NCBI RefSeq assembly: GCF_004217135.1
Contig: NZ_SHKK01000001.1
Coordinates: 682,001-746,000 of the forward strand
DNA length: 64,000 nucleotides
Source: Micromonospora violae
GTDB taxonomy: Bacteria > Actinomycetota > Actinomycetes > Mycobacteriales > Micromonosporaceae
Direction: 5' to 3'
Shown: piece after piece, positions 1 through 64,000 of the stretch
Layout: each line of letters opens with the position of its first letter
Position numbering within the stretch: the stretch's first letter is position 1
Notes under the pieces: model-generated
The model's input: only the letters and a program-made list of their open reading frames with translations
Told to the model about the DNA's origin: nothing
Database searches by the model: none
Translations under genes and position numbers: made by a program

Positions 1-566
1 GCGCGCTGATGCAGGAGCTCGCCGCGGTCGGCTACGGCCGGCTCTCCATCGAGGCGGTGGCCCGGCGAGCCGGCGTCAGTAAGACGGCGGTCTACCGTCG
101 GTGGAGCTCGAAGCTCGACCTGGTGCTGGACGTCGTCGCCGCCGCGGCACACGGCAAGCTCCCCGCACTGGACACCGGCACGCTGCGCGGTGATCTCGCG
201 CTGCTGTTCCAGGCGGTGGCGCACGCGCTCCGGCACCCGGTGGCCTCGCAGATCATCCCGGACCTGCTGGCCGAGGCCGCCCGCAACCCCAGCATCGACG
301 CGACCCTGCGTCAGGTGCTGCACGCCCGTCAGCAGGAGATCGGCGGTCGCCTGGTCCGCCGTGCCGTCGAGCGTGGCGAACTGCCCGCCGACACCGAGCC
401 GGACGCCGCGATCGACCTCATCGTGGGCCCGCTCTACTGGCGGCTCGCCATCGCCCGGCTCCCGCTCACCGACCGTTATCTCGACAATCTGGTCGAGTCC
501 GTGGCGGCCGGGCTCGGCGCCGAGAGTGTTCTGCCCCGTCCCCGGACGGCCCCGATGTCGGGTTGA
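1..566 (+). CDS. TetR/AcrR-family transcriptional regulator, 5' end missing
   Basis: The frame is open to the left window edge (Ala and Leu codons precede the ATG at position 9), so the true start lies outside and the first helices are cut off. The visible part begins inside the DNA-binding domain: the segment SIEAVARRAGVSKTAVYRRW is a typical TetR helix-turn-helix. The rest (about 150 residues) is the all-helical ligand-binding and dimerisation domain of the TetR C-terminal type found in many actinobacterial repressors. The ligand and target genes cannot be read from the sequence. The next gene starts 125 bp downstream on the same strand and could be a target, but no operator was identified. 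Confidence 0.9.
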   Translation, partial: ALMQELAAVGYGRLSIEAVARRAGVSKTAVYRRWSSKLDLVLDVVAAAAHGKLPALDTGTLRGDLALLFQAVAHALRHPVASQIIPDLLAEAARNPSIDATLRQVLHARQQEIGGRLVRRAVERGELPADTEPDAAIDLIVGPLYWRLAIARLPLTDRYLDNLVESVAAGLGAESVLPRPRTAPMSG

Positions 567-691
567 CCAGCACTCCGACACTCGGCCGTCGCTAGCGGTG
601 GCCCCCCTGCCCAATTCCGCTACGCTGCCCCCTTGACACCCGGCCGTCATCGTGCCGATGCCCCTGATTCGCCCGACGAGTAAGGACGCCC

Positions 692-2836
692 GTGGCCAAC
701 GTCGACAGCATCGCCGTAGCGCCCGCCGAACCGGATCCGACGCCGCGCAGCGGGCAGGTAGCCCGGCCCGCCAACGATCGCGCGGGCTGGTCCCGGGTAC
801 GCGCGCTGGTGGCCGCCGCCCCGGCGATGCTCACTGATGGCGCGGTGATCGCGTTCGCGCTCTTCACCGTGCTCTACCACCTCGCCTTCCTGGGGGACCT
901 GCGCCCGTCGGTGACCTTCCGGATCTGGCTGGTGGCCTGTGTGGTGCTCGCGGTCGTGGCCGTGCTGCGCGCCCGCCGCCGCGTCGGCGCCGCAACCGAC
1001 AGCGCCGCAACCGACAGCGCCGCAACCGACAGCACCCCGGCCGACAGCACCCCGGCGGCTCAGGAGGAGCCGGGCAGCGCACCGCCCACCGACCGCCGCC
1101 TGCTGATCGGGGTCCTGGTCGCCGCCGCCGTGGCCGCCGTCTCCGCCGGTCTGGCCGGCACCAGCGTCAGCGTCTCCTGGTGGATCCCGGGCGTGGCCGG
1201 TCTGCTCGCCGCCGTCGGTGGGCTCCTGCTGGTGCGCCAGGCCTGGCTGAGCGGCCCGGTGCCCACCCCGGCCGCCCCGGCCGTCACCGCGACCCAGTCG
1301 GCGTACGCGCTGGTCGTCTCGGTGCTGGTCGGCATCTCCTCGTTCTTCCTGGCCCGCAACACCCCGGACGACGTCTACTACGTCGGCAAGTCGGTGTGGA
1401 TCGCCGAACGGGACCTGATCCCGCTCAACGACTTCCTGTTCTCCGAGAACGTGCTGCCGCCCATGGGCTCGCAGCCGCCCGTCCCGTCGATCGAGGTCTT
1501 CGACGGCGCGTTCGCCAACGTCGTCGGTATCCACGCCAGTTCGGCCCTCTGGTACGTGCTGCTGCCGATCATGGCGGTGTTCGCGGTGCTGGCGCTGTGG
1601 CGGTTGACGCACCGGTGGGCCCCGCGTCGTCCGATGCTCGCCTTCACCGTGGCGATCGCGTACCTCTACCTCGTCGCGGGCGGGGACGCCGCACTGGGCA
1701 CGTTCCACCTTCCGCGGCTGCACGAGGGCAAGGGCATCTTCGTCTCGGCGGTCATCCCGCTGATGTGGCTCTACCTGACCGAGTGGTTCGACAACCGGTC
1801 GCGGCGCAGCCTGCTGCTCATCGTGGCGCTGTCGATCACCGCGATCGGGCTCACCAACACCGCGGCGATCATCCTGCCGATGCTGGTCGGCGCGGCCGGC
1901 TTCGCCATGCTGCTGGTCGGCCGGTGGAAGGCGGCCGTCGTCGCGGCGGTCGCCGCCCTCGCGTACCCGATCGGGTCGTTGGTCGTCTCCCGCCTGGCGC
2001 TCGGCGGGATGAGCGCGACCGGTGCGGACGATGTCTTCTTCGACGCGGCGTCCACCTACCGGCGGACCCTGCTCTTCGGCGTGGTCGGGGTGATCAGTGG
2101 TCTCGCGCTGTGGTGCGGCGCGTTGCTCGCCCGCCGGCGTACGCCCGCGCTGCTCGCCGCCGGCGCCACCCTGGCGATGAGCGTGCTGTTCGTGCCCGGC
2201 GTGCTGCAGTTGCTGAGCGCGTTGAGCGGCATCTCGGTGGTGCTCTGGCGGGTGCCGTGGCTGCTCGCCCTGCCGACGCTGATCGGTCTGCTCTGCACGG
2301 TGCGCGTGCCGGCGCCGACCCGGGCGCTGCGTCGGGCGGCGTCCGGGGGGATCGCGGTGCTGCTGGTCGCCTCGTTCGCGCTGTTCGCCACCCCGATGTG
2401 GTCGCCGAAGAGCTGGGTCGAGGTGCACGAGCGCCCCACCTGGAAGCTTCCGCAGCAGCGTCAGTCGATCGCCTTCTGGATCAAGGACCTGGACCGACCG
2501 CAGGGCCTCCTGCTCGCCCCGAAGACGATCATGCGCACCACGCCGATCGTCACCAGCCAGGTCCGGGTTGTCCTACCTCGCGACTTCTATCTCGTCGAGT
2601 ACGACCTCACCTCCCAGTTCGCCAAGGACCGACTGTTGCTCGCCGAATTCGCGGACGGCACCGCCAGCCCGACGCCGGCCGAGCTGGCCCCGGCACTGGA
2701 CCGCCTGGACGTGGGCACCATCTGCGTCTACAACGGCAACCAGTACGCCCGCGACACCGCCCCGCAACTGGGCTATCAGGAGTTCGCCAAGCGCCCGAAG
2801 CCGGGCGCGATGACCTGCTTCCGGCGGGCCGACTGA
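692..2836 (+). CDS. Large polytopic membrane protein with a pentapeptide repeat loop
   Basis: The 714-residue protein starts at GTG 692, with an AAGGA-type ribosome-binding site about 7 nt upstream. About a dozen hydrophobic segments are spread over residues 45-590, and a hydrophilic C-terminal domain of roughly 120 residues follows (from SWVEVHERP). Between the second and third membrane segments lies a low-complexity loop in which AATDS occurs three times and TPADS twice. The architecture resembles actinobacterial cell-envelope membrane proteins of the glycosyltransferase-C type, but I see no diagnostic catalytic motif, so the function is unknown. The next gene, a CDP-glycerol-transferase-like protein, lies 229 bp downstream beyond a strong hairpin. 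A shared role in wall polymers is only an inference from proximity. Confidence 0.8.
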   Translation: MANVDSIAVAPAEPDPTPRSGQVARPANDRAGWSRVRALVAAAPAMLTDGAVIAFALFTVLYHLAFLGDLRPSVTFRIWLVACVVLAVVAVLRARRRVGAATDSAATDSAATDSTPADSTPAAQEEPGSAPPTDRRLLIGVLVAAAVAAVSAGLAGTSVSVSWWIPGVAGLLAAVGGLLLVRQAWLSGPVPTPAAPAVTATQSAYALVVSVLVGISSFFLARNTPDDVYYVGKSVWIAERDLIPLNDFLFSENVLPPMGSQPPVPSIEVFDGAFANVVGIHASSALWYVLLPIMAVFAVLALWRLTHRWAPRRPMLAFTVAIAYLYLVAGGDAALGTFHLPRLHEGKGIFVSAVIPLMWLYLTEWFDNRSRRSLLLIVALSITAIGLTNTAAIILPMLVGAAGFAMLLVGRWKAAVVAAVAALAYPIGSLVVSRLALGGMSATGADDVFFDAASTYRRTLLFGVVGVISGLALWCGALLARRRTPALLAAGATLAMSVLFVPGVLQLLSALSGISVVLWRVPWLLALPTLIGLLCTVRVPAPTRALRRAASGGIAVLLVASFALFATPMWSPKSWVEVHERPTWKLPQQRQSIAFWIKDLDRPQGLLLAPKTIMRTTPIVTSQVRVVLPRDFYLVEYDLTSQFAKDRLLLAEFADGTASPTPAELAPALDRLDVGTICVYNGNQYARDTAPQLGYQEFAKRPKPGAMTCFRRAD
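989..1048 (+). repeat. 15-bp tandem repeat inside the membrane-protein gene
   Basis: Three exact copies of a 15-bp unit (gccgcaaccgacagc) start at 989, 1004 and 1019. A diverged fourth copy (accccggccgacagc) follows at 1034. They encode the AATDS/TPADS pentapeptides of a predicted inter-membrane loop. Because the unit is a multiple of three, copy-number change would not disturb the frame. Confidence 0.9.
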
Positions 2837-2855
2837 GCGCTCTCCCCGCACCGGC

Positions 2856-2882
2856 CGCCCGACCCCGTGGTGGGGTCGGGCG
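2856..2882 (+). terminator. Hairpin terminator after the membrane-protein gene
   Basis: An 11-bp perfect stem (cgcccgacccc at 2856-2866 with its complement at 2872-2882) closes a 5-nt loop, 20 bp after the stop codon. There is no T tract, as is usual for high-GC actinobacterial terminators. Confidence 0.75.
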
Positions 2883-3065
2883 CGCCACGGCGCGGAACTT
2901 TGCCCGAAATGATGCCGGATACCCGAGCGACACCGAGCTGTCCGCTCGCGTTAAGGTCGCAGTCACCCGGAGCCGGACGCGAATGTCCCGCTGCGGCGAC
3001 GGGGGAGTCACGTCGGCCCATCACGGGCACCGCCCGCAACGAAATCTTGTAGGGAGCGAACTCGT

Positions 3066-4823
3066 TTGTTCGGCACGTTGACAGGACGCCTCGGAGTGGC
3101 CGCCCAGAGTGCGCTGCTGGTACTGGCCTACCTGGTCATGCTCGTCGGTGGCGTATTCGGATGGGTCGGCCTGTTCGCCGTCGCCGGGCTGGCCGCCATC
3201 ATCGGCGAGTTCGCCGTCGCCCGCTGGTCACCGCCGTCGCTGCTGCTGTTGGAGAAGGTGGGGCTGCACTTCTCGTACCGACAGCTGACCCGCGACCTCG
3301 CCGCCGTGTTGCTGGTCGCCGCCGAGGTGCGGCTCAGCGACGGCGAGCTGACCCTGCTGCTGGTGCTGCCGGCCGCGGTGTGGGTCGTGTCGGTCTTCGC
3401 CGGTGCGTTCTCCACCATGATCGAGCGGCGTAACCCGCTCTCCGCCATGGTGCGCAACATCGAGCTGGGTCCACTGTCGAGTGCCCCGCAGCCGCCCGCC
3501 TGGGCGGCGGCGGTCGCCGGCGACCGGATGCCCCTGCTGAACCTGCTGCTGGTGCCGGCGGGCGTGGCCGCCGCGGTGCAGCACGATCCGACGCCGTTCT
3601 TCGTGGCCGGCGCGGTGGCGGTCGTGGCCACCGGCCTGGTGGGCGCGATCATCGCGCTGACCTGGCTCCGTGGGCGGGGCGCGGGGCAGGGCCCGCTGCT
3701 GCCGGCGGTCCAGCGGTGGTTGGACACCTACCGGCCGGAGGTGGCGCTCTACTTCGCCGGTCCGGCCAAGGACGTCTACCAGGCGAACATGTGGCTGGCC
3801 CCGACCGAGGCGCTCCAGCAGCGCGCGGTGGTGCTGATGCGCAGCCGGGAGGCTTTCCTGGAGCTGGCCGACACCCGGCTGCCGGTGATCTGCGTACCGG
3901 CCGGGGTTGACTTCATGAACCTCGACCTGGGCGGGATCCGCGCGGCGCTCTACTCCGCCAACGTCGGCGCGAACATCCACATGCTCCGCGAGCCGGGTAC
4001 GAAGCATGTCTTCGTCGGTCACGGTGACAGCGACAAGCAGGCCAGCGTCAACCCCTACAGCAAGGTGTACGACGAGGTCTGGGTCGCCGGCCTGGCCGGC
4101 CGGGAGCGCTACGCGCGCGCCGGCGTGGGGGTGCTCGACTCGGACATCGTCGAGATCGGCCGGCCGCAGCTCGCCGGGGTGCACACCTTCGGCGCCGAGT
4201 CGGTGGACCGGCCGTTCACCGTGCTCTACGCGCCCACCTGGGAGGGGTGGCTCGACGACGACCCGTACCACACCTCGCTGGTGCTGATGGGTGAGCGGAT
4301 CGTCAAGGGGCTGCTCGCCGCGAATCCCCGGGTTCGCCTGATCTACAAGCCGCACCCGCTCACCGGGTCGCGGTCCCGGGCGGCGAAGTCCGTGCACGAG
4401 CGGGTCGTCGCGGCGATCCGCGCCGCCGGCGGCAACCCGGACGCGTCCTCGTTGGACGGCACCGCGCACCTGGTGGTCACCGGCCGCACGCCGGCGCTGT
4501 TCGACTGCTTCAACCAGACCGACCTGCTGATCAGCGACGTGTCCAGTGTGGTGTCCGACTTCGTGCAGAGTCAGCGGCCGTACGTGGTGGCCAACCCGGC
4601 CGGTCTGTCGGAGGACGACTTCCGCCGCGAGTACCCGACGGCGCGGGCCGCGTACCTGCTCTCCAAGGACTGCGGCGAGTTGGAGAAGATCGTGACGGTC
4701 ACGCGGGCCGGTGACGACCCGATGACCGAGGCCCGCCGGGAGCTGAAGACCTACCTGCTCGGCCCCGCCGAGGCGAACCCGATGGACCGGTTCCAGCAGG
4801 AGATCGACCGGCTCTGCCGCTGA
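3066..4823 (+). CDS. CDP-glycerol glycerophosphotransferase-family protein
   Basis: This 585-residue protein starts at TTG 3066, chosen for the AGGGAG ribosome-binding site at 3051-3056. The N-terminal 200 residues contain several hydrophobic segments and should anchor it in the membrane. The C-terminal two thirds resemble the TagB/TagF superfamily, which transfers glycerol- or ribitol-phosphate units from CDP-activated donors to wall polymers. Family marks seen are FVGHGDSDK, VLYAPTWEGW, IYKPHPLTGS and the final LISDVSSVVSDF segment. The family supports a role in teichoic-acid-like or phosphodiester-linked surface polymer synthesis. The donor and acceptor are unknown, and no CDP-glycerol synthase lies in the window. 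The last codons and stop are part of a 34-bp tandem duplication. Confidence 0.85.
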   Translation: MFGTLTGRLGVAAQSALLVLAYLVMLVGGVFGWVGLFAVAGLAAIIGEFAVARWSPPSLLLLEKVGLHFSYRQLTRDLAAVLLVAAEVRLSDGELTLLLVLPAAVWVVSVFAGAFSTMIERRNPLSAMVRNIELGPLSSAPQPPAWAAAVAGDRMPLLNLLLVPAGVAAAVQHDPTPFFVAGAVAVVATGLVGAIIALTWLRGRGAGQGPLLPAVQRWLDTYRPEVALYFAGPAKDVYQANMWLAPTEALQQRAVVLMRSREAFLELADTRLPVICVPAGVDFMNLDLGGIRAALYSANVGANIHMLREPGTKHVFVGHGDSDKQASVNPYSKVYDEVWVAGLAGRERYARAGVGVLDSDIVEIGRPQLAGVHTFGAESVDRPFTVLYAPTWEGWLDDDPYHTSLVLMGERIVKGLLAANPRVRLIYKPHPLTGSRSRAAKSVHERVVAAIRAAGGNPDASSLDGTAHLVVTGRTPALFDCFNQTDLLISDVSSVVSDFVQSQRPYVVANPAGLSEDDFRREYPTARAAYLLSKDCGELEKIVTVTRAGDDPMTEARRELKTYLLGPAEANPMDRFQQEIDRLCR

Positions 4824-4871
4824 GCCTGCGAACGGCATCGACCGGCTCTGCCGCTGAGCCCCGCGAACGGC
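4803..4871 (+). repeat. 34/35-bp tandem duplication across a stop codon
   Basis: Copy 1 (4803-4836) contains the last codons and TGA of the upstream gene. Copy 2 (4837-4871) repeats it with a single substitution/insertion difference (agcctgcg versus agccccgcg). The duplicate is outside the reading frame's stop and leaves the protein unchanged. Confidence 0.9.
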
Positions 4872-4877
4872 AGCTTG

Positions 4878-4906
4878 CGCCCGGCCCGACACTGTCGGGT
4901 CGGGCG
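4878..4906. terminator. Bidirectional terminator between convergent genes
   Basis: A stem of about 13 bp with one G-U pair (cgcccggcccgac with gtcgggtcgggcg) encloses a loop of about 3 nt. It lies midway between the converging CDP-glycerol-transferase-like gene and the DUF952 gene. Confidence 0.8.
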
Positions 4907-4930
4907 CGGTCGTGTCAGCCCACGATCGGC

Positions 4931-5269
4931 TCAGCTCAGCAGGGCGGCCACCGCGTCGGCGGCCGGAAGGTCCGCCGGCAGCGCCCGGGCCGCGACCACC
5001 GCGTCGACCGGCAGCGGACCGTACACGTGTGGGAAGAGGTGCCCGCCGCGTGACGGCTCCCACCGCAGCGCGTCACCCAGTCGCTCCTCCTCGACGCTGA
5101 GCAGGGTCAGCCCGGTCACCCCGCTGAAGTGCCGCCGCGCCGTTTCCACCACCTGGTCGCCGCCGGAGAGGTGGATGAAACCGTCCTGCCGGTCCACGGC
5201 GGAGCCGGCGAAGGCACCGGCGGCGAGGGCGTCGTCCCACTCGGCGCTCGACAGCAGTTTGTAGATCAC
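4931..5269 (-). CDS. DUF952 family protein
   Basis: The 112-residue protein has the full length and landmarks of DUF952: an N-terminal IYKLLS strand, then GFIHLS, then HLFPHVYGPLPVDAV near the C-terminus. The family is a small alpha/beta fold, often annotated as glutathione S-transferase-like, with no established biochemical role. The GTG start at 5269 has no Shine-Dalgarno, but a TACGCT hexamer ends 6 nt upstream, which suggests a leaderless transcript. It converges on the gene to its left and diverges from the small acidic protein gene to its right. Confidence 0.88.
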   Translation of the reverse strand: MIYKLLSSAEWDDALAAGAFAGSAVDRQDGFIHLSGGDQVVETARRHFSGVTGLTLLSVEEERLGDALRWEPSRGGHLFPHVYGPLPVDAVVAARALPADLPAADAVAALLS

Positions 5270-5275
5270 CAGAGC

Positions 5276-5281
5276 AGCGTA
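5276..5281 (-). promoter_or_regulatory. -10 box (TACGCT) for the leaderless DUF952 gene
   Basis: On the minus strand TACGCT is followed by 6 nt and then the GTG start codon at 5269, which places the expected transcription start on or next to the start codon. Confidence 0.55.
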
Positions 5282-5383
5282 CGGGGTCGCCGTCGGCGCG
5301 CTCGCCCGGTTTTCGCCGGTACCGCCGCGCCCGTCGCCTCCCGCCGGGCATGCTCAGGGTCAAGGGCCGCGGAGGGATGGGCG

Positions 5384-5695
5384 ATGCAGAGCTACGACGA
5401 TGACTGGACCGACAGCCAGCGGGCGCTGTACGACGAGTGCTACCGGGCCGGCGGCGAGTGGGCCGAGGACCCGGACACGCCGTCCGACGACGTCCAGCAC
5501 GTGATCAACCTGGCCGAGGCGGACGACGACGCCTTCGACGATGCCGAGATCGACTTTCCGCCGCTGGTCGACGCGGTCACCCAGGCCAGCGGAGTCACCG
5601 TCACCAGCGTGCCGGCCAGCCACGAGGACCCGGGCTTTCGTGGGTTCACCGACGGCGTTCGGGACGCCACCGCCGACGACGTTTTCGGCCTGTAG
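5384..5695 (+). CDS. Small acidic hypothetical protein
   Basis: A protein of 103 residues starts at ATG 5384, behind a strong GGAGGG site at 5371-5376. The frame stays open upstream but without a better start. The protein is strongly acidic (DDDW, DDDAFDDAEIDFPP), with no membrane segment and no domain I recognise. Its acidity and compactness would fit a nucleic-acid mimic or a binding partner, but nothing in the sequence shows this. A large inverted repeat that probably ends its transcript starts three bases after the stop codon. Confidence 0.75.
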   Translation: MQSYDDDWTDSQRALYDECYRAGGEWAEDPDTPSDDVQHVINLAEADDDAFDDAEIDFPPLVDAVTQASGVTVTSVPASHEDPGFRGFTDGVRDATADDVFGL

Positions 5696-5698
5696 CGG

Positions 5699-5752
5699 CC
5701 GGTAGCCCGTCCCAGGCGGGCGGGCTACCGGCCGCCTGGGACGGGCTACCGG
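5699..5752. terminator. Nested 21-bp palindrome after the small acidic protein gene
   Basis: Two perfect 21-bp arms (5699-5719 and 5732-5752) flank a 12-nt spacer. The spacer itself holds another copy of gggctaccgg, so the left arm can pair with either the middle or the right copy. It probably terminates transcription before the downstream two-component operon. Confidence 0.7.
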
Positions 5753-5834
5753 CCCAGGCGGGCGGGCGGCCTCCCGGTCGGCGCGCGCTTCTGCCACCAT
5801 TCGCAGAACGGCGCTGCGACGGACGGGGGTATGG

Positions 5835-6491
5835 GTGCGGATCCTGCTGGTGGAGGACGACCGCCGGGTGGCTGCTGCGCTGTCCTCCGCACTCAGCCGT
5901 CGGGGGTACGAGGTCGAGCACGCGGCCACGGTCGCCGCGGCGCTCTCCGCCGCCCCGTGTGACCTGGTGCTGCTCGACCTGACCCTGCCCGACGGGGACG
6001 GCACCGACCTGTGTCGGGAGTTGCGTCGGCGCAGCAGCCAGCTCGGCATCATCGCGGTGACCGCCCGGGGTGAGGAACGTGACCGGGTGTTGGGCCTGCG
6101 CCTCGGCGCGGACGACTACGTGGTCAAGCCGTTCTCGATGGTGGAGTTGCAGGCCCGGATCGAGGCGGTGCTGCGTCGCGCGGCGAACGCCGCGCCCGAG
6201 CGGCACCTCATCGAGGCCGGGTCGGTCCGCATCGACGTGGCCGCCCGGACGGTGACCGTCGACGGCCGTGCTGTCACGTTGACCCGCAAGGAGTTCGACG
6301 TGCTCCTCTCCCTGGCCCGCCAGCCCGGGGTGGCGGTGCCCCGGGACCGGATCCTGCTGGACGCCTGGGGCACCACCTGGGCCGACCGGCACACCGTCGA
6401 GGTGCACGTCGGGTCGCTGCGCGGGAAGCTCGGTGACGCCCGACTGGTGGAGACCGTACGCGGCATCGGCTACCGGCTGCGCGACGCGTGA
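5835..6491 (+). CDS. OmpR/PhoB-family response regulator
   Basis: The 218-residue protein has an N-terminal receiver domain and a C-terminal winged-helix DNA-binding domain. The acidic pocket is E7-D8-D9, the phosphorylated residue is D48 (VLLDLTLPDGDG), and the KPFS lysine follows. The winged helix ends in the usual GIGYRL. Start is GTG 5835, with a purine run (ggacggggg) upstream. It overlaps the ribosome-binding site of the sensor kinase gene 9 nt downstream, so the two form one operon and should be a cognate pair. The target genes are not evident, but the convergently transcribed TAXI solute-binding protein gene directly after the kinase is a likely functional partner. Confidence 0.95.
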   Translation: MRILLVEDDRRVAAALSSALSRRGYEVEHAATVAAALSAAPCDLVLLDLTLPDGDGTDLCRELRRRSSQLGIIAVTARGEERDRVLGLRLGADDYVVKPFSMVELQARIEAVLRRAANAAPERHLIEAGSVRIDVAARTVTVDGRAVTLTRKEFDVLLSLARQPGVAVPRDRILLDAWGTTWADRHTVEVHVGSLRGKLGDARLVETVRGIGYRLRDA

Positions 6492-6500
6492 GGAGCTGAC

Positions 6501-7946
6501 GTGCGCCGCCGCCTGGTGATCAGCTACCTGTTGCTGATGGTCCTCGTTCTCATCGCGTTGGAGACCCCGCTGGCCGCCACCATGGCCGGCCGTGAGACCG
6601 AACGGGTCCGTGCCGACCGACTCGCCGACGCCACCCGGTTCGCCTCGCTGGCCGGGCCGGCGTTGCGCGACGGGGGGCCCGGCCCGATCGAGGCGGAGCT
6701 GAGCAGCTACGACGACCTGTACGAGATCGGTGCCGCGATCGTCGACCGGGATCGGAACATCCCGGTCTCGTCGCCGAGGTGGCGGCCCAGCCCGGGGACC
6801 ACGACGGTGCTCGACGTCGCGCTGTCCGGCCAGCAGAGCAGCGCCCCCGAGTCGGTCTGGCCCTGGACGACCGACCCGGTGGTGGTGGCGGTGCCGATCA
6901 ACGACGGAGGTGAGGTCCTCGGCGCGGTGGTGATCGTGACCCCGGCCGGCGCGATCCGCCGAGCTGTCGTCTCGTGGTGGCTGCTCCTCGCCCTGGCCGG
7001 TCTGCTCGCCGTGCTGGCCTGCGTGCTGACCGCGTTCGGGCTGGCCGGGTGGGTGCTGCGTCCGGTCACCGAACTGGACGCGGTCACCCACGAGATCGCC
7101 GAGGGCGACCGGAGCGCCCGGGTGCAGCATCGGCTGGGTCCGCCGGAGCTGCGCCGTCTGGCGGCCAGCTTCAACCACATGGCCGACGTGGTCTCCGACG
7201 TGATGGACCGGCAGCGCGCCTTCGTCGCGCACGCCAGTCATCAACTGCGCAATCCGCTCACCGCGCTGCGGCTGCGGGTGGAGGAGTTGGGGCCCAGCCT
7301 CACCGACCCGGACGGTCGCTCGGAGCACCAGTTGGCGTTGGAGGAGACCGACCGGCTCGCGCTGGTGCTCGACGCGCTGCTCACGCTGGCCCGGGCCGAA
7401 CGGGAGGAGAACGAGCGCGTCACCGTGGACGCCGCCGCGGTGGCCGCCTCCCGGGTGGCCGCGTGGGCCCCGTTGGCCCGGCACCGGTCGGTCGCGTTGC
7501 GGCTGGCCACGACCGACGCCCCGGCGTACGCCCAGACCGTGCCGACCGCCGTCGACCAGGCGTTGGACGCGCTCATTGACAACGCGGTGAAGTTCAGCGG
7601 GGCGGGCGGGGCGGTGACGGTGACGGTGGCCCGCCGCGACGGCGGGGTGGTGCTGGAGGTACGCGACTCCGGCCCCGGAATGACCGAGAGTCAGCTCGGC
7701 CAGGCGACCGAGCGGTTCTGGCGGGCCCCGGACGCGCAGAACGTGGACGGCGCCGGGCTCGGCCTGACCATCGCCGCCGTGCTGGTGGACGCGTCAGACG
7801 GGCGGCTCACCATGCGGCCGGGGGAGTCGCGAGGGCTGGTCGCCGCCCTGTGGTTCCCCGCGCCAGCCCTCTCGGTGGAGCCGGTGGGGGAGGAGCCGGT
7901 GGACGAGGAGCCGGTCGCCGACCTACGGCCGTCTCCGGCGCGCTGA
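6501..7946 (+). CDS. Membrane sensor histidine kinase
   Basis: This is a 481-residue kinase with a GTG start and a GAGGAG site that overlaps the preceding stop. A first membrane helix (about 8-25) is followed by an extracytoplasmic domain of about 125 residues, a second membrane helix (about 158-182), a HAMP linker, and the phospho-acceptor helix with H247 in SHQLRNPLTALR. The ATP-binding domain carries DALIDNAVKFS (N box), DSGPGM (G1) and GAGLGLTI (G2). The C-terminal tail is rich in EEPV repeats. It should phosphorylate the response regulator encoded just upstream. The gene ends 12 bp from the convergent TAXI binding-protein gene, an arrangement that suggests the lipoprotein presents the ligand to this sensor. 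Confidence 0.95.
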   Translation: MRRRLVISYLLLMVLVLIALETPLAATMAGRETERVRADRLADATRFASLAGPALRDGGPGPIEAELSSYDDLYEIGAAIVDRDRNIPVSSPRWRPSPGTTTVLDVALSGQQSSAPESVWPWTTDPVVVAVPINDGGEVLGAVVIVTPAGAIRRAVVSWWLLLALAGLLAVLACVLTAFGLAGWVLRPVTELDAVTHEIAEGDRSARVQHRLGPPELRRLAASFNHMADVVSDVMDRQRAFVAHASHQLRNPLTALRLRVEELGPSLTDPDGRSEHQLALEETDRLALVLDALLTLARAEREENERVTVDAAAVAASRVAAWAPLARHRSVALRLATTDAPAYAQTVPTAVDQALDALIDNAVKFSGAGGAVTVTVARRDGGVVLEVRDSGPGMTESQLGQATERFWRAPDAQNVDGAGLGLTIAAVLVDASDGRLTMRPGESRGLVAALWFPAPALSVEPVGEEPVDEEPVADLRPSPAR

Positions 7947-7958
7947 GGGGCCCCGCCG

Positions 7959-8906
7959 TCACGGTTTGGTGTCGCGGTACCAGCCGGCGGCGCCCGGGTG
8001 CAGCGCCAGTGGCGCGGTGACGATCGCCGAGCGGGGGCTCATCCGTCCCGCCGCCGGATGGGCGGCGGCCAGTTCGGCGCGGCGGTCCATCAGCAGTCGG
8101 GTCACCTGCCGGACCAACCGGTCCGGCAGGTTGGAGCGGACGATCAGGTAGTTCGGGTCGGCCACCGTGGTCACCGCGTCCACCCCGTACACCGTGCGGG
8201 GGATGTCCCGGGAGACGTAGACCTGGCCGTAGCGCGAGCGCAGCGGCTCGGTCCACTCGCTGAGGTCGACGATCCGGATGGCGCTGGCCCTGGACAACTG
8301 CTCGATGCCCCGCACCGGCAGCCCGCCGGAGAAGAAGAACGCGTCGATCCGACCGGAGCGCAACGCGGCCACCGAGTCGTCCAGACCGAGCCGTTCCCGG
8401 CGCACCTCTTCCCCACCGAGGCGGGCCACCTCCAGCAGCCGCATCGCGGTGATCTCGGTGCCCGAGCCGGGCGCGCCGACGGAGACCCGCCGGCCGCGCA
8501 GGTCGGCGACCGTGCGGACCGGACCGCCGCTGGTGGTGATCAGGTGCAGCTGGTCGTCGTACACCCGGGCGATGGCGTCGACCGTCGGGTTTCCCGCCGG
8601 CGTGGTGGGCAGCACGTCCGCCTGGGTGAAGCCCAGCTCGGCCCCGCCGGAGCCGACGAGCTTGACGTTCTCCGCCGAAGCGGCGGTGACCACCACGCTC
8701 GCCCGTACGCCGGGGAGTTCCCGGTTGAGGATGGCCGCCAGGGACTGCCCGAACGCGTAGTAGACAGCGGTGGGGCTGCCGGTGGCGATCCGGATGGACA
8801 TCGGTTCGGTCGGCGTGTCCCGGCAGCTCGCGATGGCCAGGTTCGCGATCAGCAGCACCGTCGACAGGGCTGCCAGTCGGGCGTGGGTGGACGAGGTACG
8901 ACTCAC
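7959..8906 (-). CDS. TAXI-family solute-binding lipoprotein
   Basis: This protein resembles the TAXI substrate-binding subunits of TRAP transporters: IATGSPTAVYYAFGQSLAAIL near the N-terminus, then ELGFTQADVL, VSVGAPGSGTEITAMRLL and DAFFFSGGLPVRG. With the GTG at 8906 it has 315 residues and a membrane-export leader ending in a lipobox-like AIASC, so it is probably anchored outside the membrane by a lipidated cysteine. A longer form from 8960 adds basic residues before the leader and is less likely. No TRAP membrane subunits (DctQ/DctM) lie nearby, so the protein may serve as an extracytoplasmic sensor for the convergent histidine kinase rather than in uptake. That role is inference. Confidence 0.88.
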   Translation of the reverse strand: MSRTSSTHARLAALSTVLLIANLAIASCRDTPTEPMSIRIATGSPTAVYYAFGQSLAAILNRELPGVRASVVVTAASAENVKLVGSGGAELGFTQADVLPTTPAGNPTVDAIARVYDDQLHLITTSGGPVRTVADLRGRRVSVGAPGSGTEITAMRLLEVARLGGEEVRRERLGLDDSVAALRSGRIDAFFFSGGLPVRGIEQLSRASAIRIVDLSEWTEPLRSRYGQVYVSRDIPRTVYGVDAVTTVADPNYLIVRSNLPDRLVRQVTRLLMDRRAELAAAHPAAGRMSPRSAIVTAPLALHPGAAGWYRDTKP

Positions 8907-8973
8907 GCGGTGCACTGTGCGCCGCCGGGCCGGCCTGCGCAAGCCCGAGCCGTTGCGCACGACCGGATCCCGC

Positions 8974-9651
8974 TCAGCAGGCCGGGCGATCTGCCGGGCG
9001 CGCCTGCTCCAACGCCGCGCTGTGCAGGATCCGCTCCCGGTCCGGCCCGGCGGCCACGCTGACCAGGAAGCAGCCGGTGCCGGGGCGGAGCCGGGCCGGC
9101 ACGTCGAGCACGGCCGCGCTCCGGATCAGCACCGCGGCGAGTTCCCGGTCGGTGAGCCGGACACCGAGGATGTGCCGGCGGACGTGCCGCCCGGCGGCCA
9201 GCAACGCCGAGCGCCAGGCCGCCTCCGCCAGCCGGGTCACCAGCCGCCGGCGGGCCGGTGAGGCGCCGGGCAGCGGCCCGCCGAGCAGTTCGCGCCGCCC
9301 CTGCCACCAGCCGGCGTCCAACATCCGGGTGTACGTGCCCCGGTGCTCCCGGGGAACCCAGAGCCGGTGCAGTTCGTAGCGGCGGCGCAGGCCGCCGACG
9401 GCCACCTCGTGGGTGACCGGGATGTCCAGCCGGCCGAGCAGTTGCCGCATCCGCTGGGCGGGGTCCTCGCGGTTGAACTCCACGGCGGGGGTGTGCTCGG
9501 CACGTACCGCGCTGCGCCGGGTGGCGGTCGGTGGTGGTGTGCAGCGCAGCAGGCAGGCAGCCTCGAACGCGTCGCCCAGTGTCAACCAGCCCATCGGAGT
9601 TGGGGGCGTCGGGGAGTGGGGCCGGTCGAGCAGTGCGGGTTCGCGGGTCAA
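8974..9651 (-). CDS. Hypothetical protein, Arg-rich, about 225 residues
   Basis: The TTG start at 9651 is supported by an AGGGAG site 9 nt upstream. The protein has no signal peptide or membrane segment. It begins with a Pro-rich stretch, and the middle part is basic and helical (LGRLDIPVTHEVAVGGLRRRYELHRLWVPREH). The codon pattern (GC-rich third positions, no stops) supports real coding. I do not recognise a family. It lies between the TAXI protein gene and yaaA, both on the same strand. The gap to the TAXI gene start is about 67 bp, so a loose operon is possible. Confidence 0.6.
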   Translation of the reverse strand: MTREPALLDRPHSPTPPTPMGWLTLGDAFEAACLLRCTPPPTATRRSAVRAEHTPAVEFNREDPAQRMRQLLGRLDIPVTHEVAVGGLRRRYELHRLWVPREHRGTYTRMLDAGWWQGRRELLGGPLPGASPARRRLVTRLAEAAWRSALLAAGRHVRRHILGVRLTDRELAAVLIRSAAVLDVPARLRPGTGCFLVSVAAGPDRERILHSAALEQARPADRPAC

Positions 9652-9757
9652 CGAAGGCTCCCTTGTCGGAGTCTGGGTTGCCCTACCGTGGCCCCTGGCG
9701 CGCCGTTACGGAACTGGTCCGGCCCAGCCTTGAGCAAATCTTGCGGCTACCGCGCCG

Positions 9758-10558
9758 CTACAGATCGGTAACCACCAGGTCCACCTGCCGAACCCGGCCC
9801 GCCGTGCCGCCCTGCTCCACCACTGTGTACTTCAACTCCCGCAGGGTGCCCACCAACTCCGCGGCGGTGCGCGGCCGGGCGCCGGCGATGAGCAGGTCAC
9901 GGACCAGCCGGCCCTTGGTCGCCTTGTTGAAGTGGCTGACCACCGAGCGGACCGGCACGCCGTCGACCTCCCGCTCGTGCAGGACCCGCACGGTGACCGT
10001 CCGCTCAGCCAGCTCCCCGCGCGGCGTCCAGGTGGCCGCGTACGCGCCGGAGCGCAGGTCCAGCACCGGGCGGCCCCGCCCGGCGGCCCCGTCCACCGCC
10101 GGGGTCAACTCCCTGCGCCAGTACGTGGACAGCGCCCCGACGTCGGGCAGGCGCGCGCCGATCGGGCAGCGGTACGGCGGAATCCGGTCGGCCAGCCGGA
10201 CCGCTCCCCAGAGCCCGGAGCTGATCAGGATCGACCGGCGGGCCGCCCGTTGCGCCGTGGCCGGCAACGAGGCCAGGTCCAGCGCCTCGTAGAGCACCCC
10301 GGTGTAGAGCCGCTCGGCCGGCGCGGTGGCCGCCTCCCGCAGTCGGGCGTTGCGCCGCAGCTCGCCCCGCTGGCCCTCGCTGAGTCCGAGCGCCGCCCGC
10401 GCGGCCTCCTCGTCCGGCCCGGCGCTCAGCGCCACCAGGGCGTCCAGCACCCGTTCGCGGGCCGGGTTCAGCTCCGGCAGCGAAAGTCGGTCCGGGGCCC
10501 AGCGCCGTCCGGTGCCGGCGTCGGCCTTCCCTTCCGAGGGCGGCAGCAGGATGAGCAT
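9758..10558 (-). CDS. yaaA: YaaA-family peroxide stress protein
   Basis: The ATG at 10558 is chosen because the family begins MLILLPPSEGK, exactly as here, and a GAGGAG site precedes it. A longer frame upstream adds only an Arg-rich run. The 266-residue length is normal. YaaA (DUF328) binds DNA and lowers free intracellular iron during hydrogen peroxide stress in E. coli. The conserved PPSEGK and SGLWG segments and the C-terminal SHFNKATKGRLVRDL (HFNK-K) core are present. It is followed on the same strand by the unrelated hypothetical gene at 8974-9651. Confidence 0.93.
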   Translation of the reverse strand: MLILLPPSEGKADAGTGRRWAPDRLSLPELNPARERVLDALVALSAGPDEEAARAALGLSEGQRGELRRNARLREAATAPAERLYTGVLYEALDLASLPATAQRAARRSILISSGLWGAVRLADRIPPYRCPIGARLPDVGALSTYWRRELTPAVDGAAGRGRPVLDLRSGAYAATWTPRGELAERTVTVRVLHEREVDGVPVRSVVSHFNKATKGRLVRDLLIAGARPRTAAELVGTLRELKYTVVEQGGTAGRVRQVDLVVTDL

Positions 10559-10624
10559 GGGTCTCCTCGACGGGCGAAAACGGCGGCGCCCCACGCGCCG
10601 GCCCGGCCAGCGTACGACCAGGCC

Positions 10625-12244
10625 CTACCGCCAGGGCCGCACCGGGGTGTCGGGGTGGTACACGCGATAGCCGCCGACCTCCCGCACCGGCCCGGCGTCG
10701 GCCCGGTCGGCGAGCAGCGCGCGCAACCGCCGGTCCATCGGCGAGTCGATCTCCGTCACGTAGCCCGGCCGCGCTGCCCGACCCACCTGCCGCCAGTACG
10801 GCCGGTAGCGGTTCTGCCCCGGGGACAGGTCGGCGTCGAGCACCCCGCAGATCACCGACTCATCCGTGTTGAAGATCAACCTGTTGCAGGTCCAGTAGTC
10901 CCCGTACACCTCGTGGGGTCCGTCGGCGCGCAGCGCGGCGGCCAACTCCCGGGCCTGGCGCTCCTCGGTCCGCGACGCCGCGGTCCCGGTGGCCGCGAAG
11001 AGCACGGTGATCACCAGCATGGCCACGGTCAGCGCGGCCAGCACGGCGACCGACAGCGCGCCGGCGAGCCGCCCGAGCACGCTGCAGGTGCCCCGCCAGG
11101 CCGTCAACGCCGCCACCCAGAGCGGCCACAGCACCGCCGGCAGCGACAGTTGCAGCACCGACAGGTAGCGGGCGTTGTCCAGCGGGCTGGTCGCGGCGAG
11201 CGGGCTGCGCACGTACGACAGCAGGGTCAACACCGCGCCGGCGACCAGCGTGAGTTGCACGACCGGCCCGACCCGCTCCCCGCGCGGCCCTCGGCCGGCG
11301 CGACGGTACGCGAGCACCGCGAGGGCCGCGCCGGCCACCAGCAGCACCGGGTACAGCACGCCGAACCACTGTTGCCAGCGCCCGCAGCCGTCCACCGGGC
11401 AGAGCCCGTGCGCCAGCGGCACCCCCTCCAGCAGGCCGCCCCGGATCCGGTCGGACCAGGGCGGCAGCGGGCCGGTCTTGGTGCTGACCTCCCGGAACAC
11501 CGAGAGCGAGTCGTCACCGGGCCCGGCCCGCAGGTTGTCGACGATCATCGGGGCCACGCCGACGACGGTCCCCGCCACCAGCAGCAGACCGGACCAGCCG
11601 AGCAGGTCGCGTCGTACCGCCCAGACCAGGGCCAGCCCGGCCACCGCGAGGTACGGCAGGATCAGCCAGTCCGACCAGACGGCCAGCCCGACGAGCAGCC
11701 CGAACAGGCCGATGGCGAGCCGTCGGCGGTGCACCGTGCCGGCGGCCAACCCCACGGTGATCAGCAGCATCAGCAGCACCGCCGGCTTCACCTCCGGCCG
11801 CCCACCGACGACGGTGAGCTGGTCGCGCACCACCCGTTCCGGCCCGAGCGCGAGCAGACCCACCACGAAGGTGGCGAACCACGGGGTGCAGAGCCGGCGG
11901 GTCAACCGGTGGATCAGGTAGAGGAAGACCGCGTACAGCGCGAGCATCGGCAGCCGCAGCACCGGCCAGCTCGGGCCGAACAGCGCCACCAGGGGAGCCG
12001 CCAGGTACGACTCCACCATCCCCATGTAGTGCTGCCCGTAGAGGAAGACCGGATGTTCCCGGCCCTGCCCGATGTGCAGCGCGGCCAGACCGAAGGTCGC
12101 CTCGTCGCTGTTCGACACCGGCACCGTGAACAACGTCAGAACCAGCCGGTAGACGACACCGGCGAGCCCGAACAGCAGCGCGACGAGCGCCGGCCGGTCG
12201 AGTCGCGGACGCCATCGCCCGCGGTGCTGCTCTGGATGCGACAC
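10625..12244 (-). CDS. GT-C-like polytopic membrane protein (putative lipid-linked sugar glycosyltransferase)
   Basis: About 539 residues with roughly ten membrane segments. The N-terminal extracytoplasmic loop after the first segment has an acidic motif (SNSDEATFGLAALHIGQG) and then YGQHYMGMVESYL. This layout, an acidic loop after the first membrane helix, is typical of GT-C enzymes such as ArnT/PMT-like transferases that use polyprenyl-phosphate sugars. The start is GTG 12244, with a GGGGG stretch at good spacing; a TTG two codons earlier is possible. The C-terminal 120 residues are soluble and probably outside the membrane. Substrate unknown. Confidence 0.75.
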   Translation of the reverse strand: MSHPEQHRGRWRPRLDRPALVALLFGLAGVVYRLVLTLFTVPVSNSDEATFGLAALHIGQGREHPVFLYGQHYMGMVESYLAAPLVALFGPSWPVLRLPMLALYAVFLYLIHRLTRRLCTPWFATFVVGLLALGPERVVRDQLTVVGGRPEVKPAVLLMLLITVGLAAGTVHRRRLAIGLFGLLVGLAVWSDWLILPYLAVAGLALVWAVRRDLLGWSGLLLVAGTVVGVAPMIVDNLRAGPGDDSLSVFREVSTKTGPLPPWSDRIRGGLLEGVPLAHGLCPVDGCGRWQQWFGVLYPVLLVAGAALAVLAYRRAGRGPRGERVGPVVQLTLVAGAVLTLLSYVRSPLAATSPLDNARYLSVLQLSLPAVLWPLWVAALTAWRGTCSVLGRLAGALSVAVLAALTVAMLVITVLFAATGTAASRTEERQARELAAALRADGPHEVYGDYWTCNRLIFNTDESVICGVLDADLSPGQNRYRPYWRQVGRAARPGYVTEIDSPMDRRLRALLADRADAGPVREVGGYRVYHPDTPVRPWR

Positions 12245-12422
12245 GACCAACGCCCCCGTCGTCGTCCCGACCGGAGTGTTTCACGTCCGGCCGGGCCGGC
12301 GAGGCGGATCGGCGCAGCCGGGGTGGGCCGGAGCCGCTCGACGGGGGCCGGGCCGGGCCGGGTCGGCGCGGCCCGGGTTGGCTCCCGTGGCCGTAGGTGT
12401 CGACGTGTGGCAGGGTTGGCGC

Positions 12423-13463
12423 GTGCCACCCACTCCCGCCGGCCAGCTGGCCGTTCCGAACCTGCACCGGGCAGCGCGGATCGAGGACGCCGTGCACCAG
12501 CTCGTCGAGCGCCGGCTGCGGCGCACCGGCTGGCGGATCAACATCGTCGCGTACACCGGCTACGGCGCGCCGGGTTGGGTGCGGGTGATGTGTCGGGTGC
12601 TGCTGGGGCGTCCGGACACCCGCCAGCGGGGTCGGCTGGACAAGGTCCGTGGCTGGCGCAGCTTCGCCACCCTGCCCGCCAAGCACGTCACCGTGATCAT
12701 CGAGGCCGGCGGGGTGTGCCACGAGGCGCAGGCCGACCGCAGCGGCTTCGTCGACACCCTGGTCGAGGCCGACCTGCCACCCGGTTGGGGTACGGTCCGG
12801 CTCAGCGTCCCGGACGCCGAGCCGGTCGACGCGCCCGTGCGCATCCTCGCCCCGGACGTCAGGTTCGGCATCCTCTCCGACATCGACGACACGGTGATGG
12901 TGACCGCGCTTCCCCGACCGCTGCTCGCCGCGTGGAACACGTTCGTGCTCGACGAGCACGCCCGCGCGGCCGTGCCCGGCATGGCGGTGCTCTACGAGCG
13001 GCTGGTCACCGCGCACCCCGGCGCGCCGGTCTTCTACCTCTCCACCGGCGCGTGGAACGTGGCGCCCACGTTGACCCGCTTCCTGTCCCGGCACCTCTAC
13101 CCGGCCGGGCCGCTGCTGCTCACCGACTGGGGCCCGACCGCCGACCGCTGGTTCCGCAGCGGCATGGAACACAAGCGCTCCACCCTGGCCCGGCTGGCCA
13201 AGGAGTTCCCCGACGTGCGCTGGCTGCTGGTCGGCGACGACGGCCAGCACGACCAGGAGATCTACCGGGAGTTCGCCGCCGCCCACCCGGAGAACGTGGC
13301 CGGGGTGGCGATCCGCCGCCTCTCCCCGACCCAGTCGGTGCTGGCCGGCACCCTGCCCGCTCCGGCCGGCCGGACGGCGTCGGGGCCGGTGGGGCAGAAG
13401 TGGCTCTCCGCCCCGGACGGCGCCGGCCTCTGGCAGCTGCTGCGCGACGCCGGCCTGGTCTGA
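12423..13463 (+). CDS. App1-type phosphatidate phosphatase-domain protein
   Basis: The protein has 346 residues from GTG 12423; an in-frame GTG at 12405 is an alternative. The C-terminal half carries the App1/DUF2183 catalytic domain of the HAD fold. ILSDIDDTVM supplies D153, D155 and D156 (the DxDDT signature), followed by FYLSTGAWN, HKRSTLARL and LVGDDGQHDQEIY. In yeast App1 this domain dephosphorylates phosphatidic acid. The bacterial proteins are poorly studied, so the substrate here is inferred by family only. The first 140 residues form an alpha/beta region common to the bacterial members. It converges with glgB, leaving 13 bp between stops. Confidence 0.88.
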   Translation: MPPTPAGQLAVPNLHRAARIEDAVHQLVERRLRRTGWRINIVAYTGYGAPGWVRVMCRVLLGRPDTRQRGRLDKVRGWRSFATLPAKHVTVIIEAGGVCHEAQADRSGFVDTLVEADLPPGWGTVRLSVPDAEPVDAPVRILAPDVRFGILSDIDDTVMVTALPRPLLAAWNTFVLDEHARAAVPGMAVLYERLVTAHPGAPVFYLSTGAWNVAPTLTRFLSRHLYPAGPLLLTDWGPTADRWFRSGMEHKRSTLARLAKEFPDVRWLLVGDDGQHDQEIYREFAAAHPENVAGVAIRRLSPTQSVLAGTLPAPAGRTASGPVGQKWLSAPDGAGLWQLLRDAGLV

Positions 13464-13476
13464 CCGGCTGGTCGCG

Positions 13477-15579
13477 TCAGCTTCGGCGGAGCCAGATGAC
13501 GCCCAGCGGGGGCACCTGGAGGGCCGCCGAGGCGACCATCCCGTGCCACGGCACGTCCTCGGCGCGCACCTCACCCAGGTTGCCCACCCCCGACCCGCCG
13601 TAGGGGTGCGCGTCAGTGTTGAGCACCTCCTGCCACGTCCCGCCGGCCGGCAACCCGATCCGGTAGTCGTGCAGCGGCTGGGCGGAGAAGTTCGCCACGC
13701 AGACCAGCGTCGAGCCGTCCGGGGCGATCCGGACGAACGACACGGTGTTGTTGGCGACGTCGTCGCCGGCGATCCAGCGGAACCCGGCCGGGTCGGTGTC
13801 CTGTGCCCAGAGCGCCGGGGTGTCCCGGTAGATCCGGTTGAGGTCGCCGACGAGCCGTTGCACGCCGGCGCGGGCCGGGTCGTGCAGCAGGTACCAGTCG
13901 AGGCCGCGTTCCTCGCTCCACTCCCGGTCGTCGGCCAGCTCGGAGCCCATGAAGAGCAGTTGCTTGCCGGGGTGCGCCCACTTGTACGCCAGCAGCGCCC
14001 GCACGTTCGCCAGCCGCTGCCAGGTGTCGCCGGGCATCTTGCCGGTTAGTGAGCCCTTGCCGTGCACCACCTCGTCGTGGCTGATCGGCAGCACGTAGTT
14101 CTCGCTCCAGGCGTACGCCAGGGAGAAGGTGAGCTGGTGATGGTGGTGCTGGCGGTAGATCGGGTCCTTCGAGGTGTAGAGCAGGGTGTCGTGCATCCAG
14201 CCCATGTTCCACTTGAAGCCGAAGCCCAGCCCGCCCTCGGCAGTGGCCCGGGTGACGCCCGGCCAGGCGGTGGACTCCTCGGCGATCATGACGACGCCGG
14301 CGTGGTGCTTGTAGACGGTCGCGTTCACCTCCTGGAGGAACGCGATGGCCTCCAGGTTCTCCCGGCCGCCGTACTGGTTCGGGGCCCACTCGCCGTGGTT
14401 GCGGGAGTAGTCCAGGTAGAGCATCGAGGCGACCGCGTCGACCCGCAGCCCGTCGATGTGGAACTGGTCGCACCAGTAGAGCGCGTTGGCGACCAGGAAG
14501 TTGCGCACCTCGTTGCGGCCGAAGTCGAAGACGTACGTGCCCCAGTCGGGGTGCTCGCCGCGCCGCGGGTCGGGGTGCTCGTACAGCGGTGTGCCGTCGA
14601 ACCGCGCGAGGGCCCATTCGTCCTTGGGGAAGTGCGCGGGCACCCAGTCCAGGAGTACGCCGATGCCGGCGGCGTGCAGCCGGTCGACCAGGTACCGGAA
14701 GTCGTCCGGGTCGCCGAACCGGGAGGTGGGCGCGTAGTAGCCGGTCACCTGGTAGCCCCAGGAACCGCCGAACGGGTGCTCCATCACCGGCAGGAACTCC
14801 ACGTGCGTGAAGCCCAGCTCGGTGACGTACGCGGTGAGCTGCTCGGCCAGCTCCCGGTAGCTCAGGCCGGGCCGCCACGAGCCGAGGTGCACCTCGTAGA
14901 CGCTCATCGGTTCCTGGTGCGGCTGCCGTTCGGCCCGCCGGGCCAGCCAGTCCGCGTCGTTCCACCGGTAGGTGGAGTGGTGCACCACCGAGGCGGTGGC
15001 CGGCGGCACCTCCGCGTACGCGGCCAGGGGGTCGGCCTTGTCCCGCCACTGCCCGTCGGCGCCGAGCACCCGGTACTTGTAGCGGGCCCCGACCCGGGCG
15101 TTGGGGACGAACAGCTCCCACACCCCGCTGGAGCCGAGTGACCGCATCGGCCAGCCGTCGTCGGGGGCCCAGCCGGTGAAGTCGCCGACCACCTGCACCC
15201 CCTGGGCGTTGGGCGCCCAGACGCTGAACGCCACGCCCTCGTCGAAGACCCGCGCGCCCAGCGCGTCCCACAGCCGCTCGTGCCGGCCCTCGCGGATCAG
15301 GTGCAGGTCCAGCTCACCGAGGGTCGGCGGGTAGCGGTACGGGTCGTCGTGCGCGGTGCCGTCGACCTCCACCCGGTAGTCGAGCACGACGCCGTCGACC
15401 CGGGCCTCGAAGACGCCCACGTCGTGCACCCGCTTCATCGGGTGCCGGTCGTCGCCGACGAGCAGCACCACGTCGCCAGCGCCCCGGCGCAGGGTGCGGA
15501 TCGTCGTCGAGGAGCCCGTGGGGTGCGCGCCGAGCAGCGCGTGCGGGTCGTGCGTCGCGCCGGAGATCAGCTGGTCCAT
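13477..15579 (-). CDS. glgB: 1,4-alpha-glucan branching enzyme GlgB
   Basis: GlgB cuts alpha-1,4 chains and re-attaches them by alpha-1,6 bonds, making branched glucan in the cytoplasm. The 700-residue product has an N-terminal carbohydrate-binding module 48 region ([20 protein letters not shown]), the GH13 barrel with [16 protein letters not shown] (nucleophile Asp), IAEEST (acid/base Glu) and [13 protein letters not shown], and a C-terminal beta domain. ATG 15579 starts with an AAGGA site and overlaps the end of glgE by 13 bp, so translation is probably coupled. The open frame continues upstream through the antisense of glgE, but a fusion is not credible. GlgB acts on the linear maltosyl chains made by GlgE. 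Confidence 0.97.
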
Positions 15580-17576
15580 CGGGGGTCCTTCGGTGCGGGA
15601 GCGGTCGGCGCGATACGGGGCGAGCGGCCGGTAGCCGGGCGCACGGTCAACACGTGCGCGGGTTGCAGGTACGGGTCGAGGCGTACCGCGTTGCGTTGAC
15701 CCCAGTCGTAGCTGGTGCCGGTCAGCTCGTCGTACACGGTGAACCGTTCGTGCCAGTCGAAGCCGAGCGCCGGCATGTCCAGGGTGGTGTTGCCCCACTG
15801 CACGTCGCGCGGGTCGAACGAGCAGACCACGATGACCGTGTTGCCGGTGTCCGGGTCGTGCTTGGACCAGCAGAGCAGCGCCGGGTTGTCGATCTCGTGG
15901 AAGCGCAGGTTGCGGAGCTGGTGCAGGGCCGGGTTGTCGTGGCGTACCCGGTTGAGGGTGGCCAGAAACGGCGCCAGCGAGCGGCCCTGCGCCTCCGCGC
16001 CGGCCCAGTCCCGGGGGCGCAGCTCGTACTTCTCGTTGTCCAGGTACTCCTCGGCGCCCGGCCGGGCCACGTGCTCGAACAGCTCGTAGCCGGCGTACAG
16101 GCCCCAGGAGGGCGAGAGCAGCGACGCCAACACCGCCCGGATCTTGAACATCGGCGGGCCGCCGTGCTGCAACGACTCGTGCAGGATATCCGGGGTGTTC
16201 GGCCAGAAGTTCGGCCGCATGTAGTCGGCCGCCTCGATCAGCTCCTCGCAGTACTCCCGCATCTCGGCCGCCGTCGTGCGCCAGGTGAAATAGGTGTACG
16301 ACTGCGTGAAGCCGATCTTGCCGAGGCCGTGCATGATGGCCGGCCGGGTGAACGCCTCGGCCAGGAACAGCACGTCCGGATCGACCTTCTTGACCTCGGC
16401 GATCAGCCAGTGCCAGAAGTCGAACGGCTTCGTGTGCGGGTTGTCCACCCGGAAGATCCGGATGCCCTCGCCGACCCAGTGCAGCACCACCCGCAGCACC
16501 TCGGCCCGGATGCCCTCCGGATCGTTGTCGAAGTTGACCGGGTAGATGTCCTGGTACTTCTTCGGCGGGTTCTCCGCGTACGCGATGCTGCCGTCGGCCC
16601 GGGTGGTGAACCACTCCGGGTGCTCGGTGACCCAGGGGTGGTCCGGCGCGCACTGCAACGCCAGGTCCATCGCCACCTCCAGGCCGTGCGCCGCCGCCGC
16701 CTGGATGAAGGCCCGGAAGTCTGCCGGCGTACCCAGATCGGGGTGGATCGTGTCGTGGCCGCCCTCGGCGGCGCCGATCGCCCACGGCGAGCCCACGTCG
16801 GTCGGGCCGGCGGTGAGCGCGTTGTTGCGGCCCTTGCGGTTGACCCGGCCGATCGGGTGGATCGGCGGCAGGTAGAGCACGTCGAAGCCCATCGCGGCGA
16901 CACCCGGCAGCCGCTCGGTGGCGGTGGCGAAGGTGCCCGACCGGTCGCCCGCCGCCCCTTCGGAACGAGGGAAGAACTCGTACCAGGCCGAGTAGAGCGC
17001 CCGCTTACGGTCTACCCAGATCGAGTACGTGTCACCGGCGGTGCGCAGCTCCCGCACCGGGTGCTCCCAGAGCAGGTCGGCCAGGGCCAACGCCGGGTCG
17101 ACCCGCTGCGCCAGCGGCAGGTCGGTCTCCGCGAGGGCGGTGAGCGCGTCAGCGACCCGGGGCCGGTCGGCGGCCGGGACGAGGTCCCGGGCGGCGGCCA
17201 GCACCCGCGTGCCCTCGGCCAGGTCGTTGGCCAGGTCCTCCGGCCCCTGACCGGCGGCGATCTTCTTGGTCACCGCGTTCTGCCAGGTCAGGTACGGGTC
17301 CTGGAACGCCTCGACGGTGAACGACCATTCGCCGACCGCGTCCGGTGTGATGGTGGCGTGCCAACGGTCCTGGCCGGGCTCACCGGGGCGCATCCGGGTG
17401 AACGGCCGTTGCTCGCCGTCCGGGCCGCGCCACACCACGTTGCAGCCGAGCGCGTCGTGCCCCTCCCGGTAGGCGCGCGCCGACACCGGAATCGGCTCGT
17501 CGACCACCGCCTTGGCCGGGTACCCCCCGCACGAGACGACGGGGGAGACGTCTTCGATCGGGAACCGTCCAGTCAC
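15567..17576 (-). CDS. glgE: Maltose-1-phosphate maltosyltransferase GlgE
   Basis: GlgE transfers maltosyl units from alpha-maltose-1-phosphate to the non-reducing end of alpha-1,4-glucans. The 669-residue protein begins with the family's N-terminal beta domain ([12 protein letters not shown]), has a helical insertion, then a GH13_3 barrel. The nucleophile is in [14 protein letters not shown] and the acid/base in [13 protein letters not shown] 17576 has no Shine-Dalgarno, but a TAGGTT box lies 6 nt upstream, so the message is likely leaderless. glgE and glgB form an operon. The enzymes that make its substrate (GlgC, GlgM) are encoded about 7 kb away. No treS-pep2 genes are visible in the window, so the trehalose branch is not shown here. 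Confidence 0.97.
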
Positions 17577-17582
17577 CCCGCC

Positions 17583-17588
17583 AACCTA
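17583..17588 (-). promoter_or_regulatory. -10 box (TAGGTT) for leaderless glgE-glgB
   Basis: On the minus strand TAGGTT is followed by 6 nt (ggcggg) and GTG 17576. Confidence 0.5.
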
Positions 17589-17655
17589 CTGCGCGAGATC
17601 CGTTCGCGCGCGGCCAAGCACCCCCGTCCGCCCTCCTGCGGCCGCCGGCCCTCCA

Positions 17656-17732
17656 AGATCCACTCGGGTTGCAGGAATCCGCGGTGTCCACGCGACCCGG
17701 ACCCGACGGTTTCCTGAAACGCGAGTGGATCT
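17656..17732. repeat. REP-like palindromic element, copy 1
   Basis: Two 22-nt arms (17656-17677 and 17711-17732; 20 of 22 positions complementary) with core gatccactcg..gtt.caggaa surround a 33-nt centre. A second copy with the same arms and a similar centre lies at 58769-58843. It sits between glgE and the GntR gene. Confidence 0.85.
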
Positions 17733-17757
17733 AGGTCGGGCGAGGGGTGGAACGACG

Positions 17758-17985
17758 TCAGGCGGGCGGTTCCGCCGCCACGAACGACCCCTTGCCCTGG
17801 TGTACCTCGATCCAGCCCCGCTCATCCAAGATCCGCAGGGCAAGCCTGATGGGCGTGGCGCTGGCCCGGTACTGCTCGCCGAGTTCCGCGATGGACGGCA
17901 GCTTGTCGCCGGGCTGGAGCGTGCCGGACTGGATCGAGCGGATCACGTCATCGATGACCTGCTCGTATACGGGTTGTCTCGGCAT
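17758..17985 (-). CDS. Small GntR-family regulator (HTH only)
   Basis: The product is 75 residues from ATG 17985, chosen for the GAGGTGG site just upstream. It is a bare winged helix: PVYEQVIDDVIRSI, LQPGDKLPSIAELGEQY, ATPIRLALRILDERGWI, GKGSFVA. No effector-binding domain follows, as in the short YtrA-like or plasmid-type GntR proteins common in actinomycetes. It diverges from the small membrane protein/XRE operon, and the 316 bp between them is the likely place for its operator. Confidence 0.88.
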   Translation of the reverse strand: MPRQPVYEQVIDDVIRSIQSGTLQPGDKLPSIAELGEQYRASATPIRLALRILDERGWIEVHQGKGSFVAAEPPA

Positions 17986-18050
17986 GGCGGGGCCACCTCT
18001 CGTCAGCCCTCTGAGCATGCCAGCGCACATGACACTCTGTGCATCCTGTG

Positions 18051-18079
18051 TTGACTCTGTACTCACTGCACTCTAAGTT
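18051..18079 (+). promoter_or_regulatory. Sigma-70-type promoter for the XRE operon
   Basis: TTGACT (18051-18056) and TAAGTT (18074-18079) are separated by exactly 17 bp, in an A+T-richer patch upstream of the 18302 start. Confidence 0.7.
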
Positions 18080-18122
18080 GAATTTCAAGGTTCTCTCGTC
18101 AGCAGCGGAGTACCTGCACCTG

Positions 18123-18160
18123 GTCAGGGTGGGTGGTGCCCCCGCGTTACCCACCCTGAC
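18123..18160. promoter_or_regulatory. 12-bp hairpin in the 5' leader
   Basis: gtcagggtgggt (18123-18134) pairs perfectly with 18149-18160 across a 14-nt loop. It lies in the predicted leader of the small membrane protein/XRE operon, and could be an operator or an attenuator-like structure. Confidence 0.6.
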
Positions 18161-18196
18161 CTGCAGCCCGAGTGCCACCTGCATCCCGCCCACCCG

Positions 18197-18275
18197 CCGA
18201 CCGCCACCCACCGACCGCTACCCACCGACCGTCACCCATCCACCGACCGTCACCCGACCGTCACCCATCGACCAT
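18197..18275 (+). repeat. 14-bp direct repeats in the leader
   Basis: Units like ccgaccgccaccca start at 18197, 18211 and 18225, followed by shorter degenerate ones at 18243, 18254 and about 18269. They lie just before the ribosome-binding site. Confidence 0.75.
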
Positions 18276-18301
18276 CTCCCTCGTGCCGTGAGGAGGCACA
18301 G

Positions 18302-18500
18302 TTGGACGAGCGTTTGCCGGACGGGCCGTTGCCGCCCGCGTACCCGATCGCCGGGGCACGGCCGCCGCAGCCGGACGGGGGATCGGGTGCCTGGTCCGCC
18401 CCGGCCGACGGGGGCGCCGCTCACCCGGCGGCAGTATTCCTACGGACTCGTGATCGCTGTGGTCGTACTCGTGCTGCTTGTGGTTGGGGTCGTGCGGTGA
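18302..18500 (+). pseudogene. Small Pro-rich single-pass membrane protein gene with apparent +1 frameshift
   Basis: A perfect AGGAGG (18291-18296) precedes TTG 18302, opening a Pro-rich frame (MDERLPDGPLPPAYP). After a GGGGG run at 18410-18414, the frame starting at 18302 turns into an unremarkable Arg/Cys-rich tail ending at 18520. The +1 frame then reads LTRRQYSYG followed by a clear membrane helix (LVIAVVVLVLLVVGVV) and stops at 18500. A Pro-rich cytoplasmic head plus one helix makes a sensible 66-residue protein, so a one-base loss or gain, a sequencing error or ribosomal shifting at the G run is likely. Alternatively the helix is translated alone from GTG 18387. The 18520 stop overlaps the GTG of the XRE gene. 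Confidence 0.55.
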
Positions 18501-18516
18501 GCGCGACGGGCCGGCG

Positions 18517-19686
18517 GTGAACGAGCTGCCGGTGGGCCGCCGGGTCGCGCAGTGGCGGGTGCGGCGGAACATGACGCAGCAGCAGTTCGCCGACCGGCTC
18601 GGCAAGTCGAAGAGTTGGGTGGACAAGGTCGAGCGTGGGGTACGCCGGTTGGAGCGGGTGTCCAACCTTCGGGAGGTCGCTGAGACGCTGCGTATCGACG
18701 TGGAGGTCCTGCTGGGGGCGCGGCCCACCCGGCCGACGCCGGTCGTCGCCGGGGTGGACGGGATCCGGACGGCGTTGGCCCGGTACCACCTGCCGGGCAC
18801 GGACCGGCCGCCGCTGGCCGAGGAGGTGGTTACCCGGCTGGCGCATGCCGAGCAGAGCTATCGGCATGCCCGGTACGCGGCACTGCTGATGCTGCTGCCC
18901 GACCTGCTCGACGACGTGCGCGAAGCGCGGGCAGCACACCCCGGCACGACGGACGGGCTGCTGGTGTCGGTGTACGCGCTCATCGCCCTGGTGCTGATCA
19001 AGGTCGACCAGGGCGAGCTGGCCTGGCTGGCCGCCGACCGTGGCATGAGTGTCGCCCTGGCGACCCACGACCCGCAGCTGGCCGGCACCGCCACCGTGCC
19101 ATTGAGTCAGGCGCTGCGGTCCCGGGGTCGACGGCGGTCCGCCCTGGACGCGGCGGTCGCCGCCGCCGACCGCATCGGTGCGCACGAGTTCGGCGTCGGG
19201 TCCTCGGCCAACGTGGCGCTGCGGGGGACGCTGCTCCTTCAGGTCGCCCTCGCCGCCGCAGGCGGGAGAGACGAACGCCTCGCCCACCAGTCACTCGACC
19301 AGGCCGAGACGATCAGCCGAGACATCGGCACGGACGGCGGCGGAAGCTTTTCCCGGGCGGCGGTCGAGGCGGCCCGCGTGATTGTCGAGGTGGCCCTCGG
19401 CGACAGTCCAACGGCGATGGCGCGGCACGAGCGGCTGGTGGCCGGAGACGAGTGGCGGTGGCTCCCGCACGAACATCGGGCCGCGTACCTCCTCGACGTG
19501 GCCCGCGCGTACGCCCGGGTCGGCGACATGCTCCGGGCGGGCCGGACGCTGCTCGACGCGGAGCGCACCGCCCATGGGGAGGTGCACGACCGGCCGGTGG
19601 TCCGGAAGCTGGTCGCGGTCGTGTGGCGGTCCGCCGACGCGCCGGTCGGCCTGGGCCAGCTCGCCGCCACCCTCGGTGCCGCCTGA
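18517..19686 (+). CDS. XRE-family helix-turn-helix regulator with TPR-like domain
   Basis: The 389-residue protein starts at GTG 18517. Its N-terminal helix-turn-helix (about 8-62) reads VAQWRVRRNMTQQQFADRL and KSKSWVDKVERGVRRLERVSNL. The rest is an all-helical, Ala-rich domain resembling the tetratricopeptide-like sensor part of actinobacterial XRE regulators, which often control antibiotic or development genes. The ligand is unknown. It is translated just after the small membrane protein frame, so the two probably work together, perhaps with the membrane peptide as partner. Regulation is likely from the promoter at 18051 and possibly by the divergent GntR. Confidence 0.88.
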   Translation: MNELPVGRRVAQWRVRRNMTQQQFADRLGKSKSWVDKVERGVRRLERVSNLREVAETLRIDVEVLLGARPTRPTPVVAGVDGIRTALARYHLPGTDRPPLAEEVVTRLAHAEQSYRHARYAALLMLLPDLLDDVREARAAHPGTTDGLLVSVYALIALVLIKVDQGELAWLAADRGMSVALATHDPQLAGTATVPLSQALRSRGRRRSALDAAVAAADRIGAHEFGVGSSANVALRGTLLLQVALAAAGGRDERLAHQSLDQAETISRDIGTDGGGSFSRAAVEAARVIVEVALGDSPTAMARHERLVAGDEWRWLPHEHRAAYLLDVARAYARVGDMLRAGRTLLDAERTAHGEVHDRPVVRKLVAVVWRSADAPVGLGQLAATLGAA

Positions 19687-19759
19687 TCCGCGCTGCGCTG
19701 TTCTGCGCTGCTGTTCTGTGCTGTGCTGCGCCTCGTTGGTCGGCCGGTTGCGCCGGCGG
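19687..19759. repeat. gctg/ttctg low-complexity spacer
   Basis: This short intergenic stretch consists largely of iterated tgctg and gttctg words between two convergent genes. No hairpin of note was seen. Confidence 0.5.
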
Positions 19760-21010
19760 CTATCTGCGCCGGTGGTAGTGGTTGCGGCGGGGGAGCTGGT
19801 CCGGGTCGAGCCACGCGGGCGGCGTGAACTCGGGGTGGCCGTCGCGGCCGAGTTGGACGGCCCAGTCGCTGCGATGGATATGTCGGTGGTGGTGGCCGCA
19901 GAGCAGGACGGCGTTGTCGAGGCTGGTGGTGCCGCCGTCGGCCCAGTGCCGGATGTGGTGGGCGTCGCACCAGCGGGGTGGTCGGTCGCAGCCCGGGAAG
20001 GCGCAGCCGCGGTCGCGGAGGACGAGTGCGCGGCGGAGTGGGCCGGTGATGAGGCGGCGTTGTCGGCCGACGTCGAGTGGTTGGCCGGCGCCGTTGAGGA
20101 TGGCGGGGAGGATGGCGGCGTCGCAGGCGAGGCGGCGCACGGCCTCGGGGGTGAGCTGAAGCCCAGTGTCGAGGGCGCCGGCGCTCAACTGCCGGGTCAA
20201 CCCGTCGAAGCTGGTGGTGACGACGAGTTGGGCGGGGTCGCCGCCGTTTTCGGGTAGGTCGCTGGTGCGCAGGGCGAGCCGGCACACGTCGGCCAGGGCG
20301 TCGTGGCGGCGTTGTCCGGGGGTGCGCGCGTCGTCGGGCCCGGTCGGTGTGGTGAGGGGGTCGATGGCGGCGCGGAGCGCGGCGGCGGTTTCGGTGTCGA
20401 GGATGCCGGTGAGGCGCAGCCGGCCGTCGGTCTGCTCGCTGATCGTGATGTGCCGGTCGCGGGTGGTGCGTGACTCCTGTGCTCTCAGCGCGGCCTCGGT
20501 GGCGGCGTCGGCGACCTCGGGGGCGACGTGGTCGAGGATGCGGGTGCCGAGGCGGCGTAGCTGGGTGGCGTCGAACTGTGCCGCCCAGTTGACGAGGACG
20601 CCGACGGCCTTGTCGGCGGCCTGCGTGCCGGCGGCGGTGTGGACGGTCTGGACCGTGTCGGCGATGACCCGGACCTGCGCAACGTCGACCGCTCCACCGG
20701 CTAACGCGTCCCGCACGGCGGGCGGGGCGGTGTCGAGGGTGGCGGCCAGCTCGACCAGACGGCGGGCGGCGCCGACCGGGAGTCGTAACCGGTCCCGCAG
20801 CCACACCGCCGTCGAGGACGCGCCCTGGGCGGTGGCGGTGCCTCGACCATCCAGCTCCCGGACGAGGGCGAGCTTGACCGCGGCCAGGCGTTGCTCGAGC
20901 CGGTGCGCGGCATCGAGCGCCGCGACGAGATCACGCTCACCGGCGGCCCAGACGGGCGTGTCGAAGCAGGCCACGACAGCGGCCTCGGCCTGCTCCAACG
21001 CATCGATCAC
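19760..21010 (-). CDS. DUF222 and HNH-endonuclease domain protein
   Basis: This 416-residue protein belongs to the abundant actinobacterial DUF222-HNH (13E12-repeat-like) group. The helical DUF222 region spans about residues 30-320. A C-terminal HNH motif follows: CAFPGCDRPPRWCDAHHIRHW, then DNAVLLCGHHH. Such proteins are often multi-copy in mycobacteria and relatives and are suspected to be selfish or defence-related nucleases, but their role is unproved. The GTG start at 21010 has a TAGTCT hexamer 6 nt upstream and no ribosome-binding site, so it is probably leaderless. It is transcribed away from the inositol-phosphate synthase gene. Confidence 0.92.
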   Translation of the reverse strand: MIDALEQAEAAVVACFDTPVWAAGERDLVAALDAAHRLEQRLAAVKLALVRELDGRGTATAQGASSTAVWLRDRLRLPVGAARRLVELAATLDTAPPAVRDALAGGAVDVAQVRVIADTVQTVHTAAGTQAADKAVGVLVNWAAQFDATQLRRLGTRILDHVAPEVADAATEAALRAQESRTTRDRHITISEQTDGRLRLTGILDTETAAALRAAIDPLTTPTGPDDARTPGQRRHDALADVCRLALRTSDLPENGGDPAQLVVTTSFDGLTRQLSAGALDTGLQLTPEAVRRLACDAAILPAILNGAGQPLDVGRQRRLITGPLRRALVLRDRGCAFPGCDRPPRWCDAHHIRHWADGGTTSLDNAVLLCGHHHRHIHRSDWAVQLGRDGHPEFTPPAWLDPDQLPRRNHYHRRR

Positions 21011-21016
21011 AGGCAG

Positions 21017-21022
21017 AGACTA
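21017..21022 (-). promoter_or_regulatory. -10 box (TAGTCT) for the leaderless HNH gene
   Basis: TAGTCT on the minus strand is followed by 6 nt and the GTG start at 21010. Confidence 0.5.
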
Positions 21023-21117
21023 GAACAGATGTACGACAGCTTCCGGCCCGTTGCAGCATCCCGTCGGGACGGACCGTCGAACCGGAGGTGACGTAGCCTT
21101 CCGCCATCATCAAACGG

Positions 21118-22050
21118 GTGAAGGTCGCCGTTGTCGGCGTCGGCAACAACACGTCGGCACTGGTGCAGGGGCTTGCCCTCTACCGCGACAGCGGCAGCCT
21201 GGTCGGCATCCGTCGACCCGTGATCGACGGGCTCGGCGTGGGGGACATCGACATCGTGGCGGCGTTCGCCACCTCCGCGGAGAAGATCGGTCGGGACCTG
21301 ACCGAGGCGATCTTCCTGCCGCCGAACAACTTCCCCCGGCTGGATTGCGACCTGCCCAGCGCGGGTGTGCCCGTCACGAAGGGCCTCGTCGACGCGAGCG
21401 AGGTGCCGCGGGTGGCGGCGGCGCTGGCCGGGGCGGAGGTGCTGCTCTACTCGGCGCCCAGTGGCCGGCCGGAGACCGCCCGGGCGTACGCCGAGGCGGC
21501 GCACACGGCGGGCGTCGCGTTCATCAACACCACCGCCGACCCGGTCGCGCGCGATCCACGGCTGCTGGACAGGTTCGCGGCGGCCGGGCTGCCGCTGATC
21601 GGCGACGACCTGGCCAGCCAGTTCGGTACCTCGGTGCTGCACAACGCGCTGCTGCGGCTCCTGGCGGAGCGGGGCCTCACCCTGGTCAGCTCCTACCAGG
21701 TCAACCTGGGCGGTACCGAGGACTTCCGCAACCTGGTCGAGAACCCCAACACCAAGGCGCAGTCCAAGCTCAACGCGCTCTCGGCTGCCGACAAGGTGCA
21801 GGTGGCTCCACTCGGCTACCTGTCACAGCTGAAATCGCAGAAGGTGGCGCACCTCAACCTGGAGGCGCAGGGATGGGGCGGGACGGCCGTGAGCGTCGAC
21901 GTGAAACTGACGGTGCACGATCCGAGCGGTGCCGCCGGGGTCAACATCGATCTGATCCGGCTGGCGGCCAGCGCCCTGCGCACCGGGCAGGGTGGCTATC
22001 GTGCCGAGGCGGCTTCGCTGCTCAAGTCCCCGCCCGGCACGGCGATCTGA
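21118..22050 (+). CDS. ino1: Inositol-3-phosphate synthase
   Basis: The enzyme turns glucose-6-phosphate into 1L-myo-inositol-1-phosphate with NAD, feeding phosphatidylinositol and mycothiol synthesis. Family marks are VAVVGVGNNTSALVQGL (NAD-binding loop), PPNNFPRLDCD, FINTTADP, IGDDLASQFG, and NLGGTEDFRNL with KSQ-containing core residues later. The 310 residues are shorter than the roughly 360 of mycobacterial Ino1. The assigned GTG 21118 lacks a nearby ribosome-binding site. An in-frame ATC at 21106 lies 6 nt after a TAGCCT box, so initiation may be atypical and add four residues. Confidence 0.9.
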   Translation: MKVAVVGVGNNTSALVQGLALYRDSGSLVGIRRPVIDGLGVGDIDIVAAFATSAEKIGRDLTEAIFLPPNNFPRLDCDLPSAGVPVTKGLVDASEVPRVAAALAGAEVLLYSAPSGRPETARAYAEAAHTAGVAFINTTADPVARDPRLLDRFAAAGLPLIGDDLASQFGTSVLHNALLRLLAERGLTLVSSYQVNLGGTEDFRNLVENPNTKAQSKLNALSAADKVQVAPLGYLSQLKSQKVAHLNLEAQGWGGTAVSVDVKLTVHDPSGAAGVNIDLIRLAASALRTGQGGYRAEAASLLKSPPGTAI

Positions 22051-22173
22051 GGTGAGTGCCGCGGCGAGCGGCTCAGCCCGACCGGATCGGCCGCGGTCAC
22101 GACGCGAATTTCCGCGCGAGCCGCCACAACCAAAACGGGTCCGGGACCACTCCTAGTGTTTCGGGAGGCCGGA

Positions 22174-22680
22174 TTGCGCAATGAACGAGAGTACGTCGAG
22201 TACGTGCAGGCACGCATGCCGTGGCTGCGACGACTGGCGTACCGGCTGTGCGGGCAGTGGTCGGCCGCCGACGACCTGGTGCAGGAGTGCCTCGTCGCGC
22301 TGTACCGGCACTGGCGTAGGGCATCGGAGGCGGACTCCGTGGACGGCTACGTCCGGGTGATGCTGGTCCACACCTACCTGGCCGAGCGGGAGCGGTCCTG
22401 GACCCGCCGGGTACGGCCGGTGGCCGACGTGATCGGGCCCGCGACGCCGCCGCTCGCCGGCGCCGAACACCGCATCGACCTGCTGGCCGCGCTCACGAAA
22501 CTGTCCCGTGGACAGCGCGCGGTGCTGGTCCTGCGCTACTGGGAGGACCTCGACGTCGCGCAGACCGCGGCGGCGCTGGGCTGCTCGACCGGCACCGTCA
22601 AGAGCCAGACCTCGTACGCCATCGCGGCGTTGCGCCGCCTTCTGTCGAACTACGAGCCGGAGGGGTCGGACACGCCATGA
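22174..22680 (+). CDS. SigE-type ECF RNA polymerase sigma factor
   Basis: The 168-residue sigma factor starts at TTG 22174, chosen for the GGGAGG site at 22163-22168; a GTG at 22156 would put that site inside the gene. Region 2 (LRRLAYRLCGQWSAADDLVQECLVALYRHW) and region 4 (LSRGQRAVLVLRYWEDLDVAQTAAALGCSTGTVKSQ) are intact, with the short linker usual for the group. The stop overlaps the next start (ATGA). The adjoining membrane protein, with a short cytoplasmic N-terminus, is therefore the obvious candidate for the cognate anti-sigma or sensor. Confidence 0.95.
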   Translation: MRNEREYVEYVQARMPWLRRLAYRLCGQWSAADDLVQECLVALYRHWRRASEADSVDGYVRVMLVHTYLAERERSWTRRVRPVADVIGPATPPLAGAEHRIDLLAALTKLSRGQRAVLVLRYWEDLDVAQTAAALGCSTGTVKSQTSYAIAALRRLLSNYEPEGSDTP

Positions 22681-24023
22681 GAGAACTGTTCGCCACCCTG
22701 CCGGACGATCCGCCGCCGTTGCCGCCCGGTTACCTGGACGGCGTGCTCACCCGGGCCCGCCGCTCGGTTCGGCGCCGCCGGCTCGGCGTCGCCTCGGTGT
22801 GGGTGGTCGCCGTGCTGGTCCTGGCCGTCCTGATCGTGCCCGGTGTGCAGGGTTCCGTTCAGCCAGCGGCCCCGTCGACGAGGCCGAGCCTGCCGGACCG
22901 TCTCGCCGGGTATTCACTACTCACCAGCACCGTCGCGAAGGCTCCGCCCGGCCGCGCGATCGCCCTCTACGGCTACGGCAACGGCGAGACGTTCAACATG
23001 TTCCAGTCACTGGTCGTCGGGGCCGACGGAAACACCTATCGGCGGGTCGACGCCAGTGAACAGCGGAACCGCCCCTCGGCGCTCCTCGCCCCGGACGGCA
23101 CTCACGTGCTGCTCGGCGACGACCGTGGTGCGACCGACAACCTGATCCTCGAGGATCTGACCACCGGGGGGCGCCGATCCCTCCCGCTCGGCGAAGCGGT
23201 CGGCGTGCGGCTGCTGGCGTGGTCCCCCGACGGCGGTCACGTCGCGTACAGCGCGGCGCCGCTCAGCAACTCCGGCGAGTTCGGCAGCGTCAACGTCGTC
23301 GAAGCCGAGGTGGCCCGCACCGGCACGCTCTGGCTGCTCGACCTGGCGACCGGACGCCGCACCGAGGTGCCGACGATCAAACCGGCGTGGACGGCGGCGT
23401 TCGCGCCGGACAGCCGCCGCCTGGCCGTGCAGGTCGGCCAGACGGCCCACCTCATCGACCTGGACGGGCGCGAGTACGGCAAGGTCCAGATCCCGGCCGG
23501 ACGCGAACTGGCGGCCGAGGTCGGCTGGTCGCCGGACGGCAGGTTCCTTGCCACCGAGCAGTGGATCACGGATGGCCCGTTCAACGGCACCACCGGCGGA
23601 GACACCGGCCGCCACGGCACCTTCCTGTGGAAGGTCGGCGACGTCGACTTCCTGCCCGTCACGGACGCCTTCACACCACCGGCGGCGGTCCAGGACGTCG
23701 TGCAGCTGCTCGGCTGGCGCTCGGCGGACACGATGGTCGTCGCGACAGGTGACTCCGCGGGTCACCTGTCCCTGACCGAGGTGCAACTCGGCACCGGTGC
23801 CCGACGGACGCTGTCCCGCTTTGACACCGGCCGTACCTGCGAGTTGGGCATGCAGAACTGCGAGGTCTTCGACCTGCACCTAGCTGCCGGCCTGCTGCCC
23901 GAGCTGACCGTCCGCGACGCCGGCCGTCCACAGCGCGGCCCCTGGCCGACGCCGGTGAACGTCGTGGTCGCCGTGGCCGTCCTGGGTGCCGGGTACCTGC
24001 TGTGGCGTCGGACACGTCGCTGA
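22677..24023 (+). CDS. Membrane-anchored beta-propeller protein, putative anti-sigma partner
   Basis: The 448-residue protein has a roughly 38-residue Arg-rich cytoplasmic head (RARRSVRRRR), a first membrane helix (about 39-58), a large exported domain, and a second helix near the C-terminus (VNVVVAVAVLGAGYLL) with an RRTRR tail. The exported part contains TolB/PD40-like propeller blades, for example LLAWSPDGGHVAYS, AAFAPDSRRLAVQ and VGWSPDGRFLATEQW. It is coupled to the sigma gene by a 4-bp overlap. No zinc-binding anti-sigma motif (HxxxCxxC) is present in the head, so regulation by this protein is inferred from the operon alone. Confidence 0.85.
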   Translation: MRELFATLPDDPPPLPPGYLDGVLTRARRSVRRRRLGVASVWVVAVLVLAVLIVPGVQGSVQPAAPSTRPSLPDRLAGYSLLTSTVAKAPPGRAIALYGYGNGETFNMFQSLVVGADGNTYRRVDASEQRNRPSALLAPDGTHVLLGDDRGATDNLILEDLTTGGRRSLPLGEAVGVRLLAWSPDGGHVAYSAAPLSNSGEFGSVNVVEAEVARTGTLWLLDLATGRRTEVPTIKPAWTAAFAPDSRRLAVQVGQTAHLIDLDGREYGKVQIPAGRELAAEVGWSPDGRFLATEQWITDGPFNGTTGGDTGRHGTFLWKVGDVDFLPVTDAFTPPAAVQDVVQLLGWRSADTMVVATGDSAGHLSLTEVQLGTGARRTLSRFDTGRTCELGMQNCEVFDLHLAAGLLPELTVRDAGRPQRGPWPTPVNVVVAVAVLGAGYLLWRRTRR

Positions 24024-24026
24024 GCG

Positions 24027-25235
24027 CTAGCCCGTCGCCCCGACCGAGCGGTACACCTCCAGGGTCTGCCGGGCCACCGCGTCCCAGGAGAAGTGCTCGA
24101 CGGCCCGTCGCCGCCCGGCCAGGCCGAACCGTTCGGTGCGCGCCGGGTCGGCGAGCAGCGAGTTGATCGCCGCCGCCAGGTCGGCCACGAAGCGGTCCGG
24201 GGCCAGGGGAGTGCCGGAGCCGTCGGTCGCCTGCTCGATCGGCACCAGCAGGCCGGTCTCGTTGTCGGCGACGACCTCGGGGATGCCGCCGGTGGCGGTC
24301 GCCACCACGGCCGTCTCGCAGGCCATCGCCTCCAGGTTGACGATGCCCATCGGTTCGTAGACCGACGGGCAGGCGAACACGGTGGCGTGCGTGAGCACCT
24401 GGATCACCTCGGGCTTGGGCAGCATCTCGGCCACCCAGACCACACCGGAGCGGTTGGCCCGCAGCTCGGCGACCAGCTCCTCCACCTCGGCGGCGATCTC
24501 GGCGGTGTCCGGCGCGCCGGCGAGCAGGACGAGCTGGGTGTCCGCCGGCAACTCCCGGGCGGCCCGCAACAGGTACGGCAGCCCCTTCTGCCGGGTGATC
24601 CTGCCGACGTAGACCACGCTGGGGCGCGACGGGTCGACACCGAGCCGGTCGAGCACGTCGGTGCCCTGGTCCGGGGCGTACTGGATGGTGTCGATGCCGT
24701 TGTAGACCACCCGGACCCGGTCGGGGTCGATCTGCGGGTACGCGGTGAGCACGTCGGTGCGCATCCCGCCGCTGACCGCGATCACCGCGTCGGCCGCCTC
24801 CATGGCGGTGCGTTCGATCCAGGAGGAGAGCGCGTAACCGCCGCCGAGCTGCTCGGCCTTCCACGGCCGCAGCGGCTCCAGGCTGTGCGCGGTCACCACG
24901 TGCGGCACCCCGTGCAGCAGCTTCGCGGTGTGCCCGGCCAGGTTCGCGTACCAGGTGTGGCTGTGCACCACGTCGGTGCCGGCCGCGCCGGCGGCCATCT
25001 CCAGGTCCACGCCCATCGTGCGCAGCGCGGCGTTCGCGCCGGTCAGGCCGGGCGGTTCGGCGTACGCGGTGACGCCCGGCTCGGTGCGGGGCAGGCCGAA
25101 GCAGTGCACGCGTACGTCGGTGTGGTGGCGCAACTCCCGAGCCAGGTACTCGACGTGCACGCCCGCGCCGCCGTAGACCTCCGGCGGGTATTCGCGGGTG
25201 AGCAGATCGACGCGCAGGGGAGTGGGTTCCGTCAT
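24027..25235 (-). CDS. glgM: GlgM/GlgA-type alpha-maltose-1-phosphate synthase
   Basis: The GT4-type glycosyltransferase has 402 residues from ATG 25235. It begins LRVDLLTREYPPEVYGGAGVHVEYLAREL, carries VVYVGRITRQKGLPYLLRA and VFACPSVYEPMGIVNLEAMAC, and ends in the GT-B closing helix. This actinobacterial group, represented by Mycobacterium Rv1212c, was first called GlgA but makes maltose-1-phosphate from ADP-glucose and glucose-1-phosphate, the GlgE substrate. Because glgE and glgC are also here, GlgM is the better name. The frame runs far upstream, antisense through glgC, and those extra residues are rejected. A TAGGGT box lies 8 nt before the start. It diverges from glgC, sharing a 72-bp promoter region. 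Confidence 0.93.
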   Translation of the reverse strand: MTEPTPLRVDLLTREYPPEVYGGAGVHVEYLARELRHHTDVRVHCFGLPRTEPGVTAYAEPPGLTGANAALRTMGVDLEMAAGAAGTDVVHSHTWYANLAGHTAKLLHGVPHVVTAHSLEPLRPWKAEQLGGGYALSSWIERTAMEAADAVIAVSGGMRTDVLTAYPQIDPDRVRVVYNGIDTIQYAPDQGTDVLDRLGVDPSRPSVVYVGRITRQKGLPYLLRAARELPADTQLVLLAGAPDTAEIAAEVEELVAELRANRSGVVWVAEMLPKPEVIQVLTHATVFACPSVYEPMGIVNLEAMACETAVVATATGGIPEVVADNETGLLVPIEQATDGSGTPLAPDRFVADLAAAINSLLADPARTERFGLAGRRRAVEHFSWDAVARQTLEVYRSVGATG

Positions 25236-25243
25236 GACCCCGC

Positions 25244-25249
25244 ACCCTA
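25244..25249 (-). promoter_or_regulatory. -10 box (TAGGGT) for glgM
   Basis: TAGGGT on the minus strand ends 8 nt before ATG 25235, so the leader would be absent or 1-2 nt. Confidence 0.5.
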
Positions 25250-25295
25250 GTGCAGAAGAGTCCCCGTACGAGTGGTGAAGTGCGACGCGGGTGGA

Positions 25296-25301
25296 TAGCG
25301 T
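25296..25301 (+). promoter_or_regulatory. -10 box (TAGCGT) for leaderless glgC
   Basis: TAGCGT is followed by 6 nt and ATG 25308, with no Shine-Dalgarno between. Together with the glgM box it forms a compact divergent promoter. Confidence 0.6.
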
Positions 25302-25307
25302 CGGAGC

Positions 25308-26540
25308 ATGGCTGCCAAGGTGCTCGCGATCGTCCTGGCGGGTGGAGAGGGCAAGCGCCTGATGCCACTCACCACGGACCGGGCCAAGCCGGCCGTCCCG
25401 TTCGGCGGGATGTACCGCATGGTCGACTTCGTCCTCTCCAACCTGGCCAACGCCGGCTATCTCAAGATCGTCGTGCTGACCCAGTACAAGTCCCACTCCC
25501 TCGACCGGCACATCACCAAGACCTGGCGGATGTCCACGCTGCTCGGCAACTACGTCACCCCCGTGCCCGCCCAGCAACGCCGGGGCCCGTGGTGGTTCGC
25601 CGGCTCGGCCGACGCCATCTACCAGAGCTTCAACCTGATCAACGACGAGCAGCCCGACTACGTGATCGTCTTCGGGGCCGACCACATCTACCGGATGGAC
25701 CCGCGGCAGATGGTGGAGGACCACATCGCCTCCGGTGCGGCGGTGACCGTCGCCGGCATCCGCCAGCCGCTGTCGACCGCCGACCAGTTCGGTGTCATCG
25801 AGGTCGGCGAGGACGGCAAGCGAATCCGGGCGTTCCGCGAGAAGCCCACCGACGCCGTCGGCCTGCCCGACGCACCGGACGAGATCTACGCCTCGATGGG
25901 CAACTACGTCTTCACCACCCGGGCGCTCTGCGAGGCCGTCGAGCGCGACGCCGAAGACAAGACCAGCAAGCACGACATGGGCGGCAGCATCATCCCGATG
26001 CTCGTCGAGCGCGGCGAGGCCAACGTCTACGACTTCCGCGACAACGAGGTGCCGGGCAGCACCGACCGCGACCGCGGCTACTGGCGGGACGTGGGAACGC
26101 TCGACTCGTTCTACGACGCGCACATGGATCTGATCAACGTGCACCCCGTCTTCAACATGTACAACTTCGACTGGCCGATCTACACCGAGCAGCCGCCGTG
26201 GCCGCCGGCGAAGTTCGTCCACCAGTGGGGTGAGCGGGTCGGCCGGGCGGTCGGCTCGATGGTCTCCCCGGGGGTGGTCATCTCCGGTTCGTTGGTGGAG
26301 AACTCGATCGTCTCGCCGAAGGTGCGGGTGCACTCCTGGGCGCACGTCGAGGGCTCGGTGCTGATGGAGGGTGTGGAGATCGGCCGGCACGCCGTCGTCC
26401 GGCGGGCCATCCTGGACAAGAACGTGTTCGTCCCGGAGGGCGTCGAGATCGGCGTCGACCTGGAGAAGGACCGGCAGCGCTACACGGTCTCCGACAACGG
26501 CATCGTGGTCATCGGCAAGGGCCAGAAGGTCGAGCCGTGA
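25308..26540 (+). CDS. glgC: Glucose-1-phosphate adenylyltransferase GlgC
   Basis: GlgC makes ADP-glucose from ATP and glucose-1-phosphate, the committed step of glycogen-type glucan synthesis. The 410-residue protein has the nucleotidyltransferase domain with [25 protein letters not shown] near residue 10, GADHIYRMD at the metal site, and IRAFREKP in the sugar-binding part. A C-terminal left-handed beta-helix (about 300-400) follows, which carries allosteric control in this family. The ATG start is leaderless by its promoter. pgm follows on the same strand after 31 bp, so glucose-6-phosphate to ADP-glucose conversion is encoded by one transcript. Confidence 0.97.
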
Positions 26541-26571
26541 CCGACCCGCACTCCCCGAGGAGGTTCCCGCA

Positions 26572-28215
<1,644 letters not shown>

Positions 28216-28226
28216 CCCCCGCCCCG

Positions 28227-28299
28227 GCTCGCGTTGATCATGAGGTTAACGGGGTTTTTGATCTCCAATCGTCCCGTCAACCTCATGATCAACGCGAGC
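28227..28299. terminator. Long bidirectional hairpin (GATCATG-type repeat)
   Basis: Two 27-nt arms (28227-28253 and 28273-28299; one mismatch) carrying ctcgcgttgatcatgaggtt enclose a 19-nt loop that contains a short T run. It lies between the convergent pgm and NAD kinase genes. The tgatcatg core resembles the hairpin at 49274. Confidence 0.85.
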
Positions 28300-28309
28300 G
28301 GGGGTGGGG

Positions 28310-29242
28310 TCAGCAGGGTGGGGGGTCGGCGGGTGGGGGTAGTTGTTGGCCGCGTCGGCGTAACTCCTCGGGGAGCAGTTCGCGGAGCTGCTCGGGGAGG
28401 AACGGCAGGTCGAGGAGCGTCATCTTCAACTGATTGCGCTCCTGGTAACGCAACGGGTCGAAGCGGACCACCAGACCGGCATCGCGGCGGTACGAGATGT
28501 CCACCGTCCCCTCCGTCGCCGCGTCGCGGAACACCAGCCCGTCCATCTCCACCACGACCGGCGACGAGTTGGGCTGTAGCTCCAACCGGATCTTCTCGTC
28601 CGGGGAGAGCACGACCGCCCGGGAGATGCCCGCCATCGGCGCCGCCGGCGTGATCACCACCGAGTCCGCCGCAGGGGAGATCAGTGGACCACCGGCGGCG
28701 TAGCTGTACGCCGTCGAGCCGATCGGAGTGCTGACCACCACGGCGTCGCTGCGGTAGTAGCCGTACTGCTGGCCGTCGATGGCGAGCGTGACGCTGACGA
28801 AGCCGGCGCCCGGCTGGCGAACCAACGCGATGTCGTTGAACGCCACGACGTCGTCCCCGCAGACATCGCAGGCGAGGCAGGCGTGCGACTCGACGGTGAA
28901 GTCCTTGGAGAGCAACCGGCTCAGCGCCTCGGGAAGCTCCGGCGGTTCGACCTCGACGAGAAAACCCAGGCGACCCAGGTGTACGCCGAGCACCGGCTTC
29001 GGGTCGAGCACGGCGGACCGCAGCGCACCCAACATGGTGCCGTCCCCGCCGATGCTGATCAGCGCGTCGGCGCGGGCCGCCACCTCGTCCGCCGGCACCG
29101 GCTCGACGGTGGACGGGACACGGTGCTGGTCCTCCTCGCGCACCATCAGCGTCTTGTGGTTGCGCGTCGCCCACCGCTCGATGATCCCGACCACCTCGGT
29201 GACATCCCGGGTGGGGTGCAGCACAAGTCCCAGCCCCGACAC
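28310..29242 (-). CDS. nadK: NAD kinase
   Basis: NadK phosphorylates NAD to NADP in the cytoplasm. The 310-residue protein has the ATP-binding GGDGT at 65-69, then a divergent N-terminal half, the NAD-binding FNDIALVR, and the conserved STPIGSTAYSYAAGGP loop. Length is normal for actinobacteria, with a basic C-terminal tail ending in Pro-rich residues. GTG 29242 has only a weak GGTGAG-like site, so the start is moderately certain. It is alone on its strand between two strong terminator hairpins, thus probably monocistronic. Confidence 0.93.
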   Translation of the reverse strand: MSGLGLVLHPTRDVTEVVGIIERWATRNHKTLMVREEDQHRVPSTVEPVPADEVAARADALISIGGDGTMLGALRSAVLDPKPVLGVHLGRLGFLVEVEPPELPEALSRLLSKDFTVESHACLACDVCGDDVVAFNDIALVRQPGAGFVSVTLAIDGQQYGYYRSDAVVVSTPIGSTAYSYAAGGPLISPAADSVVITPAAPMAGISRAVVLSPDEKIRLELQPNSSPVVVEMDGLVFRDAATEGTVDISYRRDAGLVVRFDPLRYQERNQLKMTLLDLPFLPEQLRELLPEELRRRGQQLPPPADPPPC

Positions 29243-29289
29243 CCGTACAGCTCACCACATCGGCGGCGACCACACCTGGCGTACACCGA

Positions 29290-29325
29290 AGGTGCGCCGA
29301 CGGTCCGGGGACCGTCGGCGCACCT
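29290..29325 (-). terminator. Terminator after the carboxypeptidase gene
   Basis: A perfect 15-bp stem (aggtgcgccgacggt, 29290-29304, with 29311-29325) and a 6-nt loop lie 9 bp beyond the stop codon of the minus-strand peptidase gene. Confidence 0.85.
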
Positions 29326-29333
29326 CGCCGCCG

Positions 29334-32300
29334 TCAGGGGCGGGATTGACCGGTGAGGTGGGTCAGCGAGCGGGCGACCAGGTCGTCGCGGGCCGCCGGA
29401 GGCAGACCCTCCAGCCCGAAGCCCAGGTACACGGTGTCCGCGGTGACCACCACCGAGCCCTCCTCGAACGCCTGCTGGCTGCGCGACCAGTCGTTGGCGT
29501 TGCCGGCGGTCCCGGCCGGCGGTCCGGCCACCGTCCAGCCGCCCAGGTCGGCCGACTCGAACGAGGTCTGCGCCACCGTCGCGCCGTCCACCACCACCCG
29601 GGCGTCGTCCAGGAAGACACCGAGACCCTGGGTGGCCCAGTCCGAGGCGTACGTGATCGACACCTCGACCTGCTTACCGGCGTAGGCGGACAGGTCGACC
29701 ACGAACTCCTTCCAGCCACCCGACGACCCGGTCGCCGCGTTCCAGCTGCCGGTGCTTCCGGTGGGGGAGCAGTCCGCGCCCTGGTAGTGGGCGAGGAACG
29801 GGTGCAACTGCTCCACCCAACCCTCGACGCAGCTGTCGCCGGTGACCGTGCTGGTCTTGCCGTTGGCATCCGGCAGGGTGGTCCAGTCGTCGCTGCCCAC
29901 CTCGTGCGCCTCGACGAAGAAGAAGTCCCAGTCCTGCTCGATCTCGTACGAGGTGAAGAAGCGCAGCTCGCCGCTGCTCGCCCCGGTGAGATCCACGGTG
30001 CGGCTCAGCCGCTTGTACGCCTCGTCGGCCTGCCCGCTGAACAGGTACCACTCACCGGTACGCGGATCGAACGGGGCACCCCCCGGTCGGGTCCAACCCA
30101 CCGGCGCGGAGCTGGCGAACTGGGGGAACTCGTCCGGCGGCAGGAAGGTCGAGGTGGTCAGGAACGACGCGGTGTGCGCCTGGTTCTCCGCCGACCCGGG
30201 CGCGTTGAGCTGCCCGCTGAAGCCGGTGAACGGCGCGTCGGTCCCGGCGACGGGGAACGGCTCACCCTCCGGCGAGGTGCCGCCGTCACTGACGTAGGTG
30301 TGCGCGCCCAACCAGTACTGCTGGAAGTCGTTCAACAGCGGCAGACAGGTCGCGTCGTCGGGGTCGGTGCACTCCGCCGGCGCGTCCGGGTGATAGACGT
30401 ACGAACCGTTGGCGCCTTGCGCGAACAACGCGTACTGGCCGCTGACCAGCAGTTTGCCGCCCTCGTTCAGGTAGTCCCGGACGGCCAGCTCGGTGTCCAG
30501 CGCCGCCCGGGCCGCCGTGCCGGCGACCTGACCCTGGGAGCGCAGGATCACGTCGTCGCCGGTCTCCCACACCACCGCCGGGTAGTGGGACAGCACCCCC
30601 AGCGGGTGCGGCGCGGTGCGGCCCATCGCGTCGAAGTCGTACACGTCGCTGCTGCGCCCGGCGGCGCTCAACGACGCCGCGACCTCGTCGGCGTACTTCG
30701 CGGTCGTGCCGGTCTGCGCCGGGCTGAGACCGGTGACGTCCTCCATGGCGAGGACCAGCACGTCACCGCCGATGTCGCTGTGCACCCGGTAGGTGAAGTG
30801 TTCGCTGGCCACCACCCCGGTACGGGGTTTGTTGCCGGTGAACCAGACCTCCACCCGGTCACCCGGCTTCGTGCCCTTGACGGTGCCGCGAAGCTCCGCG
30901 TAGTAGTCGTCGTGCGTGTCGCCGTACCGCTCACCACCGCGCCACTCGCGGACCGCGACTGTCTTCGGCCGCCCACCGTTGACCGTGTAGTGCATCTTCA
31001 CGTTCTTCAGCGCCCGCCGGGTGATCGAGGCGACCTGCTGGGTACGCCCGTACGAGGTGTCGAACGCGTCCACCACGAAGTCCGGGGTGCTGCGGCCGAC
31101 CACCGAGACCGGGTCGTCCGGGTCCGCCGCGGAGCGCGCCACGGCCAGCGCGAACGGCAGGTTCTTGCCCACCTCGCCGGCGATCAGCGCCTCGTCGTCG
31201 GGGAAGATGAAGCCACTGACGCAGTCCTCCGGACGCCACTGGTCGTCCGGGTCGACCGCCGAGGCGGCCTCGCAGGTGGACATCTCCGGGGTGAAACCCA
31301 GGGTGCCGTACTTGACGGTGGCGTGGCTGTCGGTGTCCCCGTTGGTGGTGTAAAGCTCGGCGGAGATGTCCGGGTCGTAGCCGGGCACCGCGGGGTGGGC
31401 GTCATCGCCGACCATCGCCTGGTAGATCACGTCGTCCGGGCTGGGCGTGCTCACCTGCCAGCCGATGCCGTAGAGCAGCAGTTCGGCGGCCGAGTGGTAG
31501 TTGACGAAGAACTCGAACCCCACCCGCTTGAAGAGCCGATCCAGGGCTTTCGTCTCCGGTTCCGAGTTGGGGCTCGGGCCTCGGTAGGTCTCGCTGTTCG
31601 TCTCGGGTGAGGAGCCCTCGTTGTCGTACCCCCACTTGTAGCTGAAGTTGCGGTTGAGGTCGACACCGTCACCGGAGGTGATCTGCCCGTCTCCGTTGTT
31701 GTCGCGCAGGTTCTTGCGCCACAACCGGTTGCCGGGGGTGAAGGTGAAGTCGTAGCCGTCCGGGTTGGCGACCGGCAGGAACCACAGCTCGGTCGTGTCC
31801 AGCAGCCGGGTGATCTCCCGGTCGGTGCCGTAGCTGTCGAGGACGTGATGCATCAGCCGGCGGGTCATCTCCGGTGTGATCCACTCGCGGGCGTGCTGCG
31901 CGCCGGCGTAGAGCACCGCCGGTCGCTGACCGTCGGCGACGTTCCGCGCGTTCTTGGTGACCTTCACGGCAAGGATCGGCTGACCCTGCTGGCTGCGACC
32001 GATCGTCTGCACCTGGGCCAGCTTCGGGTACCGCGCGGCGGTGGCGTTCAGTTCGTCCCGCAGGCCACCCGGCTCACCGTAGGGACGGAAGCTCGTCCAG
32101 CCGGCCGCGGCCTGCTCGCGCAGCGCCTGCGACGCGTCCTTGCCGCGGACCTTCTTCACCGACAGCGGCACGCCCTGGTCGGTCAGCCGCTTCGCCTGCC
32201 GGCGGCTGAGCACCGTCTCGACCGCCGTGCGGCCGGTCGAGTCCGTCTTCGCGTCGTGGCCGAGGTCGACCCCCGCCGCGCGCAGTTGTTCCCGCTGCTT

Positions 32301-32441
32301 CGCGTCGACCGTCCCGACGTACACCTCCAGACCGTCGCGAGCGCCCGGATCCGATGGTGGCCGCGCACCGGCCGGTGGGGTGAGTGCCAGTGCGCCGAGC
32401 AGGGTGACCACGCTGGCGATCGCCAAACGCTTCGGTCTCAT
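29334..32441 (-). CDS. Secreted M14-family zinc carboxypeptidase with C-terminal accessory domains
   Basis: At 1035 residues this is one of the larger proteins here. A signal peptide (MRPKRLAIASVV...AGARP) is followed by a propeptide-like segment to about 115. Then comes the M14 catalytic domain: HAREW gives zinc ligands H183 and E186, NPDGYDFTF and DLNRNFSYKW bind substrate, NYHS gives the third ligand H316, and FTPEMS gives the catalytic E386. After about 450 come a jelly-roll region and a beta-sandwich part resembling the VEG/MAM-like domain of immune inhibitor A peptidases (SYEIEQDWDFFFVEA, VFLDDARVVVDG). It probably digests extracellular protein or peptides. GGGAGG precedes ATG 32441. 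Confidence 0.93.
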   Translation of the reverse strand: MRPKRLAIASVVTLLGALALTPPAGARPPSDPGARDGLEVYVGTVDAKQREQLRAAGVDLGHDAKTDSTGRTAVETVLSRRQAKRLTDQGVPLSVKKVRGKDASQALREQAAAGWTSFRPYGEPGGLRDELNATAARYPKLAQVQTIGRSQQGQPILAVKVTKNARNVADGQRPAVLYAGAQHAREWITPEMTRRLMHHVLDSYGTDREITRLLDTTELWFLPVANPDGYDFTFTPGNRLWRKNLRDNNGDGQITSGDGVDLNRNFSYKWGYDNEGSSPETNSETYRGPSPNSEPETKALDRLFKRVGFEFFVNYHSAAELLLYGIGWQVSTPSPDDVIYQAMVGDDAHPAVPGYDPDISAELYTTNGDTDSHATVKYGTLGFTPEMSTCEAASAVDPDDQWRPEDCVSGFIFPDDEALIAGEVGKNLPFALAVARSAADPDDPVSVVGRSTPDFVVDAFDTSYGRTQQVASITRRALKNVKMHYTVNGGRPKTVAVREWRGGERYGDTHDDYYAELRGTVKGTKPGDRVEVWFTGNKPRTGVVASEHFTYRVHSDIGGDVLVLAMEDVTGLSPAQTGTTAKYADEVAASLSAAGRSSDVYDFDAMGRTAPHPLGVLSHYPAVVWETGDDVILRSQGQVAGTAARAALDTELAVRDYLNEGGKLLVSGQYALFAQGANGSYVYHPDAPAECTDPDDATCLPLLNDFQQYWLGAHTYVSDGGTSPEGEPFPVAGTDAPFTGFSGQLNAPGSAENQAHTASFLTTSTFLPPDEFPQFASSAPVGWTRPGGAPFDPRTGEWYLFSGQADEAYKRLSRTVDLTGASSGELRFFTSYEIEQDWDFFFVEAHEVGSDDWTTLPDANGKTSTVTGDSCVEGWVEQLHPFLAHYQGADCSPTGSTGSWNAATGSSGGWKEFVVDLSAYAGKQVEVSITYASDWATQGLGVFLDDARVVVDGATVAQTSFESADLGGWTVAGPPAGTAGNANDWSRSQQAFEEGSVVVTADTVYLGFGLEGLPPAARDDLVARSLTHLTGQSRP

Positions 32442-32705
32442 CGCGCCTCCCTGAGTGAAGGAACTGTAGGCGCGAGCCTTCGGTGCGGGGTGATCGATGT
32501 CAATAGGTCGATGGGCGCGTCGTGGCTGACCGTGTCGGTGTCTGCGCTGCAGGTGACGGGTTGGTCCCGGTCGGCGGGCAGCGTGCGGGTCGGCCTCGTA
32601 ACTGGCATTTTGCCGCCTCGTTGAACGGTTGCTGAGAAACGAGCGGAGCTGGGGAGTTCAGTTCTGCTCCCACGGGTGGCAGCGAAGCCAGGAGGCGAAT
32701 CAAAC

Positions 32706-34016
32706 GTGCGTGCGCTGATGGAGCGCGGGTGGCTGTTCGCGGAACGCCGCCGGCGTCTGGAGCGGAAAATCGCCCTGTACAACGAGCCGTTGTCCCGCGC
32801 GGAGATCGAGCGGATTCAGGTCGAGCGCTTCAACCGAATCTGGGCGTACTGCCTGACGCAGGTGCCGTTCTACCGGTCCTGGCGCAAGGAGCACGGACTC
32901 CCCAGCGGCATCTCTCGGCCGTCGGACCTGCACTACTTCCCGGTGCTCGACAAGGAACTGCTGATCAGCCGCTCTGCGGAGGTCTTCGCGCAGGCGTCGC
33001 CGAAGCAGGTCTACAGCACCGGTGGAAGCACCGGCCAGCCGACCAGGTTTCCGCGCGGTCGCAGCGAGTCGACCGACCGGTGGGCGAACAACTATCTCGG
33101 CCGAGCATGGCGGGGAATCCGACCGTTCGAGCCGCAGGTCCTGCTGTGGGGGCACTCGCATCTGTTCGGCGACGGGATGGCCAGCCGGGTCGCCCGGTTG
33201 AAGCGGGACGTCGCGGACCGACTGGTGAACATCACTCGACTGAACGCCTACGACCTCAGCGACCCCGCGCTGCGCGGTCACTACGAGGAGATCCGGTCCC
33301 GGCAGCCGGTGATGCTGGTCGGGTACACCTCGGCGATCTTCAAAGTTGCCCGCTACATCGAGCGCAACGGGCTGGACCTGGGCGACATGAGTCGGCTGCG
33401 GGCGGTGATTCTGACCGCGGAGACGGCCAGCGACGCGGACATCGCACTGATCGAACGGGTCTTCGGAGCGAGTGCGGTGATCGAGTACGGTGCCGCCGAG
33501 ACCGGTTTGATGGCGATGTCCCGTGCGCAGGCGCGGCCCATCCAGGTCATCTGGGACAGCTACATCTGTCTCGTCGACCAGGACGGCTCGCTCGCGGTCA
33601 CCACCCTCGACGACCGTCTGTTCCCACTGGTCAACTACGCCATCGGCGACCAGATCGAACCGACTGACGTCGTCGACGGCAACGTGTTGAAGATCCATTC
33701 GATACTCGGTCGACAGCAGGAAATCGTCCAGGTCGGCTCGGCGAGCGGGATTCTCGACCTGTCGCCGATCCTGCCGGTGCACATCCTCAAGACCCTCCCG
33801 GGCATCGTCGGCGTGCAGTTCCGTCAGGAGCGACCCGACGCGCTGCACATCAACGTGCAGGCCGACCACGAGCTCGACCTGGAAGCCGTGCACCTGTACT
33901 TCGTTCGCGAGCTGCGCAAGGACCACCCTGATCTCAGCGCGGACTCGATCACCTTTCACCAGGTGGCCGATCAGACACGCACCCGCGCCGGCAAGCACGC
34001 GCTGTTCGTGTCCTGA
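32706..34016 (+). CDS. CapK/PaaK-like adenylate-forming enzyme of the glycan locus
   Basis: The 436-residue protein starts at GTG 32706 behind AGGAGG (32690-32695). It resembles phenylacetate-CoA-ligase-like proteins (CapK group) found in polysaccharide clusters: the P-loop-like YSTGGSTGQPTRFPRG, the VGYTSAIFKVARYI core, VIEYGAAETGLMAM and FPLVNYAIGDQIEP. These should activate a carboxylate as an adenylate, possibly for acyl or amide decoration of a sugar, but no member in such clusters has a firmly known reaction as far as I know. It is the leftmost gene of the surface-glycan locus and is divergent from the carboxypeptidase gene. Confidence 0.85.
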   Translation: MRALMERGWLFAERRRRLERKIALYNEPLSRAEIERIQVERFNRIWAYCLTQVPFYRSWRKEHGLPSGISRPSDLHYFPVLDKELLISRSAEVFAQASPKQVYSTGGSTGQPTRFPRGRSESTDRWANNYLGRAWRGIRPFEPQVLLWGHSHLFGDGMASRVARLKRDVADRLVNITRLNAYDLSDPALRGHYEEIRSRQPVMLVGYTSAIFKVARYIERNGLDLGDMSRLRAVILTAETASDADIALIERVFGASAVIEYGAAETGLMAMSRAQARPIQVIWDSYICLVDQDGSLAVTTLDDRLFPLVNYAIGDQIEPTDVVDGNVLKIHSILGRQQEIVQVGSASGILDLSPILPVHILKTLPGIVGVQFRQERPDALHINVQADHELDLEAVHLYFVRELRKDHPDLSADSITFHQVADQTRTRAGKHALFVS

Positions 34017-34043
34017 TCGTCGCCGCGCGGCCAGCCCAACGGT

Positions 34044-35387
34044 CTACCTACCGACGAGGTCGCCGGACGACGCCGGCTGACGCTTCTGGTCAGACGCGAC
34101 CGGGCGGGGGCGGTGGGATCCGCGCCGCCGATGCCGACGGGTCACCGTGGCCAGCAGCAGGGCCGCCGCCACCAGCATCTCCGCGACGGGGGTCGCGGCG
34201 GCGGCGCCTGTCGGTCCGAGCGTCGCCGCCTGGATGAGGAGCGCGCCGCCCACCAGCACCGCGATCGACAGGCCGAGACGACTGGCGGCGACGTATTTCC
34301 CGTCGCCGATGCGGTTGAGCGCAACGGCGCGGTTCATGGTCGTGAACGGTAGGGCGAGGGCCAACAGTTGCAGCCAGAGCGCCGATTCGGGTATCGGCAG
34401 CGAGAGCAGGCTCGAGGTGAGCCAGGGCGCGGTGGCGATGACCCCGGCGGCGATGATGGTCGCGCCGACGACGGCGATCATCTCGCTGTCCCGGTTGATC
34501 GCCTGTCGGGGACCGAGGTTGTGCCGCCGCCGGGTCCGCAGCGCCATCGGCACCCGGAGTCCGCTGAAGGTGACGGCGACCAGTGCCTGGTAGATGTTGA
34601 CCAGGGCCCCGTAGCAACCGACGACGTGGGGGCTCGCCACCAGGGAGAGGGCGATCGTGCTCGCACGGCCCGTGAACGCCTCGGCGAGACTGTACGTGTA
34701 CAGCCGGCGGCTCATCCCGAAGGCGCGCCCGGCGGCGCGCAGCGACAGCCCTCTCCACATCGCAGGCGCGGCGGCCGGCCCGTGGCAGGCGAGGACCTCC
34801 GTGCTGAGCAGGTAGGTGGCCGCACCGACCAGCAGTGCGGTGGTCAGTGGCAATCCGGCGAGCAGCAGGACCATGGAGAGAAGCCGGGTGCTGACGATCG
34901 CCGCCGAGGCCGCGACGAAGCGCATCTGTCGGGCGAGGTCGCCGAAGCGCAGGTCGGCGAGGCTGTTGAAGATCATGACGCCACCGGCACTGAGCAGGGC
35001 GACCAGGCCGTACTCCGCGTGGATGTAGAACGCGGCGATCAGCAGGGTGGCGGTCGCCATGGCCGGCACCGCCACCAGCAGCCGCTGACTGTGTGCCGCG
35101 CGACGCTCCTCGTCATTGCCGGACACGTACAACAGGGAGGACCCGCCCATGATCAGGTTGGCTACCCAGGTCAGCGCCGCCGTCATCACGCTGTAGGCCG
35201 CGATCTCGGCGGTCTGGCCCTGTCTCGCGCTGTACGCGAGGATCCCGGCGTTCAACAGGCCGCTCACCAGGCTGGACACCGACGCCACGACCGTGGTGGA
35301 CCGCACCCCCGGCCGGCGACTTCCCGGCGAGCGGAGAGGCTCGGTGGGCTCGGCGAGCGTCTGCTCCGACGTCGACCGTTCCTTCAA
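34044..35387 (-). CDS. Wzx/MATE-like polysaccharide flippase
   Basis: The protein has 447 residues with about twelve hydrophobic segments and little else, the pattern of the oligosaccharide flippases that turn undecaprenyl-diphosphate-linked repeats to the outer face of the membrane. TTG 35387 is preferred because AAAGGA sits 6 nt before it; the GTG five codons earlier has no ribosome-binding site. The C-terminal tail is Arg-rich and cytoplasmic. It is transcribed with the glycosyltransferase gene upstream (gap about 48 bp). Weak sequence conservation makes the family name less secure than the fold. Confidence 0.8.
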   Translation of the reverse strand: MKERSTSEQTLAEPTEPLRSPGSRRPGVRSTTVVASVSSLVSGLLNAGILAYSARQGQTAEIAAYSVMTAALTWVANLIMGGSSLLYVSGNDEERRAAHSQRLLVAVPAMATATLLIAAFYIHAEYGLVALLSAGGVMIFNSLADLRFGDLARQMRFVAASAAIVSTRLLSMVLLLAGLPLTTALLVGAATYLLSTEVLACHGPAAAPAMWRGLSLRAAGRAFGMSRRLYTYSLAEAFTGRASTIALSLVASPHVVGCYGALVNIYQALVAVTFSGLRVPMALRTRRRHNLGPRQAINRDSEMIAVVGATIIAAGVIATAPWLTSSLLSLPIPESALWLQLLALALPFTTMNRAVALNRIGDGKYVAASRLGLSIAVLVGGALLIQAATLGPTGAAAATPVAEMLVAAALLLATVTRRHRRRGSHRPRPVASDQKRQPASSGDLVGR

Positions 35388-35435
35388 TCGTGGTCCTTTC
35401 ACGGCGGCGGTGCGCTGCCCGCCGCCGGGCGCGGG

Positions 35436-36704
35436 TCAGCGTTCCGCGACTGTCAACCGGATCCGGTCGAGGATGTTCGGCCCGGCGGTCTCGGCCCGCC
35501 AGGACCGATAGGCCTGACCCGCCGCGCGGCGTGCCGCAAGCCGTTCCTCCTGGCCGCGCTGGGCGAACTGGTCAATCTGGTGAGCCAGAGTCGCCACCGT
35601 GGCATCCGTCAGGACGACTCCACCGCCGGCCCGGAGCACCGGGCTCCAGGGGGTCTCGTCCGAACAGATCACCGGGCACGACGCGGAGAGGCTCTCTGCG
35701 ATGACGTGGCCGAAGTTCTCCCCCTGGGTCGGAAAGACGAACATGTCGTACCGGGCGAAGGTGGACCGGACCGCCTGGTGGGCGAGTTCTCCCCGGTAGG
35801 AGAACGTCACGGACGCCGGCAACCGCTGGGCGAGCAGTTGGCATTCGGCCCAATAGGGCCGGTCCTCAATGGGGCCGTAGACGTCGAACACCACCGGCCG
35901 CGTCACCAGCGTGAGGGCCTCGATCACCTTCGCCAGATTCTTGATCGGGTTGATGCGACCGATGAAAACGAGACGCGGAGAACCGCCGTTGTCGGCCGGG
36001 GGGATCGGCTCTGCCGGAAGTGACACCTCGTTGCGTCGGGTCTCGATCCGGGCCCAGGGAAAGAGGTCCCTGATCAGTTGCGCTTCGTGCGGGTTGGTGG
36101 CGTGCCACTGGACCCGGCGCCGCCTGAGAATGGGTCGCCAAACGCTGAGGAACAAGCGCTTCTTGCGGCTCTTGACCCCAAGTGCGCTCGCTGCCAACTC
36201 ACCTCTTGGCGCAACGAGTATCCGTTCGACCCGGATGATGCGTGTGATCGCGGCGAGAATCGGCAGAATCGACGACATCGCCCAGAGGCTGTTGACGTAG
36301 AGCAGGTCGAAAGGGCTCGATCGGAGCGTTTTCAGCAATGCGTACCACTGCCGGAGTCGGCCTGGATCAAGGTAGTAGATGCGGGCCGGACCGCGGCGCG
36401 CCCAGTGACCCGACAGGCCGGGATACGGCTCCGTCGAGCCGAGGTCGCGGTCCCTCGTCACCATCGTCACCTCGATCGACGGCGATACGGTGTCGAGCAG
36501 TTGGGCGACGGATCGGACCGGACCGCCGGCCCGAAATCCCGGTTCGAAGAAGTCACACGTCAGCAGGACGCGGTACGGCGGCACGGGTGATTCGGTGGGA
36601 TGGGCGACACCACCTGGTTCGGGAACCATGCGGGAGGAATTGTGAATTGCGTTCGCGGCTGCGGGGGTGCCGTCGCCGCGCAGGACCTCGAAGGTGTCAG
36701 CCAC
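35436..36704 (-). CDS. GT4-family glycosyltransferase
   Basis: A GT-B enzyme of up to 422 residues: the N-terminal half begins YRVLLTCDFFEPGFRAGGPV, then LVAPRGELAASALGVK in the acceptor-side domain. The C-terminal half has LVFIGRINPIKNLAKVIEAL and FVFPTQGENFGHVIAESLSASCPVICSDETPW, the nucleotide-sugar site with its ExFG-like glutamates. It should add a sugar to the lipid-linked repeat; the donor is unknown. The GTG at 36704 has no ribosome-binding site, and the first 40 residues look non-conserved, so ATG 36629 may be the true start. Confidence 0.87.
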   Translation of the reverse strand: MADTFEVLRGDGTPAAANAIHNSSRMVPEPGGVAHPTESPVPPYRVLLTCDFFEPGFRAGGPVRSVAQLLDTVSPSIEVTMVTRDRDLGSTEPYPGLSGHWARRGPARIYYLDPGRLRQWYALLKTLRSSPFDLLYVNSLWAMSSILPILAAITRIIRVERILVAPRGELAASALGVKSRKKRLFLSVWRPILRRRRVQWHATNPHEAQLIRDLFPWARIETRRNEVSLPAEPIPPADNGGSPRLVFIGRINPIKNLAKVIEALTLVTRPVVFDVYGPIEDRPYWAECQLLAQRLPASVTFSYRGELAHQAVRSTFARYDMFVFPTQGENFGHVIAESLSASCPVICSDETPWSPVLRAGGGVVLTDATVATLAHQIDQFAQRGQEERLAARRAAGQAYRSWRAETAGPNILDRIRLTVAER

Positions 36705-36859
36705 GTTCGGCTAACGATGGCGGCGTGGATCGGTGACGGTGCCGTATCGGTCCGAGATGATGCGGCAAAGCCCGGTCCGAAATTCGTGAGACAAGCGGCC
36801 GAATGGCATATCCGAATATATGCTCCGCTCTCATGGAGTCATTGACAGGGGCGCGCGCG

Positions 36860-38308
36860 ATGGCAGGTGGGAATCGAGGCGTGCACCCGCGTCACGCGCG
36901 CGGTGTGCCCGACGATCGCCTGCGGACCCCGCCCAGCGGCCTCTGGCGCCTCCTCCTCGGGCTGGCCTGGCTCGGGCTGGGCGTGGCGTGCCTGCTTGTC
37001 CAACCGAACCCCTCGGCGGCGTGGGACAGGGACGGAACCCTCGCGATGAGCTTCCTGGCGACCCTCTTCGGCGCGTGGGTGTTCTGGCGAGACGGCGGTC
37101 GCCGGATCACTGCGGTGGGGCTCTACAACCTTGCCTTCGCGTTCTTCGTCGGCTTCAGCGGGCTCTACCAGACGGTGAAGGCGTGGACGCTCGATCCCGG
37201 CATTCCGCTCTTCACCGCCGTCGCCATCTGCTACTTCGCCCAGGTGGTGACGTGGTTGCTGTTCTGGAGCGGCGATGGCTCGCGTCGGCAGCCGACGAAC
37301 GCCGGGCAGGCGGACGGCAGGACGGCCGGTTGGGCGGTGAAGTCGGGCCTGATCCTGCTGGTGCTCGCCGTGGCCATGGCAACGGTCGCGCCGGATTCGA
37401 TGCCGGTGGCCAACCCGATCGGCTTTGTCGGCGTCGTGCTCCTCGCCGTGGGGCTGTTGCGGGGGCCGATGGCACACCACACGTTCCTGTGGGGCGTGGT
37501 TCTCCTCATCGCCTTCGCGGTCTACTTCACCTATCTCTTCACCGGCTTCGGACGGATTGTCGTCGGCACGTTGGCGCTCGCGCTGCTGGTGATGTCGGCC
37601 CACAGTGGTCAGCGGTCGTACACCAAGCTCCTCATCCTCGGCGGGGCGGCCCCGGCGCTGCTGTTCCTTGCCGGGCTTCGTGCCACCGCCTCGCAGGGCT
37701 CACCGTTCACGGTCGACCAGGATGGATTCGGGTCCGCGATCAGTCCGCTGCGCGCGTTCGCCCAACTCCTGGCCCTGGATGAGGTGGGGCTGCTGCCCCG
37801 GGGCTGGGGGGAGACGTTTGCCAATGCGGCGGTCGGTCTCGTGCCCCGCGCCATGTGGGAAGGCAAACCGATCGGCTTCGGCGCCGACCTCGTCGCGTTG
37901 CTGTCACCGGAGCTGGTTGGCACGGGGCACTCCGCGGCGGCGCTCGCGCACGGGGAGTGGTTGTACAACTTCGGCGTGCTGGGGCTGGGGTTGATGGTTC
38001 CGGTGGTGGGCCTCGCCGTCCGCTTCATCGACAGGCTGCTGGCCTGGGCCACGTCCAGCCCACTCACCACGCCGTACGCCGTGGGCGCCTACGCCGGGGC
38101 GATCATCATCGCGGTCGGTCTGTTCGACCTCCTCTGGGTGGGCAGCTTCACCTACGTGGTGCGTGGCGGTGGCCGACTGCTGGTGCTGGCCGCGGTGATC
38201 CTGGTGATCGGTTGGCGGGTCGCGGAACCGACGATCGCGAACCACCTGGCGGGCCCACGTCGGCCGCCCGTGGTCCGCCGTCCCCAGCCGGCGGCGCGTA
38301 CCCGATAA
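36860..38308 (+). CDS. Wzy-like O-antigen/oligosaccharide polymerase candidate
   Basis: An integral membrane protein of about 482 residues with ten to twelve hydrophobic segments and a longer polar loop near 290-370. No soluble domain and no strong motif is seen, as usual for Wzy polymerases, which join flipped repeat units outside the membrane. ATG 36860 is preferred because an ACAGGGG site lies 9 nt upstream; an AT-rich region with a TATATG hexamer near 36820 may hold the promoter. Identification rests on topology and on its place between flippase and sugar-nucleotide genes. Confidence 0.7.
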   Translation: MAGGNRGVHPRHARGVPDDRLRTPPSGLWRLLLGLAWLGLGVACLLVQPNPSAAWDRDGTLAMSFLATLFGAWVFWRDGGRRITAVGLYNLAFAFFVGFSGLYQTVKAWTLDPGIPLFTAVAICYFAQVVTWLLFWSGDGSRRQPTNAGQADGRTAGWAVKSGLILLVLAVAMATVAPDSMPVANPIGFVGVVLLAVGLLRGPMAHHTFLWGVVLLIAFAVYFTYLFTGFGRIVVGTLALALLVMSAHSGQRSYTKLLILGGAAPALLFLAGLRATASQGSPFTVDQDGFGSAISPLRAFAQLLALDEVGLLPRGWGETFANAAVGLVPRAMWEGKPIGFGADLVALLSPELVGTGHSAAALAHGEWLYNFGVLGLGLMVPVVGLAVRFIDRLLAWATSSPLTTPYAVGAYAGAIIIAVGLFDLLWVGSFTYVVRGGGRLLVLAAVILVIGWRVAEPTIANHLAGPRRPPVVRRPQPAARTR

Positions 38309-38456
38309 CCGCGGCACGCGAGCCGAACCAGTCATTCCTTTAGTCCCGTTTTCAGGCGTTTCTCCAACGAGGTTTCGTTCGTTGCGGCAGTTGTGGCCGC
38401 ACTACGGCCTCGACCAGGACGGCCTACGCGAGCCACCACGAACGAACGGAGCGTCA

Positions 38457-39497
38457 GTGAGTTACTTGACCACCGGACGCCGGGTCCTGATCACCGGCGG
38501 CACGGGTTCCTTTGGACAGACGATGGTGCACCGGCTCCTCGACTGCGGCGTCAGTGAGGTCCGGGTGCTCAGCCGGGACGAGGCCAAGCAGGACGCGATG
38601 CGTCGGCTGCTCGGCGACGAGCGGGTCCGCTACTACGTCGGGGACATCCGGGACTACGACTCGGTGCTCAAGGCCAGCCGGGGCATCGACTACATCTTCC
38701 ACGCGGCCGCGCTCAAGCAGGTGCCGTCGTGCGAGTTCTTCCCCCTTGAGGCGGTCCGGACGAACGTGCTGGGCAGCAGCAATGTCGTCGAGGCCGCCGA
38801 ACGCAACGGTGTCGGCTCGGTGGTGGCGCTCAGCACCGACAAGGCCGTCTACCCGGTGAACGCGATGGGCATGAGCAAGGCGATGATGGAGAAGGTCATC
38901 CAGGCGCACGCCCGCAACAACCCGAACAGCGCCACCACCGTCTCCTGCGTGCGCTACGGCAATGTCATGTACTCGCGCGGGTCGGTGATCCCGCTCTTCA
39001 TCGAGCAGATCAAGGCCGGTCGGGCGCCCACCGTGACCGACCCGGCAATGACCCGGTTCGTGATGTCGCTGGCCGACTCCGTCGAACTGGTCGAGCACGC
39101 GTTCCAGAACGCCCGCCCCGGTGACATCTTCATTCGTAAGGCCGCGGCGTGCACCGTCGGCGACCTGGCCGAGGCGGTGTGCCAGCTCTTCGATGTGCCC
39201 GCCAAGCTCGACGTGATCGGCATCCGGCACGGCGAGAAGCAGGCCGAGACGCTGGCCAGCCGGGAGGAACTCGTACAGGCCGAGGACTTCGGGGACTTCC
39301 TCCGGGTGCCGCTGGACGGCCGCGACCTCAACTACTCGCTCTACGTCTCCGAGGGCGAGTTCGGCGACGGGCTGACCGAGGACTTCAACTCGTCGAACGC
39401 GCCGCAGCTCGGCGTACCCGAGATCGTCGAATTGCTGAAGACGCTGCCCGAGGTGCGGGCGGAGCTGGCCCTGCGGGACCCGGTGTTGGCGTGCTGA
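38457..39497 (+). CDS. capE: CapE/WbjB-type UDP-GlcNAc 5-inverting 4,6-dehydratase
   Basis: The 346-residue SDR enzyme matches CapE/FnlA/WbjB, which converts UDP-GlcNAc into UDP-2-acetamido-2,6-dideoxy-4-hexulose sugars on the L path. The NAD loop is VLITGGTGSFGQ, followed by YYVGDIRDYDSV, HAAALKQVPSCEFFP, and ALSTDKAVYPVNAMGMSKAMMEK, in which the usual catalytic tyrosine position is methionine, as is typical for this dehydratase subfamily. GTG 38457 has a GGAG site. It is followed without a gap by capF (7-bp overlap) and capG (4-bp overlap), the same order as in S. aureus capEFG and P. aeruginosa wbjBCD. Confidence 0.95.
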   Translation: MSYLTTGRRVLITGGTGSFGQTMVHRLLDCGVSEVRVLSRDEAKQDAMRRLLGDERVRYYVGDIRDYDSVLKASRGIDYIFHAAALKQVPSCEFFPLEAVRTNVLGSSNVVEAAERNGVGSVVALSTDKAVYPVNAMGMSKAMMEKVIQAHARNNPNSATTVSCVRYGNVMYSRGSVIPLFIEQIKAGRAPTVTDPAMTRFVMSLADSVELVEHAFQNARPGDIFIRKAAACTVGDLAEAVCQLFDVPAKLDVIGIRHGEKQAETLASREELVQAEDFGDFLRVPLDGRDLNYSLYVSEGEFGDGLTEDFNSSNAPQLGVPEIVELLKTLPEVRAELALRDPVLAC

Positions 39498-40630
39498 GGC
39501 TCGCCGTCACCGGCGGTGGCGGTTTCCTCGGCTGGCACGTCCGCGTGCTGCTCCGGGCGCTGGGGTGGCCGGAGCCGACCGTGCTCAGCCGCGCCGACCT
39601 GGCCGACCCCGGCGTGATCGCGGCGAAGATCGCCGGCCACGACCGCCTGCTGCACCTGGCCGGCGTCAACCGGGGAGAGCCGGCCGAGGTCGCCGCCGGC
39701 AACGTCCAGCTCGCCACCCAACTCGCCGATGGGCTCAAGCACTGCGCGAACCCGCCGGCGCGGGTGGTCTACGCCAGTTCGGTGCAGGCCGGCAACGGCA
39801 CGCCGTACGGCGACGCCAAGGCCGCCGCCGCGCGGGTGCTGGCGGACACCGGCGTCGACCTCGACGACGTGTTGCTGCCGAACCTGTACGGCGAGCACGG
39901 CCGGCCGTACTACAACTCGGCGGTGGCGACCTTCTGCCGGCTGCTCGCCGAGGGCGGGCGGCCCGATGTGCACGCCGATCGCGAGCTGAGCCTGGTGCAC
40001 GTCACCGACGCGGCCGCGCGTCTCATCGGGGTGCCCGGCGGTGGCTCGTGGGATCCGGCCATGCCGGCGCTGCGCATCGGCGTGCAGGCGCTGGCGGACC
40101 GGCTCACCGGGATGGCCGCGACGTACCGGACCGGGGAGATCCCCTCCCTGTTGAGCCGGCACGACGTGCGGCTGTTCAACACGTACCGGTCGCACTGCTT
40201 CCCGGCGCACTATCCGATCACGCTGCCCCGGCGGGCCGACGCGCGCGGCGAGTTGGTCGAGACGGTCAAGGCGCACGGCGGGGCGGGGCAGACGTTCTGT
40301 TCCACCACCCGTCCGGGAATCACCCGGGGAGAACATTTCCACCTGGCGAAGGTGGAGCGGTTCGTGGTGCTGCGCGGCTCGGCCGAGATCAGCCTGCGCC
40401 GGGTCGGCGACCCCGAGGTGCTGCGGTTCCCGGTGAGCGGCGCCGAGCCAGCCCTCATCGACATGCCCACCATGTGGGCGCACAAGCTGGTGAACACCGG
40501 TACGGACGAACTGGTGACGATGTTCTGGACCAACGAGCTCTTCGACCCGGACTGGCCGGACACCTGGGCCGAGCCGGTGGAGGCGGCCCGGCCGGCGGCA
40601 CTGGTGGCAGCAGAGGGAGGACGGGCATGA
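39491..40630 (+). CDS. capF: CapF/WbjC-type bifunctional epimerase-reductase with C-terminal cupin
   Basis: In UDP-L-FucNAc synthesis CapF epimerises the CapE product and reduces the 4-keto group. The 379-residue protein has an N-terminal SDR part (LAVTGGGGFLGWHVRV, ASSVQAGNGTPYGDAK) and a C-terminal metal-binding cupin (about 250-370) with ITRGEHFHLAKVERFVVL. Both domains of the family are therefore complete. GTG 39491 overlaps the end of capE by 7 bp, and the end of this gene overlaps capG in ATGA, so translation of the three should be coupled. Confidence 0.93.
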   Translation: MLRLAVTGGGGFLGWHVRVLLRALGWPEPTVLSRADLADPGVIAAKIAGHDRLLHLAGVNRGEPAEVAAGNVQLATQLADGLKHCANPPARVVYASSVQAGNGTPYGDAKAAAARVLADTGVDLDDVLLPNLYGEHGRPYYNSAVATFCRLLAEGGRPDVHADRELSLVHVTDAAARLIGVPGGGSWDPAMPALRIGVQALADRLTGMAATYRTGEIPSLLSRHDVRLFNTYRSHCFPAHYPITLPRRADARGELVETVKAHGGAGQTFCSTTRPGITRGEHFHLAKVERFVVLRGSAEISLRRVGDPEVLRFPVSGAEPALIDMPTMWAHKLVNTGTDELVTMFWTNELFDPDWPDTWAEPVEAARPAALVAAEGGRA

Positions 40631-41751
40631 CCCGGATCATGACGGTGGTCGGCACCCGACCCGAGATCATCAGGCTCTCCCGGGTGATCGCTCGACTCGA
40701 CGACACAGTGGATCACACGCTGGTGCACACCGGGCAGAACTGGGACAGCGCCCTGTCGGACGTGTTCTTCAAAGAGCTGCGCGTGCGCGAGCCGGACCGG
40801 TTCCTCCGCGTCGACACCTCGTCGCTGGGGCGGGTCCTCGGCGGGGTACTTGTCGGCATGGAGGCGGCGATCGCCGAGGAACGGCCCGACGCGCTGCTGG
40901 TGCTCGGCGACACCAACAGCTGCATCGCCGCGCTGATGGCCCGCCGGATGCGGGTGCCGGTCTACCACATGGAGGCCGGCAACCGGTGCTTCGACCTGAA
41001 CGTGCCGGAGGAAACCAACCGCCGGCTGGTCGACCACGTGGCCGACTTCAACCTCGTCTACACCGAACACGCCCGGCGCAACCTGCTCGCCGAGGGCCTG
41101 CACCCGCGCCGGATCCTGCACACCGGCTCGCCCATGCGGGAGGTGCTGGAGCACTACCGGGAGCCGATCGCCAACTCGACCATCCTGCGTCAACTGGAAC
41201 TCACCTCGGGCCGCTACTTCCTGGTCAGCGCACACCGCGAGGAGAACGTGGATCACCCCGAGCGCCTGCGGAGGTTGCTGGACTGCCTGGTCGCGGTCCG
41301 CAACCGGTGGGGCTTCCCGGTACTGGTCTCCACGCATCCGCGGACCCGTAAGCGGCTGGAGGCGCTGGCCCCGGATGCCACCGCACTGGACGGCATCGCC
41401 TTCCACGACCCGTTCGGGCTGCTCGACTACGTACATCTCCAGGCCGAGGCCTACTGCACCCTCTCGGACAGCGGCACGATCAGCGAGGAGGCCGCCATCC
41501 TCGGCTTCCCCGCGGTGACACTGCGCGAGTCGATCGAACGCCCCGAGGCGCTCGACGCCGGCGGCATCATCATGACCGGCCTCGACCCGCAGGGCGTGGT
41601 CGAGGCGGTCGAGGTGACGGTGGCGCAGGTCGCCGCCGAGGGGGTGCCGTGCCCGGTCGACTACCAGGTGCGAGACACCTCCCGACGGGTGGTCGACTTC
41701 CTCCTCTCCACCGTGCGCCGCCACCACGACTGGGCGGGCATCCGCCGCTGA
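40627..41751 (+). CDS. capG: CapG/WbjD-type UDP-sugar 2-epimerase
   Basis: The 374-residue epimerase is of the WecB family; the CapG/WbjD members finish UDP-N-acetyl-L-fucosamine by C2 epimerisation. The N-terminal VVGTRPEIIRLS, MEAGNRCFDLNVPEETNRRLVDHV (active-site region), VSAHREENVDHPERL and the C-terminal LSDSGTISEEAAILGFPAVTLRESIERPEA are all conserved. The NRRLVDHV stretch and FDLNVPEE are typical of FucNAc rather than ManNAc makers. It ends before two strong terminator hairpins and faces the WbpM-like gene. Confidence 0.94.
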   Translation: MTRIMTVVGTRPEIIRLSRVIARLDDTVDHTLVHTGQNWDSALSDVFFKELRVREPDRFLRVDTSSLGRVLGGVLVGMEAAIAEERPDALLVLGDTNSCIAALMARRMRVPVYHMEAGNRCFDLNVPEETNRRLVDHVADFNLVYTEHARRNLLAEGLHPRRILHTGSPMREVLEHYREPIANSTILRQLELTSGRYFLVSAHREENVDHPERLRRLLDCLVAVRNRWGFPVLVSTHPRTRKRLEALAPDATALDGIAFHDPFGLLDYVHLQAEAYCTLSDSGTISEEAAILGFPAVTLRESIERPEALDAGGIIMTGLDPQGVVEAVEVTVAQVAAEGVPCPVDYQVRDTSRRVVDFLLSTVRRHHDWAGIRR

Positions 41752-41761
41752 CCAGCTGGAC

Positions 41762-41803
41762 ACCGGGGCTGGCGATCACGAACCTGTGGTTGCCAGCCCC
41801 GGT
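41762..41803. terminator. Terminator hairpin 1 after capG
   Basis: accggggctggc (41762-41773) pairs perfectly with 41792-41803 across an 18-nt loop, starting 10 bp after the capG stop. Confidence 0.75.
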
Positions 41804-41882
41804 CTCTGTGCGCTGTTCCGGTCCGGGTTCCGGCTCCGGCCGCGCACGGAGGGTGGGCCGGCGCTGGCCGTCCCGGCGAAAG

Positions 41883-41920
41883 CGGAACGGGGTGACGCCG
41901 CGCGGCGTCACCCCGTTCCG
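41883..41920. terminator. Terminator hairpin 2, perfect 18-bp palindrome
   Basis: Arms 41883-41900 and 41903-41920 are exact complements with only 2 nt between, so the effective loop is about 4 nt. It lies 31 bp beyond the stop of the convergent WbpM-like gene and likely serves both strands. Confidence 0.85.
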
Positions 41921-41951
41921 TTCCACCGCAGCAGCGGCGGGGCCGATCAGC

Positions 41952-43826
41952 TCAGTGCGACTGCAGGGGTACGCCCCGCGGGCCCTTGACCACCGGACCG
42001 ACCGGCTGCGCGCAGAGCAACGCGAGGTGCTCGACGATCTTCGCCGCGTCGTCGTACGGGTCGAGTCCGCTGACCTCTATCGGGTCGAGCGGCGGAACGG
42101 CCACGTGTGACACCAGCGGATGGAACGGCCGAGTGTCCATCTCGCCGGTGCCGAGCAGGTCTTCGTGCAGCTTCTCGCCGGGCCGCAGGCCGGTGTAGAC
42201 GATCGGAACGGAGCTGGACGCCTGGTCGGCCATCTGCCGGGCCAGGTCCGTGATCCGGACCGGCTCGCCCATGTCGAGCACCAGTGCCTCACCGTCCTGC
42301 CCGATTTCGGCGGCCTGGAGCACCAGGTGGACGGCCTCCTGGACGGTCATCAGGTAGCGGGTGACGTCCGGGTGGGTGACGGTCAGCGGCTTGCCCGTCT
42401 CGATCTGCCGCTGGAAGGCGGTCACCACCGAACCGCGGCTGCTCAGCACGTTGCCGAACCGGACGCTGAGGAACGTCCCCGGGAAGCGGGACGCGGCGTG
42501 CGCCGTCAACCGCTCCGTGATCCGCTTCGAGTAGCCGAGGACGCTGATCGGATCGGCCGCCTTGTCAGTCGAGATGTTGACGAACTTCGCCACGTCCCGG
42601 CAGGCGTCCAACACGGAGAGCGTGCCCCAGACGTTGGTCTTGATGGCCTCGCCCGGGTGCCGCTGCAGCAACGTCAGGTGCTTGAGCGCCGCCGCATGAA
42701 AGATGATCTCCGGGCGGCGCTCCCGGATGATCCGTCGGATGCCCTCGTCGTCGCGCAGGTCGGCGAGGATCAGCTCCGGACCGTCCAGCATGGCCCGCCC
42801 GGCGAGCGACATCTGGAGGCTGTGCAGGGCCGACTCGTCCCGGTCCAGCATCATCAGCTCACCCGGGTTGGCCTTCATCACCTGACGGCAGAGCTCCGAG
42901 CCGATCGAACCGCCGGCGCCGGTGACCAGGATCCGTCGTCCGGTCAGGCTGTTGCTGCTCAGCGGCAGGTCGCCGACCACCTGACGGCGGCCGAGCAGGT
43001 CGTCGATCTGCACGTCCCGGACGTCGGTGACGGTGATCCGGTGGTCGACCAGGTCCCGCACCGGGGGCAGCACCTTGAAGACCGCGCCGGCCTCAAGAGT
43101 GGCCCCCCGGATCTGGCGGATCAGCGCGGCGTCCGCGTTGGCCACCGAGAAGATGACGGCGCTGGCGCCGGTACGCCGGACCGAGGCGGCGACATCGTTG
43201 CGTCCGCCCAGCACGCGGACCCGGCCGATGCGCAGGTCCCGCTTGTCAGGGTCGTCGTCGAGCGCGCCGACCGGTAGGTACCGACCGCGCGGGTCGCTGA
43301 GCATGGCCCGGAGCAGCCCTTGGCCGGCGTCTCCCATCCCGAACAGCAGCACCGGCGTCGACGACCGGACGTCCGGCCGCATGGCGAGGTCGTGGCGGTG
43401 CCGGTACACGAACCGGGCGCCGAGCATGAACAGCAGGGCGAGCGCGCCGCCGACCAGAGGGGTGCTCGCCGGAACCGGTCGCTCGCCGGAGGGCAGCAGG
43501 CCGAGCAGCACGATAGCGGCCGTCGTGATGGTGGTGCCGGCGAGGCCCTGGACCTCCTGAAGGCTGCCCAGCGGGTGTCGTCCGGAGTAGAGCCGGCGCA
43601 GCGCCGCCACCGCCACGTGGATGATCGCCGCGGCCATTCCGACCGTTGCGGCCCGGCCGAGTTGGCCGGGAGGGAGCTGGAACTCGAATCGGGTCCAGGC
43701 GGCTGCGACTGAACCGCCGACCCAGGCGGTGGTGTCGGCCGCGAGAAAGCCGATCGCCCGGCGGCGCGCCTTGGCTCGCCGCGTCCGCTGGTCCAACCGC
43801 TCCGTGTGCTCCGTGTCCTGCGGCAT
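41952..43826 (-). CDS. WbpM/CapD-type membrane UDP-GlcNAc 4,6-dehydratase
   Basis: A 624-residue protein of the WbpM/FlaA1/CapD large form: four membrane segments in the first 140 residues, a Rossmann CoA-binding-like domain (VLLFGMGDAGQGLLRAML), then the SDR domain (ILVTGAGGSIGSELCRQV, HAAALKHL, NISTDKAADPISVLGYSKRI, VLSSRGSVVTAFQRQI). These enzymes make UDP-4-keto-6-deoxy-GlcNAc, the precursor of UDP-QuiNAc and, by reduction and epimerisation, UDP-D-FucNAc. Where most WbpM proteins have methionine at the SDR tyrosine position, this one has leucine. It is the last gene of the minus-strand part of the locus and faces capG. Confidence 0.92.
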   Translation of the reverse strand: MPQDTEHTERLDQRTRRAKARRRAIGFLAADTTAWVGGSVAAAWTRFEFQLPPGQLGRAATVGMAAAIIHVAVAALRRLYSGRHPLGSLQEVQGLAGTTITTAAIVLLGLLPSGERPVPASTPLVGGALALLFMLGARFVYRHRHDLAMRPDVRSSTPVLLFGMGDAGQGLLRAMLSDPRGRYLPVGALDDDPDKRDLRIGRVRVLGGRNDVAASVRRTGASAVIFSVANADAALIRQIRGATLEAGAVFKVLPPVRDLVDHRITVTDVRDVQIDDLLGRRQVVGDLPLSSNSLTGRRILVTGAGGSIGSELCRQVMKANPGELMMLDRDESALHSLQMSLAGRAMLDGPELILADLRDDEGIRRIIRERRPEIIFHAAALKHLTLLQRHPGEAIKTNVWGTLSVLDACRDVAKFVNISTDKAADPISVLGYSKRITERLTAHAASRFPGTFLSVRFGNVLSSRGSVVTAFQRQIETGKPLTVTHPDVTRYLMTVQEAVHLVLQAAEIGQDGEALVLDMGEPVRITDLARQMADQASSSVPIVYTGLRPGEKLHEDLLGTGEMDTRPFHPLVSHVAVPPLDPIEVSGLDPYDDAAKIVEHLALLCAQPVGPVVKGPRGVPLQSH

Positions 43827-44041
43827 GTACTGGCTCCCTGTCCCGTCTTCCGACTACTTCCACCGCCAGGCAGAAGGAGCTTTGCGCTCCTTGTCCTTGT
43901 TACAGGGAGAAACGGCATCGTTGGCCGTTTTCGGGTTATCTGAGCTGAAGGTCCGGCTATCCTATTGGCCGCCCAGTGCGCGTGGCCGCCGTCGCGGACA
44001 GCGCCGCCTCCGTCCGGCTTCGTCCACCGGTGCCGCGGTGG
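43827..44041. other. Intergenic leader of the WbpM-like gene
   Basis: In these 215 bp no coding frame is credible. An 8-bp-class hairpin (aaggagc..gctcctt near 43875-43897) and an A+T-richer patch around 43905-43965 lie upstream of the dehydratase start, suggesting its own promoter and a structured leader. Confidence 0.4.
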
Positions 44042-45292
44042 TCACCGACCGGCCGGAACGTGGTTCCGGGCCGCCTTCACCAGGTGCTCGGCGAGGGCGA
44101 CGCTGCCGACCCGCTCCGAGAGCCGCTCCAGGTAGAACTGCCGGCCGCTGCGGCCCAGCTCCTCGCGCTTCTCGGCACCCAACTCGTACATCCGGCGGAT
44201 CGCGTCGGCCAGGGCGTAGCTGTCGCCGGGCGGAGCGACGAACCCGGCGCCGGACGCGTCGACGAGCTCGGCCGCGTCACCCGCCAGAGCGGCCACGATG
44301 GGACGGCCGCACGCCAGGGTGCTCTGCACCTTGCTGGGCATGATCGAGCGAAGGAAAGGCTGGTCGCGCAAGGAGATCAACTGGACGTCCCCGAGCGGCA
44401 TCAGTTCGACCATCCGCTCGATCGGCTGCTGGCCGAGGAAGACCACCCGGCCGGGTTCGTACCGTGCGGCCGATTCGCGTAGCCGCCCCTCTTCCACACC
44501 GCTGCCCGCGAACACGAGCGTCAGGTCCGGGATGTCGGCGAGATGCTCCAGTGCGTCGACGGCGACATCGAGGCCCTGGAGGTTTCCCATGCTTCCGGCG
44601 TACATGACGACGAAGCCCTCCAGCCCGAGGGTCGCCGCCAACTCAGGATCAGCTGGTCGTGGGCGGAACAGGCGCTCGTCGACCCAGTTGTAGACGACCG
44701 AGAGTTTGTCCCGGGGGACGCCGCGGCTGTTCAGGATGTCGGCCATACCCGGCGCGATGACGGCCACCGACGACGCGTTGCGATGCGCCGAGTCGCAGAA
44801 CCGGGTGAGCAACCGGACTATCAGGTCGGTGCGACGGCCAGGGCGGACGTAGTCGCTCTGCGCCAGGGTGTCCGGCCAGAGATCCTCCATCAGGATCACG
44901 TACGGGCGTCCGTGCAGCCAACGGGCCAGCATCGCCGGCAGCGTCACAGTTGCCGGCGAGGAGTAGACCAGCCACACGTCGACCTTGCGGAGCAGGTCCA
45001 ACCGGACCGCCGCCGAGGCCGCGAAGCTGAGATAGTTGGCAGCCCGTCCGACTGCCGACCGGTCGTGGCTGGGCACCAGCGGCACCCGGTGCACCGAGAC
45101 GCCGTTCATCATCTCGAACTGGTACGGGCGTAGCCGGTAACCCGGAGACAGCCGGCCGGACGGGTAGTTCGGGAACCCGGTGAGCACATGCACCTCGTGC
45201 CCGAGTGCGACGAGCGACCGGCTGATGATCCCCGGAAGGACGGCGGAGCCACCCTCCGGGTCGTACCACTGCGTGATGATCCCGATTCTCAC
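44042..45292 (-). CDS. WbuB/WbjE-like glycosyltransferase (putative L-FucNAc transferase)
   Basis: The GT4 enzyme of 416 residues starts IITQWYDPEGGSAVLPGIISRSLVALGHEVHVLTGFPNYP, like the WbuB/WbjE and CapL group, which transfer L-FucNAc to a lipid-linked first sugar. Further marks are LMEDLWPDTLAQSDYV, VVMYAGSMGNLQGLDVAVDAL, VVFLGQQP and MPSKVQSTLACGRPIVAAL. A role as the transferase of UDP-L-FucNAc made by capEFG is inferred from the group and the locus. GTG 45292 has an imperfect ribosome-binding site, and a 24-bp tandem duplication lies directly upstream. Confidence 0.87.
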   Translation of the reverse strand: MRIGIITQWYDPEGGSAVLPGIISRSLVALGHEVHVLTGFPNYPSGRLSPGYRLRPYQFEMMNGVSVHRVPLVPSHDRSAVGRAANYLSFAASAAVRLDLLRKVDVWLVYSSPATVTLPAMLARWLHGRPYVILMEDLWPDTLAQSDYVRPGRRTDLIVRLLTRFCDSAHRNASSVAVIAPGMADILNSRGVPRDKLSVVYNWVDERLFRPRPADPELAATLGLEGFVVMYAGSMGNLQGLDVAVDALEHLADIPDLTLVFAGSGVEEGRLRESAARYEPGRVVFLGQQPIERMVELMPLGDVQLISLRDQPFLRSIMPSKVQSTLACGRPIVAALAGDAAELVDASGAGFVAPPGDSYALADAIRRMYELGAEKREELGRSGRQFYLERLSERVGSVALAEHLVKAARNHVPAGR

Positions 45293-45296
45293 CGCG

Positions 45297-45344
45297 CTGC
45301 CACCGCAGCCGGAGCAGCCGCTGCCACCGCAGCCGGAGCAGCCA
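45297..45344 (-). repeat. Exact 24-bp tandem duplication upstream of the glycosyltransferase start
   Basis: Two identical 24-bp units (45297-45320, 45321-45344; each begins gctgccaccgcagccgg) abut the GTG start, within 5 bp. No gene covers them. Confidence 0.9.
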
Positions 45345-45423
45345 AGGAACCGAGCAGGCCAGTCGAGCCTGACACGGGGGTGAGAGTCATGGAGAACCTT
45401 CCTGTTGGGGCGGGGCTACTGCG

Positions 45424-46515
45424 TCAGCGACCGGTTGTGCGCGCCGCGCTGCTCGTCTCGACCGGTTGCGAGTCACCTGTTCGGGGCCGCGCCACGCCGT
45501 CAGCGTTCGGTGCCGACGCGGATGTCGGCGGGGTGCCCGCCGTCCGCAGCCGCTCCCATGCCTCGGGGTGCAGCTGGGGTGCCAGCCCCTGGTCGGCGAG
45601 CCAACCGGGCGTCTGCCGCTTGCCGAACAGGAGCATGTCGACCCGACGGGCGTGCGCGTTGGCGTTCAGACTCGTCCGGCCGTACGCGGCGAGGCAGCGG
45701 GTCGCGTACCGCGCCACCCGACGCGGGATGTGCCGTGGCTCGCGGCCACCGAGAAGGCGGAGCAGAAGCCCGGTTGTCATGCCGTTGTGGGGCTGGACCA
45801 CGATGGGCGGCACCGGGCCGTCGACGAGCCCGAGGTGGGCGATCGCCGCGGCGACATCGTCGATGAGGACCTGGGGCGTCGGCGCGGTACCGTCCCCGGC
45901 GACGCAGCTCAACGGCGACTGTGCGAGCCGGATGAGCGCCCGGGTGTTCGGCCGATCCACATCATGGACCCAGGTCGACCGGTAGATGACCGAGTCGATG
46001 TGGTCCTCGCGCTGGAGCAGGCGCTCGCCGATCGCCTTGGAGCGCGAGTACGGCGAGAAGGGCAACGTCCGCGGTGTCTCGTCGAGATCCATGGCGCCCT
46101 GCGCCGCAGCCGAACTGACGTGGACCAGCCGGCCGGCGTTGACCAGCGTGGCGGCGCGGGCGACCAGGGTGGGGAGCAGTGAGTTGCCGCCGTACAACGC
46201 GGCACTGTCCGGGGCGGACCCGTTTGGCAGCCCAGCCGTGTTGATCACGCTGTGCGCACCGTCGAGCTGGGCGGCGAGGGCCTCGACGACGTCTCGCTGG
46301 AGATCCGCCGGCACCGACTCGCTTCGGAGCGCCTCGACCAGCGGCCACGCCAGGCGTGGTGTGGTGACGAGATGGACCTCGGCGCCCCTGCGGCGCAGCT
46401 CGGCGACGACCGCGCGGCCGACGAAGCCGCTGCTGCCGAGCACCGCGACCTTCTTGACCTGTCGATTCCCGGCGCCGCCCAGGTCACCGGCTCGTTGAGC
46501 TGACAGTTCTGGCAT
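45424..46515 (-). CDS. WbpV/WbjF-like NAD-dependent sugar-nucleotide reductase
   Basis: The SDR enzyme of 363 residues has VAVLGSSGFVGRAVVAEL (nucleotide loop), HVSSAAAQGAMD, and catalytic Tyr-Lys in YSRSKAIGERLL. Its place next to a WbpL-type transferase and a WbpM-type dehydratase is the classical wbpV-wbpL-wbpM order, where WbpV (or WbjF, CapN) reduces the 4-keto intermediate to UDP-QuiNAc or UDP-D-FucNAc. The stereochemistry cannot be read from sequence. The last 40 residues are a disordered tail. ATG 46515 has a GGAAGGAAG site and overlaps the upstream transferase gene by 32 bp. Confidence 0.83.
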   Translation of the reverse strand: MPELSAQRAGDLGGAGNRQVKKVAVLGSSGFVGRAVVAELRRRGAEVHLVTTPRLAWPLVEALRSESVPADLQRDVVEALAAQLDGAHSVINTAGLPNGSAPDSAALYGGNSLLPTLVARAATLVNAGRLVHVSSAAAQGAMDLDETPRTLPFSPYSRSKAIGERLLQREDHIDSVIYRSTWVHDVDRPNTRALIRLAQSPLSCVAGDGTAPTPQVLIDDVAAAIAHLGLVDGPVPPIVVQPHNGMTTGLLLRLLGGREPRHIPRRVARYATRCLAAYGRTSLNANAHARRVDMLLFGKRQTPGWLADQGLAPQLHPEAWERLRTAGTPPTSASAPNADGVARPRTGDSQPVETSSAARTTGR

Positions 46516-47521
46516 GGATCGTTCTTCCTTCCGGTGCGGGTTGGGCCCGTGAAGCGGTGAGCCAGGCGGGGGCGGTGAGGTAGGCGGCGAGGATCGCGAG
46601 GGCCGTGGCGTCCAGTGCGGCCCGCACGAGTGGCCCGCTGAACGACGCGACGACCAGGCAGCCGGCCACTGTCGCCCCGGCGATAGCGGTCAGCACGGTG
46701 ACCCGCTGATGTGACCGACCAGCGTCCGTCAGCCGCTGATAGGCGTGGTTGCGGTGTGGGCGGTACCAGGCCTCGCCCTTACTGATGCGGCGCAGGAGCG
46801 TCCAGCCGGTGTCGGCGAGGTACAGCGCGAGGGGCGCCACGGCCGCCTCCGGCGGTACGCCGCGAACGATGGCGTACGCGGCGATCGTGCTGAGTGCACC
46901 GCCCAGGGCGTACGAGCCGACATCACCGAGAAAGACCTTCGCGACCCAGGCGTTCCAGGGGAGAAACGTCAGGGACGCGGCCGCGATCAGACTGCCGGCC
47001 GCGGTCAGGAGCGGGAGGTCCGTGAACACTCCGAGTGCGGCGTACACCGCTCCACCGAGGATCGCGTGCACCGTCGAGATGCCGTTGATGCCGTCCATGA
47101 AATTGAAGGCGTTCACGTACGAGGTCAGCCACGCCGCCAGGGCGAGTACGAGGAGCACGTGGACGTACCACGCCTGCCCGCCGGGCACCAGGACCAGTCC
47201 CGTGGCGACACCGGCGAGCAGTTGCAGGAGCAGGCGCAGGCGGATCGGGGCGCCCCAGAGGTCTTCCAGGAGCCCGATCGCCGCGAAGAAGAGCAGCGGC
47301 ACGGCGATGGATCGCGCGTGCTCGTTGAGGAGAAGTGCGAGCCCGGCCGCCGCGGCGACGCCCACGCCGCCGCCGCGCGGGATCGGCGTGCTGTGCGAGG
47401 ACCGCTCGGACGGTATGTCGAGAACGGCGGCCGATTTCAGCAGGCGAAGGATCAGCGGCTGCAACAGGGTGCCGACGACGAGTGCGAGCACGATTCCGCC
47501 TGCGAGCGGAACATTCAGCAC
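46484..47521 (-). CDS. WbpL/WecA-like initiating sugar-1-phosphate transferase
   Basis: The 345-residue integral membrane enzyme of the MraY/WecA family (about ten helices) transfers a HexNAc-1-phosphate to undecaprenyl phosphate and so starts the glycan. The signature motifs are SERSSHSTPIPRGGG, the acidic LLEDLWGAP, NAFNFMDGINGIS, KVFLGDVGSYALGG and the basic HRNHAYQRLTDAGRSHQRVT. In P. aeruginosa WbpL accepts UDP-D-QuiNAc/FucNAc. Here the adjacent WbpV/WbpM-like genes point to one of these sugars as the first residue. GTG 47521 has an AGGA site. Confidence 0.93.
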   Translation of the reverse strand: MLNVPLAGGIVLALVVGTLLQPLILRLLKSAAVLDIPSERSSHSTPIPRGGGVGVAAAAGLALLLNEHARSIAVPLLFFAAIGLLEDLWGAPIRLRLLLQLLAGVATGLVLVPGGQAWYVHVLLVLALAAWLTSYVNAFNFMDGINGISTVHAILGGAVYAALGVFTDLPLLTAAGSLIAAASLTFLPWNAWVAKVFLGDVGSYALGGALSTIAAYAIVRGVPPEAAVAPLALYLADTGWTLLRRISKGEAWYRPHRNHAYQRLTDAGRSHQRVTVLTAIAGATVAGCLVVASFSGPLVRAALDATALAILAAYLTAPAWLTASRAQPAPEGRTIHARTVSSTSR

Positions 47522-47811
47522 GGCGTGATTCCTGACGGAAAAAAGTGAGGATCCTCTTGAATATGTACGAGATTCACCACTTGTGCCTTTGGGTTGAACC
47601 GGTCATAGACGGATGAATCAATCATAGGAGGTCGCTACTATGGACAAACGACCGTTCCGCGTATTCGGTGTGCGACGCGCAGCTGAAACTGCTCACGCTG
47701 GCGTCGAAGACGTCCGGCAGCCCGGCGCGGGCGTTGACCTCGTCAGTCAGTCAGCCGCGCCGAACGGGACGGCGGCCGCCCACCGAAGGTGCGATGGGGC
47801 GGCCGGCCTGG
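47522..47811. other. Right edge of the glycan locus
   Basis: These 290 bp contain an A+T-rich part (47540-47625), typical of a promoter, with TTGTGC (47581-47586) 17 bp before CATAGA as a weak plus-strand candidate. An AGGAGG follows at 47626-47631 before the short frame at 47640. No other feature is seen. Confidence 0.4.
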
Positions 47812-47882
47812 TCACCGTCGTGGTGCGGCAGGCCCGGTGGTGGAACCCGGCTCGCCGGTCCCGTCGTCCAGCAACCGGGTGA
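47640..47882 (+). CDS. Orphan short frame with a strong ribosome-binding site, possible gene remnant
   Basis: AGGAGG lies 8 nt before ATG 47640, which opens an 80-codon frame (MDKRPFRVFGVRRAAE...). The first 15 or so codons look like a real start, but the rest has no recognisable pattern and runs into the 3' end of the convergent hypothetical gene. It may be a truly small protein or the 5' stump of a gene whose body was lost when the locus edge was formed. No similarity to a known family is seen. Confidence 0.3.
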   Translation: MDKRPFRVFGVRRAAETAHAGVEDVRQPGAGVDLVSQSAAPNGTAAAHRRCDGAAGLVTVVVRQARWWNPARRSRRPATG

Positions 47883-48279
47883 GCAACGTCCGCAAGGGGA
47901 TCGACTCGCCGTCGCGGCCACCCGCCCCGACGATCAACGGTGCCGGGCTGGGCTGGGGGTCGACCCCGAAGAGCCAGGCTCGTGGACCGCCCGGCACGGT
48001 CAGCAGGTGGAACCGGCCGGCCACGTCCACCGCCCGAGTCTCGGCCCGGTCGACGTACCAGCCGGTCAGCCCCGTCCGGTAGCGTCCACGCCCGTCGTAC
48101 CCGTGGGCGAGCAGCCGGGTGGTGGGCAGCCCTCGCCGGGTCGCCTCGGCCACGAACCAGGCCACCAGCTCCGCCGCCTCCGCGTGCTCGGCGGCCCGCC
48201 GCCGCGCGTCCGCGTCGGCGTGCGCCCGCACCGCCTGCCGCTGCTGATCCCGCCACTCCCGGGCGTCGCGCTCACCCAC
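47812..48279 (-). CDS. Actinobacterial hypothetical protein, 155 residues
   Basis: It starts at GTG 48279 (MGERDAREWRDQQRQAVR), with a TACCGT box 7 nt upstream and no Shine-Dalgarno, so a leaderless message is likely. The open frame upstream of 48279 is antisense to the next gene and is dropped. An N-terminal Ala/Arg-rich helix is followed by a compact domain with RTGLTGWYVDR, FHLLTVPGGPRAWLFGV and PLIVGAGGRDGESIPLRTLL, which reads like a conserved core. No known function, signal peptide or membrane helix was recognised. Confidence 0.7.
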   Translation of the reverse strand: MGERDAREWRDQQRQAVRAHADADARRRAAEHAEAAELVAWFVAEATRRGLPTTRLLAHGYDGRGRYRTGLTGWYVDRAETRAVDVAGRFHLLTVPGGPRAWLFGVDPQPSPAPLIVGAGGRDGESIPLRTLLTRLLDDGTGEPGSTTGPAAPRR

Positions 48280-48286
48280 GACGCCG

Positions 48287-48292
48287 ACGGTA
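48287..48292 (-). promoter_or_regulatory. -10 box (TACCGT) for the leaderless hypothetical gene
   Basis: TACCGT on the minus strand is followed by 7 nt and GTG 48279. Confidence 0.4.
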
Positions 48293-48302
48293 CGCGACCG
48301 GC

Positions 48303-49193
48303 TCAGTCGAGGACGGCCCGCAGGGTACGCCGGGCGATGGCGGCCATCACCCGGTTCGTCTCGACGTAGTACGGCAGCGCGTTGATCGCCTGTAGCAGCG
48401 CCCAACCGCGCCCCCGCTCCCAGGTGTCGTTGTCCACGCCCAACGCCCGCCGGTACGTCTCCCGCGCCCCGGCGTCGAGCAGGTTCCACGCCGGCATCAG
48501 GTCCACCGCCGGATCACCCACGTTGACGGTCTCCAGGTCGATGACGGCGGCCAGCCGGCCGTCGCGGACCAGCAGGTTGCCCGGCATCAGGTCGGCGTGG
48601 ATCCACACGTCACGGTCGTCGCGCCGGGGAGCCTCCCGGCACCGGTCCCACACGACGGCGAGCCGGGCGGTGTCGGTGAGGTGGACACTGTCGGCGAGAG
48701 CCGACCGCACGTCGACGTCCAGGGCCACCAGCGGCCCGCCCCGGCCGGACCCCGACCAGGTCCGCCCGCCCGTGTCGATGCTGCGCAGTGCGACGACGAC
48801 GCCAGCCAGGTCGCGGGCGAACGTGTCCGGGTCGCCGATCAGGTCAGGCCGCGCCGGCTCGCCGGCGATCCAGCGGTACGCGGTCCACGGCCCGGGGTAC
48901 CCCGCACCCGGCTCGCCGAGGCCGAGCGGTTCGGGCACCGCGATCGGCAGGTACGCGGCGAGCAGCCGGGCGTACTCCTGCTCCCGTAGCAGCTCGGCGC
49001 GCAGCTCCGCGTCGGCACCGGGTTGCAGCGGGAACCGCAGGACGATCTCCGGGCCGAGCCGGAACAGGGCGTTCACCGTGCCGCTCGACGGAACTGGGTG
49101 CACCGGGAGGGCCCGCCACTCGGGGAACTGCGCGGCCACCAGCGCGGAAACCACGTCCACGCTCACGTCCACCTGATCGGCGTGCATCCTCAC
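48303..49193 (-). CDS. APH-family small-molecule phosphotransferase
   Basis: The 296-residue protein resembles the aminoglycoside/macrolide phosphotransferase family (kinase fold). VNALFRLGPEIVLRFPLQ holds the nucleotide-site lysine/arginine region. IHADLMPGNLLV is the catalytic loop, with the Asp in HAD, and AAVIDLETVNVGDPAVDLMPAW is the metal-binding Asp segment. Substrates of such chromosomal members range from antibiotics to metabolites, so resistance is not implied. The GTG at 49193 and an ATG two codons later are both possible starts. Confidence 0.88.
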   Translation of the reverse strand: MRMHADQVDVSVDVVSALVAAQFPEWRALPVHPVPSSGTVNALFRLGPEIVLRFPLQPGADAELRAELLREQEYARLLAAYLPIAVPEPLGLGEPGAGYPGPWTAYRWIAGEPARPDLIGDPDTFARDLAGVVVALRSIDTGGRTWSGSGRGGPLVALDVDVRSALADSVHLTDTARLAVVWDRCREAPRRDDRDVWIHADLMPGNLLVRDGRLAAVIDLETVNVGDPAVDLMPAWNLLDAGARETYRRALGVDNDTWERGRGWALLQAINALPYYVETNRVMAAIARRTLRAVLD

Positions 49194-49273
49194 CGCGAGA
49201 TCATCACCCCGAACCTCACGGTCACGCGAGCGGATTTCCCGACCTCGCTGAGCCAGGGGGCCGGCTCGGCTTC

Positions 49274-49348
49274 GTCGATCATGGAGTTGTGGTGCCTGGC
49301 TTGGCGCTGTGCGGGCGATTTGTCACCCACCACAACTCCATGATCGAC
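49274..49348. terminator. Long hairpin (GATCATG-type repeat) after tex
   Basis: Perfect 21-bp arms (49274-49294 and 49328-49348; gtcgatcatggagttgtgg core) enclose a 33-nt loop between tex and the phosphotransferase gene, both on the minus strand. It shares gatcatg with the hairpin at 28227. Confidence 0.85.
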
Positions 49349-49379
49349 GGGCGGCGCGGGGTTGACGTACTGAGCGGGA

Positions 49380-51836
<2,457 letters not shown>

Positions 51837-51993
51837 GATCTCGATCCGCCTTCGACTCGATCCGCCCTCAGAGAGCGGGTACGCCTGCATTCTGCCGGGC
51901 GGCCCGGGACGCTGTCGCCGCGCCCGGCCGGCGCGGGGGACGAACCGCCGCACCCGGCCGGGGTGACCGGCGGCGGTCCGGTCAGGCGTGGGC

Positions 51994-51999
51994 TAGCGT
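51994..51999 (+). promoter_or_regulatory. -10 box (TAGCGT) for leaderless dgt
   Basis: TAGCGT is followed by 7 nt and ATG 52007, with no ribosome-binding site. Confidence 0.6.
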
Positions 52000-52006
52000 G
52001 GCGATC

Positions 52007-53518
52007 ATGGAATCTGCTGCGGAGCCGCGCGCCCGGCGACTCTTCGGCGGCAGCGCCCGGGCCCTCGGCGACCTCACGGCCAACCCGTTCCGCGCCGACC
52101 GGGACCGGATCGTCGGCTCGCCGTTCTTCGCCCGCCTCGGCGGTGTCACCCAGGTGATCAGCCCGGTCGGCTCCGGGCTGCTGGTGCACAACCGGCTCAC
52201 GCACAGCCTCAAGGTCGCCCAGGTGGCCCGGGCGGTCGCCGAGCGGTTGAACGCCGACGAGCGGTGGCGTGACCTGCTGGACGACCTCGGCGGCTGCGAC
52301 CCGGACGTGGTGGAGGCGGCGGCCCTCGCCCACGACCTCGGTCACCCACCGTTCGGGCACCTGGGGGAGCGGGTGCTGGACCGGCTGGCCCGGCAGCGCC
52401 TCGGTCTCTCCGACGGTTTCGAGGGCAACGCGCAGTCGTACCGGATCGTCACCAGCACCGAGATCCGCGGCGCGGCCACCACCGGGCTGGACCTGACCGC
52501 GGCGGTCCGCGCCGCGATGTTGAAGTACCCGTGGACCCGCCTGGACCACCCCGACCCGCACCCCCGCACGATGGATCCCCCGCCGCGCGGAGCCACCCCA
52601 CCGCCGGACGACCCGGAGAGCGGTTCGTCGAAGTTCGGCGCGTACCGCACCGAACTGGACGACCTGCGGCAGGCCCGGGAGCCGTTCGCCGGTCGCATCC
52701 CGGAGTGGCAGCAGACCGTGGAGGCGTCCGTGATGGACACCGCCGACGACATCGCGTACGCCATCCACGACGTGGAGGACTTCTACCGGGTCGGTGTGCT
52801 CCAGCAGGGTTCGGTCTCCGCCGAGTTGATGGCCTGGCAGCGCGAGAGCGGGCACTTCCGGGCGATCACCGACGCGGCGCTGGCCACGGCGGCCCGGCGA
52901 CCCGGGGCGGCGATCGAACGGCTCCGCCGGCAACTGCACCGCAAGGACGCCTGGATCGCCGACGACGACGCGTTCGCCGCCGCCGTCGAGCACGTCCGCG
53001 AGGAGCTGGTGGACGGGCTGCTCGCGATGCCGTTCGACGGCTCGATCGAGGCCGAGCAGTACGTGGCCCGGTTCTCCGCCCGCTGGTCCACCCGCTTCGT
53101 CGAGGCGATCACCGTCACCGGTCAGCCGTCGGTGCGTTCCGGGTACGTGCTGTTGGGCTGCGCGCAGTGGCACGAGGTGCAGGTGCTAAAGTTCGTCCAC
53201 CACCGGTTCGTGCTGGCCCGTCCGGACCTCGCCCTGCACCAGCGCGGCCAGGCCCGACTGCTGGGCACCCTGGTCGAGGCGCTGTGGGAGTGGCTGCTCG
53301 ACCCGCAGGAGGAGTCCCGGCTGCCCCGCCGGCTGCACGACCTGGTCGAGTTGGCCGAGGCGGAGCTGCACCCGCGTACCCCGGACCGGATCGGTCGGGC
53401 CCGGGGGCGCGCCATCGTGGACTTCGTCGCGCAGCTCACCGACGGTCAGGCGGTGGCCATGCTGGACGCGCTCTCCGGCCGGTCCGGCGCCCTCTGGACC
53501 GACGCCTTCGTGCTCTGA
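52007..53518 (+). CDS. dgt: Deoxyguanosinetriphosphate triphosphohydrolase
   Basis: Dgt hydrolyses dGTP to deoxyguanosine and triphosphate, keeping nucleotide pools balanced. The 503-residue protein carries the HD-domain metal site: NRLTHSLKVAQVARAV, ALAHDLGHPPFGHLGE and TADDIAYAIHDVED. Its length matches the longer Dgt type. ATG 52007 is chosen over GTG 51998 because the TAGCGT box places the transcript start at the ATG. It ends 12 bp before the convergent metallo-hydrolase gene. Whether dGTP is the preferred substrate cannot be told from sequence, since actinobacterial members also accept other dNTPs. Confidence 0.93.
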   Translation: MESAAEPRARRLFGGSARALGDLTANPFRADRDRIVGSPFFARLGGVTQVISPVGSGLLVHNRLTHSLKVAQVARAVAERLNADERWRDLLDDLGGCDPDVVEAAALAHDLGHPPFGHLGERVLDRLARQRLGLSDGFEGNAQSYRIVTSTEIRGAATTGLDLTAAVRAAMLKYPWTRLDHPDPHPRTMDPPPRGATPPPDDPESGSSKFGAYRTELDDLRQAREPFAGRIPEWQQTVEASVMDTADDIAYAIHDVEDFYRVGVLQQGSVSAELMAWQRESGHFRAITDAALATAARRPGAAIERLRRQLHRKDAWIADDDAFAAAVEHVREELVDGLLAMPFDGSIEAEQYVARFSARWSTRFVEAITVTGQPSVRSGYVLLGCAQWHEVQVLKFVHHRFVLARPDLALHQRGQARLLGTLVEALWEWLLDPQEESRLPRRLHDLVELAEAELHPRTPDRIGRARGRAIVDFVAQLTDGQAVAMLDALSGRSGALWTDAFVL

Positions 53519-53530
53519 GGGGCCCGCCCG

Positions 53531-54676
53531 TCAGGCGATCGCCTGCCACCAGCCGTCGACGGCCGGTGGCTCGTCGACCACGACGCGCTCGCCCGGACGG
53601 GGCACGGCCAGCTGCACGTCGCGGGCCTTCGCCTCGGCCCACAGCCGGTTGACCGGCTCGGACCAGTCGTGCAGGGCCAGGTTGAACGTCGCCCAGTGCA
53701 CCGGGATGAGCAGCCCGCCGCGCAGATCCAGGTGGGCGTCGACCGCCTCCTCCGGGAACATGTGGATGCTCGGCCACGCCCGGTCGTACGCGCCGATCTG
53801 CATCAGCGTCACGTCGAACGGCCCGTGCTCCGCGCCGATCGCCGCGTACCCGTCGAAGTAGCCGGAGTCGCCGGTGTAGAAGACCTTGCGGAACGTTCCC
53901 TCGATCACCCAGGAACTCCAGAGGGTGCCGTCCCGGCGCAGCCCTCGGCCGGAGAAGTGCTGGGCCGGCGTGGCCGTGATCTTGAGCCCTCCGGTCTCGT
54001 GACTCTCCGACCAGTCCAGCTCGATGATCCGTTCGGCCGGTACGCCCCACCGGTCCAGGTGCGCGCCCACCCCGAGCGGCACCAGGAACGGCGCTGACTG
54101 CCGCGCGACCAGCTCCCGGACGGTGGCCATGTCGAGGTGGTCGTAGTGGTCGTGGGAGATGAGGATCGCGTCGAGTCGCGGCAGCTCGTCGAGGCGTACC
54201 GGGGGTTCGTGCAGCCGGCGGGGACCGACCAGGGTCGACGGTGAGCAGCGCTCGCTCCACACCGGGTCGATGAGCACCCGGTGCCCCTCGATCTCCACGA
54301 GGGCGGAGGCGTGGCCGTACCAGATGACGCCCAGTTCCCGGTGGGTGTCGGTGGTGGCGGGCTCGTCGGTCGGACGCAGCAGCGGCACCGCGGTGCTCGG
54401 GCGGCGCTTCTGCTTGCCGAAGATCAGCTCGCGGAGCAGGTTGCGCCCCGGCTCGGCGACCATCGCGCGGCTACCGGCCCGGTTGTGGAAGGTGCCCTCG
54501 CGGAACTGGGGCGAACGGGCGGCACGTTCGGCCCGCGCTCCGCTGAGTCGGCCACCCAGCGCCGCCGGCACATCCCGGGCGACCCAGGCCAGGCCGGCGA
54601 GCGCGGCCAGGCCGGCCGTGCCGCGCATCCGCCGCCCGAGCGACCGTTCGACATCCGTGCTCCGCGCTCGTGCCAT
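53531..54676 (-). CDS. MBL-fold metallo-hydrolase (UlaG/NAPE-PLD-like)
   Basis: The 381-residue protein has a hydrophobic N-terminal segment (about 19-40) that may anchor it in the membrane, then a metallo-beta-lactamase fold. GVIWYGHASALVEIEGHRVLIDPVW and the zinc motif HDHYDH (175-180) are clear. The later metal ligands are in TGDSGYFDG and LIPVHWATF. It resembles the N-acyl-phosphatidylethanolamine phospholipase D-like branch, whose bacterial substrates are mostly unknown. GGAGGG precedes ATG 54676. Confidence 0.9.
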   Translation of the reverse strand: MARARSTDVERSLGRRMRGTAGLAALAGLAWVARDVPAALGGRLSGARAERAARSPQFREGTFHNRAGSRAMVAEPGRNLLRELIFGKQKRRPSTAVPLLRPTDEPATTDTHRELGVIWYGHASALVEIEGHRVLIDPVWSERCSPSTLVGPRRLHEPPVRLDELPRLDAILISHDHYDHLDMATVRELVARQSAPFLVPLGVGAHLDRWGVPAERIIELDWSESHETGGLKITATPAQHFSGRGLRRDGTLWSSWVIEGTFRKVFYTGDSGYFDGYAAIGAEHGPFDVTLMQIGAYDRAWPSIHMFPEEAVDAHLDLRGGLLIPVHWATFNLALHDWSEPVNRLWAEAKARDVQLAVPRPGERVVVDEPPAVDGWWQAIA

Positions 54677-54801
54677 TGCCGTCCCTCCGACGTGTCCGCC
54701 CTACACGGTAGTCACCCGGACCGGCCCGTGCCCCGGCGGTCGCCACGCCGGGTCGGCCGCCGGTGGCGGCGACCGACCCCGGATGGGCGCGGCGGAGTGC
54801 C

Positions 54802-55806
54802 TCAGCCGCCGTTGCTGGGGCGGGGGGCGGTGATCCGGAACGTCCTGCCCACGCCCGCGATCCGATCCACCGCGGCCAGGAACTTGGGGCCCATGGCGGC
54901 CCGGGCCTGCACCGCCGGGTGGGTCGCGCCGAAGTCGTCCGGGTTGGCCTGCCCGTCGGCGAAGAGCGCGTAGGTGAGCACCGCCGCGCCGGAGCGGTCG
55001 AAGATCACGCCGGCCTCGTGCCGGGCGTCGGCAAACCAGCCGGCCTTGGTGGCGATCCGGGCCCGGTCGTCGGAGGACATCGTGCGCCGGATGCCGTCGG
55101 TGAACGCCACCGGGGAGCGCAGGATGCCCAACAGGAACGCCGTCGAGGCGGGGGAGAGCAGCGTGCCAGCGACCAGGGCGCGCAGCAGGTCGTGCGTCTC
55201 CCGGGGGGTGCTGGTGCCGAGGAAGAACCGGTTCGGGTTGGCCACCGGCTCGACCTGGGTGTTCGGGAAGCCCTTCGCCACCAGAATCGAGTTGATCTCG
55301 GCGGCCGGGGCGACCAGCCCGCACAGCCGCACCGCCGTGTCGTCTGAGACGGTCAGCAGGTTGGCCAGCACATGCCCGAGGGTCACCAGGCTCGGGTACG
55401 CGCCGTCCAGACTGAAGATGCCGTCACCGCCCGGTACAACGATCGCCGCGCTCACCTCGACCTGCTGGTCCAGGGTGAGCAGCCCTCGATCGACCTTGTC
55501 GAGCACCGCCGTGGCGACCGCGATCTTGTTGACGCTGTACGCCTCGATCCGCCGGTCCGCGTCGGCCTGCACCGCGACCACCGGCGTGCCGGCCGGGTCG
55601 GCGACGCTGACGTACGCCTGCCAGTTGCCGCCGGCGTCGGCGCTGTGCCGGGCGAAGATCGCGGCGACCCGGCGGGCAGCCCGAGCGGGAGTGGTCGGCG
55701 ACGCCTCGGTGGCCTCGGCGGCACCCGCCGGGGAGGCGGCCCCCAACACCGTGCCGGCGGCGGTCACCGTGCCCAACCCGAGCGCCGTTCTGCGGTTCAG
55801 TCGCAT
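54802..55806 (-). CDS. Tat-exported class A beta-lactamase-like serine hydrolase
   Basis: From ATG 55806 (GGGGGAGA site) the protein has 334 residues with a twin-arginine leader (NRRTALGLGTVTAAG...SPAGAA). The active-site Ser91 is in YSVNKI (SxxK, K94). Downstream TVSDDTAV stands where SDN usually is, and TKAGWF where KTG is usual. These changes suggest a carboxypeptidase- or esterase-like member rather than a proven antibiotic-degrading enzyme. Upstream in-frame codons lack a start with a ribosome-binding site. It is preceded on the same strand by the SDR/ADH pair. Confidence 0.88.
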   Translation of the reverse strand: MRLNRRTALGLGTVTAAGTVLGAASPAGAAEATEASPTTPARAARRVAAIFARHSADAGGNWQAYVSVADPAGTPVVAVQADADRRIEAYSVNKIAVATAVLDKVDRGLLTLDQQVEVSAAIVVPGGDGIFSLDGAYPSLVTLGHVLANLLTVSDDTAVRLCGLVAPAAEINSILVAKGFPNTQVEPVANPNRFFLGTSTPRETHDLLRALVAGTLLSPASTAFLLGILRSPVAFTDGIRRTMSSDDRARIATKAGWFADARHEAGVIFDRSGAAVLTYALFADGQANPDDFGATHPAVQARAAMGPKFLAAVDRIAGVGRTFRITAPRPSNGG

Positions 55807-55897
55807 GGTGAATCGTCTCCCCCATCGTGGTGCGCCAGAGCGCCTGCTGGCCCACCACACTAGGCGAGTTGATCGATGCATGATGCCCCCGGACAGC

Positions 55898-56827
55898 TCA
55901 GCGGAGTCGTCGGCGCAGTGCGGCACCGACCACACCGACCGGCCCGAGCGCGAGCTGCCGCAGGTCAGGAAGGTGACCGCCGCGTACCGCCGCGCCGGCC
56001 GGGTTCGGAGCGAAGACGCTGCCGTCGTTCGCGGCGACCGACCGTCCACTCAGGCCCGCCAGCCGCATCAACGGCCCGACGAGGACGTCGTACAGCCCCG
56101 GCAGTACGGTGAAACCGGCGCGCATCACCACGTTGAACCGGCCCACGGAGACCTCCCGACGGGGCCGGTCCGCACAGTCCACGATGGCCCTGGCCACCCG
56201 CTGTGGGCTGCCGATCGGCGGCGGAGGCCGCCCGACACGGCCCAGATAGTTGGCCGCCTGCTCGTACACCGGAGTGTCCACGCTGCCCGGGTTGACCAGA
56301 CACAGCCGGATCTCCGGGCTGTCGCGCAACTCCTGCTGCACCGTCCGCGCCAGACCCTGCAACCCCCACTTGCTCGCCACGTACGCGCCCAGGTACGGCG
56401 CGGTGATGTGCCCCAACACCGAGCCGGTGAGGATCACCGTGCCGGCCCCGGCGGCCCGGAAGTGCCGCAGCGCCACCCGCACCGAACCGGCCGCACCGAG
56501 CAGATCGGTCCGTACCACCTGGTCGAAGACCCGCCCGGGCAGCTCGTCGAAGCGCCCGTAGGCCATCACCGCCGCCGTGTGCACCCACACGTCGATGCGG
56601 TCGAAGCGGTCCACCGCCGCGTCCGCGAGAGCGTCCAGCGCGTCCGGCTCGGTCACGTCGGTCGGCACGGTCAGCACGTCGACGTCGGCGCACTCCGCGC
56701 GTACCTCGGCCAGGGGCGTGGCGGCGCGGGCGGCGAGGACCAGGCGGTCACCGCGCTCGGCGAACGCCCGGGCCGCCGCCCGGCCGATCCCACTGCTCGC
56801 GCCGACGATCACGACCACCCGGCTCAC
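55898..56827 (-). CDS. SDR-family oxidoreductase
   Basis: The 309-residue short-chain dehydrogenase has the cofactor loop VIVGASSGIGRAAARAF at the N-terminus, the catalytic Ser in ILTGSVLGH and the YxxxK pair in YVASKWGLQ. A hydrophobic extension of about 70 residues follows the usual 240-residue core. The GTG at 56827 has a GAGGG site. It lies 13 bp after the zinc dehydrogenase gene, so the two probably form an operon and may act in the same detoxification or alcohol/aldehyde path. The substrate is unknown. Confidence 0.9.
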   Translation of the reverse strand: MSRVVVIVGASSGIGRAAARAFAERGDRLVLAARAATPLAEVRAECADVDVLTVPTDVTEPDALDALADAAVDRFDRIDVWVHTAAVMAYGRFDELPGRVFDQVVRTDLLGAAGSVRVALRHFRAAGAGTVILTGSVLGHITAPYLGAYVASKWGLQGLARTVQQELRDSPEIRLCLVNPGSVDTPVYEQAANYLGRVGRPPPPIGSPQRVARAIVDCADRPRREVSVGRFNVVMRAGFTVLPGLYDVLVGPLMRLAGLSGRSVAANDGSVFAPNPAGAAVRGGHLPDLRQLALGPVGVVGAALRRRLR

Positions 56828-56840
56828 GGCACCCTCGCGC

Positions 56841-58025
56841 TCATGGCTCGAGTACGACCTTGATGCAGCCGTCGTCCTTCTTCTGGAACATCTCGTACGC
56901 CTGCGGCGCCCGGGCCAACGGCACCCGATGGGTCCGCAGGTCCTCCACGCCCAGCGGGTCCCCGTCACCGGCGAGCAACGGCATGATCTCGTCAGTCCAC
57001 CGGCGGACGTGACACTGCCCCATCCGCAACTGGACGCCCCGGTCGAACATCTCCATCAGCGGCATCGGGTCCGCCTCGCCCCCGTACACCCCGGAGATTG
57101 ACACGGTGCCACCGCGACGAACCCCCTTCACCGCGGCGTGCAGGACCGACAGGCGGTCCATGGCGGCCCGGTCGGTCATCGGCCGGGCCAACGTGTCCGG
57201 CAGCAACCCGACGGCGGCGTGGGCCAGCTTGCCCACCGGTGAACCGTGCGCCTCCATCCCCACCGCGTCGATCACCGCGTCCGGGCCACGGCCGTCGACC
57301 AGGTCGATCAGCGCGCCCGGCACGTCCGGCAGTTCGCTGACGTCGAGCACCTCGATGCCGTGCCGGCGGGCCAACTCCAGCCGCTCGGGCACCAGGTCCA
57401 GCCCGATCACCCGGCCCGCGCCGAGGTGGCGGCCCACCCGCGCGCAGAACTGCCCGACCGGACCCAAACCGAAGACGGCCAGCGTGCCACCCGGTGGGGT
57501 GTCCGCGTACTTCACCGCCTGCCACGCGGTCGGCAGGATGTCAGACAGGTACAGGTAGCGCTCGTCCGCACCAGTCTGCGGGACCTTGATCGGCCCGAAG
57601 TGGGCCTGCGGGACGCGCAGATACTCGGCCTGCCCGCCCGGCACCGAACCGTACAGCGAGGTGTAACCGAACAGGGCCGCGCCCTTGCCCTCGCCGGTGA
57701 CCTGAGTGGTCTCGCACTGGGCGTAGAGCTGGCGCTGGCACATCCAGCACCCGCCGCAGGCGATGTTGAACGGCACCACCACCCGATCGCCCGGCTTCAG
57801 CCCGGTCACCTCCGACCCGACCTCCTCGACGATGCCCATCGGCTCGTGGCCCAGCACGTCACCAGGCTTCAGGTACGGCCCGAGCACCTCGTACAGGTGC
57901 AGGTCGGAACCACAGATCGCGGTCGAGGTGATCTTCACGATCGCGTCGGTCGGCTCCTCGATCCGGGGATCCGGGACCTCCTCGACCCGTACGTCCCGCT
58001 TGCCCTGCCAGGTGAGCGCCTTCAT
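56841..58025 (-). CDS. Zinc-dependent alcohol/formaldehyde dehydrogenase family protein
   Basis: The 394-residue MDR enzyme starts at ATG 58025 (MKALTWQGKRDVRVEEVPDP), with a GGGAAGGG site; the ATG at 58034 overlaps that site. Catalytic zinc ligands are C38 (ICGSDLH), H60 and E61 (GHEPMG). The structural zinc has C90, C93, C96 and C104. The nucleotide loop is VFGLGPVGQFCARVG. The long insertion (about 240-290) is typical of the glutathione-independent formaldehyde dehydrogenase-like branch. It leads the operon with the SDR gene. The intergenic DNA upstream is the repeat-rich region. Confidence 0.93.
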   Translation of the reverse strand: MKALTWQGKRDVRVEEVPDPRIEEPTDAIVKITSTAICGSDLHLYEVLGPYLKPGDVLGHEPMGIVEEVGSEVTGLKPGDRVVVPFNIACGGCWMCQRQLYAQCETTQVTGEGKGAALFGYTSLYGSVPGGQAEYLRVPQAHFGPIKVPQTGADERYLYLSDILPTAWQAVKYADTPPGGTLAVFGLGPVGQFCARVGRHLGAGRVIGLDLVPERLELARRHGIEVLDVSELPDVPGALIDLVDGRGPDAVIDAVGMEAHGSPVGKLAHAAVGLLPDTLARPMTDRAAMDRLSVLHAAVKGVRRGGTVSISGVYGGEADPMPLMEMFDRGVQLRMGQCHVRRWTDEIMPLLAGDGDPLGVEDLRTHRVPLARAPQAYEMFQKKDDGCIKVVLEP

Positions 58026-58154
58026 GTCCCTCATCCCTTCCCACTGCCGTCTGGGAAGACTGCTACCCGGGCTCAGGCACTTGAACCTGCCGTCCGTCCC
58101 GGGTTCCTGCCTCCGGGTCTGGTCTGCCTCGGAGTTGGCGGTGGTTGGGTGGGG

Positions 58155-58318
58155 GCGTCCGTCCTCCTCGGGCTGGCGGTGGTTGCGGTGGGGGCCCGGG
58201 GGGCGTCCGTCCCCCTCGGGCTGGCGGTGGTGCGGTGGTTGCGGTGGGGGCCCGGGGAGCGTCCGTCCTCCTCGGGCTGGCGGTGGTTGCGGTGGGTGCC
58301 TGGGGGGCGTCCGTCCCC
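58155..58318 (+). repeat. Tandem array of about four 48/56-bp units
   Basis: The word gcgtccgtcc starts at 58155, 58203, 58259 and 58307 (spacing 48, 56, 48). The intervening DNA is the same ctcgggctggcggtgg..gcggtggggg block; the 56-bp unit carries an extra 8-bp gcggtggt-type piece. Confidence 0.85.
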
Positions 58319-58358
58319 GGCTTCGGGCGGTCAGGCTTGATCCCTACGCCGGGGACGG
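58311..58358 (+). repeat. 48-bp palindrome-ended element, copy A
   Basis: It begins ccgtccccgg and ends ccggggacgg. The inside includes cgggcggtcaggcttgatcc. The same element occurs in the opposite orientation at 58887-58934. Confidence 0.85.
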
Positions 58359-58420
58359 CCGCCCCCCAGGCACTCGCTGATGGGCTTCCGCCTGTGCGTC
58401 TCCGCGCAGACCCCGAGTCC

Positions 58421-58700
58421 TGACGTCGGTTGCTGCCGGTCGACGTGGCACCGCCGAAGGTCACCCGGGGGTGGTTCAGTCGGGTGTGCGTGGCCTTTGG
58501 GTGTGGAGGTTCGTGGGCCCTGACGTCGGTTGCTGCCGGTCGAGGCGGCATCCTCGAAGGTCATCCGGGCGTGGTTCAGTCGGGTGTGCGCGGCCTTTGG
58601 GTGTGGAGGTTCGTGGGCCCTGACGTCGGTTGCTGCCGGTCGTGGCGGCACCTCCGAAGGTCACCCGGGCGTGGGTCACCCGGATGTGCGCGGCCATTGA
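58421..58700 (+). repeat. Three tandem copies of a 100-bp repeat
   Basis: Each unit opens with tgacgtcggttgctgccgg, at 58421, 58521 and 58621, so the period is exactly 100 bp. Copies 1 and 2 differ at about ten positions; copy 3 diverges after its first 60 bp. A period not divisible by three and in-frame stops argue against coding. Confidence 0.9.
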
Positions 58701-58768
58701 GTGGCGACTCGTCCGCCTTGCCCCCTTTGTCGTGATGGTGTGGGGGTCAGCTGGGCCGAGATCGAGTT

Positions 58769-58843
58769 GATCCACTCGCGTTTCATGAAATCGCGGTATC
58801 CGACGTGCGGTAACCGGCCGACTTCCTGAAACCCGAGTGGATC
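58769..58843. repeat. REP-like palindromic element, copy 2
   Basis: Arms 58769-58789 and 58823-58843 (19 of 21 positions complementary) have the core gatccactcg.gtttca.gaa. Arms and centre match the element at 17656-17732. Confidence 0.85.
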
Positions 58844-58886
58844 ATGCGATGCGGACGAGCCGCGACCGGGATCAGGGCTGGGGCGA

Positions 58887-58934
58887 CCGTCCCCGGCGGA
58901 GGGATCAAGCCTGACCGCCCGGAGCCGGGGACGG
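58887..58934 (-). repeat. 48-bp palindrome-ended element, copy B (inverted)
   Basis: The reverse complement of this stretch matches 58311-58358 almost throughout (gatcaagcctgaccgccc core, ccggggacgg ends). The copies face each other across 528 bp. Confidence 0.85.
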
Positions 58935-58962
58935 TCGCCCCAGCCCCACCGCAACCAACGCC

Positions 58963-59090
58963 CGAGAGCCAGCCCGCCAACGGCCGAGGTCCAGCCCGCC
59001 AACGACCGAGAGCCAGCCCGCCAACGGCCGAGGTCCAGCCCGCCAACGACCGAGAGCCAGCCGCCAACGACCGGGGGCCGGCCCGCTCAG
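58963..59090 (+). repeat. 22-bp minisatellite, about six units
   Basis: Units of the form cgagagccagcccgccaacg/cgaggtccagcccgccaacg start at 58963, 58985, 59007, 59029 and 59051, the last at about 59072 with one base lost. Two unit variants alternate (agagcc and aggtcc). Confidence 0.9.
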
Positions 59091-59103
59091 GGCCCAGAAG
59101 CGT

Positions 59104-59160
59104 CAGACGCCCGACCGCCGTACCCCGGAAAGAGCGTGGGGTACGGCGGTCGGGCGTCTG
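59104..59160 (-). terminator. Strong terminator of sdhCAB
   Basis: Perfect 23-bp arms (59104-59126 and 59138-59160) enclose an 11-nt loop, starting 14 bp beyond the sdhB stop on the minus strand. Confidence 0.9.
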
Positions 59161-59173
59161 GTACGGCGGACCC

Positions 59174-59934
59174 TCAGGAACCGGGGGTGTTGTTGGTGCC
59201 CTTGGCGGTGGCCGTGAGGTAGTCGCGGTTGAGGCGACCGATGGTGTTCAGTGGGATGCCCTTCGGGCAGGCCGGGGTGCATTCGCCGGCGTTGGTGCAG
59301 CCACCGAAGCCGGCCTCGTCGTGCGCGTTGACCATGCCGATCACCCGGGTGTAGCGCTCGGGTTGGCCCTGCGGCAGCAGCGAGAGCTGGGTGAGCTTGG
59401 CGGCGGTGAAGAGCATGCCGGAGCCGTTCGGGCAGGCCGCGACGCAGGCGCCGCAGCCGATGCAGGCCGCCGACTCGAAGGCGGCGTCGGCGTTGGCCTT
59501 GGCCACCGGGGTGGAGTGGGCTTCGGGTGCGCTGCCGGTCGGCGCGGTGACGTAGCCGCCAGCCGCGATGATCTTGTCGAAGGCGCTCCGGTTGACGACC
59601 AGGTCCTTGACGACCGGGAAGGCGCTGGCCCGCCACGGCTCGATGTCGATCGTCTCGCCGTCCTTGAACTGCCGCATGTGCAGCTGGCACGCGGTGGTGC
59701 CGCGCTGCGGCCCGTGCGCGTCGCCGTTGATCATCAGGCCGCACATGCCGCAGATGCCTTCGCGGCAGTCGTGGTCGAACGCCACCGGGTCCTCACCCGC
59801 GAGGATCAGCCGTTCGTTGAGGACGTCGAGCATCTCCAGGAACGACATGTCCGGGGACACGTCGTCGACCGGGTAGGTCACCATCCGACCCTTGTCCTCG
59901 GGGCCCTTCTGGCGCCAGATGCGCAGGGTCAGGT

Positions 59935-59938
<4 letters not shown>
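59174..59938 (-). CDS. sdhB: Succinate dehydrogenase/fumarate reductase iron-sulfur subunit
   Basis: SdhB carries electrons from the flavoprotein to the membrane subunit. The 254-residue protein has the [2Fe-2S] ligands in [11 protein letters not shown], with a further Cys in TTACQ. The C-terminal ferredoxin domain has [15 protein letters not shown], then [12 protein letters not shown] for the 4Fe-4S and 3Fe-4S clusters. The GTG start overlaps the end of sdhA by 4 bp. With SdhC and SdhA it forms the membrane-bound complex on the cytoplasmic side; a terminator follows. Confidence 0.96.
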
Positions 59939-61872
<1,934 letters not shown>

Positions 61873-61873
61873 G

Positions 61874-62563
61874 TCAGGACACCAATCCGGTGAGTACGGC
61901 GAACGGGACCACCAGGTACCCGGCGCAGAGCAGCACGGCGAAGATCAGCGCTGCGGTACGCGCTCGGCGCTCGCCGCGGGGCGTCTGCTGGCCGAGGCTG
62001 CGGAACGCGCTGAACGCGCCGTGGCGAAGGTGGAAGCCCACCGCGAGGATGGCGAGCGTGTAGAAGAGCGTGACGTACCAGCGCTCGGGCGCGAAGTCGG
62101 CGACGACGTTGCCGTACGGCTTGCTCTCGTTCCCGACCGGGTTCAGCGTGCCGGTGGTCAGGTCCAGGAGGTGGTAGATCACGAAGAGCAGGATGATCAC
62201 CCCACCCCAGCGCATGGTGCGGGCCGCGTAGCTGCCGTTGACCTTCTTGCGGTGGGCGTACTTGACCGGCCGGGCGGCGCGGGCGCGCCGGGCCAGCACG
62301 GTGGCCGCCACGATGTGGGCGACGACCGCCACCACCAGCACGGTGCGCAGGATCCACAGGAACCAGACGCCGGGCAGCAGTGGCTTGCCGATGTCGCGCA
62401 GCCAGTGCGCGTAGTGGTCGAACGAGGTTTCCCCCGTGAACACCTTCAGGTTCCCGAGCATGTGGGCGATGAGGAACAGCACCAGCAGGATGCCCGTCAC
62501 CGCCATGACGGCCTTGAGGCCGACGTTCGAGCGGATGGGCGACCGAGTTTTCGTGATTACCAC
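61874..62563 (-). CDS. sdhC: Succinate dehydrogenase cytochrome b subunit (five-helix type)
   Basis: The membrane anchor of the complex is 229 residues from GTG 62563, with five hydrophobic helices and several His that could bind two haems (for example [40 protein letters not shown]). One such subunit and no sdhD is the pattern of the menaquinone-linked Bacillus/Sdh1 type. The start is taken at GTG 62563 because a TAGCGT box ends 7 nt upstream and no ribosome-binding site exists, so the operon message is leaderless. The lysR gene is read divergently. Confidence 0.94.
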
Positions 62564-62570
62564 AAGGCCG

Positions 62571-62600
62571 ACGCTAGGAGCACTTCGATCAGTCGTCCAA
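62571..62600 (-). promoter_or_regulatory. Leaderless sdhCAB promoter
   Basis: On the minus strand TTGGAC (62600-62595) and TAGCGT (62576-62571) are 18 bp apart, and the box is 7 nt before GTG 62563. Confidence 0.7.
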
Positions 62601-62603
62601 TGC

Positions 62604-62623
62604 ATCAAACTCGCAGTGTTGAT
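62604..62623. promoter_or_regulatory. Candidate LysR operator between sdhC and lysR
   Basis: ATCAA (62604-62608) and TTGAT (62619-62623) form an inverted pair with a 10-bp centre, partly overlapping the region where a lysR -35 element should be and abutting the sdhC -35 element. The pattern resembles LysR-type boxes. Confidence 0.45.
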
Positions 62624-62628
62624 AGCCG

Positions 62629-62634
62629 TAAGCT
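62629..62634 (+). promoter_or_regulatory. -10 box (TAAGCT) for leaderless lysR
   Basis: TAAGCT is followed by 6 nt and ATG 62641. No good -35 is visible at the expected place. Confidence 0.5.
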
Positions 62635-62640
62635 ATTTAG

Positions 62641-63573
62641 ATGCAGCTCCATCAGCTCCGGTACTTCGTCGCGGTGGCCGAAGTACGACATTTCACCCAA
62701 GCCGCCGACCTGGTGGGCATCACGCAACCCTCGCTCAGTAAGCAAATTCACGCCCTGGAGGCCGACCTCGGTGCCCCGCTGTTCGAGCGGGTAAGGGGCA
62801 ACATCGCGCTCACCGCGGCGGGTGAGGTGCTGCTGCCGTTGGCCACCCGGATCCTCGCCGACGTGGAGACCGCGACCCGGGAGGTCCAGGAGTTGGTCGG
62901 GCTGCGCCGGGGCCGGGTTCGGCTCGGCGCCACCCCGAGCCTGGCCACGTCGCTCGCCCCGCCGGTGCTGCGCCGGTTCCGCGACGCGCACCCCACCATC
63001 GACCTTCGCGTCGAGGAGGGCGGCTCCCAGGACCTGGTCCGCGACCTGCTCCGCGGTGATCTCGACCTGGCCCTGATCATCATGCCGGGTCAGGGCGCCG
63101 ACCCCGGGCTGCGCGTCGACCCGATCCTGCGGGAGAGCCTCGTGGTGGCCTCGGTGGGAGAGGTGGCGACCGCGTCGACGACCGGCGAGCTGCGCATCAC
63201 CGACCTGCGGGACCAGCCGATGGTGATGTTCCGGGAGGGGTACGACCTGCGCGACGCCACCATCCAGGCGTGCCGGGAGGCGGGCTTCGAACCGACCTTC
63301 GCGGTGGACGGCGGCGAGATGGACGCGGTGCTCAGCTTCGTTGAGGCGGGGCTCGGCATCGCGCTCGTGCCGGGCATCGTGCTGGCGCGCCGCCCGGGCG
63401 TACGGATCACCCCGCTCGCCCCGCCCGGGGTGCGACGGACCATCGCGGTGGCCCGCCGACGTGACGTCGTACCCACCCACGCCGGGCGGGAGCTTCGGCG
63501 CATCCTGCTCGACTACGTCCAGTCGGCGATCCACCTCGGCGAACTACCCCCCGGCGTCGAGCCACTGAGCTGA
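62641..63573 (+). CDS. LysR-family transcriptional regulator
   Basis: The 310-residue protein has the LysR N-terminus: MQLHQLRYFVAVAEVRHFTQAADLVGITQPSLSKQIHALEADLG, followed by LFERVRGNIALTAAGE. The rest is the two-lobed effector-binding domain. It is divergent from sdhCAB with a 77-bp gap that has an inverted repeat, so it probably controls sdhCAB and itself. The effector (perhaps a C4 dicarboxylate or another redox-linked metabolite) is unknown. It is read from a leaderless start. Confidence 0.93.
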   Translation: MQLHQLRYFVAVAEVRHFTQAADLVGITQPSLSKQIHALEADLGAPLFERVRGNIALTAAGEVLLPLATRILADVETATREVQELVGLRRGRVRLGATPSLATSLAPPVLRRFRDAHPTIDLRVEEGGSQDLVRDLLRGDLDLALIIMPGQGADPGLRVDPILRESLVVASVGEVATASTTGELRITDLRDQPMVMFREGYDLRDATIQACREAGFEPTFAVDGGEMDAVLSFVEAGLGIALVPGIVLARRPGVRITPLAPPGVRRTIAVARRRDVVPTHAGRELRRILLDYVQSAIHLGELPPGVEPLS

Positions 63574-63579
63574 CCCGCC

Positions 63580-63602
63580 GGGCCGCTGGCGCTCAGCGGC
63601 CC
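63580..63602. terminator. Terminator between lysR and hrpA
   Basis: A 9-bp perfect stem (gggccgctg with cagcggccc) and a 5-nt loop follow the lysR stop and overlap the stop codon of the convergent hrpA gene. Confidence 0.65.
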
Positions 63603-64000
63603 TCGGCGTCGTCCATCGCGCGGTAGATCCGCTGCTCAGACACGGGGTACGGGGTGCCCAGCGCCTGGGCGAAGACGTTCACCCGCAGCTCCTCGATCAT
63701 CCAGCGGATCTGCCGGACGGCCGTCTCCTGGCGGCGGGCCGGCGGCAGGTTGGCGAGCAGGTCGGCGTACTCCTTCTGCACCACCGCGATCCGGTCCTGC
63801 TGCTGGCGGTCCCGCTGGGGGTTGCCGCCGAGGCGGTCCAGTCGACGCTCGATGGCGGTCAGGTAGCGCAGCAGGTCGGGCAGGCGCGCGTACCCGGTCT
63901 CGGTGATGAAACCGGCGTGCACCAGCCCGGCGAGCTGGTTGCGGATGTCGGCCAGCGCCGCCACCACGGCGAGGTTGCGGGTCGCGCCGAGCCGCTGCTC
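63593..64000 (-). CDS. hrpA: ATP-dependent helicase HrpA, C-terminal end only
   Basis: The frame is open to the right window edge, so only the last 135 or so codons are seen; the helicase core is outside. What is visible is the C-terminal part of the DUF3418 region of HrpA-type DEAH-box RNA helicases, with GYARLPDLLRYLTAIERRLDRL, RWMIEELRVNVFAQALGT and PVSEQRIYRAMDD, matching the family's typical ending. HrpA helicases act on mRNA in the cytoplasm and have been linked to ribosome rescue. The identification rests on this tail only. Confidence 0.82.
   Translation of the reverse strand, partial: EQRLGATRNLAVVAALADIRNQLAGLVHAGFITETGYARLPDLLRYLTAIERRLDRLGGNPQRDRQQQDRIAVVQKEYADLLANLPPARRQETAVRQIRWMIEELRVNVFAQALGTPYPVSEQRIYRAMDDAEGR

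Follow-up and report, generated by a model that had tools for sequence, protein, structure and literature searches.

The 64,000 bp stretch of Micromonospora violae DNA analyzed here (the window) carries a glycan gene cluster at bp 32706–47521 that we read, with a probability of about 0.8, as a Wzx/Wzy-type heteropolysaccharide locus with a probable D-QuiNAc/D-FucNAc–L-FucNAc core and as one haplotype of a serotype-like site at which cassettes are exchanged. Its flank markers are conserved in the genus and the genes between them vary, and the same modules recur in relatives in different combinations.

Gene content of the locus

All of the genes named in a preliminary description of this DNA were located within bp 32706–47521 by open reading frames, codon-position GC and family profiles; capE, capF and capG, the WbpM-, WbpV-, WbpL- and WbuB-like genes and a second glycosyltransferase are present as it claimed. 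The capE, capF and capG genes form a plus strand run with tight overlaps, after which the WbpM-like, WcaI/WbuB-like, WbpV-like and WbpL-like genes lie on the minus strand. The true starts of capF and capG are internal to longer listed reading frames. A fused CapF-CapG reading frame (728 aa, bp 39565–41751) was rejected because it begins with an extension that is out of frame, the start of CapG being at bp 40627. Chance reading frames are excluded by codon-position GC and gene overlaps, and because the orthologs in M. inaquosa (locus L034) keep the same gene order and are 84–96% identical.

The best solved-structure matches (PDB) of CapE, CapF and CapG are all S. aureus enzymes. CapE/FnlA (bp 38457–39497, plus strand), the predicted UDP-GlcNAc 4,6-dehydratase/5-epimerase, matches CapE entry 3vvb (E = 4.8e-119), and it scores 421 bits against the NCBI FnlA model TIGR04130, below the cut-off of 730. 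Its catalytic site reads MGMSK, in which the MxxxK signature described for CapE-type dehydratases in the available text of PMC3699295 replaces YxxxK. CapF (bp 39491–40630, plus strand), the predicted 3-epimerase/4-reductase, matches Cap5F over its full length (its PDB matches are Cap5F entries only, E = 1.1e-46), and its PF14667 and Epimerase domains give the architecture of a bifunctional reductase/C-terminal epimerase. CapG (bp 40627–41751, plus strand; PF02350) has as its best PDB match the 2-epimerase CapG (7ya2, E = 4.6e-105) and is predicted to give UDP-L-FucNAc.

On the minus strand, the WbpM/PglF-like membrane 4,6-dehydratase (bp 41952–43826; PF02719 and PF13727, three TM-like segments) matches the WlaL protein (PDB 5bju, E = 2.6e-64). 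The WcaI/WbuB-like GT4 protein (bp 44042–45292), a predicted L-FucNAc transferase, scores 172.7 bits against the WcaI family PRK10307 (cut-off 276) and has close orthologs (92–93%) in four of 52 family loci, L034–L037, all with WbpV/WbpL. The WbpV-like SDR 4-reductase (bp 45424–46515; PF01370 and PF04321) has the YxxxK motif and has no close characterized relative in the PDB. The WbpL-like initiating sugar-1-phosphate transferase (bp 46484–47521; PF00953, E = 1.6e-23) has ten TM-like segments and a weak match to MraY. These sequences support the presence of an L-FucNAc pathway and of WbpM/reductase/WbpL initiation logic, so that the FucNAc-type glycan logic of the preliminary description stands in both of these parts and is weak at the polymerase. 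Since homology alone is called insufficient for the functional specificity of such enzymes (available text of PMC4514872), we make no sequence-based choice between D-FucNAc and D-QuiNAc.

Two further genes lie to the left. A putative CapK-like adenylate-forming enzyme (AFE; bp 32706–34016, plus strand), which the preliminary description had named as such, finds weak matches in the phenylacetate-CoA ligase family, and its motifs are retained in all four aligned orthologs (its own sequence included). A GT4-family glycosyltransferase (bp 35436–36704, minus strand; PF00534, E = 2.5e-17), whose start is uncertain (codon score favors bp 36584), is predicted to add a third sugar.

Flippase and candidate polymerase

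The Wzx-like flippase (bp 34044–35306, minus strand; start picked by codon score) gave no match in a Pfam scan. Its AlphaFold model (pLDDT 81) has the MOP fold, and MATE, WzxE and MurJ entries head its Foldseek matches (best E = 3.5e-6; query TM-scores 0.6–0.68 for the best four), so by its modeled fold the locus has a MOP-superfamily flippase. The earlier claim of a flippase thus holds by this model, but that of a polymerase finds one sub-threshold match: the candidate Wzy (bp 36881–38308, plus strand; start uncertain; about 11 TM-like segments as counted in the longer reading frame bp 36803–38308) matches TIGR04370 alone, at 24.7 bits (cut-off 40), in one of six orthologs. Its predicted model was too poor (pLDDT 50.6) for a fold search, and the assignment is tentative.

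With the polymerase call this weak, the lipid-linked oligosaccharide might be transferred whole onto secreted or membrane proteins, either in place of polymerization or in addition to it. Reducing ends of the bacillosamine and QuiNAc types are frequent in protein glycosylation, and many of the corresponding intervals in relatives are predicted to make such ends (PglD, PglE, PF02397). In Actinomyces oris the actinobacterial LCP protein LcpA glycosylates a protein (available text of PMC7831098). We nevertheless hold this unlikely, since a multi-spanning polymerase-like gene stays with the flippase in five loci, a Wzy_C protein (c50) is encoded in a further haplotype family, and no oligosaccharyltransferase was seen among the locus genes.

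The locus genes scanned include neither a UDP-sugar dehydrogenase family member nor a second 2-epimerase, as would be expected for ManNAcA, and no Wzz/chain-length modulator/kinase or LCP gene was found adjoining the locus. The nearest Wzz match (below cut-off) is at genome coordinate 948066, >200 kb off, and none of the seven LCP matches genome-wide is near; the earlier statement that ManNAcA, chain-length and attachment genes are missing here agrees with this. The lack of a linked attachment gene, together with the many glycosylated metabolites of Micromonospora, could suggest that the flippase and polymerase candidates are incidental and that the product is either a sugar destined for a small secreted metabolite or a wall polymer of teichoic-like type assembled by a different route. 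This is very unlikely in our view: polyketide and peptide synthetase families are missing among the locus genes scanned, an initiating lipid transferase with a MOP-fold flippase is the logic of a polymer, and relatives carry polymer-type sets at the same site.

A fixed variable site in the genus Micromonospora

The site is marked on the left by an NAD-kinase-family gene (NADk; bp 28310–29242, minus strand; Pfam NAD_kinase), found in 101 of 121 genus genomes at E = 1e-60, and on the right by an HD-domain gene (bp 51998–53518, plus strand; PF01966), found in 46 of 51 genomes that were selected for few contigs. Once weak NADk paralog rows are set aside, both markers share a contig in 37 genus genomes, and in every one of these (37 of 37) the two genes are separated by 7.0–47.5 kb that hold variable glycan genes. 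The rows set aside are those of G309, G288 and G254 plus, in G175, the second of its rows; at 44–49% identity they were taken as paralogs, and if the 49% row of G309 is counted, its markers are 773 kb apart and it is the sole exception. The 46 intervals compared below are G000, the 37 with both markers and eight with the HD gene only, for which a set length of 40 kb adjoining that gene was used; G181, G283, G289, G318 and G319 (NADk without HD) and G309 were left out. The comparison uses one genome per species and its intervals share ancestry, and the loci with L numbers overlap partly with the genomes with G numbers (e.g., L048/G205 and L074/G312), so these are not independent samples.

CapF was found in 75 of 160 genus genomes (M. 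violae included), so the gene set is no peculiarity of a single strain. Of its 76 copies, 44 have an NADk gene on the contig that carries them, and each of these 44 is within 36 kb of that gene; two have it on another contig and the other 30 are in genomes that lack an accepted NADk row. The WbpL-like protein is found far less often (9/160). As could not be seen from the single sequence behind the preliminary description, the locus represents one haplotype among those at a polymorphic site. Among the matches listed from open-licence papers, the literature held no polymorphic glycan locus in Micromonospora.

The right flank comprises, on the minus strand, genes for a conserved 155-aa protein (bp 47812–48279), an APH-family protein (bp 48303–49193; PF01636; 9 of 10 control genomes) and Tex (bp 49380–51953; Tex domains; called in all 46 intervals), followed by the HD-domain gene. 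An ortholog of at least 70% identity occurs in all ten control genomes, which are chosen close relatives, for Tex, HD and the 155-aa gene, and in none of them for AFE, Wzx, GT4a and Wzy. The left border gene, for an M14 carboxypeptidase (bp 29334–32441, minus strand; PF00246), is itself variable; its cluster occurs in 15 of the 46 intervals. In these ten genomes the fraction of conserved gene-genome cells is 0.61 in the left flank, 0.51 in the interior and 0.93 in the right flank (the flank genes were called by a simple GC filter and may include false genes; the right-flank measure covers nine window genes after bp 53519, with stretches L114–L117 left out). The interior thus varies more than the adjacent flanks, the only other sites compared, clearly so relative to the right flank and less so relative to the partly variable left flank. 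Among the 29 of 703 genome pairs with flank identity of at least 94%, the median interior Jaccard index is 0.21, and some close pairs are mostly alike inside (G282/G322, 0.91; G187/G205, 0.81; G223/G305, 0.72). Median GC is 0.715 for 800 interior genes and 0.734 for 123 flank marker genes, a weak sign of foreign origin.

Exclusive and recombining modules

In the 46 intervals CapE plus CapF occur in 23 and a second CapE-like gene (c23) in eight, with no overlap, and CapG is present in 31, exactly the union of these two sets. Seven of the eight intervals with the second CapE-like gene also have an RmlD-like reductase. The P value for exclusivity, 0.0019, is not a true probability because the intervals share ancestry; in G271, where one CapF lies 17.7 kb outside, exclusivity is valid for the interval only. 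The initiators are similarly partitioned, with one PF02397 transferase in 40 intervals, WbpL in two, both in none and neither in four.

Left modules pair with more than one type of right module. The AFE-Wzx-GT4a-Wzy module is found with WbpV/WbpL (G000 and L034) and with PglD/PglE/PF02397 (L039 and L045), and the left module c21..c61 is found with WbpV/WbpL (L036 and L037) and with PF02397 modules (G313 and G274). That both left modules pair with both right module types implies recombination, and DNA similarity across the locus is mosaic.

A variable interior might also be expected of a neutral insertion site, with ordinary divergence or noise from assembly, rather than of a selected surface locus; the left flank is patchy too (0.61), and in G302 the site is almost empty. 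We think this quite unlikely. One representative of each of 40 clusters was annotated (the last ten listed and rarer clusters were left out), and 37 of them match sugar-nucleotide, glycosyltransferase, flippase, polymerase or acyltransferase families (c24, c16 and c26 do not), 42 of the 46 intervals have a single initiator, and the exclusivity of modules and their two-by-two recombination are signs of functional order, not noise.

Proposed pathway

From these gene families we infer the following chemistry for a heteropolysaccharide locus. The WbpM-like and WbpV-like enzymes would convert UDP-GlcNAc to UDP-D-QuiNAc (or D-FucNAc), and the WbpL-like enzyme would put this sugar onto undecaprenyl phosphate. 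CapE, CapF and CapG would make UDP-L-FucNAc, from which the WcaI-like transferase would attach L-FucNAc, and the second GT4 protein would attach a third sugar. The MOP-fold flippase would then export the lipid-linked unit and the candidate Wzy polymerize it into a surface heteropolysaccharide, which the AFE may decorate and which is probably anchored to the wall by an unlinked LCP enzyme. Whole cassettes are exchanged by recombination at this one fixed chromosomal site in Micromonospora, with the left cassettes (flippase, transferases and polymerase) varying separately from the right cassettes (predicted to determine the first sugar, the enzyme that loads it and the transferase for the L-sugar), and with capEFG and the WbpM gene as the common bridge between them in the haplotypes compared.

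For the genus as a whole, we lean slightly toward a broader reading in which a change of reducing-end sugar (bacillosamine-type or D-QuiNAc/D-FucNAc) brings with it an initiator of another superfamily, L-FucNAc alternates with a sugar of the L-QuiNAc/L-RhaNAc type, unlinked attachment enzymes accept all of these, and diversifying selection by phages or plant hosts is the likely driver. If so, the surface that members of Micromonospora, which include antibiotic producers and plant endophytes, present to phages and plant partners would become accessible to genetics, and natural variation at the site would serve to test which reducing-end sugars are tolerated by an actinobacterial wall-attachment enzyme; rare amino sugars would be predictable for each strain from sequence alone. 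Most serotype-like loci known to us are from pathogens and gut commensals.

Comparison with known systems

CapE, CapF and CapG resemble those of the S. aureus type 5/8 capsule best among solved structures, and in S. aureus CP5 the lipid intermediates carry D-FucNAc and then L-FucNAc (available text of PMC7831098). The wider likeness to that capsule, which the preliminary description proposed, nevertheless fails on ManNAcA and on linked chain-length genes, as ManNAcA, chain-length/kinase and LCP genes were not found in the Micromonospora locus. In addition, the Micromonospora initiator is of the polytopic PF00953 type, whereas CapM of S. aureus is of the PF02397 type.

The O-antigen locus of P. 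aeruginosa O11 has wbjB-F, wbpL and wbpM, and by family profiles on the Micromonospora side the two would share the FnlABC trio, a WbuB-like transferase, a 4-reductase, WbpL and WbpM. They differ in that the Micromonospora host, being an actinomycete, has no LPS, in its divergent gene orientation and in the added AFE; the flippase, polymerase and third transferase are also expected to differ.

The right-hand module of many relatives resembles the Pgl bacillosamine module (PglF/E/D/C type), with a WbpM/PglF-like protein, a DegT aminotransferase, a PglD-like acetyltransferase and a PF02397 transferase, whereas the window has WbpV-like and WbpL-like genes in its place. The eight intervals in which a second CapE-like gene and CapG replace CapE plus CapF resemble the UDP-L-QuiNAc pathway (FnlA, QnlA and QnlB, as given in the available text of PMC6467956). 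This set is missing from the window's own haplotype.

Conserved flanks, a variable interior and recombining cassettes are also features of fixed-site serotype loci such as the E. coli O-antigen, pneumococcal cps and Acinetobacter K loci. The present site differs from these in that its host is a filamentous soil- and plant-associated actinomycete and in that it alternates initiators of two unrelated superfamilies.

Genes of the glycan locus

The capE, capF and capG genes that the preliminary description placed in a FucNAc-type glycan locus between bp 32706 and 47521 are present there; codon-position GC and ORF analysis delimit them on the + strand at bp 38457–39497, 39491–40630 and 40627–41751, respectively, with overlaps of a few bases between neighbors, and their products match CapE, Cap5F and CapG proteins of known structure. 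The CapE protein matches the solved S. aureus CapE (E 4.8e-119) and retains the MxxxK motif, described as an active-site signature of the CapE subfamily (PMC3699295, excerpt); it scores 421 bits against the FnlA model, under the curated cut-off of 730. For CapF, Cap5F entries are the sole matches among solved structures (E 1.1e-46) and a profile search finds PF14667, and CapG matches solved CapG at E 4.6e-105.

The WbpM-, WbpV- and WbpL-like genes described with them were likewise found. The 624-aa WbpM-like protein has N-terminal membrane segments and matches solved entries for WlaL, the Campylobacter PglF. The WbpV-like protein is an SDR with a YxxxK motif, for which no close relative was found among solved structures, and the WbpL-like protein belongs to PF00953 by profile search. 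The WbuB-like and second transferases are both clear members of GT4 (Pfam). A flippase and a polymerase candidate had also been named; the flippase holds up, since although a Pfam search gave no match, its model (8 sequences, pLDDT 81) has MATE, WzxE and MurJ as top structure matches, but the polymerase gene is only tentatively a Wzy candidate. The CapK-like adenylate-forming enzyme (AFE) gene is also present; its product shows long-range resemblance to phenylacetate-CoA ligases, and the usual adenylation motifs are retained as STGGSTGQP, YGAAE and a GK near the C-terminal end, with all columns invariant in four aligned sequences.

A fixed chromosomal site with variable content

The window genome is a single contig of 7.14 Mb. 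CapF is present in 58 of 250 family genomes and 75 of 160 genus genomes (its own included in both), and WbpL-like genes in 9 of the 160, 7 of which also have CapF when the two tables are compared. The best named CapF relatives are from Micromonospora (M. inaquosa, M. saelicesensis and M. arida, each 94%), which points to this genus for the window genome as well. Outside the family, Microbacterium, Cryobacterium, Tessaracoccus and others have the CapEFG trio in one run together with genes of WbpM-like and WcaI-like type (of 86 confirmed loci, 80 were retained; 110 loci were compared), and three loci (L087, L091, L096) have the compact order WbpM-WbpL-WbpV-WcaI-CapEFG.

The interval is bounded by a NAD kinase gene (NADk; 101 of 121 genus genomes) and an HD-domain gene (46 of 51 genomes chosen for few contigs). 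With weak NADk rows (44–49% identity) dropped, the markers are 7.0–47.5 kb apart (median 24.5 kb) in all 37 genomes that have both on one contig; the dropped row of G309 would, if counted, be the sole exception. Among 76 CapF copies, the 44 that share a contig with an accepted NADk are all less than 36 kb from it, another 2 have NADk on a separate contig and 30 are not placeable against it; 17 of the 18 placeable against both markers lie between them, and one, in G271, lies outside. This further copy (G271:C1:3443014-3444108) is ∼17.7 kb beyond the interval, and Verrucosispora sioxanthis has two CapF loci ∼27 kb apart (L070, L112); some species may have a second glycan locus neighboring the NADk-HD site. 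In G302 (interval L129) the site is nearly without glycan genes, and it is a natural strain lacking this glycan locus; the five genes called there are NADk, a DUF389 cluster, an APH-like fragment, Tex and HD.

Forty-six intervals were gene-called and then clustered, and ten close relatives, chosen by hand, served as the flank/interior control. Orthologs at 70% or more are present in all ten for Tex, HD, NADk and a 155-aa gene, in none for AFE, Wzx, GT4a (the GT4 gene of the left module) and Wzy, and in 8, 6 and 8 for CapE (a figure that includes a related second family), CapF and CapG. The fraction of conserved gene-genome cells is 0.61 in the left flank (13 genes), 0.51 inside (17 genes, flank markers counted) and 0.93 in the right flank (9 genes), so that conservation is firm in the right flank, the left one being patchy in its own right. 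A second variable patch lies in the left flank at bp 17758–24023; its gene calls at 22156–22680 and 22677–24023 have orthologs in 0 and 1 of the ten relatives, respectively, and the latter gave no match in a Pfam search. The correlation between interior content (Jaccard) and flank identity is only weak (Spearman 0.16; 703 pairs, 38 intervals), with a median Jaccard of 0.21 among the 29 pairs whose flank identity is at least 94%; a few pairs have almost all interior genes in common (for example, G282/G322 at 0.91). ARAGORN reports a tRNA with a four-base anticodon at bp 9141–9237, inside a predicted coding gene, which is probably a false call.

Predicted sugar and initiator types

CapE and CapF have one and the same distribution, both being present in 23 of the 46 intervals. 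Another CapE-like cluster (c23; PF02719 and PF08485) is found in eight intervals, all other than these, accompanied in seven by an RmlD-like reductase (c65), and CapG is in exactly 31 of the 46, the CapE+CapF intervals plus the c23 ones. The pattern matches two UDP-L-sugar routes, FnlA-FnlB-FnlC to L-FucNAc and FnlA-QnlA-QnlB to L-QuiNAc (PMC6467956, excerpt).

One PF02397 initiating transferase is present in each of 40 intervals and a WbpL in two others; none has both, and four have neither, the nearly empty G302 and three more (G213, G249, G281) in which an aminotransferase is present and no PF02397 or WbpL-like initiator was found. A DegT aminotransferase (c2) co-occurs with 31 of the 40 PF02397 initiators, and PglD-like acetyltransferases are in 12 (c34) and 8 (c35) intervals, a set as for bacillosamine. 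FemAB/GNAT-like (PF13480) genes adjoin initiator modules in 6 of 46 (c68) and 6 of 46 (c71) intervals, where aminoacyl or acyl decoration is possible. Cluster c120, by eye like S-adenosylmethionine synthetase, lies inside the glycan locus in the G304 interval (L125–L126) and in L061, hinting at methylated sugars.

Exchange of modules

The window's left module, AFE-Wzx-GT4a-Wzy, is joined in M. inaquosa (L034) to a right module like that of the window. In L039 and L045 it is joined to PglD-PglE-PF02397, and another transferase gene separates CapF from CapG. A second left module (c21, c26, c47, c32, c48, c53, c61) is paired with WcaI-WbpV-WbpL in M. arida and M. parva (L036, L037) and, in G313 and G274, with PF02397 modules. 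Each of the two left types is thus seen with each of the two right types, which calls for recombination between them. Two loci are mosaic in their DNA, with identities taken per alignment piece and breakpoints therefore approximate: the left part of L036 is nearest G313 (93%) and its right part, up to the flank, nearest the window genome (89%), and L039 is 97% like G313 from CapE to CapG and nearest the window genome in its left module (86%; next best ∼70%).

The window's WcaI type (92–93%) is found only in L034–L037 among 52 named family loci, and in many PF02397 haplotypes CapF and CapG are separated by a GT13 gene. The L-sugar transferase tends to go along with the initiator type, which suggests that each transferase is fitted to its own acceptor and donor; WbpL-like genes occur without the window's WcaI type in L061 and G227, so the link is not strict.

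Proposed pathway and known systems

WbpL would initiate with D-QuiNAc or D-FucNAc, L-FucNAc would be added second and a third sugar after it, and the unit would be flipped and then polymerized; the simplest interpretation of a single initiator plus two transferases is a trisaccharide repeat. The lipid intermediates of S. aureus CP5 have the order D-FucNAc, L-FucNAc, ManNAcA, and a proximal FucNAc is enough for recognition by LcpC (PMC7831098, excerpt). The main rival reading is protein glycosylation. For the proposed polymer, attachment would be unlinked, since the genome has seven matches to the LCP attachment family away from the locus; three PF02397 matches also lie elsewhere.

The matches listed in the open-licence literature include no account of this site, nor any of polymers of FucNAc, QuiNAc or bacillosamine from Micromonospora. 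Neither the enzymes nor this general type of locus is new, and a genome survey describes several capsule-system groups in Actinobacteria (PMC5542703, excerpt); what is least usual about the locus is that initiators of two superfamilies alternate at a single site.
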